This document shows positions 1 to 64,000 of a stretch of 64,000 nucleotides of DNA, in pieces (position 1 is the stretch's first letter; every line of letters begins with the position of its first letter). The notes beneath the pieces are model-generated. The model was not told the DNA's origin. It did not search any database and saw only the letters and a program-made list of their open reading frames with translations. The DNA lies in the NCBI RefSeq assembly GCF_001570525.1, contig NZ_BBXC01000007.1, positions 351,085 through 415,084 on the forward strand, written 5' to 3'. The position numbers and the translations under genes were made by a program. The DNA is from Herbidospora sakaeratensis (lineage in GTDB: Bacteria; Actinomycetota; Actinomycetes; Streptosporangiales; Streptosporangiaceae).

Positions 1-1116
1 TTCTCTCCGTACGTCGCCGCGCTCGGCCACAATCTCGCCCAGCTGCTGCCGGGCGACTTGAACATGTCCTTCTTTCCCAATTCGGGCGCTGAGGCGGTCG
101 AGGGGGCGGTGAAGCTGGCGTACAAGTACCACGGGGGGCGCCGGCGCCGGATCCTCCGCGCCGACCTCGCCTTCCACGGCAAGCTGCTCGGCTCGGGCAG
201 CCTCACCGGGGCCCACCAGAACTTCACCTTCCCCGGCATCCCGGGCGTGGAGGTCTTCCCGTACGGCGACCTCGACGCCGTCAGGAGGCTGGCCGGGAAG
301 GACGTCTACGCGATCCTTATCGAGCCGTTCAGCGCGTCGACCATGACGGCCTGCTCCGAGGAGTTCCTGCGCGGGCTGCGGGAGATCTGCGACGCCCACG
401 ACATCGTGCTCATCTTCGACGAGATCTACACGGGCTGGGGCAAGACCGGCAGCCTCTTCTACTTCATGCGCTACCCGGGCCTGGTGCCCGACGTCGTCAC
501 CACGTCGAAGTCGTTCGGCGGCGGCAAGTCGTCCATCTCCGCCTACGTGGCCCGCGAGCCGGTGTTCAAGAAGGCGTACGACAACCTCGGCGACTCTTTG
601 ATGAACAGCACCAGCACCACCTACTACGGGTTCGGCGAGGAGACCGCCACCGCGATCGAGGCGGTGAACATCGCCGTCGAGGACGACTACCCGGCCCGCG
701 CCCGCGCCATCGAGCGGGTGCTCGCGCCCGGCCTCGACCGGATCAGGAAGACCCATCCCGACACGGTGGCCCAGGTCAGAGGGGCCGGCGCGCTCTACGG
801 GATCTTCCTGGACGGCGGCCCGAAGCTGCTCGACCGGGTGGCGAGGCTGGCCCCCGTCGGGCTGGCCCGCGACCCCAACTTCCGGGTCAAGCTGATCACC
901 TGCGCCGTGATCGACGCCCTCTACCGCGACCACGGCGTCTACGCCTACTACACCCTGAACGGCGCGAATCCGCTGGTCGCCGCCCCGCCGCTGGTGGCGG
1001 AGCCGGCCGACGTGGAGTACTTCCTCGACAGCCTCGACCAGACCCTCGCCCAGGGGCTGCTCCGGCTGGTGACCCGATTCGTCAAGGAGAAGGTGGCGCC
1101 GCGATGGGGATCGTAG
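1..1116 (+). CDS. Class III (PLP-dependent) aminotransferase, 5' end outside the window
   Basis: The frame is open from base 1, so the N terminus lies upstream; 371 residues are visible. Class III aminotransferases use pyridoxal phosphate to move an amino group to an aldehyde or ketone. Seen: the NSGAEAVE cofactor-phosphate motif at visible residues 27-34, LIFDEIYTGWGKTG with the ring-nitrogen aspartate near 140, and SKSFGGGKSS with the likely Schiff-base lysine near 170. The stop overlaps the next gene by 13 bases, so it belongs to the glycosyltransferase operon that follows. In that setting it may aminate a sugar or a lipid-linked precursor (inference). A glutamate-1-semialdehyde-type mutase is an alternative. 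Confidence 0.9.
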   Translation, partial: FSPYVAALGHNLAQLLPGDLNMSFFPNSGAEAVEGAVKLAYKYHGGRRRRILRADLAFHGKLLGSGSLTGAHQNFTFPGIPGVEVFPYGDLDAVRRLAGKDVYAILIEPFSASTMTACSEEFLRGLREICDAHDIVLIFDEIYTGWGKTGSLFYFMRYPGLVPDVVTTSKSFGGGKSSISAYVAREPVFKKAYDNLGDSLMNSTSTTYYGFGEETATAIEAVNIAVEDDYPARARAIERVLAPGLDRIRKTHPDTVAQVRGAGALYGIFLDGGPKLLDRVARLAPVGLARDPNFRVKLITCAVIDALYRDHGVYAYYTLNGANPLVAAPPLVAEPADVEYFLDSLDQTLAQGLLRLVTRFVKEKVAPRWGS

Positions 1117-2108
1117 TCACGGGCGGCGCGGGCATGCTGGGCTCGACCCTGCTCCGCCGCCTCCACGAAGCCGGCCGCCCGGCCCTGGGCGTCGACCTGA
1201 ACCCGGCCGAGGGCGTGGCCGCCGACATCCGCGACACCGCCCGGATGACCGAGCTGCTGGCCGGCGCCGACGCCGTCGTGCACACCGCCTCGGCGCTGCC
1301 CAGCTACCCCGACGACGAGATCCACAGCGTGATCGTCGAGGGCACCCGCAGCGTGCTGACCGCCGCGCGCGACGCGGGCGTGCCCCGGGTGGTGCACATC
1401 TCCTCCACCGCCGTGTACGGCCTGCCCACGCTGGTCCCCACCCCGGAGGACCACCCGCGCGAACCCGTCGACCCCTACAGCCGGGCCAAGGCCGCCGCCG
1501 AGGAGGTCGCGGAGAAGTTCCGGGCCGACGGGATGTGCGTGCCGGTCATCCGGCCGAAGACCTTCCTCGGACCCGGGCGGATGGGCCTGTTCGCGATGCT
1601 CTTCGAGTGGGCCGAGGAGGGCCACGGCTTCCCCATCCTCGGCCGGGGCGGGGCGCGCATCCAGATGCTCGCCGTCGACGACCTCGTCGACGCGATCCTG
1701 CTGGTCCTGGACGCGCCCGCCGACGTCGCGGGCGACACCTACAACATCGCCGCCGCCGAGTTCGCCACCCTGCGGGAGGACTTCCAGGCCGTGCTCGACG
1801 CCGCCGGGCACGGCCGCCGCGTGCGGTCGGTCCCCGCCGGCCCCGCGCTCGCGGTGCTGCGCCTGCTCGGCCGCACCGGCCTGTCCCCGGTGTACGACCG
1901 GCTGCTCTACAAACTGCTCGACGACTCCTACGTCGACATCGCCAAGGCGCGCGACCGGCTCGGCTTCGCGCCGCGCCACGCCAACCGCGACGCCATCCTC
2001 GACGCCTACGCGTGGTGGCGGGAGCACGCGCGCGGCCAGACCGCCGGGCGCACCAGCCGCGACGCCTGGCGGCAGGGCGCGCTCTCCCTCGTCAAGTTCC
2101 TCTTCTGA
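1104..2108 (+). CDS. NAD-dependent epimerase/dehydratase (extended SDR)
   Basis: A 334-residue extended short-chain dehydrogenase, probably acting on a nucleotide sugar or lipid-linked sugar. The Rossmann motif TGGAGMLG is at residues 6-13, the catalytic serine region is HISSTAVYG near 98-106, and the Tyr-Lys pair lies in YSRAK (Y125, K129). The start overlaps the aminotransferase end, indicating translational coupling. The next gene is a UbiA-family prenyltransferase, and a redox or epimerisation step on a polyprenyl-phospho sugar would fit that context (inference). The substrate cannot be read from the sequence. Confidence 0.9.
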   Translation: MGIVVTGGAGMLGSTLLRRLHEAGRPALGVDLNPAEGVAADIRDTARMTELLAGADAVVHTASALPSYPDDEIHSVIVEGTRSVLTAARDAGVPRVVHISSTAVYGLPTLVPTPEDHPREPVDPYSRAKAAAEEVAEKFRADGMCVPVIRPKTFLGPGRMGLFAMLFEWAEEGHGFPILGRGGARIQMLAVDDLVDAILLVLDAPADVAGDTYNIAAAEFATLREDFQAVLDAAGHGRRVRSVPAGPALAVLRLLGRTGLSPVYDRLLYKLLDDSYVDIAKARDRLGFAPRHANRDAILDAYAWWREHARGQTAGRTSRDAWRQGALSLVKFLF

Positions 2109-2126
2109 CGGCGGGGGAGACGCCAC

Positions 2127-3068
2127 ATGGGTGTCATCGAGGCGGATCTCGCCGCCCGCGCGCGGCCGGGCCGGATCGGCGATCTGGTCACGCTGCTGCG
2201 GCCGCTGCACAGCGTCAAGAGCCTGCTGCTCGTGCCGCTGCCCCTGCTGGACGCCGGCCACTGGACCCTCACCGCGCTCGCCCAGGCGGCGTGGGCGGTC
2301 GCCGGGTTCGTGCTGGCCGGGGCCTGCGTCTACATCGGCAACGACCTGGCCGACCGGCACCGCGACCGGCTGCATCCCGTCAAACGGCACCGGCCGATCG
2401 CCGCCGGGCGGATCTCGGTGCGGGCCGCCCACCTCTACCGGACCGTGCTGGTGGTGCTGCTGGCGCTGCTCGTGGCGGCGGGGCCGGGCCGGCCGTACTG
2501 GCCGCTGCTGGCCTACCTGGCGCTCAACGTCGCCTACAGCCGGTCGCTCAAGCACGTGCCGCTGGTCGACGTCGGCGCGGTCGCGCTGGGCTTCGCGCTG
2601 CGGGTCGTCGGCGGGTACGCCGCGATCGGCGCGCCGATCTCCGGGTGGCTGGTGGTGACGGTGTTCGCGCTGTCGCTGCTGCTGATCGTCGGCAAACGCC
2701 GCCGGGAGCTGCTGGAGAGCGGCCCCGACCACCGGCCCGCGCTGCGCGGCTACTCGGTCGAGCTCACCGGCCACCTGCTCCAGTTCGCCGCCGTCCTGTC
2801 GGCCGTCGCCGGGCTCGTGTACGTGCGGACCGAGGCGCCGCTCGGGCCGTACGGGCCGGGGGCGCTGGTGCTGGCCACGCCGTTCGTGCTGTTCGCGCTG
2901 TTCCGCTACCTGCAGGTGGTGTTCGTCGACGGCGGGGGCGGCGACCCGGTGCGCGGTCTGCTCGGCGACCGGGGCCTGGCCGTCACCGCGCTCGGCCTGG
3001 CGATCGTGCTCGGGACCGCGTTCGTGCTGGCCCGCAACCCCGCCCTAGCCGCCGTCCTGCTGCGCTGA
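2127..3068 (+). CDS. UbiA-family prenyltransferase, decaprenyl-phosphate phosphoribosyltransferase-like
   Basis: An integral membrane protein of 313 residues with many hydrophobic segments. The first Asp-rich motif NDLADRHRDR begins at residue 72 and runs into HPVKRHRPIAAG, the signature of the branch of UbiA enzymes that transfers 5-phosphoribose to decaprenyl phosphate in mycobacterial arabinan synthesis. The second conserved loop contains the YSRSLKHVPLVDV segment. ATG at 2127 follows a GGGGGAGA ribosome site. The family assignment is firm; the acceptor and donor are inferred. The neighbouring SDR and three GT2 enzymes fit a route through a polyprenyl-phospho-sugar donor. Confidence 0.88.
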   Translation: MGVIEADLAARARPGRIGDLVTLLRPLHSVKSLLLVPLPLLDAGHWTLTALAQAAWAVAGFVLAGACVYIGNDLADRHRDRLHPVKRHRPIAAGRISVRAAHLYRTVLVVLLALLVAAGPGRPYWPLLAYLALNVAYSRSLKHVPLVDVGAVALGFALRVVGGYAAIGAPISGWLVVTVFALSLLLIVGKRRRELLESGPDHRPALRGYSVELTGHLLQFAAVLSAVAGLVYVRTEAPLGPYGPGALVLATPFVLFALFRYLQVVFVDGGGGDPVRGLLGDRGLAVTALGLAIVLGTAFVLARNPALAAVLLR

Positions 3069-3078
3069 AGGAGACCCG

Positions 3079-4029
3079 ATGACCCTCGTGTCGATCGTCA
3101 TCCCGGCCTACAACGCCGCCAAGACCCTCCGGCTCTGCCTGGCCTCAGCGCTGGCCCAGACCCACCGTCCCCTCGAAGTGATCGTCGTCGACGACGCCAG
3201 CACCGACGGCACCGCCGAGACGGCCGCCGAATACCCCTGCGTGGTGGTCCGGCAGCCGTACAACCAAGGGGTGTCGGCGGCTCGCAACAGCGGGGCCGCG
3301 CGGGCCCGCGGCGAGGTGCTGTTCTTCCTCGACTCCGACGTCGCCCTCGCGCCCGACGCGGTGGCCGCCGCCGTGCGCCTGCTCGCCGCCGACCCCGGTT
3401 GCGGGTGCGTCTACGGGGTGTACGACCGGGAGCCGCTCATCGACGACGGCCCCGTCGAGGTCTACCGCACCCTCCACCTGCACCACGCGCTGAGCCGGGG
3501 CGCGGGCCCGACGGCGACGGCGGTCTTCGCCCTGGCCGCCCTGCCCCGGGCGGTGTTCGAGCAGGTCGGCCCGTTCGACGTCACCCTGCGCGCGGCCGAG
3601 GACGACGAGTACAGCGAACGGCTGCTGGCCGGGCACCGCATCCGGTTGTCCGGCGCGATCACCGGCCGGCACGACGAGGCCGACCGGCTGCTGCCGCTGC
3701 TCGCCGAGCAGTTCCGGCGGGCCCGGCTGCTGCGCCGGTCGGCCCGCAACCGCCTGCGCAAGGACGCGCTCGTGGTCAACCGCGTGAGCGGGGTCGCCGC
3801 CGCCGCGCTCACCCTCGCCACCCTCCCGCTCGGCCCGATCCTGCCGGTGCTGCCGGTGCTGTTCCTGCTGGCGTTCGCGGCGGCGGATCCGCCGCTGGCC
3901 CGGTTCGTCTGGCGCGAGCGCGGGCCCGCCTTCCTCCTCTACTTCGTCGCGGTGCACTTCCTCGTCCACACGGCCCTGCTCGCCGGGGCGGCGGCCGGAT
4001 GGCTCCCCAGAAAGGCCGGTGACTCATGA
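3079..4029 (+). CDS. Glycosyltransferase family 2 with C-terminal membrane segments (copy 1)
   Basis: A 316-residue GT-A fold transferase. It starts with SIVIPAYNAAKTL, has VVDDAST at about residues 37-43 and the metal-binding FLDSDV at 83-88. The C-terminal third holds hydrophobic stretches that should anchor it to the inner membrane. ATG at 3079 follows GAAGGAGA at good spacing. It is one of three paralogous GT2 enzymes in this operon (also at 4026 and 8107) that share the DSDVALAPDAV block, which suggests duplication. Donor and acceptor are unknown. The end overlaps the next GT2 start by four bases (ATGA). Confidence 0.92.
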   Translation: MTLVSIVIPAYNAAKTLRLCLASALAQTHRPLEVIVVDDASTDGTAETAAEYPCVVVRQPYNQGVSAARNSGAARARGEVLFFLDSDVALAPDAVAAAVRLLAADPGCGCVYGVYDREPLIDDGPVEVYRTLHLHHALSRGAGPTATAVFALAALPRAVFEQVGPFDVTLRAAEDDEYSERLLAGHRIRLSGAITGRHDEADRLLPLLAEQFRRARLLRRSARNRLRKDALVVNRVSGVAAAALTLATLPLGPILPVLPVLFLLAFAAADPPLARFVWRERGPAFLLYFVAVHFLVHTALLAGAAAGWLPRKAGDS

Positions 4030-5033
4030 GACCGCTGGTCTCCGTGATCATCCCCAACTACAACTACGGCTACGTGCTCGGGCAGTGCCTGGAGGCGGTC
4101 CGCGCGCAGACCTATCCCGACGTCGAGATCGTCCTGGTGGACGACTGCAGCACCGACGACTCCGTGGCCGTCGCCCGCGCCATGGGCGTCGAACCGCTCA
4201 GCACCCCCCGCAACGGCGGCGTGTGCGTGGCCCGCAACCTCGGCGTCGAGCACGCCAGCGGCGACATCCTGTTCTTCCTCGACTCCGACGTGGCCCTGGC
4301 CCCCGACGCCGTCGCCGAGGCGGTCGCCCTGCTGTCGGCCGACCCCGCGATCGGCGCGGTCAGCGGCAACTACGAGGCGATCCCGCTCAACCGGGTCAGC
4401 CTGGTCCGCGAGTACCGCAACCTCTACCGCCACTACTGGTATCTGGTCGCCGAGGGCCCGATCACCGGCTTCCTGCCGGTCGCCATCATCGCCTTCCCGG
4501 CCCGCGTCTGGGCCGAGGTCGGGCCGTGGACCGACGCGCTCACCCAGTCGGAGGGCGCCGACGTGGGCGAACGCCTCGCCGACCGCGGCCACACGGTGGT
4601 GCTCACCTCGGCCGTACGCGGCCGCCACGACGACGACGCGCAGCTGCGCACCGCGCTCTGGAAGGTCTTCACCCGCACCCGCATGCACGTGCCCTTCTTC
4701 CTGCAACGCCGCTACGCCGCCGGCGTGGTCGGCTCGCCCGAGTCGGGCGCGAGCCTGGCCGCCGCGCTGGCCGCCGCCACCCTGCCGGTGCCCCTGCTGA
4801 CCGGCCTGCCCTGGACCGCCGCGCTGCCCGTCCTGCTGCTGCTGTCGTGGTTCTGGATCGACCGCCGGATGTACCGGTTCGTGCTGAGCAGCCGGGGTGT
4901 CGCCTTCACGCTCTACTTCGCCGCGATGCACTTCCTGATCAACCTCACCATCGCCGCCGGGGCCGGCGTCGGCATCCTCCAGTGGCTGACCTCGCGCTCG
5001 TTCCGCCGCCTGTACACGCGGGTGCCCGCGTGA
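4026..5033 (+). CDS. Glycosyltransferase family 2 with C-terminal membrane segments (copy 2)
   Basis: A 335-residue paralogue of the preceding enzyme. It contains SVIIPNYNYGYVLGQ at the N terminus, LVDDCSTDDS, and the metal-binding FLDSDVALAPDAV. The last about 100 residues include two hydrophobic segments followed by a basic tail (SFRRLYTRVPA) that recurs in copy 3 as SFRRLYDARTPE. Start ATG overlaps the stop of copy 1, so the two are co-translated. Family is certain from the motifs; the sugar transferred is not known. Confidence 0.92.
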   Translation: MRPLVSVIIPNYNYGYVLGQCLEAVRAQTYPDVEIVLVDDCSTDDSVAVARAMGVEPLSTPRNGGVCVARNLGVEHASGDILFFLDSDVALAPDAVAEAVALLSADPAIGAVSGNYEAIPLNRVSLVREYRNLYRHYWYLVAEGPITGFLPVAIIAFPARVWAEVGPWTDALTQSEGADVGERLADRGHTVVLTSAVRGRHDDDAQLRTALWKVFTRTRMHVPFFLQRRYAAGVVGSPESGASLAAALAAATLPVPLLTGLPWTAALPVLLLLSWFWIDRRMYRFVLSSRGVAFTLYFAAMHFLINLTIAAGAGVGILQWLTSRSFRRLYTRVPA

Positions 5034-5956
5034 AGCGGGTGCTGCGCTGGGCCGCCGTCGTGCTCGTGCTCGCCTTCTTCGGCTGGCAGCTCTGGCGGGT
5101 CCGGCACGGCGTCGGCGACAGCCTGCGCCAGGTCGGCTGGTCGACCTCGGTCCTGGCCGCCGTGCTCGCGGCGGTCGGCGGGCTGCCCGGGTTCTTCGCC
5201 TGGCGGCTGCTGCTCGGCGGGCTGGGCACCCGGTTGACGCTGCCGGTCGCGGCGCGCGTCTTCTTCCTGGCCGGGATCACCCGGTATCTGCCCGGCGGGG
5301 TCTGGCCGGCGGTCGCCCACGCGGCGATGGCCCGGCCGCTCGGCGCGCCGCCCGCCCGGCTCGCCGGGGCGTTCGTGGCCACGCAGGGGCTCGGGGTGGT
5401 GTCCGGGCTGCTGGTGGGGCTGATCGCGCTGCCGTGGCTGGTGGCCGCCGAGCCGATCTGGTGGGCGCTGCTGCCGCTCCTGGGCGCCTCGCTCGTCCCG
5501 CTGGTGGCGCCGCGGCTGCTGGAACGGCTGCTCGGGACGGCCCAGCGGGTGCTGCGCCGGGGCGGGGGAGAGCCGGTGCGACTGCCGGGGCGGCGCACGC
5601 TGCTCACCGTCACCGGGCTGCTGGCCGTCGGCTGGCTGATCAGCGGCCTGCACGTCGGCGTGCTCGCCATCGCGCTCGGGGCCTCGCCCGCCGGGGCGTT
5701 GTCGGTCGGGATCGGCGGGTTCGCGCTCTCCACCGTGGCCGGGATCTTCACGCTCGTGATGCCCTCGGGGCTCGGCCCGCGCGAGGTCGTGCTCGGGCTC
5801 ACCCTCGCCACCCTGCTGACCGGGCCCGCGCTGATCACGCTGGTCGCGCTGAGCCGGGTGCTGATCACCGTCGTCGACGTCGTGTCGACCGCCGTCGTCC
5901 TGGCGGTGTTGTCCCGGACCCGTATCGCCCCTCTCGCCGAAGGAGTGTCGTCATGA
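5030..5956 (+). CDS. Polytopic membrane protein of the UPF0104 / lysylphosphatidylglycerol-synthase transmembrane family
   Basis: About 308 residues, nearly all hydrophobic, starting at GTG 5030 inside the stop of the previous gene (GTGA overlap). I chose this start because upstream residues in this frame are shadow sequence of the glycosyltransferase. It has the family hallmark GITRYLPGGVWP and a later MPSGLGPREVVLG segment. Known relatives are the flippase half of MprF and AglD-type proteins linked to lipid-sugar handling. In an operon of membrane glycosyltransferases it is a good candidate to move or help assemble a lipid-linked glycan (inference). Confidence 0.82.
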   Translation: MKRVLRWAAVVLVLAFFGWQLWRVRHGVGDSLRQVGWSTSVLAAVLAAVGGLPGFFAWRLLLGGLGTRLTLPVAARVFFLAGITRYLPGGVWPAVAHAAMARPLGAPPARLAGAFVATQGLGVVSGLLVGLIALPWLVAAEPIWWALLPLLGASLVPLVAPRLLERLLGTAQRVLRRGGGEPVRLPGRRTLLTVTGLLAVGWLISGLHVGVLAIALGASPAGALSVGIGGFALSTVAGIFTLVMPSGLGPREVVLGLTLATLLTGPALITLVALSRVLITVVDVVSTAVVLAVLSRTRIAPLAEGVSS

Positions 5957-6918
5957 CGTCTCAGCTCAAGCACCTGACCCGGCAGGTTCCGGCCGGGCCG
6001 GTGTCGGGGGCGCTGCTGCGGATGATCGGCGCCGTGCCGTTCGCCGACCGGCCGTTCGCGTGGCTGGAACGCCACCCGGGCGTGCACGGCGTGGTGCTGT
6101 CGGCCTTCGGGCTGCGCCGCCCGATCTTCATCGACCACCCGATCGACCCCGAGCCCAGGTTCGGCCACGGCCGGCCCGCCCACGGCGAGCTGACCACCCT
6201 GATCGAGCGGGGCCGCGACCGCTACGCCGGCCGGCTGACCCGCTTCGGCGACCTCGCCCCCGCCCTGGCCGCCATCCCCGTCCGCGACCGGCCGTCGGGC
6301 AGCACGCCCTACTGGGACAACGGCTGGTTGCCCCCGCTGGACGCCCTCGGCCTCTACGGCCTGCTCGCCGAGACCGACCCGCGCCGGTACGTCGAGATCG
6401 GCTCCGGCAACTCGACCAAGTTCGCCCGCCGCGCCATCGCCGACCACGGCCTGCGCACCCGGATCACCTCGATCGACCCCGCCCCCCGCGCCAACGTCGA
6501 CGCGCTCTGCGACGTGGTGGTCCGCAGCCCGCTCGAACGCGCCGACCTGTCGGTCTTCGCCGGCCTCGAACCCGGCGACGTCGTCTTCCTCGACGGCTCC
6601 CACCGGGTGCTGATGGGCTCCGACGTGACGGTGTTCTTCTTCGAGGTGCTGCCGCTGCTGCCGCCCGGCGTGCTGGTGCACCTGCACGACATCATGCTGC
6701 CGTTCGACTACCCGCCCGAGTGGCGCTGGCGGCACTACTCGGAGCAGTACCTGCTGGCCGCCTTCCTGCTCGGCGACCCCGGCCGCTACGAGGTCGAACT
6801 GCCCAGCGCGTTCGTCCAGCACGACCCGGAGCTGCGCGGCCTGCTGCGCCCCCTGTGGGAACGGCTCGGCGTCACCCAGCACTACCTGCCCGCCTCGTTC
6901 TGGTTCCGGCGGACATGA
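5953..6918 (+). CDS. Class I SAM-dependent methyltransferase
   Basis: A 321-residue protein starting at ATG 5953, overlapping the previous stop by four bases. The Rossmann-like core begins with YVEIGSGNSTKFARRAI near residues 149-165 (SAM-binding motif I) and TSIDPAPR near 180. GDVVFLDGSHRVLMGSDV is the motif IV region, and LHDIMLPFDYP follows. This matches the Methyltransf_24-like group often found in polysaccharide clusters. The roughly 110-residue N-terminal part is not typical of a minimal methyltransferase and may bind the acceptor. Substrate unknown; glycan or lipid O-methylation is inferred from context. Confidence 0.8.
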   Translation: MTSQLKHLTRQVPAGPVSGALLRMIGAVPFADRPFAWLERHPGVHGVVLSAFGLRRPIFIDHPIDPEPRFGHGRPAHGELTTLIERGRDRYAGRLTRFGDLAPALAAIPVRDRPSGSTPYWDNGWLPPLDALGLYGLLAETDPRRYVEIGSGNSTKFARRAIADHGLRTRITSIDPAPRANVDALCDVVVRSPLERADLSVFAGLEPGDVVFLDGSHRVLMGSDVTVFFFEVLPLLPPGVLVHLHDIMLPFDYPPEWRWRHYSEQYLLAAFLLGDPGRYEVELPSAFVQHDPELRGLLRPLWERLGVTQHYLPASFWFRRT

Positions 6919-8102
6919 GGCGCACGCTCACCTGGGCGGCCGTCGCCGTGCCGGCGGCCTGGCTGGCGGTCACGGTCGTCAACTGGCTGAGCGGGGACTT
7001 CTGGTGGTGGGGCGGCGGCGCGCCGCTGGTGGTGTTCTTCGCCGTCCCGCTGCTGGTCGTCGCGGCCGCGCCGATGGTCCTGCTGCGCCGCCGGGTGCCG
7101 TCGCGGCGCGACCGGGCGCTGGTCAGCCTGGCGGCCGCCGCGCTGGTGCTCGTGGCGGCGCGCTGGGCGCTGAGCGGGCGCACCTGGCTCTGGGTCGTGC
7201 CCGACCTGGTGATCCCGCCGGTGTTGTTCCTGCTGGTCCCGGCGGTCCTGCTGCCGGCCGCCCCGCTGGCCCGGGGGGCCCGCCGGTGGACGGCCGCCCT
7301 CGCCGCCGGGGCCCTGGCGCTGGGCGCGACCCAGGCCGGGGTGCACGTCGGCGGGGGCGGCGGCCCGGCCCCGCCGGGCGCGGTGAAGGTCGTCTCGTGG
7401 GACGCCTACTGCTGGGACACCGACGACGACCCCGAGCAATTCTGGCGCTACCTCAAGAAGTGGCGGGCCGACGTCTACCTGCTCCAGGAGCACTCGGGCT
7501 GCGGCCCGGGCGCGCCCACCCCCATCGACGACGCCGACCGGCTGCGCCGCGAGTTCCCCGGCCACCACATCACCACCCTCGACGGCCTCCTCACCCTCTC
7601 CCGCTTCCCGGTCACCGCGCGGGCGGCGGTGGGGGAGACGGCCAACCCGTACGCGCCCAGCTGGCGGCACGCCGCGCTGCGCACCGACCTCGCCATCGGC
7701 GGGCACACCGTCTCGGTCTACAACGTGCACCTGTTCGACCAGCTCTACCTGAGCGCCAGCCCCCTGTCCCCGCGCTTCTACCAGGCCATCGCGACCCTCG
7801 ACACCGCGCGGAAGGCCCAGTTCGACGCGCTGGCCGCCGACCTCGCCGCCAACCCCAACCCGGTCGTGGCCGCCGGCAACTTCAACACCCTGCCCGGCAC
7901 GGGACACCTGCGCGCCCTCGACGGCCTGACGGCCGCCCAGGGCCCCCTCCTTCCGGCGACCCTGTCGTTCGCCGGGCTGCGCCTGTGGCGCATGGACTGG
8001 ACCTTCACCTCCCCGGAGCTGGCCGTCCACGACTACGACCTGCACTCCCCGGACGGCCTGTCCACCCACCACCTGCAAGAGCTGCTCATCTCGGAGGTGT
8101 GA
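6915..8102 (+). CDS. Membrane-anchored endonuclease/exonuclease/phosphatase-family protein with altered active site
   Basis: A 395-residue protein from ATG 6915 (overlapping the previous stop). Residues 1-150 hold four or five hydrophobic segments; the DNase I-like (EEP) domain runs from about 155 to the end. Seen: YLLQEHSG (the conserved Glu), SVYNVHLF and RMDWTF. Three usual catalytic positions look changed: SWD where the family has S-x-N (near 162), GNFN instead of GDFN (near 320), and STHH in place of SDH (near 382). It may be a pseudoenzyme or have shifted chemistry (inference). Its intact paralogue lies at 9120-10166, and a GT2 gene sits between them. Confidence 0.85.
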   Translation: MRRTLTWAAVAVPAAWLAVTVVNWLSGDFWWWGGGAPLVVFFAVPLLVVAAAPMVLLRRRVPSRRDRALVSLAAAALVLVAARWALSGRTWLWVVPDLVIPPVLFLLVPAVLLPAAPLARGARRWTAALAAGALALGATQAGVHVGGGGGPAPPGAVKVVSWDAYCWDTDDDPEQFWRYLKKWRADVYLLQEHSGCGPGAPTPIDDADRLRREFPGHHITTLDGLLTLSRFPVTARAAVGETANPYAPSWRHAALRTDLAIGGHTVSVYNVHLFDQLYLSASPLSPRFYQAIATLDTARKAQFDALAADLAANPNPVVAAGNFNTLPGTGHLRALDGLTAAQGPLLPATLSFAGLRLWRMDWTFTSPELAVHDYDLHSPDGLSTHHLQELLISEV

Positions 8103-8106
8103 CCCC

Positions 8107-9123
8107 ATGGAAGCCCCCCTGGTCACCGTCATCGTCCCGACGTACAACCACGCCCGGTTCCTCCCGCTGGTCCTGACGGCGATCCGGGAGCAGACCCACC
8201 ACCCGCTGGAGGTCGTCGTCGTGGACGACTGCAGCACCGACGGCTCGGCCGAGGTCGCCGCGTCGATGGGCGTGCCGGTGCTCCGCACGCCCGGCAACGG
8301 CGGCCCGGCCGCCGCCCGGAACCTCGGCGCCGCCCACGCGAACGGGGAGATCCTCTTCTTCGTCGACTCCGACGTCGCCCTGGCCCCCGACGCGGTCGCC
8401 ACCGGCGTGGCCCTGCTGGCGGCCGACCCGACACTCGGCGCGGTCTGCGGCATCGAGGACCCCGACCCGCTGATCCGCTCCACCCGCACCGAGGACTACC
8501 GCGCCCACCAGCACCACTACTGGTCGATCGCGTCGGAGGGGGAGGTGTCGTTCCTGTGGTCGGCGATGTTCGCCATCCGCGCCTCGGTGTTCCGCGAGAC
8601 CGGCCCGTTCAACCCCGAGCTGCGGCACACCGAGGAGGTCGACTACGGCAGGCGTCTCAGCGATCATTACCGGGTGCGGATCACGCGCGCCGTCCGCGGC
8701 CGGATGGGCCACGACCGCGAACTCCCGACCCTGCTGCGCAAACTGTTCCAGCGCGGCCGCCTGCGCGTGCCCCTCTACGCGCGCCAGCGCCGCTTCGCCC
8801 AGGGCTACGAGACCCCCGCGCGGGCGCTGGCGTCCCTGGCGTCGGCGCTGGCCGTGCTGACCCTCCCCGCGCCGTTCCTGCTCGGCGCGTGGTGGGCGCT
8901 CTTGCCGGCCCTGGCGCTGGCCGCGTGGGCGCTCGGCGACGCCGGCATGTTCCGGTTCGTCTTCGGGCGCAAGTGCCCGCTCTTCGGCGCCTACTTCGTC
9001 GCCGTCCACTTCGTGGTCGGCCTCGTCATCCTCGCGGGCGTCGCGGCCGGCGCCCTCCAGTGGCTGGCGTCCCCGTCCTTCCGGCGCCTGTACGACGCCC
9101 GCACCCCCGAGCCGGCCCGTTGA
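8107..9123 (+). CDS. Glycosyltransferase family 2 with C-terminal membrane segments (copy 3)
   Basis: A 338-residue GT2 paralogue with TVIVPTYNHARFLP, VVDDCSTDGS and FFVDSDVALAPDAV. The C-terminal part has the same membrane segments and the SFRRLY tail seen in copy 2. ATG 8107 lies four bases after the previous stop. It is flanked on both sides by EEP-domain genes, making a repeated EEP-GT2-EEP layout. This suggests that transfer and hydrolysis, for example of a lipid phosphate or phosphodiester, are functionally linked (inference). Confidence 0.92.
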   Translation: MEAPLVTVIVPTYNHARFLPLVLTAIREQTHHPLEVVVVDDCSTDGSAEVAASMGVPVLRTPGNGGPAAARNLGAAHANGEILFFVDSDVALAPDAVATGVALLAADPTLGAVCGIEDPDPLIRSTRTEDYRAHQHHYWSIASEGEVSFLWSAMFAIRASVFRETGPFNPELRHTEEVDYGRRLSDHYRVRITRAVRGRMGHDRELPTLLRKLFQRGRLRVPLYARQRRFAQGYETPARALASLASALAVLTLPAPFLLGAWWALLPALALAAWALGDAGMFRFVFGRKCPLFGAYFVAVHFVVGLVILAGVAAGALQWLASPSFRRLYDARTPEPAR

Positions 9124-10166
9124 GGAAGGCGGCCGGGCTCGCGGCGGCCGGCTGGCTCGGCTTCGTGATCCTGCACCACCTGCTCACCGGCCGGTTCTGG
9201 TTGTGGCTGATCCCCGACCTGATCCCGCCCGCGCTCTATGTGGCCGTCCCGGTCGCGCTCCTGGCAGCCGCCCGCTGCCGGGGCCGCGCGGCCCTGCTGG
9301 CCGCCGGGTCGCTGCTGCTCGGCGCCCCGCACGGCGGCCTCAACCCCGCCGCCCTGCTCGCCCCGGACGGCCCGCCCCCGGCCGGGGTGGTGCGGGTGTT
9401 CTCGTGGAACACCGAATACTGGCACCAGGACGACGACCCGGAGGCGTTCTACCGCTTCCTCACCGACCAGCACGCCGACGTCTACGTCCTGCAGGAGTAC
9501 CTCAACTGGGTGGACGACCGCCCCCGCGAGGTCGACGACCTCACCGCCCTGCGGCGGGAGTTCCCCGGCTACCACGTCGCGGCCGAGGGGGAACTCGTCA
9601 CGCTGTCGCGCTTCCCCATCGTGGCCGCCCGCCCGGTCGTCACTCCGGGCGGTTCCTCGTGGCAGGACGCCTTCGACCTCGCCAAGATCCTCCGCACCGA
9701 CCTGCGAATCGGGTCGTCGGCCCTGTCCGTCTACAACGTGCACATCCCGGCCCAGTACGTCCTGAACGAGAACCCGTTCACCCCCCGCTTCTACACCGAG
9801 CTGCGCAGCCGGAGCGACCGCCGCGACGCCCAGTTCCGCGGCCTGCTGGCCGACCTCGCCGCCAACCCCTCGCCCGCCCTGGTCAGCGGCGACTTCAACA
9901 GCACCGGCGCGATGGGCGAGCTGCGCCCCCTGTTCGACCGGCTGACGAGCGCGAACACGGCGAACCGATCGCCGTTCCCGACGTCGTGGTACGCGGGCGT
10001 GCTCCCGCTGTGGCAACTCGACTGGACCTTCACGACGGGCGTGACCGTCCACCACAGCGAATTGACCGACCCGCGCGGCCTCTCCGACCACCGGGCCCAG
10101 TCACTGGCGATCAGCCTCCACGGAGTTCGGCACCGAGGACGGGCCGCCGCAGGTCCGCCAGAGTGA
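9120..10166 (+). CDS. Membrane-anchored endonuclease/exonuclease/phosphatase-family protein, active site intact
   Basis: A 348-residue protein; I take TTG 9120, which overlaps the GT2 stop (TTGA), because upstream residues are shadow. Hydrophobic segments fill residues 1-80, then a DNase I-like domain follows with FSWNTEYW (N near 96), YVLQEYLNW (Glu), SVYNVHI, GDFNST (D near 258), QLDWTF and LSDHRA (H near 322). All usual metal and phosphate-binding residues are present, unlike the paralogue at 6915. Family members cleave phosphodiesters or phosphomonoesters in DNA, inositol phosphates or sphingomyelin. The 3' end overlaps the opposite-strand Lsr2-like gene by 56 bases. Confidence 0.85.
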   Translation: MRKAAGLAAAGWLGFVILHHLLTGRFWLWLIPDLIPPALYVAVPVALLAAARCRGRAALLAAGSLLLGAPHGGLNPAALLAPDGPPPAGVVRVFSWNTEYWHQDDDPEAFYRFLTDQHADVYVLQEYLNWVDDRPREVDDLTALRREFPGYHVAAEGELVTLSRFPIVAARPVVTPGGSSWQDAFDLAKILRTDLRIGSSALSVYNVHIPAQYVLNENPFTPRFYTELRSRSDRRDAQFRGLLADLAANPSPALVSGDFNSTGAMGELRPLFDRLTSANTANRSPFPTSWYAGVLPLWQLDWTFTTGVTVHHSELTDPRGLSDHRAQSLAISLHGVRHRGRAAAGPPE

Positions 10167-10574
10167 TCACCACGCCCGTCACCCGGGAGGCGAGGGCGAG
10201 GGCCATCTGGTGCGGGTTGTCGAGGGAGTCGTGGGCGGCCGGGTCGACGCCCAGCTCGCGCAGGTGACGGTTGAGCCCGTCGGGGTCGGCGCCGTGGCGG
10301 TCGACGGGGTGGCGCGGGTGGAGGGCGGTGACGAGGCGGCCGTCGACCGCGTAGGAGACCTGGTCGTCGGCGTAGTCGTGCCGGAGCACCGCCACGGCGT
10401 CGTCCCAGGCCTCGGGGTGGGCGGCGAGGAAGGCGTCCACGAACACCCGGGCGACCCGGCCGCGGTCGCTGACGGGGTGGCCCTGGTCTCGCGCCCAGGC
10501 GCGGACGCGGTCGGAGACGTCCCCTCCGAGCGTCCGGTGGGTGACGCGGAGGGGGTGAAGCCGAGGTCGCTCAC
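10111..10574 (-). pseudogene. Lsr2-like (histone-like) protein gene with an apparent one-base frameshift near its start
   Basis: Two overlapping frames make one sensible protein. GTG 10574 starts MSDLGFTP, then that frame becomes low-complexity. The other frame, open from before this point to the stop at 10111, reads VRAWARDQGHPVSDRGRV and FVDAFLAAHPEAW, matching the Lsr2 C-terminal pattern (W-A...G...VSDRGR...V..A). One extra C in the homopolymer at 10551-10555 would join them as FTPLRVTHRTLGGDVSDRV. Otherwise only a 111-residue product from GTG 10446 is possible, and that cuts the domain. It is either a real mutation or an indel in the assembly. The start lies 9 bases after the hydrolase stop. 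Confidence 0.6.
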
Positions 10575-10583
10575 GGGCGCAAT

Positions 10584-11561
10584 CTATCGGGGCAGGGCGG
10601 CCAGCCAGTCGGTCAGGATGCGGTTGACCTCCTCAGGGCGTTCCTGCTGGATCCAGTGGCCGCAGCCGTCGAGCAGGTGCGAGGAGACCAGCCCCGGCAG
10701 CGTGGCGGGATAGGCGGCGATGGCGTCGGCCATCCACGTCGTGGTGGCGTCGAGGGCGCCGCCGGCGAATAGCGACGGCTGGGTGATGGGGGCGCCGTCG
10801 AACTCGGCCAGGTCCTCCCAGTCGCGGTCCATGTTCCGGTAGCGGTTGAGCGCGCCGCGCAGGCCGGTGCGCTCGAACTCGGCGGCGTAGACGTCGAGGT
10901 CGTCGTCGCTCAGCCACGCCGGCAGCCGGTCGGCGGGGAAGCGGTCGCGCAGCCGGCCGCCCGGGGAGACGTAGTGGGGATCGCGGTCGTGCGGCATGGT
11001 GTCGCCCGACAGGGCGGCGTAGACGCCGGCGAGCCAGCCGCGCACGTCCGGCTCGATCTCGGCCTCGGCCCGGCCGGGCTCCTGGAAGTAGCTGATGTAG
11101 AACTCGTCGCCGCCGCCCATGGCGGCGAAGATCTCGGTGGGCCGGGGCCCGCCGCGCGGGGCGTAGGCGACGCTCAGCAGCCCGACCGCGCGGAAGACGT
11201 CGGGCCGCAGCAGGGCGGAGTGGGCGGCGATCGAGGAGCCCCAGTCGTGCCCCACGACCACCGCCGACCGCTCGCCCAGGGCGTGCACCACGGCCACGTT
11301 GTCCTCGACCAGCTCCACCATCCGGTACGCCGCCACGTCGTGGGGCTTGGACGACCGCCCGTACCCCCGCACGTCGATCGCGGCGACGCGGTAGCCCGCC
11401 TCGGCCAGCACGGGGATCTGCCGCCGCCACGAGTACCACGACTCGGGGAACCCGTGCACGAGCAGTACGAGCGGCCCCGAGCCCTGTTCCACCAGGTGGA
11501 TGCGGCCGGCGTCGGTCTCGACCAGGCGATGGGTGATCGTCGGCTCTCCGGGAACGTTCAT
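10584..11561 (-). CDS. Alpha/beta hydrolase, epoxide-hydrolase-like
   Basis: Using ATG 11561 it has 325 residues; an upstream start at 11618 would add sequence that overlaps the divergent promoter, so I reject it. Seen: HGFPESWYSW (oxyanion region), GHDWGSSIAAH with an aspartate nucleophile as in epoxide hydrolases and haloalkane dehalogenases, and CGHWIQQERPEEV with the catalytic histidine. The YISYFQEPG segment in the cap resembles the epoxide-hydrolase cap tyrosine region. It probably opens an epoxide or splits a related small substrate in the cytoplasm. The physiological substrate is unknown. Confidence 0.88.
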   Translation of the reverse strand: MNVPGEPTITHRLVETDAGRIHLVEQGSGPLVLLVHGFPESWYSWRRQIPVLAEAGYRVAAIDVRGYGRSSKPHDVAAYRMVELVEDNVAVVHALGERSAVVVGHDWGSSIAAHSALLRPDVFRAVGLLSVAYAPRGGPRPTEIFAAMGGGDEFYISYFQEPGRAEAEIEPDVRGWLAGVYAALSGDTMPHDRDPHYVSPGGRLRDRFPADRLPAWLSDDDLDVYAAEFERTGLRGALNRYRNMDRDWEDLAEFDGAPITQPSLFAGGALDATTTWMADAIAAYPATLPGLVSSHLLDGCGHWIQQERPEEVNRILTDWLAALPR

Positions 11562-11606
11562 GCCTCCATCATCCGACGGACACGAACGCGGTGTTGCCCA
11601 CGCTCC

Positions 11607-11637
11607 GTAACCTGTCAAACCATATATGAAGGGTTAC
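11607..11637. promoter_or_regulatory. Inverted repeat GTAACC-N19-GGTTAC in the divergent hydrolase/CGNR intergenic region
   Basis: Six-base arms at 11607-11612 and 11632-11637 are perfectly complementary and flank the palindrome CATATATG. The repeat overlaps the candidate promoter of the CGNR gene, so it may be an operator. This is pattern-based and weak. Confidence 0.3.
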
Positions 11638-11640
11638 ACT
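11613..11640 (+). promoter_or_regulatory. Candidate -35 TGTCAA / -10 TACACT promoter of the CGNR gene
   Basis: TGTCAA at 11613-11618 and TACACT at 11635-11640 are 16 bases apart. Transcription would start at about 11646-11648, on the in-frame GTG at 11647. This arrangement predicts a leaderless mRNA. Confidence 0.45.
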
Positions 11641-11646
11641 GGAGAA

Positions 11647-12234
11647 GTGCGGCCGGACACGCTGATGGGACTGGGCGGACACCCCGCCCTCGACTTCCTC
11701 AACAGCCGCCTCGTGTTCCACCGGGAGACGATCGAGCTCCTCGGTGACGGCCCGGCGTACCTCGACTGGCTGGAGGCTGAACACCTCGTCGACGCGGACG
11801 ACCGGGCGGCGATCGAGGCGGGTCCCGGCCTCGACGCCGCCGCCCGCGCCGCCGTCGAGCTCCGCACGTCGTTGCGACCGGTGGTCGCGGCCTGGGCGGC
11901 CGGTGCGCCGGGCACGCCCGGCGACGCGACCCTGGCCACGCTGAACGGGCTGGTCCGGGCCGGGCGGCCGTGGCGTGAGGTGGTCCACGCCGACGACGGG
12001 CTCGCCTTCCGGTCGCGCCGCGCCTGGGACGGCCCCGAGGCGCTGCTCGCGCCGGTCGCGGAGGCGGTCGCCGACCTGTTCGTCCACGGAGACCGGGCGC
12101 TGGTCCGGCCGTGCGACGACACGACCTGTACCCTGTGGTTCTACGACACCACCAAGTCGCGGCGGCGGCGCTGGTGCTCCATGGCGATCTGCGGCAACCG
12201 CGCCAAGGTCCGCCGCCACCGGATGGCCACGTGA
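11647..12234 (+). CDS. CGNR zinc-finger / ABATE-domain putative transcriptional regulator
   Basis: I place the start at GTG 11647 (195 residues), where a leaderless transcript would begin; ATG 11626 is an in-frame alternative giving 202 residues, but it lies inside the candidate promoter. The N-terminal ABATE-like region opens with GGHPALDFLNS. The C-terminal zinc finger reads CTLWFYDTTKSRRRRWCS then CGNRAKVRRHR, with the family CGNR motif. Such proteins are presumed DNA-binding regulators, mostly uncharacterised. The stop overlaps the DNA glycosylase start (GTGA). Confidence 0.88.
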   Translation: MRPDTLMGLGGHPALDFLNSRLVFHRETIELLGDGPAYLDWLEAEHLVDADDRAAIEAGPGLDAAARAAVELRTSLRPVVAAWAAGAPGTPGDATLATLNGLVRAGRPWREVVHADDGLAFRSRRAWDGPEALLAPVAEAVADLFVHGDRALVRPCDDTTCTLWFYDTTKSRRRRWCSMAICGNRAKVRRHRMAT

Positions 12235-12737
12235 ACCCGCTGCCCGACGTCCTCGCCGACGACCTCGACGTCGTGTTCGTCGGCATCAACCCCGGCCTCA
12301 CCTCGGCCGCCCGGGGGCACAGCTTCGCCACCCCCGGGAACCGGATGTGGCCCGCGCTCCACCGCTCCGGATTCACCCCCCGGCTGCTGCGCCCCGAGGA
12401 GGAGCGCGACCTGCTGTCCTTCGGCCTCGGGCTCACCACCATCGTGCGCCGGCCGACCGCCAAGGCCGCCGACCTCGCCGCCGGGGAGTACGTGGCCGGC
12501 GGCCGCGACCTGATCGCCCGCATGGAACCCCTGCGGCCGCGATGGCTGGCCCTGCTCGGCGTCACCGGTTACCGCCGGGCCTTCGGCGCGGCGGGCGCGA
12601 CGATCGGGCCGCAGCCCGGCCGCCTCGCCGGGGCGCGCGTGTGGGTGCTGCCCAACCCCAGCGGGCTCAACGCCCACTACCCGCCCGAGGCGCTCGCCGC
12701 CGAGTTCACCCGGTTCCGGCTGGCGGTCACGCGATGA
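12231..12737 (+). CDS. mug: Mismatch-specific uracil/thymine DNA glycosylase, Mug family
   Basis: A 168-residue protein from GTG 12231, overlapping the previous stop. Seen: VFVGINPGLTSAARGH (active-site GINPG of the Mug/TDG family), an SFATPGNRMWPALHRSGF segment, and NPSGLNAHY, the C-terminal mismatch-wedge motif. The family removes U or T opposite G, and damaged pyrimidines such as ethenocytosine, to begin base-excision repair. Size matches E. coli Mug. The last bases overlap the end of the opposite-strand multicopper oxidase gene. Confidence 0.9.
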   Translation: MNPLPDVLADDLDVVFVGINPGLTSAARGHSFATPGNRMWPALHRSGFTPRLLRPEEERDLLSFGLGLTTIVRRPTAKAADLAAGEYVAGGRDLIARMEPLRPRWLALLGVTGYRRAFGAAGATIGPQPGRLAGARVWVLPNPSGLNAHYPPEALAAEFTRFRLAVTR

Positions 12738-14263
12738 TCCGCCACGGGCGCATCATCTCGTTGTCCTCGTGTTCGAGCATGTGGCAGTGCTGGATGTACG
12801 TCGCCGGGAGCGCGGCCCCCTCGGGCAGGTCGAAGCGCAACACGATCCGGGTGACCATGCCCGGCTGCGCCACGGTCGTGTCGAGGCGGCCCGTTTCGTA
12901 GTCGCCGGGCGCGATCGGCTCGCCCCGCAGGTGGCGCGCCAGGTCCGGCCTGGCCTCCGGCCGCCGTCCCCCGGCGATCCAGGCGTCGTACGCCGCCCGG
13001 TAGCCCGTCGTGTCGAGGCGCTGCCGGTCGAGCAGGTGGAACTGAACCAGGTGGACGTGCATGGCGTGGCCGTCGCCCGAGAGGTTGACGTACTCCCAGA
13101 TCTCGGTCGTGCCGGCTTTGGGGAAGTCCTCCACCGGGTCGTCGAAGAGGCGCTGGTTGATCGCCAGGTGTGTGGACTTTCCCTTGGCGTCCCGGTTGGC
13201 GATCAGCACGAACTGCCGCCTCGGCAGTCCGGGGGTCGGGGGCGGCGCGGAGGCCGCCGTCGGTGCCGATGAGCCAGAAGGGCCGCCGCGACCCGCCGTC
13301 CTGGAACCAGAAGTGGAAGTAACGCTGGTTGGAGCCGTTGAGCAGGCGCAGCCGGTAGCGGCGCGGCTCGACGTCCAGATAGGGGTGGGCCTTGCCGTTG
13401 ACGACCGGGATCGCGCCGAAGAAGTTCGGGTTCCACTTCGGGTGGTAGGGCGTCGGGCCGGTGTCGGGGTAGGACAGCGCCCCGCCGGGGGTGAGGTCGC
13501 GATCCTGGAGGATCAGCGGCACCTCGAAGTCGCCCTCCGGCAGGGGCAGGCTCTCCTCGACGTCGTCGCGGATCAGGTACAGCCCGGCCAGCCCGGCGTA
13601 GATGTTCAGCCGGGTGATCGCCATGGCGTGGTCGTGATACCAGAGCATCGTGGCCTGCTGCTCGCTCGGGTAGGCGTAGACGACCTCGTTCGGCGCGGCC
13701 CCCGGCCGCGTCGTGTACGCCGGCCCGTGGACGCCGTCGGGGGTGAACCACGCCTCGGGATGGCCGTCGAACTGCGGCGGGTCGAAGCCTCCGTGGAGGT
13801 GGGGGACGGTCCAGACGTTCGGCAGGGCGGGGAAGTCACCCGGGTTCCGGCCCCCGGGCGGGTCGGGCGGCACGCCGGGGACCTCCCGCCAGAGGGTCAC
13901 GTCGACCGCCGGCTCCAGCAGGTGCGTTCTCGGCAGCTCGTTGCGGTAGCGGACCACCACGGGCGTGCCCCGGCGGGTGACCAGCACCGGGCCCAGGTAG
14001 CCGAGACCGGCCCCGTCGGAGGCGTGGAACCCCCACGTCTCGGTCGGCGGCAGGTCGCGGTGGAAGCGCCAGGCGGCCTGCCGCATCGTCAGTTCGTAGT
14101 AGTCGGACCCCGGGACGACCGACCGGCGCGGGGCCGCCGTCGGCAGGCGGGGCACCTGGTCGACATACTTGGCCAGGGCGGTTCCGCCGCCGAGGGGCCC
14201 GACGACGTGAAGACCGGTGAAGCCGAGTGCGACCTGGGCGAACTGCCTTCGCGTCAACTCCAC
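12727..14263 (-). pseudogene. Multicopper oxidase (bilirubin oxidase/CotA-like), frameshifted and internally shortened
   Basis: The first frame, from GTG 14263 behind GGGGGG (ATG 14299 is also possible), has a Tat-type TRRQF signal, HLHGGFDPPQ, LWYHDHAM and NGSNQRYFHFWF, then IGTDGGLRAAP, after which it turns to nonsense. Another frame picks up near 13235 as RRQFVLIANRDAKGKS and continues with GHAMHVHLVQFHLL and YIQHCHMLEHEDNEMM, ending at 12727. All four copper-ligand motifs therefore exist but in two frames. Domain 2 also seems shortened at the join: the block normally carrying APGERADVL-like sequence is missing. Likely a dead gene, though a ribosomal slip or assembly error cannot be excluded. 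Confidence 0.75.
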
Positions 14264-14317
14264 CGATACCCCCCATTTTGTGATTATTTGACTACTCATG
14301 GTAACCGGGGTGAATCA

Positions 14318-15433
14318 GTGCTGCGCGAGGTGGCGCTCGTCTTCCTCAAGCTGGGCGTCATCGCCTTCGGCGGCCCGGCCGCGCACACCGCGATGATGCG
14401 CGACGAACTGGTGCGCCGCCGGGGCTGGGTGACCGACCAGCGGTTCCTCGACCTGATGGGCGCGACCAACCTCATCCCCGGCCCCAACTCCACCGAGCTG
14501 GCCATCCACCTCGGCTACGACCGGGCCCGCTGGCGCGGGCTGCTGGTGGCCGGGGTCTGTTTCATCGTCCCGGCCGCGCTGATGGTGACCGCCCTGGCCT
14601 GGGTGTACGTCACCTACGGCGGCACCCCCGAGGTCCGGGGCATCCTCTACGGGGTCGTGCCCGCCGTCATCGCGATCATCGCCCACGCCCTGGTCGGCCT
14701 GCTGCGTACCGCGATCAAGAACGTCTGGCTGGCCCTACTGGCGGCCGCGGCCCTGGCCGCCTACCTCCTCGGCGTCAACGAGCTGCTGATCCTGGCCTCG
14801 GGCGCGGTGCTGGCCGGGGCCGTCCGGGCCGCCGGCCGGGGGCTGCTCGCGGCGCCCTTCCTCGGGCCGGTCGCGGGCGGGCTGCCGGTCTTCCCCGATC
14901 CGACCGGCGGGCAGCTCACGCAGCTGTTCCTGACCATGCTCAAGATCGGTTCGGTTTTGTACGGCAGCGGCTACGTCCTGCTCGCCTTCCTGCGCGGCGA
15001 CTTCGTGGAACGGCTCGGCTGGATCACCGGCCAGCAGCTCGCCGACGCCGTCTCCGTCGGCCAGGTGACCCCCGGGCCGGTCTTCACCACCGCGACCTTC
15101 ATCGGCTACCTGGTCGCCGGCCCGGTCGGCGCGTTCCTGGCCACCGTGGCGATCTTCCTGCCGTCGTTCCTGTTCGTCGGCCTGCTGACCCGGCTCACCG
15201 ACCGGCTGCGCTCGGCCGACTGGACCGCCGCCCTGCTCGACGGCCTCAACGCCGCCGCCCTCGCCCTCATGGCCGGGGTCTCCTGGCAACTCGGCGGCAC
15301 CGCGATCGTCGACCCGCTGACCGCCGCCATCGCCGTGGTCACCCTGGTGCTGCTCTGGGCGACCCGGCTCAACAACGCCTGGTACATCGCCGCCGGAGCC
15401 GTCATCGGCCTGGCCCACGCCCTGCTCACCTGA
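14318..15433 (+). CDS. chrA: Chromate ion transporter, ChrA (CHR) family
   Basis: About 371 residues from GTG 14318 behind GGGGTG; the much longer open frame upstream is antisense to the oxidase gene and is not used. The duplicated CHR architecture is visible: half one has FLKLGVIAFGGPAAH and NLIPGPNSTELAIHLGY, and half two has MLKIGSVLYGSGYVLLAFL and VGQVTPGPVFTTATFIGYL. Multiple membrane spans follow each. The family exports chromate or otherwise lowers its uptake. The divergent oxidase gene leaves only about 54 bases between starts. The stop forms part of the palindrome TGATCACGTGATCA at 15431-15444. Confidence 0.88.
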   Translation: MLREVALVFLKLGVIAFGGPAAHTAMMRDELVRRRGWVTDQRFLDLMGATNLIPGPNSTELAIHLGYDRARWRGLLVAGVCFIVPAALMVTALAWVYVTYGGTPEVRGILYGVVPAVIAIIAHALVGLLRTAIKNVWLALLAAAALAAYLLGVNELLILASGAVLAGAVRAAGRGLLAAPFLGPVAGGLPVFPDPTGGQLTQLFLTMLKIGSVLYGSGYVLLAFLRGDFVERLGWITGQQLADAVSVGQVTPGPVFTTATFIGYLVAGPVGAFLATVAIFLPSFLFVGLLTRLTDRLRSADWTAALLDGLNAAALALMAGVSWQLGGTAIVDPLTAAIAVVTLVLLWATRLNNAWYIAAGAVIGLAHALLT

Positions 15434-15444
15434 TCACGTGATCA
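15431..15444. repeat. Perfect 14-base palindrome spanning two convergent stop codons
   Basis: TGATCACGTGATCA contains the chrA stop on the + strand and the ThiF-gene stop on the - strand. No longer stem or T-tract follows, so it is not a convincing terminator. Confidence 0.4.
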
Positions 15445-16368
15445 GCCGTGCAGCGCGGCCGGGTCGAGGTGGTAGCGACCCGACGCGACCGGCTCGCCGA
15501 GCAGCAGACGGCGGGCGGCGTCGGTGACCGCGCCCGCGCCCACCGCCACGTCCGAGGCGAGCTGCGGCCAGCTCGCGAGGGTCCGGCCGACCTCCGGCAG
15601 GGACGCGCGCATCCGGGGGCTGAGCGACTCCTCGGCGAACATGGCCAGCACGTGCCGGATCTTGTCCTTGGGCGCCAGCCCGATCAGGTCGTCGGCCCTG
15701 ACCTCGCCGAGGAGGCCGTGGAAGATCGGGCGGCCGGGTTCGAGGTCGAAGCGTTCGACGTCGAGCATGCCGCGGTCGCTGGTGCTCATCAGCACCGGGA
15801 CGCGCCGGGCGCGGGCCCGTTCCCGGAGCGCCACCTTGACGTAGAGGTCGTCGCACTCTTCGACGACGAGGTCGAGGCCGTCGAGGAAGGCGTCGACGTT
15901 GGCCGGGGTGACGCCCTCGCGGAAGGGCTGGACGTCCAGGTAGGGGTCGATCTCGTACATCTGCCGGGCGGTCACGACCGTCTTCTCCAGGCCGAGGTCG
16001 GGCAGCCCGGCCCGGATGCGGTTGAGGTTCGTCAGGTCGAGCCGGTCGAAGTCGGCGATCCTGAACGACCCCCCGACGCCCTCCATCGTCAGGGTGAGGG
16101 CGGTGCCGTTGCCGACCGACAGGCCCACCACGCCGATGCGGGCCGCGCCGAGCCGCCGCTGCTCCGCGGGGGTGATCTTGTTCCGGTTGCGGTCGGTGCG
16201 CAGCCGCCGGAACTCCTCGGCCGGATGGGTGCGCACCAGCACCGCCGACCACGGGTACCAGACCCACGTCCCGAAACCGAGGGGGTCGTGGACGCGGCGG
16301 ACGACGCCGGAGTCGAGCAGGTCCTTCGCCTCGGGCTCGGTGAGCAGGGACGGGCGCCATTCGTCCAC
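15442..16368 (-). CDS. ThiF/E1-like adenylyltransferase-fold protein (Rv1355c-like N-terminal type)
   Basis: A 308-residue protein from GTG 16368. After about 80 residues including FGTWVWYPWSAVLVRTHPAEEF comes the E1-like nucleotide-binding core: RIGVVGLSVGNGTALTL, then RIADFDRLDLTNLNRI, the conserved D-x-D-x-(L/V)-x-x-x-N-L-x-R type motif. These proteins activate a carboxylate with ATP, classically the C terminus of a ubiquitin-like protein. No obvious catalytic cysteine or zinc CXXC pairs are seen, and no ubiquitin-like partner is nearby. It lies one base after the acetyltransferase-like gene and is presumably coexpressed with it. Function unknown. Confidence 0.75.
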   Translation of the reverse strand: MDEWRPSLLTEPEAKDLLDSGVVRRVHDPLGFGTWVWYPWSAVLVRTHPAEEFRRLRTDRNRNKITPAEQRRLGAARIGVVGLSVGNGTALTLTMEGVGGSFRIADFDRLDLTNLNRIRAGLPDLGLEKTVVTARQMYEIDPYLDVQPFREGVTPANVDAFLDGLDLVVEECDDLYVKVALRERARARRVPVLMSTSDRGMLDVERFDLEPGRPIFHGLLGEVRADDLIGLAPKDKIRHVLAMFAEESLSPRMRASLPEVGRTLASWPQLASDVAVGAGAVTDAARRLLLGEPVASGRYHLDPAALHG

Positions 16369-16369
16369 G

Positions 16370-17053
16370 TCACACCGCCGTGTAGCCGACGGTGTCGCGC
16401 ACGACGTCCAGAATCTGGGCGCGCGTCGCGTAGCTGAGGAAGACCCGCTCGGCCCGCCCGCGCGGCGGGAAGTGGCCGTCGACGCACAGGATCGTGGTGG
16501 CCGTGCCGTAGGTGGACCGGAACGCGACGTCCTCGAAGGCGACCCAGGTGTCCCAGTCGGCGTCGAACAGGTCGAGCGCCGTCGCCCGGATCAGCCGCGC
16601 CATCGTCAGCGACAGACCCGAGCCGCGCACCCGGGGATGCAGCCACAACCCGCCGACGTGGGCGATCCGGCCCGACAACGCGGGCACGGGCGTGGCGAGC
16701 TCGATCCCGGCCGCCATCTCCGGCGGGACCGGGTCGAACCACAACGCGAGCGACTCGACCAGCGCGGCGAAGTCGCGGGTCACGAAGAGACGCCCCGCGC
16801 CGCAGGCGACGACGTCGCCCTTCTCGTCGAGCGCGGACAGATGGAAGGCCGAGCCGGGCGCGATCCGGCTGCGGGCGGGGTCGAAGGTCGGGTTGACGCC
16901 GTCGGCGCCCATGGCCGCGCCGACGGCGGCGGCCCAGTCGTGCAGGTCGCCGGTCACCTGGAGGCGCAGGCCGCGCCGCCCGGCCCAGTCGGCCGACGCG
17001 GCGGCGAGCTCGCGGACCTCGGGCCGCCGGAAGAAGATCCCCCTCATGGCCAC
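16370..17053 (-). CDS. GNAT-like acyltransferase of unknown substrate, partner of the ThiF protein
   Basis: A 227-residue cytoplasmic protein from ATG 17053. The segment IAHVGGLWLHPRVRGSGLSL resembles GNAT motif A (Q/R-x-x-G-x-G/A), followed by an ATAL-type helix and a TYGTATTILCVDGHF region. The N-terminal 60 residues lack known signals. The stop lies one base before the ThiF-like start, so the pair forms a small operon. Genes of this kind sit beside or are fused to ThiF-like proteins in actinomycetes, and a joint acyl-activation and transfer role is inferred. Confidence 0.55.
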   Translation of the reverse strand: MAMRGIFFRRPEVRELAAASADWAGRRGLRLQVTGDLHDWAAAVGAAMGADGVNPTFDPARSRIAPGSAFHLSALDEKGDVVACGAGRLFVTRDFAALVESLALWFDPVPPEMAAGIELATPVPALSGRIAHVGGLWLHPRVRGSGLSLTMARLIRATALDLFDADWDTWVAFEDVAFRSTYGTATTILCVDGHFPPRGRAERVFLSYATRAQILDVVRDTVGYTAV

Positions 17054-17115
17054 CAGGCTCGCCGGTCGGCCGGAACCGGGCGATAGCGCGAGCGGGACAG
17101 TTGGGTGGACGCCGC

Positions 17116-17847
17116 CTAGGGCCGCCGCGCCACGAAGACCAACTCGTGGCCCGGCCGGTCGGGTGCCTCGCGCACCTCGTCGACGACGAGGCCGTGCTCC
17201 CGCAGGTCGCGCTCCACCTCGGCCCGCTCACGGAAGCGGAGCGTCGACTCCGAGACCAGCACCTCCCCGTCGGCGAACACGTGGACGCCCCGGAAGCTCA
17301 CGAACGGCAGGCTGACGCCGGTCAGCTCGGCCCACGTCTCGACCCGGCCGACGCCCGGGAGGTCGGTCACCCGCCGGGTGGTCGCGCGGCTCCACCCCGC
17401 CCAGTCGTCCCACACGCGCCGGGCCGGATCGCGCGTCTCGAAGACGAACCGGCCGCCCGGCGAAAGCGCCGCGTACGCGCCGCGCAGCGTCGTGTGCCAG
17501 TCGTGCGGATCGACGATCGCCTGGGCGGCGTTCCCGGTCATCGTCACCAGGTCGACGCGCATCGGCGGCAGGTCGCCCGCGTCGCCGTCGAGCCAGCGCA
17601 CCCGCTCCGCGCCCGGCTTGCCCCGTGCGACGTCGACCGACGCCCGCGCCGGATCGATCCCGGTGACCGTCAGGCCGCGCGCGGCGAGCAGCAGCGCGAG
17701 CACGCCCGTGCCGCACCCGACGTCGAGCACCGACCGCGCGCCGAACTCCTCCGCCATCGCGACATAGGCGTCGAGGTCGCTGCGGTCGGGGTCGAGCGGA
17801 TCGTAGATCGCGGCCAGCCGCGGATGCCCGTAGTTCGCGTCGTTCAC
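17116..17847 (-). CDS. Class I SAM-dependent methyltransferase
   Basis: A 243-residue protein starting at GTG 17847, overlapping the regulator stop (GTGA). SVLDVGCGTGVLALLLAARG is motif I and VTGIDPARASVDVARGKPG the acidic loop, with MRVDLVTMTGNAAQAI (motif IV) and ALSPGGRFVFETRDP (motif V) following. It resembles small-molecule methyltransferases of the Methyltransf_25 group. It is the last gene of a minus-strand run that starts with two secreted DUF4832 proteins, but nothing links its substrate to sugars, and the link may be only positional. Confidence 0.88.
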   Translation of the reverse strand: MNDANYGHPRLAAIYDPLDPDRSDLDAYVAMAEEFGARSVLDVGCGTGVLALLLAARGLTVTGIDPARASVDVARGKPGAERVRWLDGDAGDLPPMRVDLVTMTGNAAQAIVDPHDWHTTLRGAYAALSPGGRFVFETRDPARRVWDDWAGWSRATTRRVTDLPGVGRVETWAELTGVSLPFVSFRGVHVFADGEVLVSESTLRFRERAEVERDLREHGLVVDEVREAPDRPGHELVFVARRP

Positions 17848-18641
17848 GGGATCAGGTCGATCGTGAGGCCCGCGTCGCGCAGCCCGGCGACGAGCCCGGG
17901 GTCGGCCTCGCGGCCGGTGATCAGGAGGTCGGCCTCCGGCAGGGCGCAGATCGGGGCCAGCCCCGTGCGGCCCAGCTTCGACGAGTCGGCCACGACCACG
18001 TGACGGCGCGCGGCCCCCAGCATGCGGCGCTTCATCTCGGCCTCCAGCAGGTGGACGCCGGTGACGCCCGAGACGGCGTCGACGCCGTGGCAGCCCAGGA
18101 ACAGCGTGTCGGCGTTGATGCGGTCGAGCATCAGCGCGCCCATCGGGTCGACCAGGGCGTGGGTCGACGGGCGCAGCGTGCCGCCGGTGAGCAGCACGGT
18201 GACGCGGGGGATCGCGGGCTCCAGTTCGACCGCCACCCGCAGGCTGTTGGTGAAGACGACGACGTCGGTCAGCTCGGGCCGGGCGACCAGCGCCCGGGCC
18301 AGGAACGTCGTGGTGGTGCCGGCGTCGATCACCAGGCTCTCGCCGCTGACGACGAGGGCGGCGGCGTGGCGGGCCAGACGGGTCTTCTCGACGGCGGCGC
18401 TGCCGAGCGCGACCTCGAACGACGGCTCGGCGGGCCGCGCCGGCCGGGCCGGGATCGCGCCGCCCCGGACGCGGCGCAGCGAGCCCTGCCGGTCGAGCAG
18501 CTCCAGGTCGGCGCGGATGGTCACGCTGGTGACGCCGAACAGCCCGGCCAGGTCGGTCACCCGGACGAACTCGTGCTCCAGCACCATCGAGACGATGCGC
18601 TCCCGGCGGGTGTCCGCGGCGACGTCCGCCACGTCGGTCAT
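17844..18641 (-). CDS. DeoR-family transcriptional regulator
   Basis: A 265-residue protein from ATG 18641, overlapping the GH4 stop by four bases. The N-terminal helix-turn-helix reads RRERIVSMVLEHEFVRVTDLAGLFGVTSVTIRADLELLDRQG, shown here in family order of wing and recognition helix, then RRVRGGAI. The sensor domain has DAGTTTTFLARAL, TNSLRVAVELE and LLTGGTLR, typical of DeoR proteins that sense phosphorylated sugars. Coupling to GH4 suggests it controls this glycoside operon, probably as a repressor lifted by a sugar phosphate. Confidence 0.9.
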   Translation of the reverse strand: MTDVADVAADTRRERIVSMVLEHEFVRVTDLAGLFGVTSVTIRADLELLDRQGSLRRVRGGAIPARPARPAEPSFEVALGSAAVEKTRLARHAAALVVSGESLVIDAGTTTTFLARALVARPELTDVVVFTNSLRVAVELEPAIPRVTVLLTGGTLRPSTHALVDPMGALMLDRINADTLFLGCHGVDAVSGVTGVHLLEAEMKRRMLGAARRHVVVADSSKLGRTGLAPICALPEADLLITGREADPGLVAGLRDAGLTIDLIP

Positions 18642-19933
18642 CGGCGCCCGCCCCGCAGGCCCGGCGGCAGCAGCGCGCCATGGGCGTCGAGCAGTTCGTC
18701 GCACAACTCCTCGATGGCCGCCAGGGGCAGGGCGGCGGAGGTGGCAGGGTCGAGCATCACCGCTTGGTACACCGCCGATCGTCTCTCCTCCAGGGCCGCG
18801 GTCACGGTCAACTCAACCACATTGAGGTAGGTCCGGTTCAACGCCGCCAGCTGGACCGGCAGCGCCCCGATCGGCACCGGCCGCACGCCCGCGCCGTCCA
18901 CGTGCGCGGGCACCTCCACGCACGCCTCCGGCGGCAGGTTGTCGATGAGCCCGTGGTTCGGCAGGGTCAGGTAGACCTCGCGCGGGGTCCCGGTGAGCAT
19001 CGAGTGGATCACCTCCGAGGCCATCTCGAAGTGTTTCCACCGGGCCAGCAGCGGTTCGCCGGAGGCCAGTGAGCCGCGCAGCCGCTCGTAGGAGTCGAGC
19101 TTGCGGGCGCTGCGCCGCAGCGCCTCGTCGACGGGCAGGCCGAGCCGCTTGACCTCGCCGTCGTGCGGGAGGAACCACGGCACGTACTCGGCGGCGTGCT
19201 CGCTCGACTCGGTCGGATAGTGGCCGAAACGGCGGTAGATCTCGCCGCGCACGTCGTGGTCGCCCGCGATCAGGGGGTCGAGGTCGGGGTAGAGCGAGCG
19301 GCCGCCGCTCTCGAAGCGCAACACGAACGCCTGGTGGGTGACCCCGGCCGTACGGAAGTCGATCTCGTCGAGTTCGCGGCCGACCAGGTCGGCCAGCAGG
19401 GCGTGGGTGTCGCGGACGGCGTGGCACAACCCCGCGACGTTGCGCAGCGGGCTGCCCGCGCGCACCGCCCAGCACAACGCGGCCATCGGGTCGGTGTAGG
19501 TGAGCAGCCAGGCGTCCGGGCAGCGCCGGGCCATGTCGGCGGCCAGGCCGAGCATCTCGGGGATGGTGCGCAGCGCGCGGAAGACGCCGCCGACGCCGAT
19601 CGTGTCGCCGAGGGTCTGGCGGAGGCCGTACCGGCGGGGGATCTCGACGTCGCGCAGGAGGGCGTCGTAGCCGCCGACGTCGAACTGGCAGACCACGAAG
19701 TCGGCGCCGTCGAGCAGGGCGGGCCTGGTCAAGGCGGCCTCGACGCGCGCGTGCGCGCCGGTCTCCGCGTTCAGCCGGGACGCCAGCGCCTCGGCGGTCG
19801 CGAGGCGGCCGGGGTCGACGTCGTGCAGGGCGATGTGGAGGGCGCCGGCGAGGTCCGTACCGGAGAACAGATCCGAGAGGATCTTGCGGGTGAGTTCGAC
19901 GTTGCCGGCTCCGGTGATGACGATCTTGGCCAT
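18638..19933 (-). CDS. Glycoside hydrolase family 4 (alpha-galactosidase or alpha-glucosidase type)
   Basis: A 431-residue cytoplasmic enzyme. GH4 enzymes use NAD+ and a divalent metal to cleave glycosides by oxidation, elimination and re-reduction. Seen: VITGAGNVELTRKIL at the NAD site, GDTIGVGGVFRALRTIPEM, GLCHAVRDTHAL with the metal-binding cysteine, and AGVTHQAFVLRF with the metal-binding histidine. Family length is usual. A GH36 alpha-galactosidase in the same locus makes an alpha-galactoside a reasonable guess, but GH4 covers alpha and beta and phosphorylated substrates. ATG follows GGGAGG. It lies behind a hairpin that separates it from the upstream DUF4832 gene. Confidence 0.88.
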   Translation of the reverse strand: MAKIVITGAGNVELTRKILSDLFSGTDLAGALHIALHDVDPGRLATAEALASRLNAETGAHARVEAALTRPALLDGADFVVCQFDVGGYDALLRDVEIPRRYGLRQTLGDTIGVGGVFRALRTIPEMLGLAADMARRCPDAWLLTYTDPMAALCWAVRAGSPLRNVAGLCHAVRDTHALLADLVGRELDEIDFRTAGVTHQAFVLRFESGGRSLYPDLDPLIAGDHDVRGEIYRRFGHYPTESSEHAAEYVPWFLPHDGEVKRLGLPVDEALRRSARKLDSYERLRGSLASGEPLLARWKHFEMASEVIHSMLTGTPREVYLTLPNHGLIDNLPPEACVEVPAHVDGAGVRPVPIGALPVQLAALNRTYLNVVELTVTAALEERRSAVYQAVMLDPATSAALPLAAIEELCDELLDAHGALLPPGLRGGRR

Positions 19934-19951
19934 CCGAAACCTCCCGGAGGA

Positions 19952-19979
19952 GCGGCCACCGCCCGGAGGCGGTGGCCGC
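19952..19979. terminator. 12-bp perfect hairpin between DUF4832 gene 1 and GH4
   Basis: Arms 19952-19963 and 19968-19979 pair fully around a CGGA loop. No T-run follows. It could lower expression of the downstream GH4-DeoR-methyltransferase genes relative to the secreted proteins, or stabilise the upstream mRNA. Confidence 0.5.
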
Positions 19980-19985
19980 CCGCTG

Positions 19986-20437
19986 CTATTCGAAGCGGAT
20001 CTCGTCGATGGTGATGGTGGAGTTGCCGCCGTACCAGAAGCCCATGGTCAGCTGGCTGGGGGAGTTGCGGTTGATGCCGTTGGCGGCCATCGGGATGCGG
20101 ATGTCCTGGTAGGCGGTGGTGACGACCGGGTGCGCGCCGCCGTCGAGGGTGTAGTCGGCGAAGAGCTTGGTCGAGCCGCCCAGGCCCAGGTTGAAGTGGG
20201 TCTGCTCGCCGCCGGCCGCGCCCTTGACCCGGATCACCAGGTGGGTCTTGGACGTCAGGTCGACCCCGACGTCGCTGCCGAACCAGCCGCAGTTGTTGTA
20301 GCGCAGGTTCAGCGCGCCGCCGGTGACGACGCCGGAACCGCCGCCGTCGAGGAAGCAGTTCGCGCCGGTCCACTTCCCGAGGTCGTTCTGCGACGGCCAG
20401 GCCGGAGTCCCGTTGTAGTCGTCCAGCACCAGCCCCG
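19986..20437. repeat. Carbohydrate-binding-like module, direct repeat copy 1
   Basis: This stretch codes for the C-terminal module of DUF4832 protein 1 and is nearly identical in DNA and protein to 21998-22447. Both end in GNSTITIDEIRFE and share the NCFLDGGGSGVVTGGAL and TSKTHLVIRVKG blocks. It is a recent duplication or is kept alike by gene conversion. Confidence 0.9.
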
Positions 20438-22001
20438 TGGGACTGGGCGAGGGTGACGGCGAAGGCGAAGGCGAAGGCGATGGTGATGGAGATGGTGATG
20501 GGGATGGAGAAGGACTGGGTGAGGGGGACGGGCAGTTCGGGGCGCACTGGCCGACGGTGAAGGCCGGGGCCAGCACGTTGTAGCCGCCCGCCGCGTGCCA
20601 GGTCCCCGTGTTGGCGAACCTGATCGAGTACTCCGCCCGCGACCGCAGCCCGGCGGCCTGGTCGGGCAGCCACAGGGCCAGCCGGTAGGTCCCGGGCGCC
20701 ACGTTCGACGGCACGGTCACCGTCTGGGTCGCCACGGTGTGCGCGCCGGGCGTCCAGCGGCGCGGGTCGAGGCCGGGCACGGCGAGGTCGTACCGGCGGG
20801 CGCCGTCGTCGAGCACCAGGAAGACCGGGCGCTGCTTCACCGGACCGGCCCACCCGTCGTTGCGCAGGGTGGCGGAGAAGGTCAGCTGCCCGCCGGGCTG
20901 GACCGAGTCGGAGAAGTTCGCGCCGACCAGCCGGAGCCGGTAGCCCATCTTGCGCTTGAGCCGCACGAACGCCGTCTCGGCCGGGTCGTCGCCCGAGGCC
21001 GCCAGGTTGGTGGCCTTCCACTTGTTGGTGTTGACCGCCGCGTAGTCCTCGTTGATCTCGGTGAAGTTGAGCTTGGCCATCTCGGTCTGGACGTTGACCC
21101 CGGCCGCGTCGTTGTAGCCGTCGGAGTTGCAGGTCTCGCCGCCGGTGATGGTGTTGAAGCCGGTGGACGTCATGCGGTCGTACATCCACTGCTTCTTCAC
21201 TTCGATGTCGAACCAGCCCATCCACGAGTTGTTGTCGTAGGTCCCCATGTCGTTGTAGTCGGCCAGGAAGCAGTCGTTGTGGAAGCCGATCCGGTCCTTC
21301 TGCGCCTGGGTGAGCGAGGGCGAGTCGAGCATCTCCTTGATGAAGATCGGATAGCGCATGGCCAGCGGGATCGTGGCCGGGGTGGTCTCCAGGACCCTGG
21401 TGACGATGCGGAGCCGGGTGGCGTACTGGTCCTGGTTGAAGGGGTCGGAGTAGGCGCCCGTGTGCCACTCGCCCCACGCGCCCAGATAGCCGGTCTCCAG
21501 GTGCGCCACCACGTCGGCGTTGGCGGTCAGCACCGCGCCGACCTGCGTGACGTGGCCGAGGATGCGCGCCTCGGGCACGGAGGCCCAGCCGTCCCAGGTG
21601 TAGGCCGGGCGCAGCACGATCTTCAGGCCGGCCGCGCGGACCGCCGCGAGGCCGCTCGCCAGGTTGTCGAGCAGGGCCTGCGGGAGGGTGTCGGTCCCGC
21701 TGTACTTGTCGAGGTGCAGGTAGCTGTGGACGAGGGTGTTGCCGTTCTGCCTCGCCCGGGAGAAGGTGCGGTCGAGCAGGTCGGGGTTGAAGCCGGGGAT
21801 GGTGGCCGCGTTGACGTAGTCGTTGACGGCCGGGTCATTGATGATCTCGTAGCGGTTGTGGTAGCCGCGCTCGGGGTTGGCGATGACGGTGGCGAGGTCG
21901 GCCTGGTAGGTGCGGGTCTGCGCCTCGGCGGTGCCGATGACCAGGCCGGTCACCATCAGGGCCGCCGCCGCGACCACGGCGCTCGTTCTTCTCGGCATCA
22001 T
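19986..22001 (-). CDS. Secreted DUF4874/DUF4832-type protein with Pro-Ser linker and C-terminal carbohydrate-binding-like module
   Basis: A 671-residue exported protein. A signal peptide ends near GTAEA (about 27). Residues 30-330 look like a TIM-barrel glycosidase-type domain with NPERGYHNRYE, HSYLHLDKYSG, LRPAYTWDGW and YLGAWGEWHTGAYSD; residues 330-500 are a beta domain with FVRLKRKMGYRLRL and FRNDGW-type features. A long Pro-Ser repeat then leads to a module of about 145 residues (TGLVLDDYNGTPAWPSQND onward). Characterised enzymes of this family are unknown to me; a glycoside hydrolase is inferred from the fold-like motifs and neighbours. Start overlaps the previous gene. Confidence 0.8.
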   Translation of the reverse strand: MMPRRTSAVVAAAALMVTGLVIGTAEAQTRTYQADLATVIANPERGYHNRYEIINDPAVNDYVNAATIPGFNPDLLDRTFSRARQNGNTLVHSYLHLDKYSGTDTLPQALLDNLASGLAAVRAAGLKIVLRPAYTWDGWASVPEARILGHVTQVGAVLTANADVVAHLETGYLGAWGEWHTGAYSDPFNQDQYATRLRIVTRVLETTPATIPLAMRYPIFIKEMLDSPSLTQAQKDRIGFHNDCFLADYNDMGTYDNNSWMGWFDIEVKKQWMYDRMTSTGFNTITGGETCNSDGYNDAAGVNVQTEMAKLNFTEINEDYAAVNTNKWKATNLAASGDDPAETAFVRLKRKMGYRLRLVGANFSDSVQPGGQLTFSATLRNDGWAGPVKQRPVFLVLDDGARRYDLAVPGLDPRRWTPGAHTVATQTVTVPSNVAPGTYRLALWLPDQAAGLRSRAEYSIRFANTGTWHAAGGYNVLAPAFTVGQCAPNCPSPSPSPSPSPSPSPSPSPSPSPSPSPSPSPTGLVLDDYNGTPAWPSQNDLGKWTGANCFLDGGGSGVVTGGALNLRYNNCGWFGSDVGVDLTSKTHLVIRVKGAAGGEQTHFNLGLGGSTKLFADYTLDGGAHPVVTTAYQDIRIPMAANGINRNSPSQLTMGFWYGGNSTITIDEIRFE
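20438..20530. repeat. Low-complexity Pro-Ser linker coding repeat
   Basis: About 15 repeats of a six-base Pro-Ser unit, seen on the + strand as GGCGAA/GGTGAT/GGGGAT-like hexamers. It codes for a flexible linker that joins the catalytic-like part to the C-terminal module and could vary in length by slippage. Confidence 0.85.
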
Positions 22002-22447
22002 TCGAACCGGATCTCGTCGATGGTGATGGTGGAGTTGCCGCCGTACCAGAAGCCCATGGCGAGCTGGCTGGGGGAGTTGCGGCTGATGCCGTTGGCGGCC
22101 ATCGGGATGCGGATGTCCTGGTAGGCGGTGGTGATCACCGGATGCGCGCCGCCGTCGAGCGTGTAGTCGGCGAACACCTTGGTCGAGCCGCCCAGGCCCA
22201 GGTTGAAGTGGGTCTGCTCGCCGCCGGAGGCGCCCTTGACCCGGATCACCAGGTGGGTCTTGGACGTCAGGTCGACCCCGACGTCACTGCCGAACCAGCC
22301 GCAGTTGTTGTACCGCAGGCTGAGCGCGCCGCCGGTGACGACGCCGGAACCGCCGCCGTCGAGGAAGCAGTTGCCGCCGGTCCACCTGCCCAGGTCGTTC
22401 TGCGAGGGATAGGCGGGCGTGCCGTTGAAGTCGTCGAGCACCAGCCC
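21998..22447. repeat. Carbohydrate-binding-like module, direct repeat copy 2
   Basis: Codes for the C-terminal module of DUF4832 protein 2 and is nearly identical to 19986-20437, with a few substitutions such as LSLRYNN for LNLRYNN and ISRNSPSQLA for INRNSPSQLT. Confidence 0.9.
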
Positions 22448-24340
22448 GGTGGAGGCGCCGGGGTCGGTGACCACGGTGACGGTGTTGCTCACCGGCGACA
22501 GGTTGCCCGCGGCGTCCCGGGCCCTGACCGTGTAGGCGTGGCTCGTGGAGGCGGACAGCCCGCTGTCGGTGTACGTCGTCCCGGTGACGGCGGCGACCTG
22601 CGTGCCGCCCCGGTAGACCTGGTAGCCGGTGACCCCGGTGTTGTCGGTCGCCCCGCTCCACGCCAGCGACACCGACGACGAGGTCTTGCCCGTCGAGGTC
22701 AGCGTGGGCGCGGTCGGCGCGGTGCAGTCGCCGGTGCAGGGCCCGCCGCCGGTGCTGACCGAGCCGAGGTTCACCCAGCCGTCCGAACCCTGGTTGGCGT
22801 TGGCGAACGACAGCGGATAGGGCGGCCGCCACCGGTCGATCGTGAAGTCGGACAACCGGGTCGCGGCCGGCCGGTTGCGCAGCACGGTCTGGGTGACCGC
22901 CTCCAGCGGGTTCCGCACCCGCAGCACCAGCGAGTACGACCCGGCCGGCACCCCCGCCGTGCTGAGGTTGGCGGAGAAGTTCACCGGCCGGCCGAAGTCG
23001 AGGTACTCCGAGGTGTTCCAGTCGGGGAACGCGCGGATCCTGAGCGGCTGCACGGTCCGGATGTCCCAGTCGGTGTCCCACGTCTTCACCACGGCGCCCG
23101 CGCCGTTGCGCAGCCCGAGCACGAACGTCCACGGGTAGTAGAACGGGGCCACCCCGTCGTTCTGGACGGTCACCCCGACCTTGAACGTCGAACCGGCGGA
23201 GGCGTTGAAGTTGGCCTGCGGGATGTGCAGGTTGTAGCCCATCTTGCGGACCCCGGCCGCCACCTTCGGGTCGGTCGGGCTGTAGCCGCCGGCCCCGGTC
23301 TGGTTGATCATCCACGAGATGTGGGTGAGCTCGGTGGCCGCGAGCACGTCGTCGACCTGGCCGCCGCCGGCGGGGTAGTTGGCGTACAGCGAGCCCTGGA
23401 TCTCGGGCCGGGCCTCGCCGCCGATCGACTGCTCGGTCCACCGGTTCTCGGTGCCGGTGTCGAGCATGATCTGGGTGAACGCGTCGTCCCAGCCGTTCAT
23501 CGACCGGGGCAGGGTCATGCTCTTGAGCTGGTTGCCGCGCCACTCCTTGTAGGGCCACGAGTCGTCGTGGAACCCGATGTCGGCCGACTCCGCGCCCGCC
23601 AGGCCGGGGTAGCGCACCTCCAGCTGGAGGTTGTCGAAGGCGGCGTCGTAGGCGTTGATCAGGGTGCGGATCGTGGTGTCGCTCGGCATCAGGTTCGGGT
23701 AGCCGTCGGCGGCGTCGCGGTCGTACGGCCACGTGTGCCACTCGCCCCACAGGCCGACCAGGCCCAGCGACATGAAGCCGGCCCGGGGGTCGTCGTCGTA
23801 GCGGGCCGCGAAGGCGTTGATGAAGCTGATGAACGCGGCGATGACGTCGGGGTCGTCGTAGTCGGGGCTGACGGTGCCCCAGAACCCGTTGGCGCGCAGC
23901 GCCGTCTTGCCGTTGAGGCAGGGCGGGATGCCGTTGCCCGGGTGGGAGCCGGTGCCGCCGGGATACTCGACGTAGAACCGGAAGGCGAGCTGGCGGCCCC
24001 AGACGGCGGCCTCGTCGAGGGCCTTCTCGAAGACCGTCCAGTCGAAGACCGAACAGCTCGACGGGTCCTTCATGACCTCGTTGAGGGCGAAGTAGCTCCA
24101 CAGGACGCCGCCCGGGAACTTCGCTCCGTAGTCGTCGCCGGGGAACAGGTAGGGCGCGAACCCCTTGAGGGGCTGGCCGACCGGCGTGTTGGCGTAGGTG
24201 TAGGTGTGGGTGGTCAGTGCGGTGTCGGGGGCCGGACCGGCGGGCGGCCGGGGCGGCGGACCGGCCGCGGCCTCGGCGGGGAGGGCCTGGCCCAGGAGCA
24301 GGGTCGTGAGGGCGGTCAGGGCGGCGAGCCAACGCTTCAT
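21998..24340 (-). CDS. Secreted DUF4832-type protein with fibronectin III domain and C-terminal carbohydrate-binding-like module
   Basis: A 780-residue exported protein from ATG 24340 behind GAGGC; GTG 24358 is an in-frame alternative. A signal peptide ends around PAEAAA (25). The TIM-barrel-like part has PLKGFAPYLFPGDDYG, LAFRFYVEYPGG, VSPDYDDPDVIAAF and GLVGLWGEWHTWPYDRD. A beta domain with FANANQGSDGW follows, then a fibronectin III domain (TAPTAPTLTSTGKTSSSV to VTVVTD), then the same C-terminal module as protein 1. GEWHTWP and SPDYDDP are shared with the third member at 27389. It is the first gene of the minus-strand operon. Likely a polysaccharide-degrading or -binding enzyme; activity unknown. 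Confidence 0.8.
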   Translation of the reverse strand: MKRWLAALTALTTLLLGQALPAEAAAGPPPRPPAGPAPDTALTTHTYTYANTPVGQPLKGFAPYLFPGDDYGAKFPGGVLWSYFALNEVMKDPSSCSVFDWTVFEKALDEAAVWGRQLAFRFYVEYPGGTGSHPGNGIPPCLNGKTALRANGFWGTVSPDYDDPDVIAAFISFINAFAARYDDDPRAGFMSLGLVGLWGEWHTWPYDRDAADGYPNLMPSDTTIRTLINAYDAAFDNLQLEVRYPGLAGAESADIGFHDDSWPYKEWRGNQLKSMTLPRSMNGWDDAFTQIMLDTGTENRWTEQSIGGEARPEIQGSLYANYPAGGGQVDDVLAATELTHISWMINQTGAGGYSPTDPKVAAGVRKMGYNLHIPQANFNASAGSTFKVGVTVQNDGVAPFYYPWTFVLGLRNGAGAVVKTWDTDWDIRTVQPLRIRAFPDWNTSEYLDFGRPVNFSANLSTAGVPAGSYSLVLRVRNPLEAVTQTVLRNRPAATRLSDFTIDRWRPPYPLSFANANQGSDGWVNLGSVSTGGGPCTGDCTAPTAPTLTSTGKTSSSVSLAWSGATDNTGVTGYQVYRGGTQVAAVTGTTYTDSGLSASTSHAYTVRARDAAGNLSPVSNTVTVVTDPGASTGLVLDDFNGTPAYPSQNDLGRWTGGNCFLDGGGSGVVTGGALSLRYNNCGWFGSDVGVDLTSKTHLVIRVKGASGGEQTHFNLGLGGSTKVFADYTLDGGAHPVITTAYQDIRIPMAANGISRNSPSQLAMGFWYGGNSTITIDEIRFE

Positions 24341-24416
24341 GGGGGCCTCGGTTTTCACATCGAAACCTGGACGTAACGAATTACAAACAGGAATCTTCGC
24401 TTTCGCAACCCTCCGT

Positions 24417-24473
24417 GAGGTACTTATGATTAGCTCTTGACAAATTTTCGCTAGCCTACATCATTACTTCCGG
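24417..24473. promoter_or_regulatory. Conserved divergent regulatory element, copy A
   Basis: The sequence has GAGGTACTTATGA, then TTGACAAATTTTCG with -35-like TTGACA at 24437-24442, then ACATCATTA. The same blocks with the same spacing occur at 28721-28771. The element lies between the DUF4832 operon (-) and the permease operon (+). The -35 box fits the permease gene; the -10 box is not clear. TTGACAA reads TTGTCAA on the other strand, so it could serve both directions. I infer a shared operator-promoter of one regulon, perhaps read by the ROK or DeoR protein. Confidence 0.7.
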
Positions 24474-24485
24474 AAAGGGGCGCGC

Positions 24486-25373
24486 ATGCAGGCGGTTCTG
24501 AGGAAGCGTGACGACCGGGTGGCCGGCTGGTTGTTCCTGCTGCCGGTGCTGGTCGGTTTCCTGATCTTCTACGCCTATCCGACGGTCCGCGGCGTCTGGT
24601 ACTCGTTCACCGACTACAGCCTGCTCAACGACCCCGCCTACGTCGGCGCCGACAACTACCGCGAGCTGGTCGGCGACGGGCAGTTCTGGAACGCCCTCAA
24701 GGTCACCGCCTACTACGTCGTGGTGAACATCGGCTCCCAGACCCTGCTCGCGCTCGGCCTGGCCGCGCTGATGCACCGGCTGACCCGGTCGGTCGTGCTG
24801 CGCGCGGCGCTGCTGGTGCCGTGGCTGGTGCCGAACGTGACGATCGGCCTGCTCTGGGCCTGGCTGCTCGACCCCGACCTGGGCTTCGTCAACCACCTGC
24901 TCGGCGTCGTCGGCGTCGACACCACGTTGTCGTTCAACTCGCCCACCTGGGCGATGCCGCTGGTCGCGCTGGTCAACAGCTGGGCGTACACGGGATACAC
25001 CGCGCTGCTGCTCTACGCCGGGATGTTGCAGATCCCGCAGGGCCTCTACGAGAGCGCGTCGATCGACGGCGCGGGGGAGGTGCGCATGTTCCGGTCGATC
25101 ACGCTGCCGCTGCTGCGGCCGATCATCGCGCTGGTGCTGGTCGTGTCGCTGATCGGCTCGTTCCAGATCTTCGACACCGTCGCGGTCGTCTACGGCGGCA
25201 AGGCGCCGATCCCCGAGGCCCGCGTCATCTACTACTACATCTTCCAGCAGGCCTTCACCTACTTCCACATGGGCTACGCCGCCGCCGTGGCGATGGTCCT
25301 CGTGCTGGTCCTCGGCGTGCTGACCGCCGTGCAGATGCGGATGCTGCGCGCGTCCCGGTCGGACCTGGGCTAA
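24486..25373 (+). CDS. ABC sugar transporter permease, MalF/LacF type
   Basis: A 295-residue protein with six predicted membrane segments, starting with AGWLFLLPVLVGFLIFYAYP. The cytoplasmic EAA loop is ESASIDGAGEVRMFRSITLPLLRP, quoted here as the E-A-S...D-G-A motif, which docks on the ATPase. GGGG at 24477-24480 is the ribosome site. It pairs with the next gene. No ATP-binding subunit is present in the locus, which is common for actinomycete sugar importers that use one shared MsiK ATPase. The binding protein lies at 28845, in a separate transcription unit. Confidence 0.92.
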   Translation: MQAVLRKRDDRVAGWLFLLPVLVGFLIFYAYPTVRGVWYSFTDYSLLNDPAYVGADNYRELVGDGQFWNALKVTAYYVVVNIGSQTLLALGLAALMHRLTRSVVLRAALLVPWLVPNVTIGLLWAWLLDPDLGFVNHLLGVVGVDTTLSFNSPTWAMPLVALVNSWAYTGYTALLLYAGMLQIPQGLYESASIDGAGEVRMFRSITLPLLRPIIALVLVVSLIGSFQIFDTVAVVYGGKAPIPEARVIYYYIFQQAFTYFHMGYAAAVAMVLVLVLGVLTAVQMRMLRASRSDLG

Positions 25374-25385
25374 GGAGCTCCCCCC

Positions 25386-26249
25386 ATGCTGAAGCGCGCC
25401 TCCTGGCTCGCCCTCGTCGCGGCGCTCGTCGTGACCGTCTTCCCCTTCTACTGGATGATCCGGACGGCGCTCACCCCGGCCGCCGACCTGTTCCGCGACT
25501 CGACCGCGCTCTGGCCGTCGAACCCGACCCTGATCAACTTCACCCGTGTGCTCGGCCTGGTCTCCTCCGAGGAGGCGCGGGCGGCGGGCGGATCGGGCGC
25601 CGAGATCGACTTCCTGCTCTACACGACGAACTCGCTCGTCTACAGCGGCCTGATCGCGGTCGTCCAGACGTTCTGCTGCGCGATGGCCGGCTACGCCTTC
25701 GCGCGGTTGCGTTTCCCGGGGCGCGACCTGGTGTTCGGCGTCATCGTGGCGGCCCTGATGGTGCCGCCGATCTTCACGCTGCTGCCCAACTTCGTGCTGG
25801 TCAAGCAGCTCGACCTGGTCAACACCTTCCCCGGGCTGGTGCTGCCGAGCCTGCTCATGACGCCGTTCGCGGTGTTCTTCCTGCGGCAGTTCTTCCTGTC
25901 GATCCCGCGTGACGTCGAGGAGGCCGCGACGCTGGAGGGCGTCGGCCGGTGGGGCATGTTCTGGCGGATCGTGTTGCCGATGAGCCGGGGGCCGCTCATC
26001 ACGATCGGGCTGACCACGATCGTGTGGAGCTGGAAGGACTACCTGTGGCCGCTGCTCGTCGGCAAGGCCGAGGAGACCCGCGTCCTCACGGTCGGCCTGG
26101 GGGTGTTCCTGCAGCAGTCGCCGAACCGGGCGCCCGACTGGACCGGCCTCATGGCGGGGTCGGTGTTGTCGGTCGTCCCGGTCCTGCTGCTGCTCGTCTT
26201 CCTGGGCCGGCGGCTGGTTCAGTCGCTCAACTTCTCCGGCATGAAGTAG
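25386..26249 (+). CDS. ABC sugar transporter permease, MalG/LacG type
   Basis: A 287-residue second permease 12 bases after the first, behind AAGGAG. Six hydrophobic segments are seen, with FPFYWMIRTALTP in the first external part and the EAA loop DVEEAATLEGVGRWGMFWR followed by IVLPMSRGP. It forms the channel with the preceding permease. The last 31 bases overlap the convergent Gfo/Idh/MocA gene. Confidence 0.92.
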   Translation: MLKRASWLALVAALVVTVFPFYWMIRTALTPAADLFRDSTALWPSNPTLINFTRVLGLVSSEEARAAGGSGAEIDFLLYTTNSLVYSGLIAVVQTFCCAMAGYAFARLRFPGRDLVFGVIVAALMVPPIFTLLPNFVLVKQLDLVNTFPGLVLPSLLMTPFAVFFLRQFFLSIPRDVEEAATLEGVGRWGMFWRIVLPMSRGPLITIGLTTIVWSWKDYLWPLLVGKAEETRVLTVGLGVFLQQSPNRAPDWTGLMAGSVLSVVPVLLLLVFLGRRLVQSLNFSGMK

Positions 26250-27379
26250 CGCAGTGTCGCGGCGTCGAGGGGCGGCACGTCGAACGGCGTGCCGCCGTCG
26301 CGCAGCGACAGGGTGGCCAGGTAGCCGGCCGCGACGCTCATCCGGGCCGCCACCGGCGAGGTGTCGGTGGGGCCGCCGTGCCGGGCGAACCGGAGGAACT
26401 CCTCCATGATCGCCTCGTCGGCGCCGCCGTGCCCGCCGGTCGCCGCCGGCACCCGGTACGTGTGGTCGGGTTCGCGGCAGGCCGACTGCCCGCTGTTCCA
26501 GACCTGCACGACCGAGCCGGGGCCGTCGCCGAGGTTCTCCAGGCGGCCGTGCGTGCCGATGACGGTGTAGTTGCGCCAGTAGTCGGGGCTGAAGTGGCAC
26601 TGCTGGTAGGCGGCGATGACGCCGTTGTCGAGGCGCATGTTCATGACCGACACGTCCTCGACGTCGATGAGGTGGTGCAGGCCCGTCGACGCCGACGGCG
26701 GCCAGGGCCACTCGCGCAGCCAGCCCTCGGCCGGGGGTGTGCCCGGCGGGCGGCGGTCGAGGTTCCCGTACATCATGAGATCGCCGAAGGCGCTGACCCG
26801 TTCGGTGTAGCCGCCGGCCAGCCAGTGGATCACGTCGAGGTCGTGGGCGGCCTTCTGCAGCAGCAGGCCCGTGGTGCGGCGGCGGTCGGCGTGCCAGTCC
26901 TTGAAGTAGTACTCGCCGCCGCGCCCGACGAAGTGGCGCACCCAGATCGTCTTCGGCTCGCCGATCTCCCCGCGCGCGATGACCTCGCGCATCAGCCGGA
27001 CCACGCCCATGTGCCGCATGTTGTGGCCCAGGTAGAGGCGGGTGCCGGTATCGGCGGCCGTGCGCAGGACCTCGTCGCAGTCGGCGATCGTGATGGCGAG
27101 CGGTTTCTCCAGGTAGACGGCCTTGCCCACGCGCAGCGCCGCGATGGCGATCTCGGCGTGGGTGTCGTCGGGGGTGGCGACGAGCACGGCGTCGACCCCG
27201 TCGTCGTCCAGCAGGTCGCGGTAGTCGGTGAAGGCGCGCTCGGCGGGCAGCCGGGTCAGCGCGGCCGGGTCGGTGTCGCACACGGCGGTGATCCGGCACC
27301 CCCGGCCCGGGCGGTGGGCGGTCGCGGCGAGGGTCGAGCGTTGTCCGGCGCCGATCACGCCCAGGCGGAGGTCGTGCAT
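26219..27379 (-). CDS. Gfo/Idh/MocA-family NAD(P)-dependent oxidoreductase
   Basis: A 386-residue cytoplasmic dehydrogenase from ATG 27379. The N-terminal Rossmann motif is LGVIGAGQRSTLAA, with AVLVATPDDTH and the family-defining YLEKPLAIT further on. The C-terminal alpha/beta domain has HDLDVIHWLAGG, likely carrying the catalytic histidine. Members oxidise or rearrange sugars and inositols; some, such as GH109-type relatives, cleave N-acetylgalactosamine by an NAD-dependent route. It is co-oriented with and just downstream of the third DUF4832 gene, suggesting that it processes the released sugar. Substrate unknown. Confidence 0.9.
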   Translation of the reverse strand: MHDLRLGVIGAGQRSTLAATAHRPGRGCRITAVCDTDPAALTRLPAERAFTDYRDLLDDDGVDAVLVATPDDTHAEIAIAALRVGKAVYLEKPLAITIADCDEVLRTAADTGTRLYLGHNMRHMGVVRLMREVIARGEIGEPKTIWVRHFVGRGGEYYFKDWHADRRRTTGLLLQKAAHDLDVIHWLAGGYTERVSAFGDLMMYGNLDRRPPGTPPAEGWLREWPWPPSASTGLHHLIDVEDVSVMNMRLDNGVIAAYQQCHFSPDYWRNYTVIGTHGRLENLGDGPGSVVQVWNSGQSACREPDHTYRVPAATGGHGGADEAIMEEFLRFARHGGPTDTSPVAARMSVAAGYLATLSLRDGGTPFDVPPLDAATLRYFMPEKLSD

Positions 27380-27388
27380 GTCGCGTCC

Positions 27389-28708
27389 TTAGTGCGTTCG
27401 GCCGAGGGTGAGCCAGCCGGTCAGTGTGCTGTCCTGGCCGGCGTTGGCGAAGCGTAGCGGCACGCCGTTCCTGAGCGGGTTGGCGACCCGCATGACCAGC
27501 GTGTGGTCGCCCTTCTTCAGCCCGGGGAGCCGGGTGCTCAGCTCGACCGGCGCGCCGGGCAGCACGCGGGTCAGCTTCCAGGACGTCGTCCACGTCCGGG
27601 CGATCCGGCCGTTCCGGACGGCGGCCACCTCGACCGGCCAGTCGTAGGCGAACGGGGCGACCCCGTCGTTCTGGATCTGTACGGCCACCTCGGAGCTCCC
27701 GATCCGCGCCCTGGTGACCCGCAACGAGTAGCCGAGCGATTTGGCGGCGGCCAGCGCGGTGTCGTAGGCCGCGCCGGTGTATCCCGGGCTGAAGGCGTAG
27801 TGGTTGAGCAGCCACGTCGCGTGGGTCTGCGCCACGCTCCCGGCGAAGTCGCCCTCGCAGCCGCCCGAGAACAGGCAGCCCTGCAGCTCGGGCCGCAGTT
27901 CGCCGGCGACCGTGTTGGTCTTCCACTTGTCGGCCGTCCCGGCCTGGTTCATCAGGTCCATGAAGTGCCAGCCCGGGCCGGGCAGCGTCGAGAAGACGAA
28001 CGAGTCGTCGTGGTAGCCCAGGTCGAGGGCCGCGTTGTCGGCGCTCGGGTAACGCACCATCAGGCGGGTCTCGTCGAAGGCCGCGTCGTAGGCGCGCAGC
28101 ACCCGCTGCTGCTGCGCCGGGGAGGCGAACCAGTTCTCGGTGCCCGGGTCGCCGTTGTGCGGCCAGGTGTGCCACTCGCCCCAGAAGCCCAGCAGGCCGA
28201 GCTGGACGAAGCCGATCCGGGGGTCGCCGTCGTAGCGGCGGCCGAGCGCGGCGATGAACGCGTCGAGCGCGGCGGCCAGGCGCGGGTCGTCGTAGTCGGG
28301 CGACACGCTCAGGCCGTCGTTGCCGAAGTCGTCGTACGGCCGGGTGAGCAGTCCCTGGTCGATCAGGAACCGCGGGATGCCGCTCGGCCGGGCGGGATAG
28401 TCGAGGTAGAAGCGGAACGCGGTCTGGTGTCCACGGGCCGCGATGGCGTCGAGCCCCTCCTCCAGGGCCCGCCAGTCGAACCGGTGCGGGCCGGTCATCA
28501 CGGCGTTGAGCGGCAGGTAGAACCACTCCATCGAGTGCGGGAACGTCGCGTAGGCGTCGGCGTACGGGATGAAGCCCTTGAGGGGGTTGGCGGCGGGTTC
28601 CTGGCCGGCGGCGAGCGGCCGCCAGCCGGGGTGGGCCTGGGCCGGTGCGGTCAGCAGCACGGCCGTGATCAGCGCGGCCATGAGAATCCGGGCAGGTCGG
28701 GGGACCAT
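27389..28708 (-). CDS. Secreted DUF4832-type protein without accessory modules
   Basis: A 439-residue protein; start ATG 28708 sits six bases after GGAGG, and the longer upstream frame is antisense to the binding-protein promoter. The signal peptide ends near PAQAHPGW. The TIM-barrel-like part matches protein 2: PLKGFIPYADAY, TAFRFYLDYPAR, VSPDYDDPRLAAAL and LLGFWGEWHTWPHNGDP. The beta domain ends with RFANAGQDSTLTGWLTLG. It has no linker or binding module, unlike the members at 19986 and 21998. It is transcribed from shared element B and followed by the Gfo/Idh/MocA gene. Confidence 0.8.
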   Translation of the reverse strand: MVPRPARILMAALITAVLLTAPAQAHPGWRPLAAGQEPAANPLKGFIPYADAYATFPHSMEWFYLPLNAVMTGPHRFDWRALEEGLDAIAARGHQTAFRFYLDYPARPSGIPRFLIDQGLLTRPYDDFGNDGLSVSPDYDDPRLAAALDAFIAALGRRYDGDPRIGFVQLGLLGFWGEWHTWPHNGDPGTENWFASPAQQQRVLRAYDAAFDETRLMVRYPSADNAALDLGYHDDSFVFSTLPGPGWHFMDLMNQAGTADKWKTNTVAGELRPELQGCLFSGGCEGDFAGSVAQTHATWLLNHYAFSPGYTGAAYDTALAAAKSLGYSLRVTRARIGSSEVAVQIQNDGVAPFAYDWPVEVAAVRNGRIARTWTTSWKLTRVLPGAPVELSTRLPGLKKGDHTLVMRVANPLRNGVPLRFANAGQDSTLTGWLTLGRTH

Positions 28709-28720
28709 CGGGCCTCCAGC

Positions 28721-28775
28721 GAGGTACTTATGAGCCAGCCTTGACAAATTTTCGATGAGCCACATCATTATTCGG
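28721..28775. promoter_or_regulatory. Conserved divergent regulatory element, copy B
   Basis: GAGGTACTTATGA at 28721-28733, TTGACAAATTTTCG at 28741-28754 and ACATCATTA close behind match copy A block by block. It lies between DUF4832 gene 3 (-) and the binding-protein gene (+). The 5' block is only 12 bases from the minus-strand start codon, overlapping the space before its ribosome site, so binding there would affect that gene directly. Confidence 0.7.
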
Positions 28776-28844
28776 GAGAGCCACCAAGGCAAGAGGGAAC
28801 TTTTCTGGCCCCTCGGCCACATCCCCCCAGGAAGAGGTACCTCG

Positions 28845-30197
28845 ATGATCGACAGGAAGCGGGTCGGCGCGGCCCTGCTGTGCGGGTTGCTGGCGCTCAC
28901 CGGCTGCGGCGGCGCCGACGAGGAGCCGGGGAACGGCGGCGGCCAGGTCACCCTCGACTACTGGCTCTGGGACGACAACCAGCAGGCCAGCTACCAGGCC
29001 TGCGCCGACGCCTTCGCCGCCGCCAACCCCGGCATCACCGTGAAGATCACCCAGACGGCCTGGGCGCAGTACTGGCAGAACCTGACCACCCAGCTCGCCG
29101 CCGGCGACGCCCCCGACGTCTGGACCAACCAGGTCTCCTACTACCCGCAGTTCGTCACCAGCCAGCAGATCCTCGACATCCAGCCCTACGTCGAGGCCGA
29201 CAAGGTCGACCTCAGCCAGTACCAGGACGGCCTCGCCGACCTCTGGACCAAGGACGGCAAACGCTACGGCCTGCCCAAGGACTGGGACACCGAGGCGGTC
29301 GTCTACAACAGCGACCTGCTCGCCAAGGCCGGCGTCGACCCCGCCGAACTGGCGAACCTCACCTGGAACCCGCAGGACGGCGGCACGTTCGAGCAGGTCA
29401 TCGCCAAGCTGACGGTCGACTCCAAGGGCCGCAATGGCCTCGACCCCGCCTTCGACAAGGACGACGTCGCCGTCTACGGCTACCAGCCGGAGTGGAACGA
29501 CGGCTCCCAGGGCCAGAACGGCTGGGGCGAGCTCGCCGCCGCCAACGGGTTCGTCTACCTCGACAAGAACCCATGGGGCACCCAGTACAAGTACGACGAC
29601 CCCAAGCTGATCGAGACCATCGGCTGGTACAAGGCGCTGACCGACAAGGGCTTCGCGCCGAGGTTCGACAAGCAGTCGACGCTCGGCATCGACGCCGTGA
29701 TGAACTCCGGCAAGGCCGCGCTGACGATCGCCGGCTCCTGGACGATCAACACCTACCTCGGCGAGGGCGCCCAGCAGAAGTTCGCGCTCGCCCCGCTCCC
29801 GGTCGGCCCGACGGGCACCCGCAAGAGCGCCATCAACGGCCTCTCGGACGCGATCTGGGCCGGCACCGAGAACAAGGACGCCGCCTGGAAGTGGGTGAAG
29901 TACCTCGGCTCGGCCGAGTGCCAGAACACGGTCGGCGACAACGCCGTGGTCTTCCCCGCCATCAAGAGCGCCACCGACCGCGCGCTGGCCGCCCACCAGG
30001 CCAAGGGCCGCGACGTGCAGGTGTACGTCGACTACACCACGACCCCCGGCGGCACCTTCCTGCTCCCGATCACCGACCACGGCACCGAGATCAGCCAGAT
30101 CGTGCAGGACGCCCTGCAGTCGGTGATCCTCGGCCAGATCAGCCCCGCCGACGCCCTGACCAAGGCGAACCAGCAGGTCAACGCCCTGTTCGTCTGA
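28845..30197 (+). CDS. Extracellular sugar-binding lipoprotein of an ABC importer
   Basis: A 450-residue lipoprotein from ATG 28845 behind AGGAAGAGG. The lipobox is LALTGCGG with the acylated cysteine near residue 20. The mature part is typical of family 1 sugar-binding proteins: LDYWLWDDNQQASYQ, GDAPDVWTNQVSYYPQF, YGLPKDWDTEAVVYN and GKAALTIAGSWTINTYLG. It should deliver an oligosaccharide to the permeases at 24486 and 25386. It shares regulatory element type with them and is followed by the GH36 gene, so imported substrate is probably an alpha-galactoside (inference). Confidence 0.93.
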   Translation: MIDRKRVGAALLCGLLALTGCGGADEEPGNGGGQVTLDYWLWDDNQQASYQACADAFAAANPGITVKITQTAWAQYWQNLTTQLAAGDAPDVWTNQVSYYPQFVTSQQILDIQPYVEADKVDLSQYQDGLADLWTKDGKRYGLPKDWDTEAVVYNSDLLAKAGVDPAELANLTWNPQDGGTFEQVIAKLTVDSKGRNGLDPAFDKDDVAVYGYQPEWNDGSQGQNGWGELAAANGFVYLDKNPWGTQYKYDDPKLIETIGWYKALTDKGFAPRFDKQSTLGIDAVMNSGKAALTIAGSWTINTYLGEGAQQKFALAPLPVGPTGTRKSAINGLSDAIWAGTENKDAAWKWVKYLGSAECQNTVGDNAVVFPAIKSATDRALAAHQAKGRDVQVYVDYTTTPGGTFLLPITDHGTEISQIVQDALQSVILGQISPADALTKANQQVNALFV

Positions 30198-30204
30198 ACA
30201 TCCC

Positions 30205-30231
30205 GCCCGGCGGGACAACCTCCCGCCGGGC
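30205..30231. terminator. 11-bp intercistronic hairpin after the binding-protein gene
   Basis: GCCCGGCGGGA at 30205-30215 pairs with 30221-30231 around CAACC. No T-run follows. It probably protects the highly expressed binding-protein mRNA or attenuates GH36 expression. Confidence 0.5.
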
Positions 30232-30257
30232 CCCGTCATCCCGTCTTGAGGAGAGCC

Positions 30258-31742
30258 ATGCCCCTGCTCGTCGACCTGTCCGGCCGGGTCTTCGCGGTCG
30301 AACCGACCGGACCGGCCCCCGTCGAGCCCGTCGCCGGCGGCCTGATCCTGCCGCCCGGCCGGGTGGCGGTCCTGCACGGTCTCGGCGACGCCCTGTTCTA
30401 CCGGCACGGCCAGAACTCGTGGAGCCCCTGCGGCTGGCGCCGCCTCAGCGAACCCCCGCTGCGCATCGCCAACCCCGAACGCCGCCTGACCGCCGACGAC
30501 ACCGTCTGGGACGACCCGTCCCGCCACCACTCCTCGGCCGTGGCCGCCCTCCAGGGGCCTGACGGGAACGTGCTCCTGCTGGGCGCGCTCGGCCTGGGCA
30601 CCCCCCGGCTGAGCGCCGACCACGACACCCTCGCGGGGTGGTGCGAGGAGGACGGCGCGCCGTGGTTCCTGGCGTACGGCCCCGAGCGGGAGGTCTTCGC
30701 CTCCTACACCCGGGAACTGGCCGCGCGGCTGGGCAGCAGCGACCGGCGGGCGGGCAACGTCTGGTGCACCTGGTACGCCTACTACGAGGGCATCACCGAG
30801 GAGCAACTCGGCAAGGACCTGGCCGGGCTGGCCGGGCTGCCCTACGACGTCGTCCAGGTCGACGACGGGTGGCAGCGGATCGTGGGGGACTGGGAGCCCA
30901 ACGACAAGTTCCCCTCGGGCATGGCCGCGCTGGCCGGGCGGATCGGCGCGGCGGGCATGCGGCCGGGGCTCTGGCTGGCGCCGTTCATCGTGCTGCCCGG
31001 GGCCGAGCCCGACCCGGAGTTCCTGCTCCGCGACGCGGCGGGGAACCCGGTCGAGGCCGGGCACAACTGGGGGGCCGCCTACTGGGCGCTCGACCTCACC
31101 CACCCCGGCGTGCAGGAGCATCTCCGGGGCCTGATCCACCGGGTGGTGCACGAGTGGGGCTTCACCTATCTGAAGCTCGACTTCGTCAACGCGGGGGCGG
31201 TCCCGGGGGTGCGGCACTCGGGGGCGGCGCGGGAGCAGGCGTACCGCGACGGGCTCCGGCTGATCCGCGAGGCGGCCGGGCCCGAGGTCTACCTGCTCGG
31301 CAGCGGCGGCCTGCTGCTGCCCTCGCTTGGGCTGGTCGACGGCATGCGCAGCGGCCCCGACGTCGCCCCGATGTGGGCCAACTACGCCACCGACGATCCC
31401 TCGGACGCGATGGCCTACAACGCCGTCGTGAACTCCCTCCACCGGTTGTGGCACGCGCCGCTGCTCCAGGTGGACCCCGACGTCGTCTACTTCCGCAGCC
31501 GGTTGAACCTGCTCACCGACGCCCAGATGGCCTGGTTGCAGGACCTCGCCGCGATCTGCGGCTTCCGGGCGGTCTCCGACCCGCCCTCGTGGCTCAGCCC
31601 GGCGGAGCTGGAGCGCCTGCGCGCCTATCTGACCGACCGGCCGGAGATCGTCCAGGGCGGCCGTTACCGCTTCACCGTCGACGGCCGCGAGGTCGACTTC
31701 ACCGGCGCGCTGAGCCCCGGCCAGCAGTACCCGATCTCGTGA
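30258..31742 (+). CDS. Glycoside hydrolase family 36/clan D alpha-galactosidase
   Basis: A 494-residue protein from ATG 30258 behind GAGGAG. No signal peptide, so it acts in the cytoplasm on imported sugar. Clan D motifs are clear: YDVVQVDDGWQ, GLWLAPFIVLPG, YLKLDFVNAG with the nucleophile aspartate, and GMRSGPDVAP with the acid/base aspartate. It is shorter than the classical 700-residue GH36 enzymes and lacks a full C-terminal beta domain. An alpha-galactosidase or alpha-N-acetylgalactosaminidase is the best guess. It follows the binding-protein gene, and the ROK regulator comes next. Confidence 0.88.
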   Translation: MPLLVDLSGRVFAVEPTGPAPVEPVAGGLILPPGRVAVLHGLGDALFYRHGQNSWSPCGWRRLSEPPLRIANPERRLTADDTVWDDPSRHHSSAVAALQGPDGNVLLLGALGLGTPRLSADHDTLAGWCEEDGAPWFLAYGPEREVFASYTRELAARLGSSDRRAGNVWCTWYAYYEGITEEQLGKDLAGLAGLPYDVVQVDDGWQRIVGDWEPNDKFPSGMAALAGRIGAAGMRPGLWLAPFIVLPGAEPDPEFLLRDAAGNPVEAGHNWGAAYWALDLTHPGVQEHLRGLIHRVVHEWGFTYLKLDFVNAGAVPGVRHSGAAREQAYRDGLRLIREAAGPEVYLLGSGGLLLPSLGLVDGMRSGPDVAPMWANYATDDPSDAMAYNAVVNSLHRLWHAPLLQVDPDVVYFRSRLNLLTDAQMAWLQDLAAICGFRAVSDPPSWLSPAELERLRAYLTDRPEIVQGGRYRFTVDGREVDFTGALSPGQQYPIS

Positions 31743-31754
31743 GGGGACCGGTAG

Positions 31755-31779
31755 AATTACGCTTTCTCAAAGCATAATT
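31755..31779. promoter_or_regulatory. Near-perfect palindromic operator ahead of the ROK gene
   Basis: AATTACGCTTT at 31755-31765, CTC, then AAAGCATAATT at 31769-31779: 11-base arms with a single mismatch. This AT-rich site stands out in very GC-rich DNA, begins 33 bases before the ROK start and suggests autoregulation. Confidence 0.7.
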
Positions 31780-31787
31780 AGGGGGCA

Positions 31788-32942
31788 ATGGTGGTGGACC
31801 CGGCCGGAGCCGACGTCAGCAGGCTCCGCGAGCTCAACTCGCTGAGCATCGTCCGGGCGATGCGGGGCCAGCCGCCCGCCACCGTCACCGAACTGGCCGG
31901 CCGCACCGGCCTGTCGCGGCCGGGCACCGACGTCGTCGTGCGCGGCCTGGTGACCGACGGGTGGGTGCAGGTCGTCGAGCCCGACGGCAGCACCGTCGGC
32001 CGCCCGGCCCGCCGCTACCGCTTCAACGCCGGCGCCGGTCACGTCTTCGGGGTCGACATCGGGGCGCACAAGATACTGGTGCTGCTGTCGAACCTCGAAG
32101 GGGAGGTGCTGCTCAGCCGCCGCCTGCCGGTCGACCCCGGCGCCGGACCGGCCGAGCGGCTCGCGGCCCTCGACGCCGCCCTCGACGGCTGCCTGACCGA
32201 GGCCGGGCTCGAACCCGACCGGATCTGGGCCATCACGGTGGGGGTGACCGGCCCGGTCGACGCCTCGGGCCGGACCTCCCTGTTCACGCCGCTGCCCGGC
32301 TGGTCGAGCGTCTCCCCGGCCGACCACCTCGCGGCCCGGTTCGGCTGCCCGATCTCGGTCGAGAACGACTGCAAGCTGGCCGCCGTGGCCGAACGCTGGC
32401 AGGGCGCCGCCCAGGACGCCGACGACATCGTCTACCTGCTGGCGGGCATGCGCATCGGCGCCGGCCTCATCATCGACGGCACCCTGCGGCGGGGCTACGG
32501 GGGCGCCGCCGGTGAGATCGGCGCGCTCAAGGCGCTCCGCTGGTTGTCGGCCCCCGCCCGGCTGGAGAACTATCCCGGCATGCCCGCCGACGTCCATCCC
32601 GACGACCGGGCGGCGTGGGTCTTCGAACGCGCCCGCGAGGGCGACCGCGAGGCCCGGACCGCGCTGCGGCGCTACGCGAAAGACCTCGCGGTCGGCGCGG
32701 CGGCGCTGGTGCTGACGCTCGACCCGCAGGTCGTGGTGCTCGGCGGCGGCTACTCGCGGTCGGCCGACCTGATCATCGACCCGCTGGTCGACGAACTGGA
32801 GCGGCTCGTCCTGCGGGTGCCGGAGGTCCGGGCGTCGAGCCTGGGCGCCGACAGCGTGGCGCTCGGGGCGCTGCGGCTCGCGCTCGACCAGATCGACGCC
32901 CAGCTGTTCGCCGACGGCATGCCCGCGCCGCTTAAAACGTGA
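31788..32942 (+). CDS. ROK-family transcriptional regulator
   Basis: A 384-residue protein with ATG 31788 after GGGGG. The winged helix covers residues 10-75 (RLRELNSLSIVRAMRG, TVTELAGRTGLSRPGTDVVV). The ROK sugar-sensing domain begins with GHVFGVDIGAHKILVLL and has WAITVGVTGPVD, SVENDCKLAA and GMRIGAGLIIDGTLRRGYGGAAGEIG. The usual zinc site (a GEIGH...CxCGxxGC pattern) is missing: after GEIG comes ALKALRWL. It probably represses the surrounding sugar genes and itself. The missing metal site suggests a structurally altered sensor. Confidence 0.9.
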   Translation: MVVDPAGADVSRLRELNSLSIVRAMRGQPPATVTELAGRTGLSRPGTDVVVRGLVTDGWVQVVEPDGSTVGRPARRYRFNAGAGHVFGVDIGAHKILVLLSNLEGEVLLSRRLPVDPGAGPAERLAALDAALDGCLTEAGLEPDRIWAITVGVTGPVDASGRTSLFTPLPGWSSVSPADHLAARFGCPISVENDCKLAAVAERWQGAAQDADDIVYLLAGMRIGAGLIIDGTLRRGYGGAAGEIGALKALRWLSAPARLENYPGMPADVHPDDRAAWVFERAREGDREARTALRRYAKDLAVGAAALVLTLDPQVVVLGGGYSRSADLIIDPLVDELERLVLRVPEVRASSLGADSVALGALRLALDQIDAQLFADGMPAPLKT

Positions 32943-32971
32943 CAAGCCCCCATCCGCGACGTTGACGACCT

Positions 32972-32993
32972 CTGACGGCTGCTTTAGCGTCAG
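32972..32993. terminator. Short hairpin CTGACG-N10-CGTCAG after the ROK gene
   Basis: Six-base arms at 32972-32977 and 32988-32993. It could be an operator as well as a weak terminator; no T-run follows it directly. Confidence 0.3.
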
Positions 32994-32999
32994 GCGGAT

Positions 33000-33011
33000 T
33001 GAAACGTTTTT
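33000..33011 (+). promoter_or_regulatory. LacI-type half-palindrome TGAAACGTTTTT before the isomerase gene
   Basis: The core AAACGTTT is palindromic and resembles the central part of LacI-family operators such as TGAAACGTTTCA. It lies just upstream of the L-rhamnose isomerase start. No LacI gene is in the window. Confidence 0.35.
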
Positions 33012-33029
33012 GCGGTGAGGTGGTCGACA

Positions 33030-34187
33030 GTGGTGACGGCTGGGGTGACGGCCGGGTTGCGGGCGCTGCGCATCGAGACGCCTTCCTGGGCCTACGGGAA
33101 CTCGGGCACCCGGTTCAAGGTCTTCACGCGCGAGGGGGTGCCCCGCGACCCCTACGAGAAGATCGCCGACGCCGCCCAGGTCCACCGCTTCACCGGCGCC
33201 GCGCCGACCGTCGCCCTGCACATCCCGTGGGACCGGGTGGCCGACTACCGCGACCTGGCCGAACACGCCCGCGCCGGCGGGGTGGCGATCGGGGCGATCA
33301 ACAGCAACGTCTTCCAGGACGACGACTACATGCTCGGCAGCGTCACCAACCCCGACCCGGCGATCCGCCGCAAGGCGCTCGGCCACCTGCTGGAGTGCGT
33401 CGACGTCATGGACGCCACCGGCTCGGAGGTGCTGAAACTCTGGTTCTCCGACGGCACCAACTACCCGGGGCAGGACGACATCCGGGCCCGGCAGGACCGG
33501 CTGGCCGAGGCCCTCGACGCCGTCTACGCCCGGCTCGGCGACCACCAGCGGCTGGTGCTGGAGTACAAGCTGTTCGAACCGGCCTTCTACGCCACCGACG
33601 TGCCCGACTGGGGCACCGCCTACGCCCACTGCCTGCGGCTCGGGCCGAAGGCGAAGGTGGTCGTCGACACCGGCCACCACGCGCCCGGCGTCAACATCGA
33701 GTTCATCGTGGCGTTCCTGCTGCGGGAGGGGAAGCTGGGCGGGTTCGACCTCAACTCCCGCTTCTACGCCGACGACGACCTGATGGCCGGCGCGGCCGAC
33801 CCGTTCCAGCTCTTCCGGATCATGTACGAGGTGGTGCGCGGCGGCGGTCTCGACGGCGGCGTGGCGTTCATGCTCGACCAGTGCCACAACATCGAGCCGA
33901 AGATCCCGGGCCAGATCAGGTCGGTGATGAACGTCCAGGAGGCGGCGGCCAAGGCGCTGCTCGTCGACCGCGACGCGCTGGCGCGGGCGCAGCGCGCGGG
34001 TGACGTGCTCGGGGCCAGCGGGGTGTTCATGGACGCGTACAACACCGACGTGCGCCCGCTGCTGGCCGCCCTCCGCGAGGAGGAGGGCCTGGCCCCCGAC
34101 CCCATGGCCGCCTACGCCGCCTCTGGCTACGGCGAGCGCATCGCGGCCGACCGGATCGGGGGGCGGCAGGCCGGCTGGGGAGCCTGA
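33030..34187 (+). CDS. rhaI: L-rhamnose isomerase, TIM-barrel type
   Basis: About 385 residues; GTG 33030 behind GTGAGGTGG is preferred, GTG 33015 being an alternative. Motifs follow the RhaI family of rhizobia and actinomycetes: IETPSWAYGNSGTRFKVF, RDPYEKIADAAQVHRFTG, LHIPWD, LKLWFSDGTNYPGQDD, VLEYKLFEPAFY, VVVDTGHHAPG and FMLDQCHNIEPKIPGQI. Metal-binding acidic and histidine residues lie in these blocks. It interconverts L-rhamnose and L-rhamnulose and often acts on other sugars. No rhamnulose kinase or aldolase is nearby, so it may serve the neighbouring glycan locus or work with distant genes. Confidence 0.85.
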   Translation: MVTAGVTAGLRALRIETPSWAYGNSGTRFKVFTREGVPRDPYEKIADAAQVHRFTGAAPTVALHIPWDRVADYRDLAEHARAGGVAIGAINSNVFQDDDYMLGSVTNPDPAIRRKALGHLLECVDVMDATGSEVLKLWFSDGTNYPGQDDIRARQDRLAEALDAVYARLGDHQRLVLEYKLFEPAFYATDVPDWGTAYAHCLRLGPKAKVVVDTGHHAPGVNIEFIVAFLLREGKLGGFDLNSRFYADDDLMAGAADPFQLFRIMYEVVRGGGLDGGVAFMLDQCHNIEPKIPGQIRSVMNVQEAAAKALLVDRDALARAQRAGDVLGASGVFMDAYNTDVRPLLAALREEEGLAPDPMAAYAASGYGERIAADRIGGRQAGWGA

Positions 34188-34300
34188 GTGCCATGTCACA
34201 CATCCAGTACGAGGTGGTGTCAAAGCCGTAACCTGATCTTGTCGGTTATGAGGGTTTTCAAAGAGATTTGGGGTAATTCCCCTGTCTCTGGAGGCTCTTC
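34188..34300 (+). promoter_or_regulatory. Intergenic region ahead of the S15 peptidase gene
   Basis: TTGTCG near 34239 and the AT-rich run that follows (TTATGAGGGTTTTC) make a plausible promoter; GGAGG at 34290-34294 is the ribosome site. The -10 box is weak and not fixed. Confidence 0.35.
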
Positions 34301-36235
34301 GTGCCACCGTTGCGAGCCGCCCTCGTCGCCGTCGGACTGGTCGTGGCCATCGCCACGCCCGTCCAGGCGAGTGCCGCCCCCGCCATTTCCGTGGAGAACG
34401 GGCGCACCCAGCCCGTCTTCTCCTACGCCGACGCGATCCGCGAGTCGGTCCTCGTCGAGTCGACCGTCGACAGCGACTCCGACGGAGTGCTCGACCGCGT
34501 GCGGGTCGACATCATCCGCCCCAAGGAGTCGGGCCCCGGTCTCAAGGTCGCCTCGATCATCGACGAGAGCCCCTACTACGACAACTCCGGCCGCGGCAAC
34601 GAGGCCGAGCGCAAGGTCTACGACGCGAACGGGAACATCGTGAAGTTCCCGCTCTGGTACGACAACTACTTCGTGCCGCGCGGCTACGCCTTCCTCGCCG
34701 TCGACATGATCGGCACCACCAAGTCGACCGGCTGCCCCGACGTCGGCGGCAAGGCCGACATCCTGGGCGGCAAGGCCGTCATCGACTGGCTCAACGGCCG
34801 CGCCACCGCCACGAAGCTCGACGGCGTCACCCCGGCCGTCGCCGACTGGAGCACCGGCAAGGCCGGCATGATCGGCAAGTCGTACGACGGCACCCTGGCC
34901 AACGGCGTCGCCGCGACCGGCGTCGAGGGCCTGGAGACCATCGTCCCGATCTCGGCGATCAGCTCCTGGTACAAGTACCAGCGCATGAACGGCGTGATCT
35001 ACAACTTCAACTACCAGTCGTACCTGGGCAACGTCGTCGACACCGACCCCGACGCCAAGTGCGCCGCGGTGCGTGCCTACGCCGACGCCAACGACGGCGA
35101 CGACACCGGCAACTACAACGCCTACTGGGCCGAGCGCGACTACATCGCCGGCACCCTCGCCGACGTCTCCAAGGTCAAGGCGTCGGTGTTCGTCGTGCAC
35201 ACCGTCAACGACCTGAACGTCAAGCCGGACAACTTCTCCGTCTGGTGGGACGCGCTGGCCAAGAACGGCGTGCCGCGCAAGATCTGGGTCGGCCAGACCC
35301 AGCACGTCGACCCGTTCGACTTCGAGGGCCAGCGCGACCGCTGGGTCGACACCCTGCACGCCTGGTTCGACTACTGGCTCGTCGGCGTGAGCAACGACGT
35401 CATGAAGCAGCCGCGCGCCGACGTGCAGACCGGCCGGACCGACTGGATCACCCTGCGCGACTGGCCCGAGCCCGCCGCCCAGAACCACCTGTTCCGCCCG
35501 GCCGCCGACGGCACCCTCGGCCTGGTCCAGGCGCAGAACGGCGAGACCGCGACCTTCACCGACGTCCGTCAGTCGGAGAACGCCATGGTCGCCAACATCA
35601 CCACCCCCGCCGCGGGCCGCGTCGCCTTCACCACCAGCGAGTTGTCCAAGGACATCCGGATGTCCGGCACGCCCGAGATCAGCCTCCAGGTGAAGCTCGA
35701 CAAGCCGACCAGCAACCTGACCGCGCTCCTCGTCGACTTCGGCACCGACAACCGCATCAACTGGCGCAGCAACCAGGGCATCCGCAACCTGACCACGCAG
35801 AGCTGCTACGGCGAGTCGACCGCCGCCGACGACGGCTGCTACTTCGACGTCGAGACCAACATGACGACCGCCGCCCTGGAGATCGTCGGCCGCGGCTGGA
35901 TCGACGTGCAGAACCGCGACTCGATCAGCGCCTCGAACCCGCTCCCCGTGGGCTCGTACGGCGAGGTCAAGTGGCTGACCCTGCCGCAGGACTACACCTT
36001 CAAGGCCGGGCACCGCATCGGGCTCGTCCTCGCCGGCACCGACTCGACCTACAGCGGCGAGCCGGCCACCGGCACGAAGGTCACCGTCGACCTGCAGCGC
36101 AGCCGCGTCCGCATCCCGCTCGTCCTGGCCCCCGGTGAGACCATCTCCGAGGCCGACGTCCGCGCCCGCCGCGCCGCTCCGTGGGTCGCCCCCGCCGAGC
36201 CCGAGTGGCCCGCGCCGGAGTACCGCTTCTGGTAG
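34301..36235 (+). CDS. Secreted Xaa-Pro dipeptidyl-peptidase, S15 family
   Basis: A 644-residue protein from GTG 34301 with a signal peptide ending near SAAPA (about 26). It has the S15/CocE layout: a beta-stranded N-terminal region VRVDIIRPKE, an alpha/beta hydrolase core with the nucleophile in GMIGKSYDGTLAN, the aspartate in VHTVNDLNVKPDN, the histidine in GQTQHVDPFDF, and a C-terminal jelly-roll with VGSYGEVKWLTL. It cleaves Xaa-Pro dipeptides from peptide N termini outside the cell. It is monocistronic, bounded by its own promoter and a strong terminator. Confidence 0.92.
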   Translation: MPPLRAALVAVGLVVAIATPVQASAAPAISVENGRTQPVFSYADAIRESVLVESTVDSDSDGVLDRVRVDIIRPKESGPGLKVASIIDESPYYDNSGRGNEAERKVYDANGNIVKFPLWYDNYFVPRGYAFLAVDMIGTTKSTGCPDVGGKADILGGKAVIDWLNGRATATKLDGVTPAVADWSTGKAGMIGKSYDGTLANGVAATGVEGLETIVPISAISSWYKYQRMNGVIYNFNYQSYLGNVVDTDPDAKCAAVRAYADANDGDDTGNYNAYWAERDYIAGTLADVSKVKASVFVVHTVNDLNVKPDNFSVWWDALAKNGVPRKIWVGQTQHVDPFDFEGQRDRWVDTLHAWFDYWLVGVSNDVMKQPRADVQTGRTDWITLRDWPEPAAQNHLFRPAADGTLGLVQAQNGETATFTDVRQSENAMVANITTPAAGRVAFTTSELSKDIRMSGTPEISLQVKLDKPTSNLTALLVDFGTDNRINWRSNQGIRNLTTQSCYGESTAADDGCYFDVETNMTTAALEIVGRGWIDVQNRDSISASNPLPVGSYGEVKWLTLPQDYTFKAGHRIGLVLAGTDSTYSGEPATGTKVTVDLQRSRVRIPLVLAPGETISEADVRARRAAPWVAPAEPEWPAPEYRFW

Positions 36236-36249
36236 ACCGCGCTCAACCC

Positions 36250-36294
36250 GGCGACGGCCCGGCGGCTCCGTGCCGCCGGGCCGTCGCCCTTTTT
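36250..36294. terminator. Strong rho-independent terminator, perfect 17-bp stem
   Basis: Arms 36250-36266 and 36272-36288 pair without mismatch around TCCGT, followed by CTTTTT on the + strand. It ends the S15 peptidase transcript. The opposite-strand dipeptidase gene stops at 36294, so the hairpin may act on both transcripts. Confidence 0.9.
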
Positions 36295-36926
36295 CACCTG
36301 CGGGCCGGTCCGTAGCGGGCGGTGCCCGCCCCGGTGACGTGGGCCCAGTAGCGGTCGCCGTACGACCAGTGCCACCACTCCGTCGGATAGTTGACCAGGC
36401 CCGCCTCGGTGAGCGCCGCGCCGAGCACCCGGCGGCGGGCCGCCGCCTCCGGCGCGATCGTGGTGTCGGCGGTGTGGCACGCCTCGGTGTCGGTGTCGTT
36501 CACCTCCGTGCCGAGCCACAGTTCGGCCCCGTCGGCGTCGCGCAGGGTCAGGTCGACGGCCGCGCCCGCGACGTGCGGGGCGACCTCCGGCGGGGAGATG
36601 TAGCGGGCCGCCCGGTGGTGGTACCAGTCGTCGTCGCGGCCCGGGTGGGCGTCTCTCAGCCGGTCGACGTGCTCGGTGAAGTAGGTCGTCTGCAGGTCCA
36701 CCGGCCGGAAGCCCTCCACCACGAGGAAACGCAGGCCGGGCGGGAGCAGCGACTGCGCGACCACCAGCCGGTCGACGACGCCGCGCCGCAGCCACGCGTG
36801 CGACGGGTTGGCCGCGGCCATGCGCGGGTCGACGCACAACGCGGGCACGGTCCCCAGGTCGAGCAGCTCGTCGCCGTTCTCCTCGACGGGGATGCGGCCG
36901 ATGACGGGGTCGGACAGATAGATCAT
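36294..36926 (-). CDS. D-alanyl-D-alanine dipeptidase, VanX/DdpX type
   Basis: A 210-residue zinc peptidase from ATG 36926 behind GGAG; the long upstream frame is shadow of the lysozyme gene. Family M15D motifs: VVEGFRPVDLQ (substrate arginine), HVAGAAVDLTL (first zinc histidine and aspartate, in the SxHxxGxAxD position) and TEWWHWSYGD (catalytic Glu and last zinc His). It hydrolyses D-Ala-D-Ala and lacks a signal peptide. It lies 11 bases downstream of a secreted lysozyme gene, suggesting a role in recycling cell-wall dipeptides rather than glycopeptide resistance, since no VanH or VanA is present. Confidence 0.9.
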   Translation of the reverse strand: MIYLSDPVIGRIPVEENGDELLDLGTVPALCVDPRMAAANPSHAWLRRGVVDRLVVAQSLLPPGLRFLVVEGFRPVDLQTTYFTEHVDRLRDAHPGRDDDWYHHRAARYISPPEVAPHVAGAAVDLTLRDADGAELWLGTEVNDTDTEACHTADTTIAPEAAARRRVLGAALTEAGLVNYPTEWWHWSYGDRYWAHVTGAGTARYGPARR

Positions 36927-36937
36927 GTCGTCGCTCC

Positions 36938-37770
36938 TCAGGAGACGGGGATGTGGCCGTTGACTCCCCAGTTGGAGAGCTGCACGCGCTGGCCGGTGGT
37001 GGAGTAGGCGGCGTACCAGGCGCCGGTGGACGGCCGCCACAGGACGCGGTCGGCCTGCCCGTCGCCGTTGTAGTCGCCCGGGACGGGGACGTCGCCGTTC
37101 TGGCCCCACGGTTCGGTCTCGTTCTTCACGCCGTCGCGGCTGAACTCGACGAACCACGCGCCGTTGGCCGGGTTCCACAACGCCCGGTCGGATGTGCCGT
37201 CGCCGTCGTAGTCGCCCGGCACGGGCACGTGCCCGTTGACGCCCCAGTTGCCGAGCTGCACCCGCTGGCCGGTGCCGGAGTAGGTGACGTACCAGGCGCC
37301 GGTGGAGGGGCGGAACAACATGCGGTCGGCTTCGCCATCGCCGTTGTAGTCGCCCGGCACGGGGATGTCGCCGTTCTGGCCCCAGGGTTCGGTCTCGTTG
37401 TGGTTGCCGGTGCGGCTGAATTCGACGTACCAGACGCCGGTGGACGGCCGCCACAACGTGCGGTCGGCCTTGCCGTCGCCGTCGTAGTCGCCCGGGACGG
37501 GCACGTCGCCGTTCTGACCCCAGGCGGGCAGTTGCGCCCGCTGGCCGGTCGTGCTGTAGGTGGCGTACCAGGCGCCCGTCGAGGGGCGGAACAGCACGCG
37601 GTCGGCCTGCCCGTCGCCGTTGTAGTCGCCCGACACCGGGACGTCGCCGTTCTGGCCCCACGGTTCGGTCTCGTTCTTCACGCCGTCGCGGCTGAACTCG
37701 ACGAACCACGCGCCGTTGGCCGGGTTCCACAACGCCCGGTCGGATTTGCCGTCGCCGTCGAAGTCGCCCG
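36938..37770. repeat. FG-GAP-like tandem repeat block, copy 1 (six units)
   Basis: Six units of about 138 bases code for GDxxGDG calcium-loop repeats, arranged as three near-identical pairs. The block is closely similar at DNA level to 38571-39400; the last unit is almost identical in both. Confidence 0.9.
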
Positions 37771-38518
37771 GGTGGCGGAAGCGGGGGCCGCTCGCGGCGA
37801 GGGCGGCGAGCTGAGAAAGGCTGCCGTTGAAGACGTTCTGGTCGCCGGGCAGCGAGCCCGCGTCGGCGTACTGCCACAACGTCCACTTCGACCAGCCCGA
37901 GGGTAACGGGGTGGGCGCGCTGCCGTAGTTCGCGATGAACAGCGGGTTCCCGCCGAACCGGGTGGTGCCGCCGGTGCAGGGGTTCCACCAGTTCGTGTTC
38001 GTGTAGATCATCGTCGGGCGGCCGGTGCGTTCCCTGACCCGGTCGACGAAGTCGCCGATCCAGGTGACCATCTGCGCCGGCGACAGGCCGTAGCAGGGGG
38101 ACGGGCTGCCGGAGCCGTTCCACGGCCACTCGATGTCGAGCATCGGCGGGAGGGTGCGGCCGTCGGCGACGTACCGGGCGCGGTCGAGGAAGTAGTCGGC
38201 CTGGGCCCGGCCCCCGCTCTGGTCGGGGCGGGCGAAGTGGTAGGCCCCGGCGTAGAGGCCGTTCGCCTTCGCGCCCGCGTAGTTGGCGGCGAAGGTGTCG
38301 TCGAGGTAGTAGGTGCCTTCGGTCGCTTTCATGTACGCGAACCTCGCCCCGGCGGAGGCGACGTTCGGCCAGTTGACGTTCCCCTGCCAGTGGGAGACGT
38401 CGATGCCGGTCACCGGGTAGCCGGAGGGGGCGGCGGCCTGGGCGGGGGAGGAGGTGAGGGTCAGGGCGGTGACGACCGCGGTGATCAGGGCGATGGCGCG
38501 CATGGCGTTGCTCCGCAT
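36938..38518 (-). CDS. Secreted GH25 lysozyme with six FG-GAP-like repeats
   Basis: A 526-residue exported muramidase. The signal peptide ends near SPAQA (28); an internal ATG at residue 6 is an alternative start. The GH25 domain is at about 36-230, with TGIDVSHWQGNVNW, FAYMKATEGTYY, AYHFARPD and the catalytic DxE pair in PMLDIEWPW. Residues 250-526 hold six repeats of about 46 residues with calcium-loop cores GDxxGDGxxDR, alternating FD/YD and YN forms, each ending WG-x-N/S-G-x-x-PV. The same repeats occur in the neighbouring NlpC protein. They probably form a propeller-like wall- or glycan-binding part. Confidence 0.93.
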   Translation of the reverse strand: MRSNAMRAIALITAVVTALTLTSSPAQAAAPSGYPVTGIDVSHWQGNVNWPNVASAGARFAYMKATEGTYYLDDTFAANYAGAKANGLYAGAYHFARPDQSGGRAQADYFLDRARYVADGRTLPPMLDIEWPWNGSGSPSPCYGLSPAQMVTWIGDFVDRVRERTGRPTMIYTNTNWWNPCTGGTTRFGGNPLFIANYGSAPTPLPSGWSKWTLWQYADAGSLPGDQNVFNGSLSQLAALAASGPRFRHPGDFDGDGKSDRALWNPANGAWFVEFSRDGVKNETEPWGQNGDVPVSGDYNGDGQADRVLFRPSTGAWYATYSTTGQRAQLPAWGQNGDVPVPGDYDGDGKADRTLWRPSTGVWYVEFSRTGNHNETEPWGQNGDIPVPGDYNGDGEADRMLFRPSTGAWYVTYSGTGQRVQLGNWGVNGHVPVPGDYDGDGTSDRALWNPANGAWFVEFSRDGVKNETEPWGQNGDVPVPGDYNGDGQADRVLWRPSTGAWYAAYSTTGQRVQLSNWGVNGHIPVS

Positions 38519-38528
38519 GGGTCGGAGA

Positions 38529-38554
38529 CCCCGGCCGGATTACGCCGGCCGGGG
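38529..38554. terminator. 10-bp perfect hairpin between the two cell-wall hydrolase genes
   Basis: CCCCGGCCGG at 38529-38538 pairs with 38545-38554 around ATTACG. No T-run. It lies after the NlpC/P60 gene and before the lysozyme gene on the minus strand. Confidence 0.55.
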
Positions 38555-38570
38555 CCTCAGGGGGAAGGGG

Positions 38571-39400
38571 TCAGCTGACGGGGATGTGGCCGTTGACTCC
38601 CCAGTTGGAGAGCTGCACGCGCTGGCCGGTGGTGGAGTAGGCGGCGTACCAGGCGCCGGTGGAGGGGCGGAAGAGCACGCGGTCGGCCTGGCCGTCGCCG
38701 TTGTAGTCACCGGGGACGGGGACGTCGCCGTTCTGGCCCCACGGTTCGGTCTCGTTCTTCACTCCGTCGCGGCTGAACTCGACGAACCACGCGCCGTTGG
38801 CCGGGTTCCACAGGGTGCGGTCGGACCTGCCGTCGCCGTCGTAGTCGCCGGGCACCGGGACGTGGCCGCTGACGCCCCAGTTGCCGAGCTGGACGCGCTG
38901 GCCGGTGCCGGAGTAGGTGACGTACCAGGCGCCCGTCGAGGGACGGAAGAGCATGCGGTCGGCCTCGCCGTCGCCGTTGTAGTCGCCCGGGACGGGGACG
39001 TCGCCGGCCTGGCCCCACGGTTCGGTCTCGTTGTGGCTGCCGGTGCGGCTGAACTCGACGTACCAGGCTCCCGTGGACGGCCGCCACAACGCCCGGTCGC
39101 CCTTGCCGTCGCCGTCGTAGTCGCCCGGGACCGGCACGTCGCCGTTCTGGCCCCACGCGGGCAACTGCGCCCGCTGGCCGGTGCCGGAGTAGGTCACATA
39201 CCAGGCGCCGTTGGACGGGCGGAAGAGCATGCGGTCGGCCTCGCCGTCGCCGTTGTAGTCGCCGGAGACCGGGATGTCGCTGTTCTGGCCCCAGGGCTCG
39301 GTCTCGTTGCGGCTGCCGTCACGGCTGAACTCGACGAACCACGCGCCGTTGCCCGGGTTCCACAGGGCGCGGTCGGTCTTGCCGTCGCCGTCGAAGTCGC
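38571..39400. repeat. FG-GAP-like tandem repeat block, copy 2 (six units)
   Basis: Six units matching the block at 36938-37770. Shared strings include EFSRDGVKNETEPWGQNG and the last 30 residues, which differ at only one or two positions. Recombination between the two blocks would fuse the genes or delete one of them. Confidence 0.9.
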
Positions 39401-40031
39401 CGAACTTGGGCCTCGGGGTGGCGGCGACGTCGTCGACGATGTTCTTGTAGCGGATCGGCTGATAGCCCTGCATGCTGGACCACGACTCGTCACCCACCTT
39501 GCCGCGGGAGTTCGGGGTCGGGCCCTTGGCCCAGTCCTGTTCCCAGCCTTGCGCGTCCCCACTGGAATTCGTTCCGTTCAGCGAGTAGGTCCAGGCGCCC
39601 TTCGTGTGGTCGGACGTGTCCTTCCAGCGCACGAACAGCTCGATGTGGGTGCTGCTGAGGATCGCGTCACCCGGCTTCAGATCGTGGAGGCTGTCGAGGT
39701 CCTCCACCCCATCCCACGCCGCGAAGTCGCGGGTGCTGTTGCCCCCCTTCCCGGAGTTCGCGGTGATGTGCCACGCCATGGAGACCAGGCCGGAGCAGTC
39801 GGGGCCGTACTTGTTGTCACCTTCCACGTCGGTCTTGAGCGTGCCGGGGTCGCGGGTCAGGTTGTACTGGATCTCGCGGTTGACCCAGTTCTGCGCTCGG
39901 GCCAGGACCTCCGAGCGGGTGATCTGGCCGCCGGCTGTCGAGGCGTTCGCCGGGGTCGTGGTCACCGCGGTGGCCAGGCTGAACGAGGTGGCGATCATCA
40001 GGCCGGCGCTGATCAGGCGGGTGATCTTCAT
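38571..40031 (-). CDS. Secreted NlpC/P60-like (C40) hydrolase with six FG-GAP-like repeats
   Basis: A 486-residue protein from ATG 40031 behind AAAGGGA. A signal peptide ends near PANASTAGG (about 30). The papain-like domain has YGPDCSGLVSMAW with the catalytic cysteine, LKPGDAIL and STHIELFVRW with the histidine, in the usual order for NlpC/P60 peptidoglycan peptidases. The C-terminal 275 residues are six GDxxGDG repeats nearly identical to those of the lysozyme next door. The two enzymes would cut glycan strand and peptide of the same wall while using the same targeting module (inference). Confidence 0.88.
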   Translation of the reverse strand: MKITRLISAGLMIATSFSLATAVTTTPANASTAGGQITRSEVLARAQNWVNREIQYNLTRDPGTLKTDVEGDNKYGPDCSGLVSMAWHITANSGKGGNSTRDFAAWDGVEDLDSLHDLKPGDAILSSTHIELFVRWKDTSDHTKGAWTYSLNGTNSSGDAQGWEQDWAKGPTPNSRGKVGDESWSSMQGYQPIRYKNIVDDVAATPRPKFGDFDGDGKTDRALWNPGNGAWFVEFSRDGSRNETEPWGQNSDIPVSGDYNGDGEADRMLFRPSNGAWYVTYSGTGQRAQLPAWGQNGDVPVPGDYDGDGKGDRALWRPSTGAWYVEFSRTGSHNETEPWGQAGDVPVPGDYNGDGEADRMLFRPSTGAWYVTYSGTGQRVQLGNWGVSGHVPVPGDYDGDGRSDRTLWNPANGAWFVEFSRDGVKNETEPWGQNGDVPVPGDYNGDGQADRVLFRPSTGAWYAAYSTTGQRVQLSNWGVNGHIPVS

Positions 40032-40086
40032 GGTCGTGTCCCTTTCGGTGGGGGTGTTTCTCGCTCGCACCGAAAGGTTCCGACGG

Positions 40087-40133
40087 GCCGCTGAAACGGC
40101 GGTGAAAATCCGCGGCGGGCCGTTTTCAGCGGC
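40087..40133. terminator. Inverted repeat at the end of the AfsR-like gene
   Basis: GCCGCTGAAACGGC at 40087-40100 and GCCGTTTTCAGCGGC at 40119-40133 are complementary apart from one extra base. The second arm covers the stop codon. A likely terminator, without a clear T-run. Confidence 0.5.
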
Positions 40134-43113
40134 CGGTGAGCTCCCCGTACTCGCGGGAGCCGTGTTCGTGGAAGACCGTCAGCGCCCGCGCGCGGACCTC
40201 CTCGGCCAGCCCCGTCTCGCCCCGCGCCTCGTGCAGCAGGGCCAGGTCGCGGTCGGTGCGGGCCTGCCAGAGCGGGGCCTCCATGCCCTGCCAGACCTCC
40301 GCGGCGGCGGTCAGGCACACGTCGGCGTCGGCCAGGTCGCCGTCGGCCAGGTGGAGTTCGCCCAGGGTGCGCAGCGTGACGCCGAGCCCCCAGCGGTCGC
40401 GCATCGTCTGGGAGGTCGCCAGCGCCCGCTCCAGCGGGGCCAGCGCCTCCCGGGTGCGGCCCATGCGCATCTCGGCCTTGGCCCGGGTCCGCACGCAGTA
40501 CGCCTCCATGAGCCGGTCGCCCAGCCGCCCGAAGACGGCCGCCGCCCGTTCGGCCGGGTCGAGCGCCGCCTCCAGGTCGCCGGTGGCGCGGTGGAACAGG
40601 CTGATCGTGCGGAGGGTGACGCCCTCGCCCCGGAGGCTGCCGGCGCGCCGGTAACCGGCCAGGCTCTCGGTCAGCTCCGGCCAGGCGGCGTCGTAGTCGC
40701 CGAGTTCCAGCCGGACGGAGCCGGCGAGGCGGCGTACATAGGAATGGCCGACCTCCTCCCCGAGGCCGGCGAACAGCGTGGCGGCCTGGTCGAGGAAGTA
40801 GAGCGCGTCGGTCAGGCGGCCGGCCTCGCGGCAGGTCACGCCCAGCCCGGCCAGCACCCGGGCCTGGCCGCGGGCGTCGCCGAGGTCGTGGAAGGCGCCG
40901 AGCGCCTCGCCGAGCAGCCGCCGCGCCTCCGGGAACCGGTCCTGCTCGTAGCGCAGGTGGCCCAGCTCGGCCAGCATGCCCGCCTCGGCGGGCCGGTGCC
41001 CGGCCGCGCGGGCCGCCGTCAGCCCCGCCTGGTTGATGCGCTCCCGCGACTCGAACCGGGTCGCGCCCAGGAACGACAGGCCGAGCCGTAAGGACGCGAA
41101 CCGGCCGACGAGCGCGTGCAGGCCCAGCGCGGCGGCCCGCTCCATGCCGACGACCAGCGCGGGCTGCTCGATCTCGAACCAGTCGTGCGGCGCCTTCAGC
41201 ACGCCGGCGACGAGCTCCGGGGGAGCGGGCGCCGGGTCCTCCGGCCGGTCGCGGTGGCCGGCCTCGTCCGACGGCGCGTCGACCGCCACCTCGTCGGCCA
41301 CGGCCAGCCAGCCGCCGAGCACCCGCCCGACGGCCGCCAGCAGCTCCTCGTGGGGCTCCTCGGCCTCGGCGCGTTCGCGGCCGTGGATGCGGACCAGGTC
41401 GTGCATGCGGTAGCGGAGCGTGCCCAGGTCGTCGACCCGGCCGAAGTCCACCACCTGCGCGTCGACCAGCCGCTCGACGACGTCCTCGGCGACCGTCCCG
41501 TCGACGTCGCACAACCAGGCCACGATCCAGGGCGAGAACTCCGGCACGCCGAGGAAGCCCAGCCGCCGCAGCGCCCGCCCGGCCGCCGGGTCGAGCCCCC
41601 GGTAGCTGACCTCGAACCCGGCCCGCACCTCCAGGTCGGCGATGGCCAGCTCGTCGAGCCGCCGCCGCTCGTCGGCCAGCCGGTCGGCGAGCACCCGCAG
41701 CGGCCAGCGCTGCCGCGTCGCCAGCCGGGCCCCGGCGATCCTGATCGCCAGCGGCAGCCGCCCGCACAACTCGACGATCTCCCGGGCCACCTCCTCCTCG
41801 GCGGCGACCCGCTCGGCGCCCACGATCCGCGCCATCAGCTCCCTGGCCTCGTCCGGTTCGAGCACGTCGAGGTCGGTGCGCCGGACGCCCGAGAGCCCGC
41901 CCAGCCGGTTGCGCGAGGTGATCAGCACCGCCGCCGCGCCGCCCGGCAGCAGCGGCCGGACCTGCTGCTCGGTCCCGGCGTCGTCGAGCACGACCAGCGT
42001 CCGGCGGCCGGCCAGCAGCGTGCGGTAGAGGTCGGCGCGCTCGCCGGTCGACTCGGGCAGGGCGTCCGGCGTCACCCCGAGCGCCTTGAGGAACCGGCCG
42101 AGCACCTCGCCCGGGTCGGCGGGCGCGGCCGTCATCCCGCGCAGCTCGGCGTACAGGCGGCCGTCGGGGAAGGCGTCGGCGACCTGGTGGGCGACGTGCA
42201 GCGCCAGCGCCGACTTGCCGCTCCCGGCCCGGCCCGCGACGATCTGCACGATCCCGCCGCCCGACTTCAGCGCCGCCCCCAGCGCGGCGCTCTGCCGGTC
42301 GCGGCCGGTGAAGTCGGCGGCGGCCGGCGGCAGCTGCGCCGGGACGGCGACCCGGCGCGCCTCGCCCGACGGCGGCCCGAGCAGCGCGGCGTCGCCGCGC
42401 AGGATCGCGTGGTTGATCGCGGTCAGCTCCGGCCCCGGGTCGACGCCGAGCTCCTCGGCCAGCAGCGCGCGGCCCTCGCGGAACACCGCCAGCGCGTCGG
42501 ACTGGCGGCCCAGCCGGTAGAGGGCGGTCATGTACTGCCCGCGCAGCCGCTCGTTGGCCGGATGGGCGTCCACCAGCGCGGCCAGTTCGGCGACGAGCTG
42601 ACCGTGGCGGCCGAGCGCCAGGTCGGCGGCGACGCGGTCCTCGGTCGCCGACAACCGCAGCTGCTCCAGCCGGGCCGCCTCCCCGGCCAGCGCCGAGTCG
42701 CCCAGCCCGGCCAGGGCCGGTCCCCGCCAGAGCGCCAGTGCCGCGCCGAGCAGGTCGGAGGTCTCCTCGGGGGTGGTGACCTGCCGCGCCTCGGTCAGCA
42801 ACCGGCGGAACCGGTCGACGTCGAGCGAGCCGGGCGGCAGGTCCGCCAGGTAGCCGGGCGCGCGGGTGACGATCACCTCGGGCAGCCCGGCCTTACCGAG
42901 GGCCTGCCGCAGGCTCTTCACGTACGTCTGGATCGCGGCCTTCGCCGTCTCCGGCGGGTCGTCCGGCCAGAGGATGTCGATGAGCCGGGTCATCGGCACG
43001 ACGTGGCCGTTCTCGAGCAGCAGCGCGGCCAGCAGGGTCTGCGGTTTGGCGCCGCCGATCCGCGCGGCCGCCTCTCCGGCCCCCACTTCGACGGGCCCGA
43101 GCAGCCGGAACAT
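40126..43113 (-). CDS. AfsR/SARP-type transcriptional regulator with NB-ARC and TPR domains
   Basis: A 995-residue regulator from ATG 43113. The N-terminal OmpR-like DNA-binding domain (MFRLLGPVEVG to about 95) is followed by the bacterial transcriptional activation domain to about 245. Next comes an NB-ARC ATPase with Walker A VAGRAGSGKSALAL and Walker B RRTLVVLDDAGTE, then tetratricopeptide repeats to the end. The architecture is that of Streptomyces AfsR, a large activator of secondary metabolism. No biosynthetic cluster is next to it; the divergent lamin-tail gene and the downstream wall hydrolases are possible targets (inference). Confidence 0.93.
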   Translation of the reverse strand: MFRLLGPVEVGAGEAAARIGGAKPQTLLAALLLENGHVVPMTRLIDILWPDDPPETAKAAIQTYVKSLRQALGKAGLPEVIVTRAPGYLADLPPGSLDVDRFRRLLTEARQVTTPEETSDLLGAALALWRGPALAGLGDSALAGEAARLEQLRLSATEDRVAADLALGRHGQLVAELAALVDAHPANERLRGQYMTALYRLGRQSDALAVFREGRALLAEELGVDPGPELTAINHAILRGDAALLGPPSGEARRVAVPAQLPPAAADFTGRDRQSAALGAALKSGGGIVQIVAGRAGSGKSALALHVAHQVADAFPDGRLYAELRGMTAAPADPGEVLGRFLKALGVTPDALPESTGERADLYRTLLAGRRTLVVLDDAGTEQQVRPLLPGGAAAVLITSRNRLGGLSGVRRTDLDVLEPDEARELMARIVGAERVAAEEEVAREIVELCGRLPLAIRIAGARLATRQRWPLRVLADRLADERRRLDELAIADLEVRAGFEVSYRGLDPAAGRALRRLGFLGVPEFSPWIVAWLCDVDGTVAEDVVERLVDAQVVDFGRVDDLGTLRYRMHDLVRIHGRERAEAEEPHEELLAAVGRVLGGWLAVADEVAVDAPSDEAGHRDRPEDPAPAPPELVAGVLKAPHDWFEIEQPALVVGMERAAALGLHALVGRFASLRLGLSFLGATRFESRERINQAGLTAARAAGHRPAEAGMLAELGHLRYEQDRFPEARRLLGEALGAFHDLGDARGQARVLAGLGVTCREAGRLTDALYFLDQAATLFAGLGEEVGHSYVRRLAGSVRLELGDYDAAWPELTESLAGYRRAGSLRGEGVTLRTISLFHRATGDLEAALDPAERAAAVFGRLGDRLMEAYCVRTRAKAEMRMGRTREALAPLERALATSQTMRDRWGLGVTLRTLGELHLADGDLADADVCLTAAAEVWQGMEAPLWQARTDRDLALLHEARGETGLAEEVRARALTVFHEHGSREYGELTGR

Positions 43114-43167
43114 CACCGGCCCAGCATGACAATCGCCGCTTTCCACGACAAGGCCACTGACTTGCCT

Positions 43168-43191
43168 GTGAACGCCAGGAAAAGGGTTCAC
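43168..43191. promoter_or_regulatory. Inverted repeat GTGAAC-N12-GTTCAC in the AfsR/LTD intergenic region
   Basis: Arms at 43168-43173 and 43186-43191 lie between the divergent genes. A possible operator; SARP proteins more often use direct repeats, so the binder is unclear. Confidence 0.3.
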
Positions 43192-43281
43192 TGTTCGCCC
43201 TGATTTCGCCTTCCGGTCAGGCACGTCCACCAGGCTCGCTGGAACGTTGTTCGCTGTGGTGAAAAGGGCACGAAGTTGAGC

Positions 43282-46266
43282 ATGAATTGGCGGCGGACAG
43301 TCGCATTGGCATTACCGATCCTGACCGCCGTCCCGCTTCTCGTGACACAGGCCTGGGCGGCCGACCCGGTTCCCTCGATCAAGGTGAACGAGGTCGAGTC
43401 GAACGGCGGCGTCCCCGGTGACTGGGTCGAGCTGACCAACACCGGCGCAACCCCGGTCGACATCGGCGGCTGGCAGATCAAGGACAACGACGACACGCAC
43501 GTCCTCACCGTTCCGGCCGGCACCACCGTCGCCCCGGGCGCCTTCCTGGCGATCGACACCGAGGCCGCCTACGGCCTCGGCGGCGGCGACTCCGTACGGG
43601 TGTTCCTGGCCGACGGCGTCACCCTGGTCGACACCTACACCTGGGCCGCGCACGCGCCGATCACCTGGGGCCGCTGCCCCGACGGCGCCGGGGAGTTCGC
43701 CGCCACGGTCGCCCCGACCAAGGGTGCGCCCAACGACTGCGGCACCCCCTCGGCGTTCGTGAAGATCAACGAGATCGAGTCGAACGGCGGCACCCCGGGC
43801 GACTGGGTCGAGCTCGTCAACGTCGGCCCGATCCCGGTGAACATCGGCGGCTGGCTCGTCAAGGACAACGACGACACGCACGTGTTCACCGTCCCGGCCG
43901 GCACCGTCATCGCCCCGGGCGCCTTCCTCGCGCTGGACACCGAGGTCGCGTACGGCCTCGGCGGCGCCGACTCGGTCCGCGTCTTCCTGGCCGACGGCCT
44001 CACGCTCGCCGACTCCCACACCTGGACGGCGCACGCCGCGGTGACCTACGCCCGCTGCCCCAACGGCACCGGCGCGTTCACCGACAGCACGGCCCCGACC
44101 AAGGGCGCGGCCAACACCTGCGGCTCCCCGGCCGCCACGGTCAAGATCAACGAGATCGAGTCGAACGGCGGCGCCCCCGGCGACTGGGTCGAGCTGACCA
44201 ACACCGGCGCGACCCCGGTCGACGTGTCGGGCTGGCTCGTCAAGGACAACGACGACACCCACATCCACCCGATCCCGGCCGGCAGCACGATCGCCCCCGG
44301 CGGCTTCCTGCCCGTGGACGTCGAGCTCTCCTACGGCCTGGGCGCCGCCGACTCCGCGCGCCTCTACTCGGCCGACGGCCTGACCCTCCTCGACTCCCAC
44401 ACCTGGCCGGCGCACGCCGCCGTCACCTACGGCCGCTGCCCCGACGGTTCCGGCGCGTTCGCCGACACCACCGCCCCGACCAAGGGCGCCGCGAACGCCT
44501 GCGGCACCACGACGCCGACCGGCACCCCGTGGCCCGGCGGCGCCGACGTCGCCACGGCCGACCCCGCCGGCCTGCTCGGCGGCAACATGAGCGGCCTCTA
44601 CCACCAGCCCTCCGGCGACGCCGGCCCCGGCTCGTTGTGGGCGGTCAAGAACGGCCCCGGCACCCTCTACCGCCTGGAGAGGAACGGCGCCGCCTGGACG
44701 CCCGCCGAGACCCACACCCTGAAGTTCCCGACCGGCCTGGGCGACCCCGACGCCGAGGGCGTCACGCTGACCTCGGCCGGCGTCGCGGGCGGCGTGTTCG
44801 TCTCGACCGAGCGAGACAACGGCGTCAGCGGCGTCAGCCGCCCGGCCGTCCTGCGCTTCGACCCGACCGGGGCCGACGGCACGCTGTCGGCCGCCAGGGA
44901 GTGGGTCCTCACGGCCGACCTCCCGGTGGTCGGCGCGAACGCGGGCCTGGAGGCCATCGCCTGGGTGCCCGACTCCTACCTCACCGCGAAGGGCTTCGCC
45001 GACGAGCGCACCGGCGCGGCCTACAAGCCCTCCGACTACCCGAACCACGGCGACGGCCTGTTCCTCGTCGGCGTCGAGGGCACCGGCGGCGTGCACGCCT
45101 ACGCCCTCGACCAGAACGGCGGGGCGTTCACCCGCGTCGCCACCGTCGCCAGCGGCTTCCCCGGCGTCATGGAGCTCGCCTACGACCCCGAACTCAAGAA
45201 GCTCTGGGTCGTCTGCGACGACACCTGCCAGGGCCGCGCCGCCCTGTTCGACGTGAACGCCGCCGGCAAGCTCGCCGCCACGGTCGTGTACGACCGCCCG
45301 GCGGGCATGCCCAACCTCAACAACGAGGGCTTCGCCCCGGCCGCCCAGGCCGAGTGCGTCGCCGGCCGCAAGCCGGTCTTCTGGACCGACGACAGCAACA
45401 CCGGCGGCCACGCGCTGCGCACCGGCACGATCGACTGCACCGCGCTCGACCTCGACGCCGACGACGACGGCATCGACGACGCGATCGACCCCAAGAAGGA
45501 CGACCCCGCCAACGAGACCTTCTCCGACGGCGTCACCTCGGGCCGCGTCCTCGCCCGTGAGGGCCGTACCGTGACCGTCTCGGACACCACCGCGCCGGCC
45601 GGCGTCCTGGTCGCCGTCGGCGCGGGCGACCAGCCGGCGCGGGTCCAGCTCAACGGCGTTTTCGGCACCGTCGCCCTGACCGAGGGCGCCTACCGGATCA
45701 CCGGCGGCGGCAAGACCTACACGGTCACCGCCCTGAGCGGGCAGGCCGCGGTGAAGGTGACCGTCAACGGCACCCCTGTCACGCTGACCGCCGGCGCGGG
45801 CGGCTCGGCCACCCTGACCGAGGTCCCGGGCAACGGCACCGTCGCCGGGATCGTCGGCATCGGCCACACCGGTGACGTCACCCTGACGGCGGCCGGCGTC
45901 CCGGCCGGGACCTGCGGCGACATCGTGGTCCGCAACGTCATCGTGGCCACCGCCGGCGCGACGTCGGTCTCCGGCACCGGCGCGAACGACCTGATCATCG
46001 GCCGCTCGGCCGACGACGTCATCACCGGCAACGGCGGCGACGACTGCGTCGTCGGCCAGGGCGGCGCCGACACAGTCACCACCGCCGACGGGAACGACCG
46101 CATCGACGCCGGCAACGGCGCCAACGCGGTGAGCTCGGGCGGCGGCGACGACCGGATCCAGGGCGGCAACGACGCCGACACGTTCGACTGCGGCGAGGGC
46201 ACCGACGTGGCCCGCCCGCTCCGCGGCGCGAACGTCAACGTCGAGGGCCGCTGCGAGACCTTCTGA
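43282..46266 (+). CDS. Secreted multidomain protein: three lamin-tail domains, propeller-like domain, RTX-like repeats
   Basis: A 994-residue exported protein from ATG 43282 (TTG 43276 also possible). The signal peptide ends at QAWAADP. Residues 30-410 hold three tandem lamin-tail domains, each with a KxNE(I/V)ESNGG...GDWVEL start and a closing GRCPDG or similar. About 420-725 looks like an esterase/phytase-like beta-propeller (GLYHQPSGDAGPG, DPDAEGVTLTSAG, GVMELAYDPELKKLWVVCDD). A calcium-type linker DLDADDDGIDDAIDPKKDD follows, then a beta domain and RTX-like GGNGGDD repeats to the end. Lamin-tail domains occur on secreted nucleases and phosphatases. Role unknown, perhaps surface binding or phosphate scavenging. 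Confidence 0.85.
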   Translation: MNWRRTVALALPILTAVPLLVTQAWAADPVPSIKVNEVESNGGVPGDWVELTNTGATPVDIGGWQIKDNDDTHVLTVPAGTTVAPGAFLAIDTEAAYGLGGGDSVRVFLADGVTLVDTYTWAAHAPITWGRCPDGAGEFAATVAPTKGAPNDCGTPSAFVKINEIESNGGTPGDWVELVNVGPIPVNIGGWLVKDNDDTHVFTVPAGTVIAPGAFLALDTEVAYGLGGADSVRVFLADGLTLADSHTWTAHAAVTYARCPNGTGAFTDSTAPTKGAANTCGSPAATVKINEIESNGGAPGDWVELTNTGATPVDVSGWLVKDNDDTHIHPIPAGSTIAPGGFLPVDVELSYGLGAADSARLYSADGLTLLDSHTWPAHAAVTYGRCPDGSGAFADTTAPTKGAANACGTTTPTGTPWPGGADVATADPAGLLGGNMSGLYHQPSGDAGPGSLWAVKNGPGTLYRLERNGAAWTPAETHTLKFPTGLGDPDAEGVTLTSAGVAGGVFVSTERDNGVSGVSRPAVLRFDPTGADGTLSAAREWVLTADLPVVGANAGLEAIAWVPDSYLTAKGFADERTGAAYKPSDYPNHGDGLFLVGVEGTGGVHAYALDQNGGAFTRVATVASGFPGVMELAYDPELKKLWVVCDDTCQGRAALFDVNAAGKLAATVVYDRPAGMPNLNNEGFAPAAQAECVAGRKPVFWTDDSNTGGHALRTGTIDCTALDLDADDDGIDDAIDPKKDDPANETFSDGVTSGRVLAREGRTVTVSDTTAPAGVLVAVGAGDQPARVQLNGVFGTVALTEGAYRITGGGKTYTVTALSGQAAVKVTVNGTPVTLTAGAGGSATLTEVPGNGTVAGIVGIGHTGDVTLTAAGVPAGTCGDIVVRNVIVATAGATSVSGTGANDLIIGRSADDVITGNGGDDCVVGQGGADTVTTADGNDRIDAGNGANAVSSGGGDDRIQGGNDADTFDCGEGTDVARPLRGANVNVEGRCETF
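43372..44510. repeat. Three direct repeats coding for lamin-tail domains
   Basis: Units of about 375 bases start near 43381, 43762 and 44143. They share the GAGTCGAACGGCGGC core and the LVKDNDDTH segment, which differ by few substitutions, indicating recent duplication. Confidence 0.85.
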
Positions 46267-46279
46267 CCGGTTCCCCCAT

Positions 46280-46311
46280 GAGCCCGTGACCCCTTGGTGG
46301 GTCGCGGGCTC
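46280..46311. terminator. Bidirectional terminator-like hairpin between convergent genes
   Basis: A 13-bp stem with one mismatch: 46280-46292 and 46299-46311, loop CTTGGT. It overlaps the stop of the small secreted-protein gene and lies after the lamin-tail gene. No T-run on either side. Confidence 0.6.
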
Positions 46312-46861
46312 AGCCGTCCACGGCGACGGCGGCGTACTCGTAGTTGGTGCGGCCGTTCTCGTCGCCGTAGTGGGAGCGGCCCGTCATGATCTCGCCCGTG
46401 GGGGAGAGCGAGGTGTGCTTGCTCTCCTTCAGGTCGGCCGTCCAGTGGCGGCCGACGATCCGCAGGCTCTTGCCCTGCCAGCGCATCATCTGCGCGTAGT
46501 AGACCGTGTAGCCCTTCTCGTCGCCGTAGTGGTAGCGGCCGGTCAGCGCGTAGCCGTCGGGCACGGTGTACACGCTGCGCGGCTCGTCCACCCGCACCCA
46601 GTAGCGCTCCGGGAGCACCTCCACCCGGACGTCGTTGACGTAGATCTGCCCGCAGTAGTAGGTCGTGGTGCCGTTCTCGTCGCCGGTGTGCGCCCGGCCG
46701 ACCAGCATCTGGTGCTCGGGGCAGAAGAAGGTGCTGTTCGACTCCTTCACCTTGCCGATGTGCCCTCCCAGCACCCTGATGGTGTACGTCTCCGCGGCGG
46801 CCGGGGCGGCGGAGGCCAGGGTCGCCGCGGCGACGGCCGCGGCCAGGGTCTTCTTCAACAT
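46310..46861 (-). CDS. Small secreted protein with three HxGDENG-type repeats, function unknown
   Basis: A 183-residue protein from ATG 46861 behind GGGAGA; the longer upstream frame has no supporting signal. The signal peptide ends at AAAETY (about 23). Three similar units follow: MLVGRAHTGDENGTTTYYC, ALTGRYHYGDEKGYTVYY and IMTGRSHYGDENGRTNYEY, each about 50-55 residues apart. The pattern suggests a small repeat fold such as a beta-trefoil or prism with three equivalent binding sites, as in lectins; that is inference. I recognise no family. It is divergent from the ECF sigma gene, with 184 bases between. Confidence 0.7.
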   Translation of the reverse strand: MLKKTLAAAVAAATLASAAPAAAETYTIRVLGGHIGKVKESNSTFFCPEHQMLVGRAHTGDENGTTTYYCGQIYVNDVRVEVLPERYWVRVDEPRSVYTVPDGYALTGRYHYGDEKGYTVYYAQMMRWQGKSLRIVGRHWTADLKESKHTSLSPTGEIMTGRSHYGDENGRTNYEYAAVAVDG

Positions 46862-47045
46862 GGCGGTTCTCCCGTTCCTCGTTGGCTTCGACGGGAACTC
46901 TCGCCCAGGCGACTTGTGGGGCGGTGGAGACGTTCTTGGAGGTGGCCAGGGAGCCGGTTGTGGCGTGTCACAAGTGAGCTTCCGGCGGTGCTCTACCAAT
47001 GTGAACGTCGTACAGGAGAACGTGCTGGTCGGGAGGGGCGTCGCC
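46862..47045 (+). promoter_or_regulatory. Intergenic region between the small secreted gene and the ECF sigma gene
   Basis: 184 bases containing the divergent promoters. I saw no clear ECF-type -35 GGAAC and -10 pair at proper spacing. GGGAGGGG at 47031-47038 is the ribosome site that decides the sigma start. Confidence 0.4.
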
Positions 47046-47552
47046 GTGGGGTCCGATCCGCCGGTCCGGGCCGACCTGGAGCAGGTGTTCCGGGCCGTCT
47101 ATCCGCGCGTCGTCGCGGTGGCCGCCCGTGTGCTCGGGTCGCGGGACGAGGCGGAGGACGTCGCCCAGGAGGTCTTCCTCGCGTTCGGCCGCTCCACGGT
47201 GCCCGCGGGGGAGGCGACCGGCTGGTTGTCGGTCGCCGCCGCGCACACCGCCCTGAACCATCTCCGGTCGGGCCGCAGGAGGACCGCCCGGGAGGAGAAC
47301 GCCACCGGCGAGACCGTCGCCCCCGACATCGCCGACGCCGTCGTCACCCGCGACGAACGCCGCCGCGTGCGCGAGGCCCTCGCCCGGCTGCCGCGCCGCC
47401 AGGCGGTCGCCCTGGTCCTGCGGCACAGCGGCCTCAGCTACGCCGAGGTCGCCGCCGCCCTCGACCTCTCGCCCGGCAGCGTCGGCACGATCGTGCGACG
47501 GGCCGAGTCCGCTCTGCGCAAGGAGTTGAACCGTCATGCGCCATCCGACTGA
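47046..47552 (+). CDS. ECF-type RNA polymerase sigma factor
   Basis: A 168-residue sigma factor; GTG 47046 follows GGGAGGGG at seven bases, while GTG 47001 and 47022 are weaker. Region 2 reads VFRAVYPRVVAVAARVLGSRDEAEDVAQEVFLAF, given here as its conserved order, and region 4 has ALARLPRRQAVALVLRH and LSYAEVAAALDLSPGSVGTIVRRA. It directs polymerase to a small regulon. The gene overlaps its anti-sigma partner by 17 bases, and the ABC exporter genes follow. Confidence 0.9.
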   Translation: MGSDPPVRADLEQVFRAVYPRVVAVAARVLGSRDEAEDVAQEVFLAFGRSTVPAGEATGWLSVAAAHTALNHLRSGRRRTAREENATGETVAPDIADAVVTRDERRRVREALARLPRRQAVALVLRHSGLSYAEVAAALDLSPGSVGTIVRRAESALRKELNRHAPSD

Positions 47553-48588
47553 CGGCACGCTGCGCCGGCTCCTCGACGAGCCGGACGGGGTCGCCGACGC
47601 CGACCGCGACCACATCGCCCACTGCCCCGCCTGCCAGGAAGGACTCACCGTGGCCCGTGACGACGCCGCCTTCGCCGCCACCCTCTTGCGCCCCGACGCC
47701 GAGGTGGACGTCGACCAGGCGTGGACCCGCTTCTCCACCCGGCCGCCGGCCGCGAGGGCGACCGTGCTGAGCCGCTGGCGCTCCCGGCTGCGCAGCCCCG
47801 TCGTCGCCATCGCCGGCGCGGCCGTGCTGGTGACCGGCGCGGGGGCGGCGGCCGCCGCCGACTGGCTGCAGATCTTCCAGGCCGAACGGGTCGCCCCGGT
47901 GACCGCGCCGCAGGCCGAACTGGCCAAGATCCCCGAGCTCGGCGAGTTCGGCGACCTCGTCATCACCGACGAGATCTCGTTCCGCGCCGCGAAGGGCCTC
48001 ACCGAGGCCCAGGAGGCCGCCGGCCTGACCCTTCCGGCGGTCGCCGAACTGCCGCGCGGGGTGAGCGGCGCGCCCGCCTACTACGTCGTCGGCAAGGCCG
48101 GCGGCAGCTTCACCTTCTCCGCGGACACGACCGCGCGCACCGCCGCGAAGGCGGGGACGACCGCCCCGCCGGTGCCGCCGGGGCTCGACGGCAGCCGGTT
48201 CCTCCTGTCGGCCGGTCCGGGCCTGGCGGCGGTGTGGGCCTCCGACCACGAGATCCCCGCCCTGGCCGTCGCCCGGATCACCGCGCCGTCGGTCTACTCG
48301 GCGGGCGTGCCCTTCACCACCGTCCGCGACTACCTGACGTCGCTGACCTTCATCCCCGCCGACGTCGCGGCCCAGCTGCGCGGCTTCTCCGGCGACGGCA
48401 CGCTGCCGCTGTTCTCGGCGGTCGAGGAGAAGCAGACGTCCATCACCGACGTCGGTGGACGCCCCGCCACGCTCGTGAAGAGCGGCTCCATGACCGCGGT
48501 GCTCTGGGTGGCCGACGGCGTGATCAACGCGGTCGCCGGGTCGCTCACCGCCGACGAGGTCCTGACCGTCGCCCGGGGGCTGCGATGA
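47536..48588 (+). CDS. Membrane anti-sigma factor with zinc-binding motif
   Basis: A 350-residue protein from ATG 47536. The N terminus carries DHIAHCPACQ, an HxxxCxxC zinc-associated anti-sigma motif, near residues 25-35. One membrane segment (VVAIAGAAVLVTGAGAAAAA) at about 88-107 is followed by a 240-residue outer domain with no recognised family. Stop and next start overlap (ATGA). It should hold the ECF factor at the membrane until a signal reaches the outer domain. Confidence 0.8.
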   Translation: MRHPTDGTLRRLLDEPDGVADADRDHIAHCPACQEGLTVARDDAAFAATLLRPDAEVDVDQAWTRFSTRPPAARATVLSRWRSRLRSPVVAIAGAAVLVTGAGAAAAADWLQIFQAERVAPVTAPQAELAKIPELGEFGDLVITDEISFRAAKGLTEAQEAAGLTLPAVAELPRGVSGAPAYYVVGKAGGSFTFSADTTARTAAKAGTTAPPVPPGLDGSRFLLSAGPGLAAVWASDHEIPALAVARITAPSVYSAGVPFTTVRDYLTSLTFIPADVAAQLRGFSGDGTLPLFSAVEEKQTSITDVGGRPATLVKSGSMTAVLWVADGVINAVAGSLTADEVLTVARGLR

Positions 48589-49481
48589 CCAACGCCGTCT
48601 GGACCTCCGGCCTGCGCAAACGCTACCGGAAGCGGACCGCCGTCGACGGCGTCTCGTTCGCGGTCGCCCGGGGCGAGGTGCTCGGCCTGCTCGGCCCCAA
48701 CGGCGCCGGCAAGACGACCGTCATCAAGATGATGCTCGGGCTGGTGCGCCCCGACGCGGGCGAGGTCATGCTCCTCGGCCGCCCGGTCACCGACCCCCGG
48801 GCCCGCGCCAAGGTCGGCTACCTGCCCGAACTCTTCCGCTACCAGCCCTGGCTCACCGCCAGGGAGGTGCTCGACCTGCACGTCCGGCTCGCCGGGGCCG
48901 GCGTGCCGGAGAAGGAACGCCACGACACCCTCGGCCTGGTCGGCCTCGCCGACCGGGCGGGCGACCGCGTGGGCGGGTTCTCCAAGGGCATGCAGCAGCG
49001 CCTCGGCCTGGCCGTCGCGCTCGTCGCCCGCCCCGAGTTCGTCGTGCTCGACGAGCCGACCAGCGCGCTCGACCCGGTCGGCCGGGCCGACGTGCGCGAC
49101 ATCCTGCTGTCGCTGAAGGAGCGCGGCGTCGCCGTGCTGCTCAACTCCCACCTGATCGGCGAGGTCGAACGGGTCTGCGACCGCGTCGTCATCCTCGACC
49201 GGGGCCGGGTCGCCGCCTCCGGCACCCTCGCCGAGCTGCTCGGGGGCCGCGAGGTGCGGCTCCGGCTGGAGAAGGTCACCTCCGAGGCCGAGGAGCGCCT
49301 GCGCTCGGCCGGGCCGCTGAGCCGCGACGGCGACCTGTTCACCGTCGCCGAACTGGAGGCCGACGTGGTCCCCGACCTGGTCGCCGACCTCGTCGAACTC
49401 GGCGTGCGCGTGCACTCGGTCGAACCGGGCCGCGTCAGCCTGGAAGACCGGCTCCTCGACATCCTGGGAAGTGAACGATGA
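48585..49481 (+). CDS. ABC exporter ATP-binding protein
   Basis: A 298-residue ATPase from ATG 48585. Walker A is GLLGPNGAGKTTVI, the signature is VGGFSKGMQQRLGLA, Walker B is EFVVLDEPTSALDP, and the switch histidine lies in NSHLIGEVER. A C-terminal region of about 80 residues is typical of ABC-2 exporters for lipids, antibiotics or copper (NosF-like). It is coupled to the sigma/anti-sigma genes and to the permease by four-base overlaps. Confidence 0.93.
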   Translation: MTNAVWTSGLRKRYRKRTAVDGVSFAVARGEVLGLLGPNGAGKTTVIKMMLGLVRPDAGEVMLLGRPVTDPRARAKVGYLPELFRYQPWLTAREVLDLHVRLAGAGVPEKERHDTLGLVGLADRAGDRVGGFSKGMQQRLGLAVALVARPEFVVLDEPTSALDPVGRADVRDILLSLKERGVAVLLNSHLIGEVERVCDRVVILDRGRVAASGTLAELLGGREVRLRLEKVTSEAEERLRSAGPLSRDGDLFTVAELEADVVPDLVADLVELGVRVHSVEPGRVSLEDRLLDILGSER

Positions 49482-50332
49482 TCGTCCTCACCTTCGCGGC
49501 CCTCACCCTCCGCGAGGCCGCGCGCCGCAAGGTGCTGCGGGCGCTGGCCGTGCTCACGGTCGTGCTGCTGGCCCTGTCGGCGTGGGGCTTCCACACCCTC
49601 GTCACCCGGGAGTTCGACGGCGCCCTGCTGACCAGCGGCGAACTGCGGCTGATCGCCTCGCAGCTGCTCAACCTGGTCATGTTCGGCCTCAGCCTGATCG
49701 CCGCGCTCGGCACCGCCTTCCTGGCCGGCCCGACCGTCGCCGGCGAGATGGAGTCGGGCGCCGCCCTGGCGATCCTGGCCCGCCCGATCCGCCGCTCGAC
49801 CGTCCTGGCCGGCAAGTGGCTCGGCCTGGTCGCCTTCGGCGGCGGCTTCGTCGCCCTGGCCGGGCTGGCCCAGTTCGTGATCGTGTACGCCACCACCGGC
49901 TACTGGCCCTCCGACCCGGTCACCGGCCTGGCGCTGCTCGCCTTCCAGACGGCCGTCCTGCTCACCCTGGGCCTGCTGTTCTCCACGCTGATCTCGCCGA
50001 TGGCCTCGGGCGTGGTCGCCGTCGGCCTGTTCGGCGCGACCTGGATCGCGGGCGTCGTCGGGGGAGTGGGCCGCGGCCTCGGCAACGACAGCGTCGCGGC
50101 CGTGGGCACGGTCTCCCAGGTCCTGCTCCCGACCGACGGCCTGTGGCGCGGCGCGATGTACGCCTTCCAGGACCCCGCCGCGCTGCTGGGGTTCGGCGGC
50201 CCGGCGGTCAAGGGAGGCTTCCCCTTCCTCAGCGACGCCCCGCTCACGTGGGCCTACCTGGCCTGGACGATCGCCTGGACCGCCCTGGTGCTCGGCCTGG
50301 CCGCCCTGCTGCTGCGCCGCCGCGATCTGTGA
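49478..50332 (+). CDS. ABC-2 type permease (NosY-like)
   Basis: A 284-residue membrane protein with about six hydrophobic segments: FAALTLREAARRKVLRALAV at the N terminus, then MFGLSLIAALGTAFLAGPTVAGEMESG, the latter typical of the NosY/ABC2 group, and AILARPIRRSTVLAGKWLG. It forms an exporter with the preceding ATPase. Expression is probably controlled by the ECF sigma factor of the same operon. Cargo unknown. Confidence 0.88.
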   Translation: MIVLTFAALTLREAARRKVLRALAVLTVVLLALSAWGFHTLVTREFDGALLTSGELRLIASQLLNLVMFGLSLIAALGTAFLAGPTVAGEMESGAALAILARPIRRSTVLAGKWLGLVAFGGGFVALAGLAQFVIVYATTGYWPSDPVTGLALLAFQTAVLLTLGLLFSTLISPMASGVVAVGLFGATWIAGVVGGVGRGLGNDSVAAVGTVSQVLLPTDGLWRGAMYAFQDPAALLGFGGPAVKGGFPFLSDAPLTWAYLAWTIAWTALVLGLAALLLRRRDL

Positions 50333-50360
50333 CCCCCCAGGTCACAGGCATTTTTTGCGC

Positions 50361-50382
50361 AGGTGAACAAAGGATTTCACCT
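50361..50382. promoter_or_regulatory. Inverted repeat AGGTGAA-N8-TTCACCT upstream of the GH92 gene
   Basis: Perfect seven-base arms at 50361-50367 and 50376-50382 in a short intergenic gap, 44 bases before the predicted start. A likely operator. Confidence 0.5.
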
Positions 50383-50425
50383 CACCGAAACCTAAGTCCG
50401 GTCCGGGGCCGGATAGGGTCTCCCC

Positions 50426-52666
50426 ATTCTCGACAACGTTGATCCCTTCATCGGCACCGCGGCCACCGACCTGCCCCCGGCAGGCGGCCTGGCCGCCACG
50501 TGGTGGTGGCCGAAACCGCAGGTGGGCAACACCCACCCCGGGGCCACCTCACCCCTCGGCATGGTCTCGGCCTGTGCCTACTCCGGTGCCTACCCGACCG
50601 GTTACGGTCGTTACGCCAAGAACACCGAAGGCGTGCCCGAGGAGATGTTCGACCGTCTCCAGGCCAGCGGGTTCACCCACTTCCAGCAGTCGGGCACCGG
50701 CGCGATCCGCAAGTACTACAACTACGTGCGGGTCACCCCGATGGTGCAGCCCCTCGACGACCTCGGCCAGTCGTGGTCGTTGTCCGACGAGGAGGCCTCG
50801 CCCGGCTACTACGCCGCCACCCTCGACACCGGCATCCGGTGCGAGGTCACGGTCGGCCAGAAGGTGGCCGTGCACCGCTACACCTTCCCGCGGCACAGCA
50901 GCGCCCGCGTGGTCGTCGACCTGTCGTGCGGCGGGCTCGCCATCGACCTCGGCCGCACCGTCCCGCTGCGGGCGCAGGTGGAGAACATCGGCCACGGCCA
51001 GGTGCAGGGCACCGTCGTCATGGAGGGCGTGCCGCTGTCGGTGTACGTCGACGTCGACGCCCCCGGCTGGCGGCAGATGCTCTGGTACGACCGCCGTCTC
51101 ATCGACGGCGGCACCCGGCTCGACTTCGACAGCATCCGGCACACCACGCTGCGCCCCTTCGGCATGCTCTACATGGGCCCCACGCGCGCCGGGCAGACGA
51201 TCGAGGTCCGCATGGGCTTCTCGCTGCGCGGCTGCGACCAGGCCAAGCGCAACCTGGAGCGCGAGACCGGCCTCGGCCAGCCCTCGTTCGACATCGTCAA
51301 GCTGCGCACCCGCGCCCGCTGGGGCGACCACCTCGGCCGGGTCAAGGTCGACGGCGGCACCCCGGCCCGCCAGACGGTCTACTCCACCGCGCTCTACCAC
51401 TCGCTGATCAAGCCGTGCATCGTCGACGACGAGAGCCCGTTCTGGCCGAGCAACGGGCCCTACGCCTTCGACGTCTGCACGATGTGGGACATCTACAAGA
51501 CCCAGCTGCCGCTGCTGATGGCCATCGCGCCCGACCGCGCCTCCGGCCTGCTCGAATCGCTGATCCGGGTCTGCGAGGAAGAGGGCAACTTCCCGATCGG
51601 CTACCGCATGGCCCGCGGCGCCGACCGGTTCTTCCGGCAGGGCAGCGCGCTGGCCCACACCGCGCTCGCCGACGCCCACGCCCTCGACCTCGACGGCATC
51701 GAGTGGAGCTGGGCGCTCGTCCACATGGCCGACGACCTGCGCCGCATGTACGGCGAGGACTTCTTCGAGCACGGCGTCGTCCACCCGATCACCCACACCC
51801 TCGACCTGGCCTACGGCCACCACCTGACCGCCCAGCTGGCCCGCGCGCTCAACGACACCAAGCTCGCCGACGACCTGGCCCGCCGCGCCCACGGCTGGGT
51901 CAACGCCTTCGACCCCGGCACCGGCCTGCTGCGCGACTCGGAGTTCTACGAGGGCGGCAAGTGGAACTACTCGTTCCGGCTGCTCCACGACATGGCCGCC
52001 CGCATCGCGCTGGCGGGCGGCGACGCCGGCTTCATCGGCAAGCTCGACCGGTTCTTCGGCTACGGCGCGGCCCCGGTCAAGCAGGCCGGGCGGCGTCCGC
52101 AGCCGGTCGAGATGGCCGCCGGCTACGCCCTCAACCGGTTCGAGGGCCTCAACAACGAGCCCGACATGGAGGCCCCCTGGGCCTACCACTACGCGGGCCG
52201 TCCCGACCGCACCGCCGAGGTGGTCCACTCCGCGCTCACGTGGCAGTTCGGCACCGGCCCCGGCGGCCTGCCCGGCAACGACGACTCCGGCGGCCTGAGC
52301 TCCTGGTACATCTGGGCCTCGCTCGGGTTGTTCCCGGTGGCCGGGCAGAACCTCTTCCTGATCAACGCGCCCGCGTTCGAACGGGCCGCGCTGCGGGTAA
52401 GAGAAGGCGAGTTCGTCATCGAGACCAGCGGCCTCAAAGAGGCGCCGATCAGCTCCGACGGCGCCGAGCATGAGCCCCCGGTCCAATACGTCCAGTCGGC
52501 CACCCTCAACGGCCGTCCACTGGATGCGGCCCACCTGACTGCCGCGACCGTCCATCGGGGCGGCAGACTGCACCTGCGACTCGGCCCCGAGCCATCGGGA
52601 TGGGGGCGGGGTGTCCGCCCGCCGTCCCTGTCCGATTCCCCTGCGCTATCGGAGGAGACTCGATGA
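50426..52666 (+). CDS. Glycoside hydrolase family 92 alpha-mannosidase-like protein with probable ATT start
   Basis: About 746 residues. The conserved N terminus VDPFIGT (50435 onward) lies upstream of the first ATG/GTG/TTG in frame, GTG 50522, while an in-frame TAG stands at 50414. The only reasonable start between is ATT 50426, after GGATAGGG. Other motifs: VGNTHPGATSPLGMVS, NEPDMEAPWAYHYAGRPD and LPGNDDSGGLSSWYIWASLGLFP, matching the calcium- and acid/base-bearing parts of GH92. No signal peptide is present, so it seems cytoplasmic, unlike most GH92 enzymes. It is coupled to a GT4 gene by an ATGA overlap. Confidence 0.85.
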   Translation: MLDNVDPFIGTAATDLPPAGGLAATWWWPKPQVGNTHPGATSPLGMVSACAYSGAYPTGYGRYAKNTEGVPEEMFDRLQASGFTHFQQSGTGAIRKYYNYVRVTPMVQPLDDLGQSWSLSDEEASPGYYAATLDTGIRCEVTVGQKVAVHRYTFPRHSSARVVVDLSCGGLAIDLGRTVPLRAQVENIGHGQVQGTVVMEGVPLSVYVDVDAPGWRQMLWYDRRLIDGGTRLDFDSIRHTTLRPFGMLYMGPTRAGQTIEVRMGFSLRGCDQAKRNLERETGLGQPSFDIVKLRTRARWGDHLGRVKVDGGTPARQTVYSTALYHSLIKPCIVDDESPFWPSNGPYAFDVCTMWDIYKTQLPLLMAIAPDRASGLLESLIRVCEEEGNFPIGYRMARGADRFFRQGSALAHTALADAHALDLDGIEWSWALVHMADDLRRMYGEDFFEHGVVHPITHTLDLAYGHHLTAQLARALNDTKLADDLARRAHGWVNAFDPGTGLLRDSEFYEGGKWNYSFRLLHDMAARIALAGGDAGFIGKLDRFFGYGAAPVKQAGRRPQPVEMAAGYALNRFEGLNNEPDMEAPWAYHYAGRPDRTAEVVHSALTWQFGTGPGGLPGNDDSGGLSSWYIWASLGLFPVAGQNLFLINAPAFERAALRVREGEFVIETSGLKEAPISSDGAEHEPPVQYVQSATLNGRPLDAAHLTAATVHRGGRLHLRLGPEPSGWGRGVRPPSLSDSPALSEETR

Positions 52667-53934
52667 CCCACCCCCGTCGCCGCCTTGTGATCGTGGTCAG
52701 GGCCGACCCGGTCATCTGCGGCCATTCCGGCGAGGCCCGCAACCTCGCCGAAGTGGCGCTGACCCGTGGTTACGACGACGTCAGGCTGCTGACCTGGCCC
52801 ATCCCGGCCCTCCAGGCCGCCGGGCTGCCGTTGAAGCCGCTCGACCGGCTGCTGCCGTACAGCCCCGGCATCACCGTCGAACGTCCCGAACCCGTCGGCG
52901 ACTACCGCGTGCCCGACGGCCGCCACCTGGCCGGCCTGACCGGGCGTCTGGTCGAACTGCTGGCCGAGCCGGTGCCGACGACCTGCCTGTCGATGTACAT
53001 CGTGCCGCACGCCAACGTCGTGCTCGACGCCGTCAACGCGGCCCGGGCGGCGGGCTTCAACCCCAACGTCCGGACCATCGTGAAGGCCGTCGGCTCCGAC
53101 GTCACCAACGTGATCCGCAACTGCCTGCGCGACAACCACTTCGGGGCCGCGACGGCGCTGTTCACCACGTTCCTGGCCAACGACGAGGTCGTGGCCGTCT
53201 CCGACTACACCCGCGACGAGATCATCGACGCGGCCGGGCAGGTCGACGCCCACGTCGGCACCACGTTCGCCGAACAGTGCCGCCGCCGGGTGACGGTCAG
53301 CTACCCGCCGATCGACTCCTCGGCGTTCCTCGACCCCGACCCGGCGCTGGTCGACGCCGCCCTCGCCCACCGCGGCCTCGAACGCGACGGCTATCTGCTG
53401 TTCCTGTCCCGGGTCACCCCGGCGAAGGGCATCTTCGACCTGCTGGCCGCCTACCGGCAGGCCCGCAGCCGCGAGAAGGTCAAACTCGTGGTCGCCGGCA
53501 CGGGCACCGCGCTCGCCCAGGTCCAGGCGATCGCGGCGGCCGACGAACACGTCGTCGTCCTCACCGACGTCGACGACAACGAGAAGCCCCTGCTCATGCG
53601 GGGCAGCGCGGCCTACGTGCTGCCGACCAAACCCGAACCCGACTTCGTCGAGACGTTCGGCATCGCCCTGGCCGAGAAGATGCTGGCCGGCGGCGGCCCG
53701 ATCATCACCACCGACACCGGCGGCACCCTGGAGGCGGTCGGCGACGCCGCCATCATCGTCGACCAGGGCGACGTCACCGGCATCGCGGCCGCGATCGACC
53801 GGGTGGTGCTCGACATGAACGGCACCGAACGCCGTGAGCTGGAACTGCGGGCCCGCGACTGGGCCATGCAGTTCGACCGCGCGGCCGTCTTCGACGACCT
53901 GTTCCCCGAGACGGCCCTCCGCCAGAGCGCCTGA
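52663..53934 (+). CDS. Glycosyltransferase family 4
   Basis: A 423-residue GT-B enzyme from ATG 52663 behind GGAGGAG, overlapping the GH92 stop. The C-terminal donor domain has GYLLFLSRVTPAKGIFDLLAAYRQ, LVVAGTGTAL and LPTKPEPDFVETFGIALAEKMLAGG, with the ExxxxxxxE pattern (E-T-F-G-I-A-L-A-E). Family members transfer mannose, glucose or GlcNAc from nucleotide donors with retention. Cotranslation with a mannosidase-type GH92 suggests the pair makes and trims the same alpha-mannoside or related glycan (inference). Confidence 0.9.
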   Translation: MTHPRRRLVIVVRADPVICGHSGEARNLAEVALTRGYDDVRLLTWPIPALQAAGLPLKPLDRLLPYSPGITVERPEPVGDYRVPDGRHLAGLTGRLVELLAEPVPTTCLSMYIVPHANVVLDAVNAARAAGFNPNVRTIVKAVGSDVTNVIRNCLRDNHFGAATALFTTFLANDEVVAVSDYTRDEIIDAAGQVDAHVGTTFAEQCRRRVTVSYPPIDSSAFLDPDPALVDAALAHRGLERDGYLLFLSRVTPAKGIFDLLAAYRQARSREKVKLVVAGTGTALAQVQAIAAADEHVVVLTDVDDNEKPLLMRGSAAYVLPTKPEPDFVETFGIALAEKMLAGGGPIITTDTGGTLEAVGDAAIIVDQGDVTGIAAAIDRVVLDMNGTERRELELRARDWAMQFDRAAVFDDLFPETALRQSA

Positions 53935-53946
53935 CCGCGATCGACG

Positions 53947-53980
53947 CCGGCCCGGACGGATCACTTGCCGCCCGGGCCGG
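53947..53980. terminator. Bidirectional hairpin between GT4 and histidine kinase genes
   Basis: CCGGCCCGGACGG at 53947-53959 pairs with 53968-53980 with one mismatch; loop ATCACTTG. It lies between convergent genes. No long T-run. Confidence 0.65.
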
Positions 53981-53981
53981 T

Positions 53982-55130
53982 TCATTTCAGCGGCAACACC
54001 GCGCGCACCGCGAAGCCGCCGTCCATCGGCCCGGCGGCGAGGGAGCCGTGGAAGAGCGCGGCCCGTTCGCGCATGCCGATCAGGCCGTGGCCGCCCTGAG
54101 TGTGCGGCGCGGGCCGGAAGCCGTCGCGGGGCCCGTCGTCGGTGACGTCGACGCGCAGCTCGCCCGGCCCGTGGTCGATCGTGACCGCCACCCGGGTGGG
54201 CCCGGCGTGCTTGAGCGTGTTGGTCAGCGCCTCCTGGACGATCCGGTAGGCCGACAGGTCGAGGCCCGCCGGCAGCGGCCGGGGGTCGCCGGTCACCTCG
54301 ACGCGCACGTCGAGCCCGGCCGTGCGCGACTGGTCGACCAGCTCGCCGACGCGGGCCAGGCCCGGCTGCGGGAGACGGCTGTCGGTGGCGGGGCCGCGCA
54401 GCAGGTGGAGCATGCGCTGCAGCTCCTCGACCGCGCCCCGGCCGGTCGCCTCGATCTGGGTCAGCGCCTCGCGCTCCCGTCCCAGGTCGGCGGGCAACCG
54501 CCGGCGCAGGCCGCCCGCCTGCATGACCATCATGCTGACGCTGCTGGCGACGATGTCGTGCAGCTCGCGGGCCAGCCGGGCCTGCTCCTCGGCGACGGCC
54601 TCCCGCACCAGCTGCTCGCTGCGCGCCACCACGGCGTCGGTGCGCTCGTCGGCCCGGCGCGCCATCACCTGGTAGCGGCGCACGCCCGCGCCCGCCCCGC
54701 CCGCGATGGCCGCCATGCCCGCCGCGATGGCGTAGTCGGCGAACCCGGCCCCGCCGTACGTCAGGCCCATGGTGGCGACGAAGACGGTCGTGGCCGCCAC
54801 CCCGAACAGGGCCCGCGCGCTGCGCAGCCGGGTCTGGCTGAGCACGGTGAACAGGAAGAGCAGCTCGGTCAGCCACTGCCAGGCGGCGGCGTCCTCCAGG
54901 GTGAACACGAAGACCGCGCACGACACGACCGTGTAGACCGCGGTCGTCGCGATGGGGGCGGCCCGGCGGAACAGCACCAGGACCGCGGTGACGATCCCCC
55001 AGGCCACCCACACCGACGGGACCGACCGCTCGGCCAGGTTGGTGCCGCCCGTCAGCTCCTCGATGACGGCGAACAGCCCGACCGCCCCGGCCACCAGGCC
55101 GTCGGCGGCGTTCAGCCGGGTACCTTGCAC
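53982..55130 (-). CDS. Sensor histidine kinase, NarL/DesK-type (HisKA_3), orphan
   Basis: A 382-residue membrane kinase from GTG 55130. Residues 10-165 hold about five or six hydrophobic segments. The dimerisation helix carries the phospho-acceptor in RLARELHDIVASSVSMMV, and the ATPase domain has YRIVQEALTNTLKHAG (N box), VDVTDDGP and GGHGLIGMRERAALFHG (G box). Such kinases signal to LuxR-type response regulators, but no regulator gene is adjacent here: phnE-like lies upstream and GT4 downstream. Confidence 0.9.
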   Translation of the reverse strand: MQGTRLNAADGLVAGAVGLFAVIEELTGGTNLAERSVPSVWVAWGIVTAVLVLFRRAAPIATTAVYTVVSCAVFVFTLEDAAAWQWLTELLFLFTVLSQTRLRSARALFGVAATTVFVATMGLTYGGAGFADYAIAAGMAAIAGGAGAGVRRYQVMARRADERTDAVVARSEQLVREAVAEEQARLARELHDIVASSVSMMVMQAGGLRRRLPADLGREREALTQIEATGRGAVEELQRMLHLLRGPATDSRLPQPGLARVGELVDQSRTAGLDVRVEVTGDPRPLPAGLDLSAYRIVQEALTNTLKHAGPTRVAVTIDHGPGELRVDVTDDGPRDGFRPAPHTQGGHGLIGMRERAALFHGSLAAGPMDGGFAVRAVLPLK

Positions 55131-55149
55131 GAGATGAGCGTAGTGCGGC

Positions 55150-55950
55150 TCAGGTGGCGATTCGCCGCCGAATGTACGCCGACGACTGGTCGACCGCGAT
55201 CACCAGCACCAGCACGACGAGGATGTGCGTCACCATCTCGTCGAACCGGAACAACCTGATCGACTGGTTGATCAGGAACCCGATCCCGCCCGCCCCCACC
55301 AGCCCCAGGACCAGCGACGACCGGACGTTCACGTCGAACCGGTAGAGCAGCAGCCCGAGGAACTGCGGCACGACCGAGGGGAGCACGGCGTGCGCCGCCG
55401 ACTGGATCTTCGACGCCCCCGCGACCGTGAGCGCGTCGCGCGGCCCGAGGTCGATCTCCTCCATCGCCTCGGCCCACAACTTGCCCATGACCCCGGTGTT
55501 GTGGAAGATCAGCGCCAGCACGCCGGCGAACGGCCCGAGGCCGACGGCGGTGACGAAGACCAGCGCGAACACCACGTCGGGGACCGCCCGCAGGAACGAC
55601 AACAACGAGCGCGCCGCCTGGTAGGCCCACACGCCCGGGGTGGTCGCCCGGGCCGCCAGCAGCGCCAGCACCAGCGCGAACGGGATCGAGAGCGTGGTGC
55701 CGAGCAGGCCGATGCAGAGCGTGACGAGCGCGGCCGCGACGCTCGGCCCGAGCACCTCGCCCGACAGGTCGGGCGGGAGGGCCTGGGCGAAGAAGTCGGC
55801 CATGCCCCGCCAGCCCTGGACCAGGGTGGCGGGGGAGAACTCGGTCGCCTGCCAGGCGAGCACGTGGACGCCGACGACCACCACCGTGATCACGGTGGCG
55901 AGGGCGGAGGGTCCCTTCCGCCGGGGCGGGGCGGGTCGAGGGGTGCTCAT
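55150..55950 (-). CDS. phnE: Phosphonate-type ABC transporter permease
   Basis: A 266-residue membrane protein from ATG 55950, overlapping the ATPase stop (ATGA). About six hydrophobic segments are seen with LSFLRAVPDVVFALVFVTAVG and the permease loop DALTVAGASKIQSAAHAVLPSVVPQ, then GAGGIGFLINQSI, typical of PhnE. It is the last gene of the uptake operon and lies 19 bases from the histidine kinase start region. Confidence 0.9.
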   Translation of the reverse strand: MSTPRPAPPRRKGPSALATVITVVVVGVHVLAWQATEFSPATLVQGWRGMADFFAQALPPDLSGEVLGPSVAAALVTLCIGLLGTTLSIPFALVLALLAARATTPGVWAYQAARSLLSFLRAVPDVVFALVFVTAVGLGPFAGVLALIFHNTGVMGKLWAEAMEEIDLGPRDALTVAGASKIQSAAHAVLPSVVPQFLGLLLYRFDVNVRSSLVLGLVGAGGIGFLINQSIRLFRFDEMVTHILVVLVLVIAVDQSSAYIRRRIAT

Positions 55951-56636
55951 GGCGTGCCCGTGGCGTACAGGACGTCGAGATCGGCGATGTCGGCGGGCGG
56001 GGCGTCGACGACCGCGCGCCCGCTCACCATGCCGACCACCCGGTCGGCATACCGCCGCGCCAGCGCGGGCTGGTGCAGCACCGCGCCCACCGCGAGGTGC
56101 TGGGCGTGGGCGAGGTCGGCGAGCAGCGCGACCACCTGGTCGGCGGCGGAGGGGTCGAGCGCCGACACCGGTTCGTCGGCCAGCACCACCCGGGCGCGCT
56201 GGCACAACGCCCGCGCGATGGCCACCCGCTGCTGCTGGCCGCCCGACAACCTCCCGGCCGGTTCCCCGGCGCGGGAGGCCAGCCCCACCCGGTCGAGGCA
56301 GGTCATCGCCTCCTCGCGCAGGTCGCGCGGGAACAACACGGGCGCCAGCGAGTGCCGCAGCGGCAGCCGCCCGAGCGCCCCGGCGCAGACGTTGTCGAGC
56401 GCGCTGCGCCGTTTCACCAGGTGGATCTGCTGGAAGACCATCGCCGGACGGCCGTCCATGACGACCCGGCCGCCGTCGGGGGTCTCCAGCCCGGCCACGC
56501 AGCGCAGCGCGGTCGACTTGCCGCAGCCGTTCGCGCCCAGGAGGGCCACCAGTTCGCCCGGCCGCACGACCAGGTCGAAGTCGTCGAGGACGACCCGGCC
56601 CGCGTACGACTTACGCAGGCCGGCGACCTCCAGCAT
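55947..56636 (-). CDS. phnC: Phosphonate-type ABC transporter ATP-binding protein
   Basis: A 229-residue ATPase from ATG 56636, overlapping the binding-protein stop by one base. Walker A is LLGANGCGKSTALR, the signature RLSGGQQQRVAIARAL, and Walker B RVVLADEPVSALDP. KRRSALDNVCAGALGRLPL is the PhnC-type segment before the signature. It powers import of phosphonate, phosphite or phosphate esters with the adjacent binding protein and permease. Confidence 0.92.
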   Translation of the reverse strand: MLEVAGLRKSYAGRVVLDDFDLVVRPGELVALLGANGCGKSTALRCVAGLETPDGGRVVMDGRPAMVFQQIHLVKRRSALDNVCAGALGRLPLRHSLAPVLFPRDLREEAMTCLDRVGLASRAGEPAGRLSGGQQQRVAIARALCQRARVVLADEPVSALDPSAADQVVALLADLAHAQHLAVGAVLHQPALARRYADRVVGMVSGRAVVDAPPADIADLDVLYATGTP

Positions 56637-57535
56637 CAGACGTCCTTCTCGGTCAGCCCGAGCGCGGTGGCCAGGTCGAACAGCGGCTTGTAGGTGTCCT
56701 CGGTGACTGCGGCGAGGGGGCCGGGCGGGGTGACGTCGAGGAACTCGCCGACCTTGGCGACGTCCTCGGGGGTGAGCTTGAGCAGCGCCGCGGCGACGGC
56801 GTCCCGGAAGGCCGGGTCGAGCTTGCCGTGGACGGTGATCGGGTCGTTCGGGATCGGGGCGGAGGTCCAGATCCGGCGGAACTTCGACGCGTCGAACACG
56901 CCCTCGCCGGTCGAGGTGGCCAGCTGCTGGCTGTTGATCTCGGCGGCCTCGACCTTGCCGTTGGTCAGCGCGAGCAGCGCCTCGGGGTGGCCGCCGGCGT
57001 AGTCGATCTTCACGTCGGCGTCGGCGAGGCCCGCCTCGCGCAGCGCGTAGCGGGGGAGCGCGTCACCGCTCGTGGACCCGACGCTGGACAGGGCCAGCGA
57101 CTTCCCCCTGAGGTCGGTGATCGTCTGGATAGGCGAGCCGGCGGGCACCCAGATCCCCGCCGTGTACGTGGTCAGCGCCCCCTTCGCGTCGGCGAACGAG
57201 GCCACCGCGACGGCGTCGGCCTGCTGGTGGGCGAAGACGTATCCGAGGGGCCCGAACTGGGCCATCTCCAGCTGGCCGTTGCGCATGGCCAGCACCTCCG
57301 CCGAGTAGTCCTCGACGATCTTCAGCTCGACCGGGCAGTCGAGCTCCCGCTCGACGGCCTTGGCCAGCACCTGGTAGGCGGGGGTGAGCTTGGCCGGGTC
57401 CTCGTAGGGTTCGACGCCGAAGCGGATGCGGCCGTTGGGGCAGGTCGCGCCACCTTCGGCGGACGTGCCGCCGCCGCAGCCGGTGACGACAAGGGCGAGC
57501 GCCGCGGTCGCGGCGGCGAAAAGTCGGATGTGCAC
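56636..57535 (-). CDS. phnD: Phosphonate-type ABC substrate-binding lipoprotein
   Basis: A 299-residue lipoprotein with lipobox LVVTGCGGG near residues 17-25. The mature part follows the PhnD pattern: IRFGVEPYEDPAKLTPAY, MAQFGPLGYVFAHQQ, GKSLALSSVGSTSGDALPRY and NSQQLATSTGEGVFD. It captures phosphonates outside the cell. Start ATG 57535 lies 13 bases after the FAD-oxidoreductase stop, so the four genes are cotranscribed. Confidence 0.92.
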   Translation of the reverse strand: MHIRLFAAATAALALVVTGCGGGTSAEGGATCPNGRIRFGVEPYEDPAKLTPAYQVLAKAVERELDCPVELKIVEDYSAEVLAMRNGQLEMAQFGPLGYVFAHQQADAVAVASFADAKGALTTYTAGIWVPAGSPIQTITDLRGKSLALSSVGSTSGDALPRYALREAGLADADVKIDYAGGHPEALLALTNGKVEAAEINSQQLATSTGEGVFDASKFRRIWTSAPIPNDPITVHGKLDPAFRDAVAAALLKLTPEDVAKVGEFLDVTPPGPLAAVTEDTYKPLFDLATALGLTEKDV

Positions 57536-57548
57536 CGTACGACTCCAG

Positions 57549-58637
57549 TCAGGTGAGCAATTCGTCGAGCACGCGGGGTGCGAGCCCGAACGCGGTGGTC
57601 ATGCCGATTCCGGAGGTCACCGAGACCACCCGGACACCGGGCACGGGGGAGACGTCGAGGAACGGCCGGTCGGCCGAGGCGTACACGCCGCGCCAGCGTT
57701 CCCGCACGTCGAGGCGGGCCACCCCGAGCAGGCGGGCGATCTCGTCGAGCACGAACCGGTCGAGTTCCTCGGCGTTGAACGGGTCGAGCGTCGTCGCGTA
57801 GCGGTGGGTGTCCCCGATGGTGAGGTCGCCGTCGGGCCGCTGGGTGAACATGAGGTTCAGGCCCGCGTCCACCAGATGAGGGCTTTCGGCTTCGAGCCGG
57901 GCCCGCACCTTCGGCGCGGTCGGCAGGGTGGCGAACCCGTCGTAGCGGAGCATGGAGAAACCGGTCAGCACCGCCGGGTCGAAGTCGTGCGGAACCGGGT
58001 TGGCGACCCGGAGCATGTGCAGGGCGCAGCGCCGGACCCCGAACCGCCGCGACAGGTCGGGGAAGTGCCGGTCGACGTCGTGCCCGACGCAGACCACCAC
58101 CGCCTTGGCCGTGATCGGCCCCCGGGAGGTGCCGACCAGGCCCGGCTCGATGGTGTGCACGCTGGTCTCCCAGAGGAAGGTGACGCCCTGGCCGGCCAGC
58201 CACCGGGCGACCGCGCCGACGGCCTCACGCGGGTCGACTCGGATGTCGAGCGGGAACAGCGCCCCGCCGACCGCCTCCACCGGCACCTTCCCGGCGGGCA
58301 GCAGCACGACCTGGTCGCCCCGCTCCTCCCGGAACTCCTCCAGGACGGCCATCTCGTCGTCGTGCCGCGCGGCCAGCACCGTGCCCGACTCCCGGAGCCA
58401 GAACCCGGCCTCCCGGGCCAGCCGCACCCAGGTGGCCCGGGCGTCGATCGCGTAGCCGAGGGCCGCCCCGGCCTGCGCGGTCACGCACCCGTGACCGAAG
58501 TTGCGGATCGACGCGCCGGTCGCGTGCCCGTCCCGTTCGACGACGGCGACCGTCAGGCCCCGGCGCACCGCGTCGACCGCGTGCGCCAGCCCGACGATGC
58601 CCGCACCCACCACCACGACATCCACATAACTTGTCAT
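57549..58637 (-). CDS. FAD-dependent oxidoreductase of the phosphonate-cluster type (TIGR03364-like)
   Basis: A 362-residue DAO-family flavoprotein. The dinucleotide motif VVVVGAGIVGLAHAVDAV is at residues 6-23, followed by VVERDGHATGASIRNFGHG. The C-terminal part has GVYASADRPFLDVSPVPGV and TSGIGMTTAFGLAPRVLDE. Relatives sit in phosphonate-catabolism clusters and oxidise the amine of aminoalkylphosphonates. Together with the PhnCDE-type importer and the phosphonatase-like hydrolase, it would turn an aminophosphonate into a phosphono-aldehyde (inference). The start codon lies within a candidate GntR operator. Confidence 0.85.
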   Translation of the reverse strand: MTSYVDVVVVGAGIVGLAHAVDAVRRGLTVAVVERDGHATGASIRNFGHGCVTAQAGAALGYAIDARATWVRLAREAGFWLRESGTVLAARHDDEMAVLEEFREERGDQVVLLPAGKVPVEAVGGALFPLDIRVDPREAVGAVARWLAGQGVTFLWETSVHTIEPGLVGTSRGPITAKAVVVCVGHDVDRHFPDLSRRFGVRRCALHMLRVANPVPHDFDPAVLTGFSMLRYDGFATLPTAPKVRARLEAESPHLVDAGLNLMFTQRPDGDLTIGDTHRYATTLDPFNAEELDRFVLDEIARLLGVARLDVRERWRGVYASADRPFLDVSPVPGVRVVSVTSGIGMTTAFGLAPRVLDELLT

Positions 58638-58644
58638 GACAGGT
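58629..58644. promoter_or_regulatory. Candidate GntR operator 1, 16-base near-perfect palindrome
   Basis: ACTTGTCATGACAGGT has one mismatch to full symmetry and covers the start codon of the FAD oxidoreductase gene. Related half-sites occur at 58676-58683 and 58731-58746. Confidence 0.6.
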
Positions 58645-58675
58645 ACGGTGCTTGCCTTCGGGCACCCTCGTCAAC

Positions 58676-58683
58676 ACCTGTCA
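58676..58683 (+). promoter_or_regulatory. Candidate GntR operator half-site ACCTGTCA
   Basis: A half-site identical to one arm type of operator 1, located in the middle of the divergent region between the oxidoreductase and regulator genes. Confidence 0.4.
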
Positions 58684-58730
58684 CCCGGAGTTCGTTTGCC
58701 CGTCATTTCGGCAGGATGTGATGCCTTCAT

Positions 58731-58746
58731 GCCTGTAATGTCAGGT
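58731..58746. promoter_or_regulatory. Candidate GntR operator 2
   Basis: GCCTGTAATGTCAGGT resembles operator 1 with CCTG and CAGG arms. It ends four bases before the regulator start ATG 58750, so the regulator is probably autoregulated. Confidence 0.5.
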
Positions 58747-58749
58747 GAC

Positions 58750-59499
58750 ATGGATGGTCCCCTGCACGAACGGATCGCGGCCGATCTCCGCCACCGCATC
58801 GCCTCCGGCGACCTGGCGATCGGCTCGGCCCTGCCATCGGAGTCACAGTTGTGCGACCAGTGGGGCGCGTCCCGCGCGCCCGTGCGCCAGGCCCTGGCGG
58901 CGCTGCGCGCCGACGGCCTGATCGGCGGCGGCCAGGGCAAGCCGCCCGTGGTCCGGTCGACGGCGGTCAGCCAGCCGTTCGAGACGTTCCTGTCGTTCTC
59001 CCGCTGGGCCCGGGACCTGGGCCGCACCCCCGGCCAGCGCACTATTGAGATCGCCCGCCGCGCCGTCTCGCCCGAGGCGGCCGAGGCGCTGTCGTTGTCC
59101 GAGGGCGAACCGGTCGTCGAACTGCTGCGCCTGCGCCTGCTCGACGGCGTGCCGGTGATGATCGAGCGCACCACCTTCGTCTGGCCGGTCGGCCGCCTGC
59201 TGTTCGACCACGACTGCGACACCGGCTCGATCTTCGCCTACCTGAGCGGCCAGGGCGTCGACCTGGCCCGCGGCCGCCACGTCATCGACGCCGTCAACGC
59301 CGACCCCACCGACGCCGAACTCCTCGAGATCCCCGCCGGAGCCGCCCTGCTCCGCGAACGCCGCCACACCTCGTCGGCGGCCGGCGAACCGATCGAGTAC
59401 TCCGACGACCGCTACCGCCCCGACGCCGTCTCCTTCACCGTCGAGAACTCCCAGCAGGCCCGCCCGGCCCTGCTGCGCACCCAAGGACTGGTCTCATGA
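58750..59499 (+). CDS. GntR-family transcriptional regulator with UTRA domain
   Basis: A 249-residue regulator; ATG 58750 is chosen because MDGPLHERIAADLRHRI is the typical GntR opening, although ATGs a few codons upstream exist. The winged helix covers 1-70 (IGSALPSESQLCDQWGASRAPVRQALAALRADGLI). The UTRA effector domain has EGEPVVELLRLRLLDGVPVMIERT and HVIDAVNADPTDAELLEI, ending FTVENSQ. It is divergent from the oxidoreductase operon and coupled to the hydrolase, so a phosphonate metabolite is the probable signal. Confidence 0.88.
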   Translation: MDGPLHERIAADLRHRIASGDLAIGSALPSESQLCDQWGASRAPVRQALAALRADGLIGGGQGKPPVVRSTAVSQPFETFLSFSRWARDLGRTPGQRTIEIARRAVSPEAAEALSLSEGEPVVELLRLRLLDGVPVMIERTTFVWPVGRLLFDHDCDTGSIFAYLSGQGVDLARGRHVIDAVNADPTDAELLEIPAGAALLRERRHTSSAAGEPIEYSDDRYRPDAVSFTVENSQQARPALLRTQGLVS

Positions 59500-60149
59500 T
59501 CGAACTCGTCGTCCTCGACATCGCCGGCACCACCGTCGAAGAACACGGTTCCGTGTACGACGCCCTGGAGGCCGCCGTCCGCGCCGCCGGCGCCACCCCG
59601 ACCGACGCCGACGTCAACCGCTGGATGGGCGCCGACAAACGCGAGGCCATCGCCGCCCTCCTCGGCGCGCCCTCCGAGGCGGTCTACCTCGACTTCCGCG
59701 CCCGCCTGTCCGCGCTCTACGCGTCGAAGCCGCCGTTCCCGCTGCCCGGCGTGCCGGAGGCGGTGACCCGGCTGCGCGCCGCGGGCGTGAAAGTGGCCCT
59801 GACGACCGGCTTCGACCGCGAGGTGACGACGGCGCTGCTGGAGTCGGTGGGCTGGACCGGCTTCTTCGACGCGGTGATCTGCGTGGACGACGTCCCGGCG
59901 GGCCGTCCGGCGCCCTACATGATCTTCCGTGCGATGGAGGCGACGGGCGTGACCGACGTCCGCCGCGTGCTCACCGCCGGCGACACCGTCCGCGACCTGG
60001 AGGCGGGCGCCAACGCGGGCGCGGCCATGGTGATCGGCGTGTTGACCGGCGCCCAGAACGCCCACGACCTGGGCCCGGTGGCGCACACCCACCTCCTGCC
60101 GGGCGTCGCCCAGATCCCCGATCTCGTCCTGCCCCGGGCGGGCGCATGA
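59496..60149 (+). CDS. Phosphonatase-like HAD hydrolase (TIGR03351-like)
   Basis: A 217-residue HAD enzyme from ATG 59496 overlapping the regulator stop. LVVLDIAGTTVEEHG carries the nucleophile aspartate (D9) and, as in phosphonatases, Ala replaces the usual second Asp. WMGADKREAIAALL contains a lysine at the place of the Schiff-base lysine of PhnX. VALTTGFDREVTTALL and VLTAGDTVRDLEAGANAGA are motifs II and IV. It would break the C-P bond of phosphonoacetaldehyde or a close relative. Context strongly supports this. Confidence 0.88.
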   Translation: MIELVVLDIAGTTVEEHGSVYDALEAAVRAAGATPTDADVNRWMGADKREAIAALLGAPSEAVYLDFRARLSALYASKPPFPLPGVPEAVTRLRAAGVKVALTTGFDREVTTALLESVGWTGFFDAVICVDDVPAGRPAPYMIFRAMEATGVTDVRRVLTAGDTVRDLEAGANAGAAMVIGVLTGAQNAHDLGPVAHTHLLPGVAQIPDLVLPRAGA

Positions 60150-60409
60150 CCGCCGCCGAGCTCGCCGCGCACCTCGCGTCTCTGGGCGTCGACGTGCACT
60201 CCATCGGACGCGACCTCGACGAACGTTACTGCCTCGTCGAGGCGGCCGACGGCTGGCACGTCTACTACAGCGAACGCGGCCAGCGGTCCGGCCTGCGGGT
60301 CTTCCGCGACGAGGACGCCGCCTGCCGCGCCCTGCTCCGCGACGTCCTCGCCGACCACGGGGTTCAGGCGCGCCTGCGGACCTCGGGGAACTCCGGCTCC
60401 GGAACCTGA
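60146..60409 (+). CDS. Small conserved-looking hypothetical protein in the phosphonate operon
   Basis: An 87-residue cytoplasmic protein overlapping the hydrolase stop (ATGA). It has GVDVHSIGRDLDERYCLVEAADGWHVYYSERGQR in a beta-hairpin-like stretch and FRDEDAACRALLRDVLADHG in a helix. I recognise no function; this compact layout recalls small immunity-type or accessory proteins. Its last 46 bases overlap the convergent hydrolase gene. Confidence 0.7.
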   Translation: MTAAELAAHLASLGVDVHSIGRDLDERYCLVEAADGWHVYYSERGQRSGLRVFRDEDAACRALLRDVLADHGVQARLRTSGNSGSGT

Positions 60410-61371
60410 CGGCCGCGCAGGTGCCGGTCCAGGAACCAGGCCGTGTACGTCCGGGTGATCTCGACGGCCCGCGCGCCGTCGAGCGGCTGGGACGGCAGCC
60501 CCACCTGCCCCCGGAGGACCGCGTAGTCGGTGAAGGACGAGTGGTCGGCGCCGGACACCTCCAGCCACGTCTTCGGCTTCGCCCGGACGGGCGGCCAGGT
60601 CGTGTCGGTCCGCACCGCGCCCATTAGCAGCACCGGCCCGGGCAACGGCGGCGCGTCGGGCAGCAGGGTGCCGTCGAAGTCGACGGCGGCCCGGATCGAC
60701 GGCCGGGCCGCCATCGTGTGCACGGCGGCGTTGCCGCCCATCGAATGACCCGCGACCGCGACCCCGTCGACGCCGAACCGCCTCTTCACCTGATCGACGA
60801 CGAACGTCAGGTCCCTGACCCGCCCGGCCGAGACCTGCGCGCCGAGCTCCCTCGTCTGCGCACGTTCGCACACCACGCACGTGGTCGTGCGCCCGTCGGG
60901 AAAGGTCGTGCCCACCGACTCGTACGTGTGCTCGACCGCCGCCACCAGGTAACCCCGGCTGGCCAGGTCCTCGCCGAGCGACGTCAGGGTGGCCCGGGGA
61001 AAGGAGAAACCGGGTGACAACACCACGAGCGGCAGCTTCCCCCTGACCATCGGGGCGCCCGACTGGGCATGGGTGCGGGTCGTGGCCAGCACCCCCGGCG
61101 GGATGTCGTCTGCCCCGGGGACGCGGGCCAGGATGTTGGCCGACTCGGCCGTGGTGACGTACCGGAACGGCCGGCCCTTCGAGGAGAGCGCCGGATACCA
61201 GACCGTCACCATGAGCTGCCGCGGACCGGACGCCGGCACCCACGGATCGGGCCGCGACCGGTCGACGAGGTGCAGCGCCCTCGCGCCGACGGGGTGCGGG
61301 CCGGTGGGAGCGGGCAGGGACGGCGCGGTGACGAGGCCGCTCACCAGCGCGCCGACGGTGAGGATGTCCAT
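60364..61371 (-). CDS. Alpha/beta hydrolase, platelet-activating-factor acetylhydrolase/lipase-like
   Basis: A 335-residue protein from ATG 61371. The first 25 residues are hydrophobic and may be a signal or anchor. Seen: LPLVVLSPGFSFPRATLTSL (oxyanion region), GVAVAGHSMGGNAAVHTM (nucleophile serine), AVDFDGTLL with the acid, and VSGADHSSFTDYAVL with the histidine. This is the layout of bacterial PAF-acetylhydrolase-like and polyester-type esterases. The substrate is unknown. Confidence 0.85.
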   Translation of the reverse strand: MDILTVGALVSGLVTAPSLPAPTGPHPVGARALHLVDRSRPDPWVPASGPRQLMVTVWYPALSSKGRPFRYVTTAESANILARVPGADDIPPGVLATTRTHAQSGAPMVRGKLPLVVLSPGFSFPRATLTSLGEDLASRGYLVAAVEHTYESVGTTFPDGRTTTCVVCERAQTRELGAQVSAGRVRDLTFVVDQVKRRFGVDGVAVAGHSMGGNAAVHTMAARPSIRAAVDFDGTLLPDAPPLPGPVLLMGAVRTDTTWPPVRAKPKTWLEVSGADHSSFTDYAVLRGQVGLPSQPLDGARAVEITRTYTAWFLDRHLRGRQVPEPEFPEVRRRA

Positions 61372-61427
61372 GAGCCCACCGTCCCGCGCCGCCGCCGCTC
61401 GTCGTCAGCGCCGAAGGTCAGCCGGCG
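61372..61427. other. Short intergenic gap, no feature seen
   Basis: 56 bases between the alpha/beta hydrolase start and the Nudix stop. A GCCGGCGC-type stretch is present but no clear promoter or hairpin. Confidence 0.3.
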
Positions 61428-61898
61428 CTACCGACTTCCGGCGGAGGTCGCGGCGACCAGAAGACGGTGGCCCGGCATCAGCTCGTGGGGCAGCGCCTCC
61501 TCGGGGAACCAGCCGGCTTCCAGGATCTCGGTCGGGTCGAGCGCCAGGGTCCCGCCGAGCAGCTCGCCCTCGTAGGCGATCTCGACCCGCAACCGGAACC
61601 CGCTCTCGACCCGCACCAGCCGGGTGACCCGGGCCTTCAGCCCCGTCTCCTCCATGACCTCCCGCGCGACGGTGTCCTCGAAGGTCTCGCCGCGTTTGGC
61701 GTATCCCGTCGGCAACCCCCACTGGCGACCCTCGGGCCAGAACCGGTGCTTCAGCAGCAGGACCCGGCCGTCGTCGTCACGGACGACACCCACCACCCCG
61801 ACCATGAACGTCGCCTGCGACAACCAGAGCAGGCGCCACTGCACCGCGCCCCCGATCGCCCGCCAGACGGTCGCCGCCAGACTCCTCAAGGCTGCCAT
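61428..61898 (-). CDS. Nudix hydrolase
   Basis: A 156-residue protein from ATG 61898. The Nudix box is GYAKRGETFEDTVAREVMEETG at about residues 64-85, cited here by its pattern G-x5-E-x7-R-E-x2-E-E-x-G, and is complete. The N terminus is hydrophobic (LLWLSQATFMVGVVGVV). Nudix enzymes cleave nucleoside diphosphates linked to other groups. Substrate unknown; it is probably cotranscribed with the methyltransferase gene 30 bases upstream. Confidence 0.9.
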   Translation of the reverse strand: MAALRSLAATVWRAIGGAVQWRLLWLSQATFMVGVVGVVRDDDGRVLLLKHRFWPEGRQWGLPTGYAKRGETFEDTVAREVMEETGLKARVTRLVRVESGFRLRVEIAYEGELLGGTLALDPTEILEAGWFPEEALPHELMPGHRLLVAATSAGSR

Positions 61899-61927
61899 CG
61901 TCCCGTTCTACACCACCACGCCGGACG

Positions 61928-62950
61928 TCAGGGCGCGCCTCTCCCGATCTTGACCGCGGCCATCACCCGGTCGTCGAGAACCGTCTCCGTGCCGTCGAAG
62001 GCCGGCACCACCCGCGACTCCGCCACGAGCGGGATGGCCCGCCACTCGGCCGGATCGAGCACGGCCAGAATGTCGAAGTGGTCGACGACCAGCAACGTGC
62101 CACCGGGCCGGACGGCGGCGGCCAGTTGGGGAACGATGTCCTCCAGCGCGTGGACGTAGTTGGTGCAGACCAGGTCGTATCCGTCGGCGGGTGCGGTCCA
62201 GGCGGTCAGATCGACCTGCTGCCAGGTGATCCTCTTGGCGACCTCGGGATCCTCCTCCTCGGCGAGAGCCCGGGCGTGGCCGAGAGCCACCTCGGAGATG
62301 TCGACCGCCGTGACCTCCCAACCCCGGCGCGCCAGCCAGATGGCCTCGGCGCCCGGCCCGCACCCGGCGTCGAGGACCCGGCCCGGGGTGAGCGACCGGG
62401 CGACGTCGAGCAGGTAGGGGTTGGGCTCGTGGCGCAGGGCTCTGGGGTCGGAGGTCCGGTACTTGTTCTCCCAGAAGTCCCGATCGAACACCTCATCATG
62501 ATCGGGATGCGCACCGTGCCCATGCCCATGTACGCCCCCATGGCCGGACTCGTGGCCGTGCCCATGGCCGGGCTCGTGGTGGTGCTCATGGTCGGGCCCG
62601 TGGCCGTGCCCATGGTTGTGGCCGTGGTCGCGGCCGGTTTCATGCCGCTGCTCGCGCTGTTCGGCCTGCTCTTGGCCGGGCTCATGGGGGTCGACGCGGT
62701 CGTGTCGTCCGCCGTGCTCCGCGCCATCCTCCTGCCGCTCGCCCCGCCCATGCCGATGATCGTGCTCTGGGATGTGCTGTCGGCCGGATCCCGGGCTGGT
62801 GCCGAGGTTGTGTTCCTCGCCGCGCTCCGGGTCCAGTCCGTGCTGCGTGTCACCACCCTCCGGCCGGTGGCCGAGTTCATCGGTGGTGTTCTTGTGCTGT
62901 TCCGGTGTGGTCATGGTCGCCTCGGGTCGATGGGTGTCCGGATTTTTCAT
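61928..62950 (-). CDS. SAM-dependent methyltransferase with a long histidine-rich N-terminal region
   Basis: A 340-residue protein from ATG 62950, overlapping the reductase stop (ATGA). Residues 1-140 are hydrophilic and dominated by His, Gly, Glu and Asp, with runs such as HGHNHGHGHG and HEHHHEPGHGHGHE, likely to bind Ni, Zn, Cu or Co. The methyltransferase core begins at FDRDFWENKYRTSDPRALRH with LTPGRVLDAGCGPGAEAIWLA (motif I) and VTAVDISEVALGHA. This core type resembles thiopurine/tellurite-resistance (TehB-like) methyltransferases. A metal- or metalloid-handling role is inferred from the tail and the partner reductase. Confidence 0.85.
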   Translation of the reverse strand: MKNPDTHRPEATMTTPEQHKNTTDELGHRPEGGDTQHGLDPERGEEHNLGTSPGSGRQHIPEHDHRHGRGERQEDGAEHGGRHDRVDPHEPGQEQAEQREQRHETGRDHGHNHGHGHGPDHEHHHEPGHGHGHESGHGGVHGHGHGAHPDHDEVFDRDFWENKYRTSDPRALRHEPNPYLLDVARSLTPGRVLDAGCGPGAEAIWLARRGWEVTAVDISEVALGHARALAEEEDPEVAKRITWQQVDLTAWTAPADGYDLVCTNYVHALEDIVPQLAAAVRPGGTLLVVDHFDILAVLDPAEWRAIPLVAESRVVPAFDGTETVLDDRVMAAVKIGRGAP

Positions 62951-63873
62951 GACGTCGCCGCCGCGACCGCCTGGCGGGTCTCCTCCGCGATGAGGTCGCC
63001 GTTGATGCGGGCGCCCGCCAGCGCGCCCGCCGAGGCCGACGCCCCCACCTGGGCCATCAGGTCGGTGACGTTCCCCGCCACCCACACCCCGGGCACGTCG
63101 GTCTGGCCGTCGGGCGCGGCCGGGATGTGCTCGCCGAAGCCGCCGGGGTGCGGGACGGCCTTGAGGCCGAGCGACTCCAGGAAGCCCACCCGCGCCTCCA
63201 GCCGGGTGCCGACCACCACGGCGTCGCGGGGCACGACGGTGCCGTCCTTCAGGCGGACGCCGGTGATGCGGTCGTCGGCGATCTCCAGCGCCTCGACCTC
63301 GCCGACCACCACCCGGATGCCCCGGGCGCTCAACTCCACCGCCTGCTCCTCTGCGGGCGGCTCGGCGGTGAAGAGGGTCACGTCGTCGCTGAGCTGGCGG
63401 AACATCATCGCCTGGTGGAGGCCCATGGAGGTGGTGGCCAGCACGCCGATCGCGCGGTCCCCGATCTCCCAGCCATGACAGTACGGGCAGTGGACGGCGT
63501 CCCGGCCCCACCGTTCCCGCAGGCCCCCGATCTCGGGCAGGACGTCGGTCAGGCCGGTCGTGACCAGCAGGCGGCGCGCGCCGACCTGGCGTCCGTCGGC
63601 CAGGGTCACGGTGAACCCCGGGGTCACGCCGACGACCGAGCCGGTGGTGACGTGGCCGCCGTACCGTTCGACTTCGGCCCTTCCCCTGGCCAGCAGTTCG
63701 GCGGGCGGGGTGCCGTCGTGGGCGAACAGTCCGTGGACCGCCTCGGCGGGCGCGTTGCGCGGCTCGCCGGCGTCGATGACCAGGACCGATCGGCGGGACC
63801 GGGCCAGCATGAGGGCCCCGTTGAGCCCGGCCGGGCCGCCGCCGACCACAACTACGTCGTAGGTTTCTCTCAT
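62947..63873 (-). CDS. Thioredoxin-reductase-like FAD/NAD(P) oxidoreductase
   Basis: A 308-residue flavoprotein from ATG 63873; the extra upstream residues in this frame overlap a divergent operator and are left out. FAD motif VVVGGGPAGLNGALMLARS is at residues 7-25, the redox centre HCPYCHGWEIG near 135, NADPH motif GDRAIGVLATTSMGL follows, and GVWVAGNVTDLMAQVGAS closes the FAD site. The CPYC pair is typical of low-molecular-weight thioredoxin-reductase-like proteins. Cotranslated with the His-rich methyltransferase. Confidence 0.9.
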   Translation of the reverse strand: MRETYDVVVVGGGPAGLNGALMLARSRRSVLVIDAGEPRNAPAEAVHGLFAHDGTPPAELLARGRAEVERYGGHVTTGSVVGVTPGFTVTLADGRQVGARRLLVTTGLTDVLPEIGGLRERWGRDAVHCPYCHGWEIGDRAIGVLATTSMGLHQAMMFRQLSDDVTLFTAEPPAEEQAVELSARGIRVVVGEVEALEIADDRITGVRLKDGTVVPRDAVVVGTRLEARVGFLESLGLKAVPHPGGFGEHIPAAPDGQTDVPGVWVAGNVTDLMAQVGASASAGALAGARINGDLIAEETRQAVAAATS

Positions 63874-63905
63874 GCCGCAACTGTGCGGGACATGACGGCG
63901 GATGT

Positions 63906-63932
63906 GCAAACTTGTTTGCCGATATGGCAAAC
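63906..63932. promoter_or_regulatory. Array of three GTTTGC half-sites forming two overlapping palindromes
   Basis: GCAAAC-TT-GTTTGC at 63906-63919 and GTTTGCC-GATAT-GGCAAAC at 63914-63932, both perfect, share a central half-site. They lie between the reductase gene (-) and the regulator gene (+), making a good operator for the divergent regulator. Confidence 0.7.
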
Positions 63933-63940
63933 TCGCAGAC

Positions 63941-64000
63941 ATGACGGACGACATCGGCCAGGCCCTCGACGCGGTCGGCCCCCGGCTGCGGGCGCTGCGC
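63941..64000 (+). CDS. Start of a probable XRE-family transcriptional regulator, 3' end outside the window
   Basis: Only 20 codons are visible, MTDDIGQALDAVGPRLRALR. This is the usual opening of XRE-cupin regulators, in which the helix-turn-helix follows directly. It lies nine bases after the GTTTGC palindrome array and is divergent from the thioredoxin-reductase-like gene, which it probably controls. Confidence 0.6.
   Translation, partial: MTDDIGQALDAVGPRLRALR

Follow-up and report, generated by a model that had tools for sequence, protein, structure and literature searches.

A locus with three secreted DUF4832-type proteins, an importer and alpha-galactosidases, and its proposed role in the use of an alpha-linked galactose-type polymer

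Gene content of the locus

The window analysed is a stretch of 64,000 bp from a high-GC genome of 8.6 Mb. The gene inventory of the locus was compiled from gene calls, reading frames and Pfam. The genes are arranged in the order DeoR-family regulator, GH4, P-A, P-B, two permeases, Gfo/Idh/MocA oxidoreductase, P-C, sugar-binding lipoprotein, GH36 and ROK-family regulator (Table 1). Pfam confirmed the original prediction that three DUF4832-type genes are present and are accompanied by GH4, GH36, a sugar importer, a Gfo/Idh/MocA enzyme and two regulators. Both permease genes run on the strand opposite to P-A and P-B. The closest named relatives among the matches listed are Herbidospora species, with P-B domains 95-97% identical.

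Table 1. Features of the locus, with positions in the window
Feature	Position	Strand	Remarks
DeoR-family regulator (accessory)	17844..18704	-	best NCBIfam match AgaR, 174.8 bits, below the cut-off of 260
GH4 (accessory)	18638..19933	-	nearest model is an alpha-galactosidase subfamily
P-A, 671 aa	19986..22001	-	signal-peptide-like start, DUF4874-DUF4832, Ser-Pro linker, C-terminal module
P-A carbohydrate-binding-like C-terminal module	19989..20426	-	93% identical to the P-B module
P-B, 786 aa	21998..24358	-	signal-peptide-like start, DUF4832, fn3, C-terminal binding-like module
P-B C-terminal module	22001..22438	-	jelly roll in the model, near CBM30/CBM8
Promoter/operator-like element, copy 1	24417..24466	+	5' of the permease genes
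ABC importer permease 1	24486..25373	+	
ABC importer permease 2	25386..26249	+	
Gfo/Idh/MocA oxidoreductase (accessory)	26219..27379	-	
P-C, 520 aa	27389..28951	-	DUF4832-like, without extra modules
Promoter/operator-like element, copy 2	28721..28770	+	5' of the binding protein
Sugar-binding lipoprotein of the importer	28755..30197	+	
GH36-type alpha-galactosidase (core)	30246..31742	+	
ROK-family regulator (core)	31788..32942	+	

Signal peptides in P-A, P-B, P-C, the lipoprotein, GH36 and GH4 were judged by reading the sequences. Signal-peptide-like starts were seen in P-A, P-B, P-C and the lipoprotein, in keeping with the predicted secretion of the three proteins. None was seen in GH36 or GH4, which agrees with the intracellular alpha-galactosidase step that had been proposed. 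From the signal-peptide-like stretch the true start of P-C is probably the ATG near 28708, and the lipoprotein signal places that of the binding protein probably at 28845. The closest solved structure to GH36 is 6lcj (query residues 27-486, 1.4e-108), and the protein passed the PF02065 cut-off of 27 with 36.5 bits. GH4 scored 466 bits against NF011657, just under the cut-off of 486. A secreted hydrolase (its activity predicted by homology), an importer, an intracellular glycosidase and a regulator are linked here, as in Gram-positive glycan utilisation loci.

The DUF4832-type proteins

PF16116 matched P-A, P-B and P-C with E-values of 2.6e-51, 3.6e-9 and 1.5e-4, respectively, and these were the only matches at E <= 0.001 in the whole genome. 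The curated cut-off of 29.2 bits was passed by P-A (174.9) and P-B (37.1). P-C scored 22.0 bits and is named DUF4832-like because of this sub-cut-off score; its kinship runs through P-B, to which it is 44% identical across 377 residues. By sequence comparison with solved structures P-A gave weak matches only, the best and most others falling in the Ser-Pro linker; no match was returned for P-C. No match was found in the three proteins to the GH114 model (PF03537) or, at E <= 0.001, to Pfam GH14. No relatives of P-C were found in viral contigs.

The three proteins had been thought to share the motifs NP-x-(K/R)-G, GEWHTWP and SPDYDDP. The last two stand for P-B and P-C but not for P-A, which has GEWHTGAYSDP in place of GEWHTWP and no SPDYDDP. 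At the NP-x-(K/R)-G site the sequence is NPERG in P-A, NPLKG in P-C and QPLKG in P-B. A duplicated C-terminal binding-like module had been described for two proteins; both P-A and P-B do carry it, but in a single copy each, and the jelly roll modelled for P-B bears out its binding-like character.

Fold prediction covers one domain, that of P-B. The model is confident (pLDDT 95) and is a TIM barrel, as predicted for the family, nearest to GH14 beta-amylase at about 10% identity. Foldseek TM-scores were low (0.16-0.36 by query length in the rows listed) and the VIA alignment was used instead. In enzymes of clan GH-A and of GH14 the acid pair sits on strands 4 and 7 of the barrel. In the P-B model Glu206, the glutamate of the GEWH motif around which structure prediction had been suggested, lies at strand 4 and Glu315 at strand 7. 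These two residues are the catalytic candidates and form a predicted Glu/Glu acid pair. E206, D266 and E315 are invariant in 85/85 domains, remote ones included. The invariance of E206 among B-type domains is partly by construction because E206 and H208 belong to the genome-scan pattern; D266 and E315 lie outside it, and the A-type, C-type and Bacilli domains (L183-L185) were not selected by the pattern.

Conservation and the shared promoter-like element

When named genomes were scanned with an alignment of DUF4832 sequences, at least 516 confirmed relatives emerged, the best 80 of which lie in 78 loci. Sixty-six loci are actinobacterial by title; the 50 with full flanks were counted and the 16 with shorter DNA were left out. 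A partner was scored as present above 60 bits in tblastn. The 50 loci are the best-scoring ones and many of their hosts are related, so that the counts cannot be read as independent observations or as a random draw. Among these 50 loci (best 80 of at least 516 relatives) each permease was present in 48, the binding protein in 47, GH36 in 48 and ROK in 42, while GH4 was present in 16 and DeoR and Gfo/Idh/MocA in 14 each. An A-type protein was present in 18 and a C-type protein in 28. Raw matches put the C-type in 50/50, a count that was rejected as B-type domains cross-match. A B-type protein together with the importer and GH36 occurred in 47/50. The predicted import of sugars is consistent with the two permeases and binding lipoprotein being kept in this way. 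The minimal recurring form among the matches listed joins a single B-type protein to the importer, GH36 and ROK. Judged from these matches, the gene set is conserved well beyond Herbidospora and above chance.

The B-type proteins were the sole clean group in a quick tree (87/87). The smallest clade with all C-type proteins also takes in B, and A was not separated under the rooting used; A and C are therefore names by best match. DUF4832-type proteins are rare across the class in these searches (PF16116 in 9/197 class genomes, P-C-like proteins in 6/296). Four loci (L057, L060, L047 and L049) have a DUF4832 gene whose examined flanking DNA contains neither importer nor GH36, and L016 has a C-type protein without the rest of the gene set. 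The species of L047 also carries a complete locus (L061).

Two flanking genes were rejected as members of the system. The methyltransferase frame that has its stop end at position 17116 has a homologue in 1/78 loci (L030; best 80 of at least 516 relatives). The region 33015-34187 encodes the L-rhamnose isomerase RhaI (TIGR02635, 620 bits, cut-off 531). It was excluded because a homologue occurred in 1/50 full-flank actinobacterial loci (again L030, from Herbidospora; best 80 of at least 516), a count in which many loci offer only a few kb beyond the ROK gene.

The element GAGGTACTTATGA-N7-TTGACAAATTTTCG-N6-YACATCATTA precedes both importer gene sets. The locus has two equally spaced copies where 0 are expected from 100 shuffles, and the 30-base core has no further occurrence in the genome at up to 3 mismatches. 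The pattern was derived from the two copies in the window, so that their match is a description and the other loci are the test. In the 50 loci (best 80 of at least 516 relatives) TTGACAAA occurred 56 times compared to 2.8 expected from base composition, and in 44/50 it lay within 400 bp upstream of a same-strand importer gene. Of the remaining loci four have an importer but not TTGACAAA, and two have no importer. From the common promoter-like sequence we infer co-regulation of the importer gene sets.

Relatives in other lineages and the probable polymer

The original prediction knew of no defined activity for the family. This does not hold, since SIR_1591, a DUF4832 protein of the pel cluster of Streptococcus intermedius, is reported to disperse Pel-dependent aggregates much as PelAh does, and the Pel of this species is described as GalNAc-rich (PMC12345266). 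SIR_1591 is of the same Pfam family as the window proteins, combines a TIM barrel with a beta-sandwich and is extracellular. It differs in belonging to a polymer-making cluster and in its predicted transmembrane helix; P-A and P-B, unlike SIR_1591, have binding modules and stand alongside an importer and alpha-galactosidases.

DUF4832 was found in 24/398 Bacilli genomes, and four new neighbourhoods were examined. One (L183) is a pel cluster with CotH, polyphosphate polymerase and DUF4956, the accessory set reported with DUF4832 genes in Pel clusters (PMC7112168). Its DUF4832 protein, taken as a stand-in for SIR_1591, is homologous to P-B (1e-24) and P-A (3e-14), is about 25% identical to both and keeps the E, D and E of P-B (E206, D266, E315). 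L182 and L184, when compared with the window, show no importer and no alpha-galactosidase; in L185 a remote DUF4832 is accompanied by an importer and a gene of Gfo type. A DUF4832 gene is also reported within a Klebsiella polysaccharide cluster (PMC6258164) and a DUF4874-DUF4832-dockerin protein in a rumen lignocellulose consortium (PMC7480376). The Klebsiella cluster, the rumen cellulosome and the stand-alone genes make the family wider than this system. No catabolic locus with DUF4832 proteins was described in the accessible parts of the open-licence literature searched.

Galactosaminogalactan consists of alpha-1,4-linked Gal, GalNAc and GalN (PMC8647848), and GH114 enzymes are reported to cut alpha-1,4-galactosamine polymers (PMC12054363). 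GH114 (Ega3), GH135 (Sph3), GH166 (PelAh) and GH191 are TIM barrels that likely act on the same kind of polymer; an Asp/Glu pair is reported for them (PMC12054363), while a Glu/Glu pair is predicted for the window proteins.

In Paenibacillus the alpha-galactosidase slot is filled by a GH31 protein in 7/8 loci (best 80 of at least 516 relatives), nearest to 8j53; the window genes scanned carry GH36 and GH4 instead. The GH31 alpha-galactosidases 8j50-8j53 reportedly prefer alpha-1,4-galactobiose. Microbulbifer litoralis has a protein 77% identical to P-B in a lower-GC locus. Its partners are GH114, GH27, GH36, AgaR, an AgaS-type isomerase, AgaZ and a BadF-type kinase. The GH36 was a tie between alpha-galactosidase and A-antigen galactosaminidase and may be a plain alpha-galactosidase. 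This is the one locus among the matches listed in which a B-type protein is tied directly to galactosamine genes. It looks like an isolated acquisition because, of 274 Gammaproteobacteria, just the Microbulbifer genome itself has a P-B relative. An alpha-galactosyl or galactosaminyl polymer is what the loci of Microbulbifer and Paenibacillus suggest.

GH114 had no match anywhere in the genome of the window, and AgaS gave a 22.9-bit match only; therefore no GalNAc or GalN route is visible in it. The comparison set was 48 genomes, namely this one and those of 47/78 loci (best 80 of at least 516 relatives). AgaS-family proteins above 390 bits occurred in 7/48, that of the window not among them, and the curated cut-off was passed in 1/48. 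GH114 was present in 33/48 compared to 61/197 class genomes, a co-occurrence set aside as weak evidence since the background is high and confounded by taxonomy and genome size. The genes visible here would account for galactose release only, and the polymer may accordingly be some other alpha-galactan, or that part of galactosaminogalactan which is rich in galactose.

The locus is best explained, at a probability of roughly 60%, as serving the use of an alpha-linked galactose-type polymer, with galactosaminogalactan from fungi, or a biofilm polymer resembling it, as the likeliest candidate. Galactosaminogalactan is favoured because it fits the action of SIR_1591 on Pel, the swaps in the alpha-galactosidase slot and the Microbulbifer galactosamine genes alike. 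The three secreted proteins, two with a binding module, would act as glycoside hydrolases and cut the chain extracellularly by means of the acid pair on strands 4 and 7 of the barrel, with P-A, P-B and P-C probably favouring different stretches. A dedicated ABC importer with a private promoter would take up the oligosaccharides, from which GH36 and GH4 would free galactose inside the cell, and the ROK regulator, here together with DeoR, would control the gene set. A fuller proposal is put forward tentatively. DUF4832 would be a GH14-like family (Glu/Glu, alpha-1,4) acting on galacto-configured chains, and by way of the locus soil actinobacteria would break down fungal galactosaminogalactan; the versions of the locus in Paenibacillus and Microbulbifer use other alpha-galactosidases. 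This would tie the biofilm polymers of fungi and bacteria to a specialised diet of bacteria. Galactosaminogalactan and Pel bind mould and bacterial biofilms, and the enzyme families known to degrade either are few. If the window proteins cut them, new enzymes against biofilms could be drawn from soil actinobacteria, DUF4832 would acquire a function testable with a few purified proteins, and bacteria would be seen to feed on the polymer sheath of fungi.

GH36 and GH4 alpha-galactosidases generally serve plant alpha-galactosides too, and many of the hosts are soil actinobacteria by title. The substrate could be a polysaccharide of plants or algae that bears alpha-galactosyl branches (galactomannan, pectic side chains) and whose backbone is cut by the DUF4832 proteins. 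The rumen dockerin protein also fits (PMC7480376). Sixteen neighbour clusters without a window homologue recur in at least three loci. In the 15/16 scanned, one member each, GH31 was the sole glycoside hydrolase, three clusters had no Pfam match and no mannanase, pectinase or rhamnogalacturonan enzyme was found. Galactomannan, pectin, rhamnogalacturonan and arabinogalactan, the substrates named originally, thus gained no positive support. For the relative whose effect has been measured, the target is Pel (PMC12345266), and the most informative foreign locus, that of Microbulbifer, has GH114 and Aga genes. A plant substrate is less likely than a galactosaminogalactan-type polymer and is considered unlikely.

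The proteins might also trim or release the bacterium's own exopolysaccharide, like the hydrolases of Pel biosynthesis operons, and DUF4832 genes do occur in Pel clusters (L183; PMC7112168) and in the Klebsiella cluster (PMC6258164). However, the 20 window proteins scanned included no polysaccharide synthase or export gene and none of PelG, DUF3492, CotH, VTC and DUF4956, so that this is not a pel cluster, and the B-type protein stands with importer and GH36 in 47/50 loci (best 80 of at least 516). This reading is very unlikely. Hydrolysis of an alpha-1,4-glucan, with the alpha-galactosidases serving something else, is a shade more improbable again: GH14, whose substrate is glucan, is the best structural match, but identity is about 10%, the window proteins have no Pfam GH14 match and alpha-galactosidase-type GH36, GH4, GH27 and GH31 proteins accompany the DUF4832 proteins. 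Least probable of all are non-catalytic carbohydrate-binding proteins capturing sugars for the importer, as the binding-like modules of P-A and P-B would allow, given the invariance of E206 (partly by construction), D266 and E315 in 85/85 domains, the two glutamates at the acid-pair strands 4 and 7 and the reported hydrolase activity of the family member SIR_1591 (PMC12345266).

Domain fusion in Paenibacillus

B-type and C-type DUF4832 domains, called after the secreted proteins P-B and P-C (C-type by best match), were combined in a single Paenibacillus frame of more than 2,000 residues (locus L105), which also contained S-layer domains. Relatives of this frame were present in L099-L106. Their union in one frame suggests a common polymer target.

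Features located in the window and in loci of other genomes
Feature	DNA	Coordinates
Inverted-repeat-like stretch between GH36 and ROK genes	window	31743-31787
L-rhamnose isomerase RhaI, immediately past ROK gene	window	33015-34187
GH25 lysozyme and adjoining protein	window	36938-40070
B-type + C-type frame	L105	9836-16237
Amidohydro_2 protein	L035	16380-17420
Amidohydro_2 protein	L059 (Microbulbifer)	2576-3706
DUF4832 protein, C-type or remote	L016	11251-12714
DUF4832 protein, C-type or remote	L020	9731-11053
pel cluster with CotH, VTC, DUF4956 and DUF4832 gene	L183 (Bacilli)	798-10247

Features in and near the system

RhaI (TIGR02635, 620 bits) was present in one of the 50 full-flank actinobacterial loci, that of a Herbidospora. 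The inverted-repeat-like stretch was spotted by eye and is possibly an operator or terminator. An Amidohydro_2 protein adjoins the system in three actinobacterial loci (L035, L036 and L084), and one was also encoded in the Microbulbifer locus. The GH25 lysozyme and its neighbor both have C-terminal regions of FG-GAP repeats, closely similar as judged by eye.

DUF4832 proteins in other settings

Importer and GH36 homologues were absent among the neighboring genes examined in L016 and L020. Genes that by eye resemble sugar-nucleotide and glycosyltransferase genes surround the L020 protein. The accessory set of the L183 cluster matches that published for streptococcal and clostridial pel clusters.
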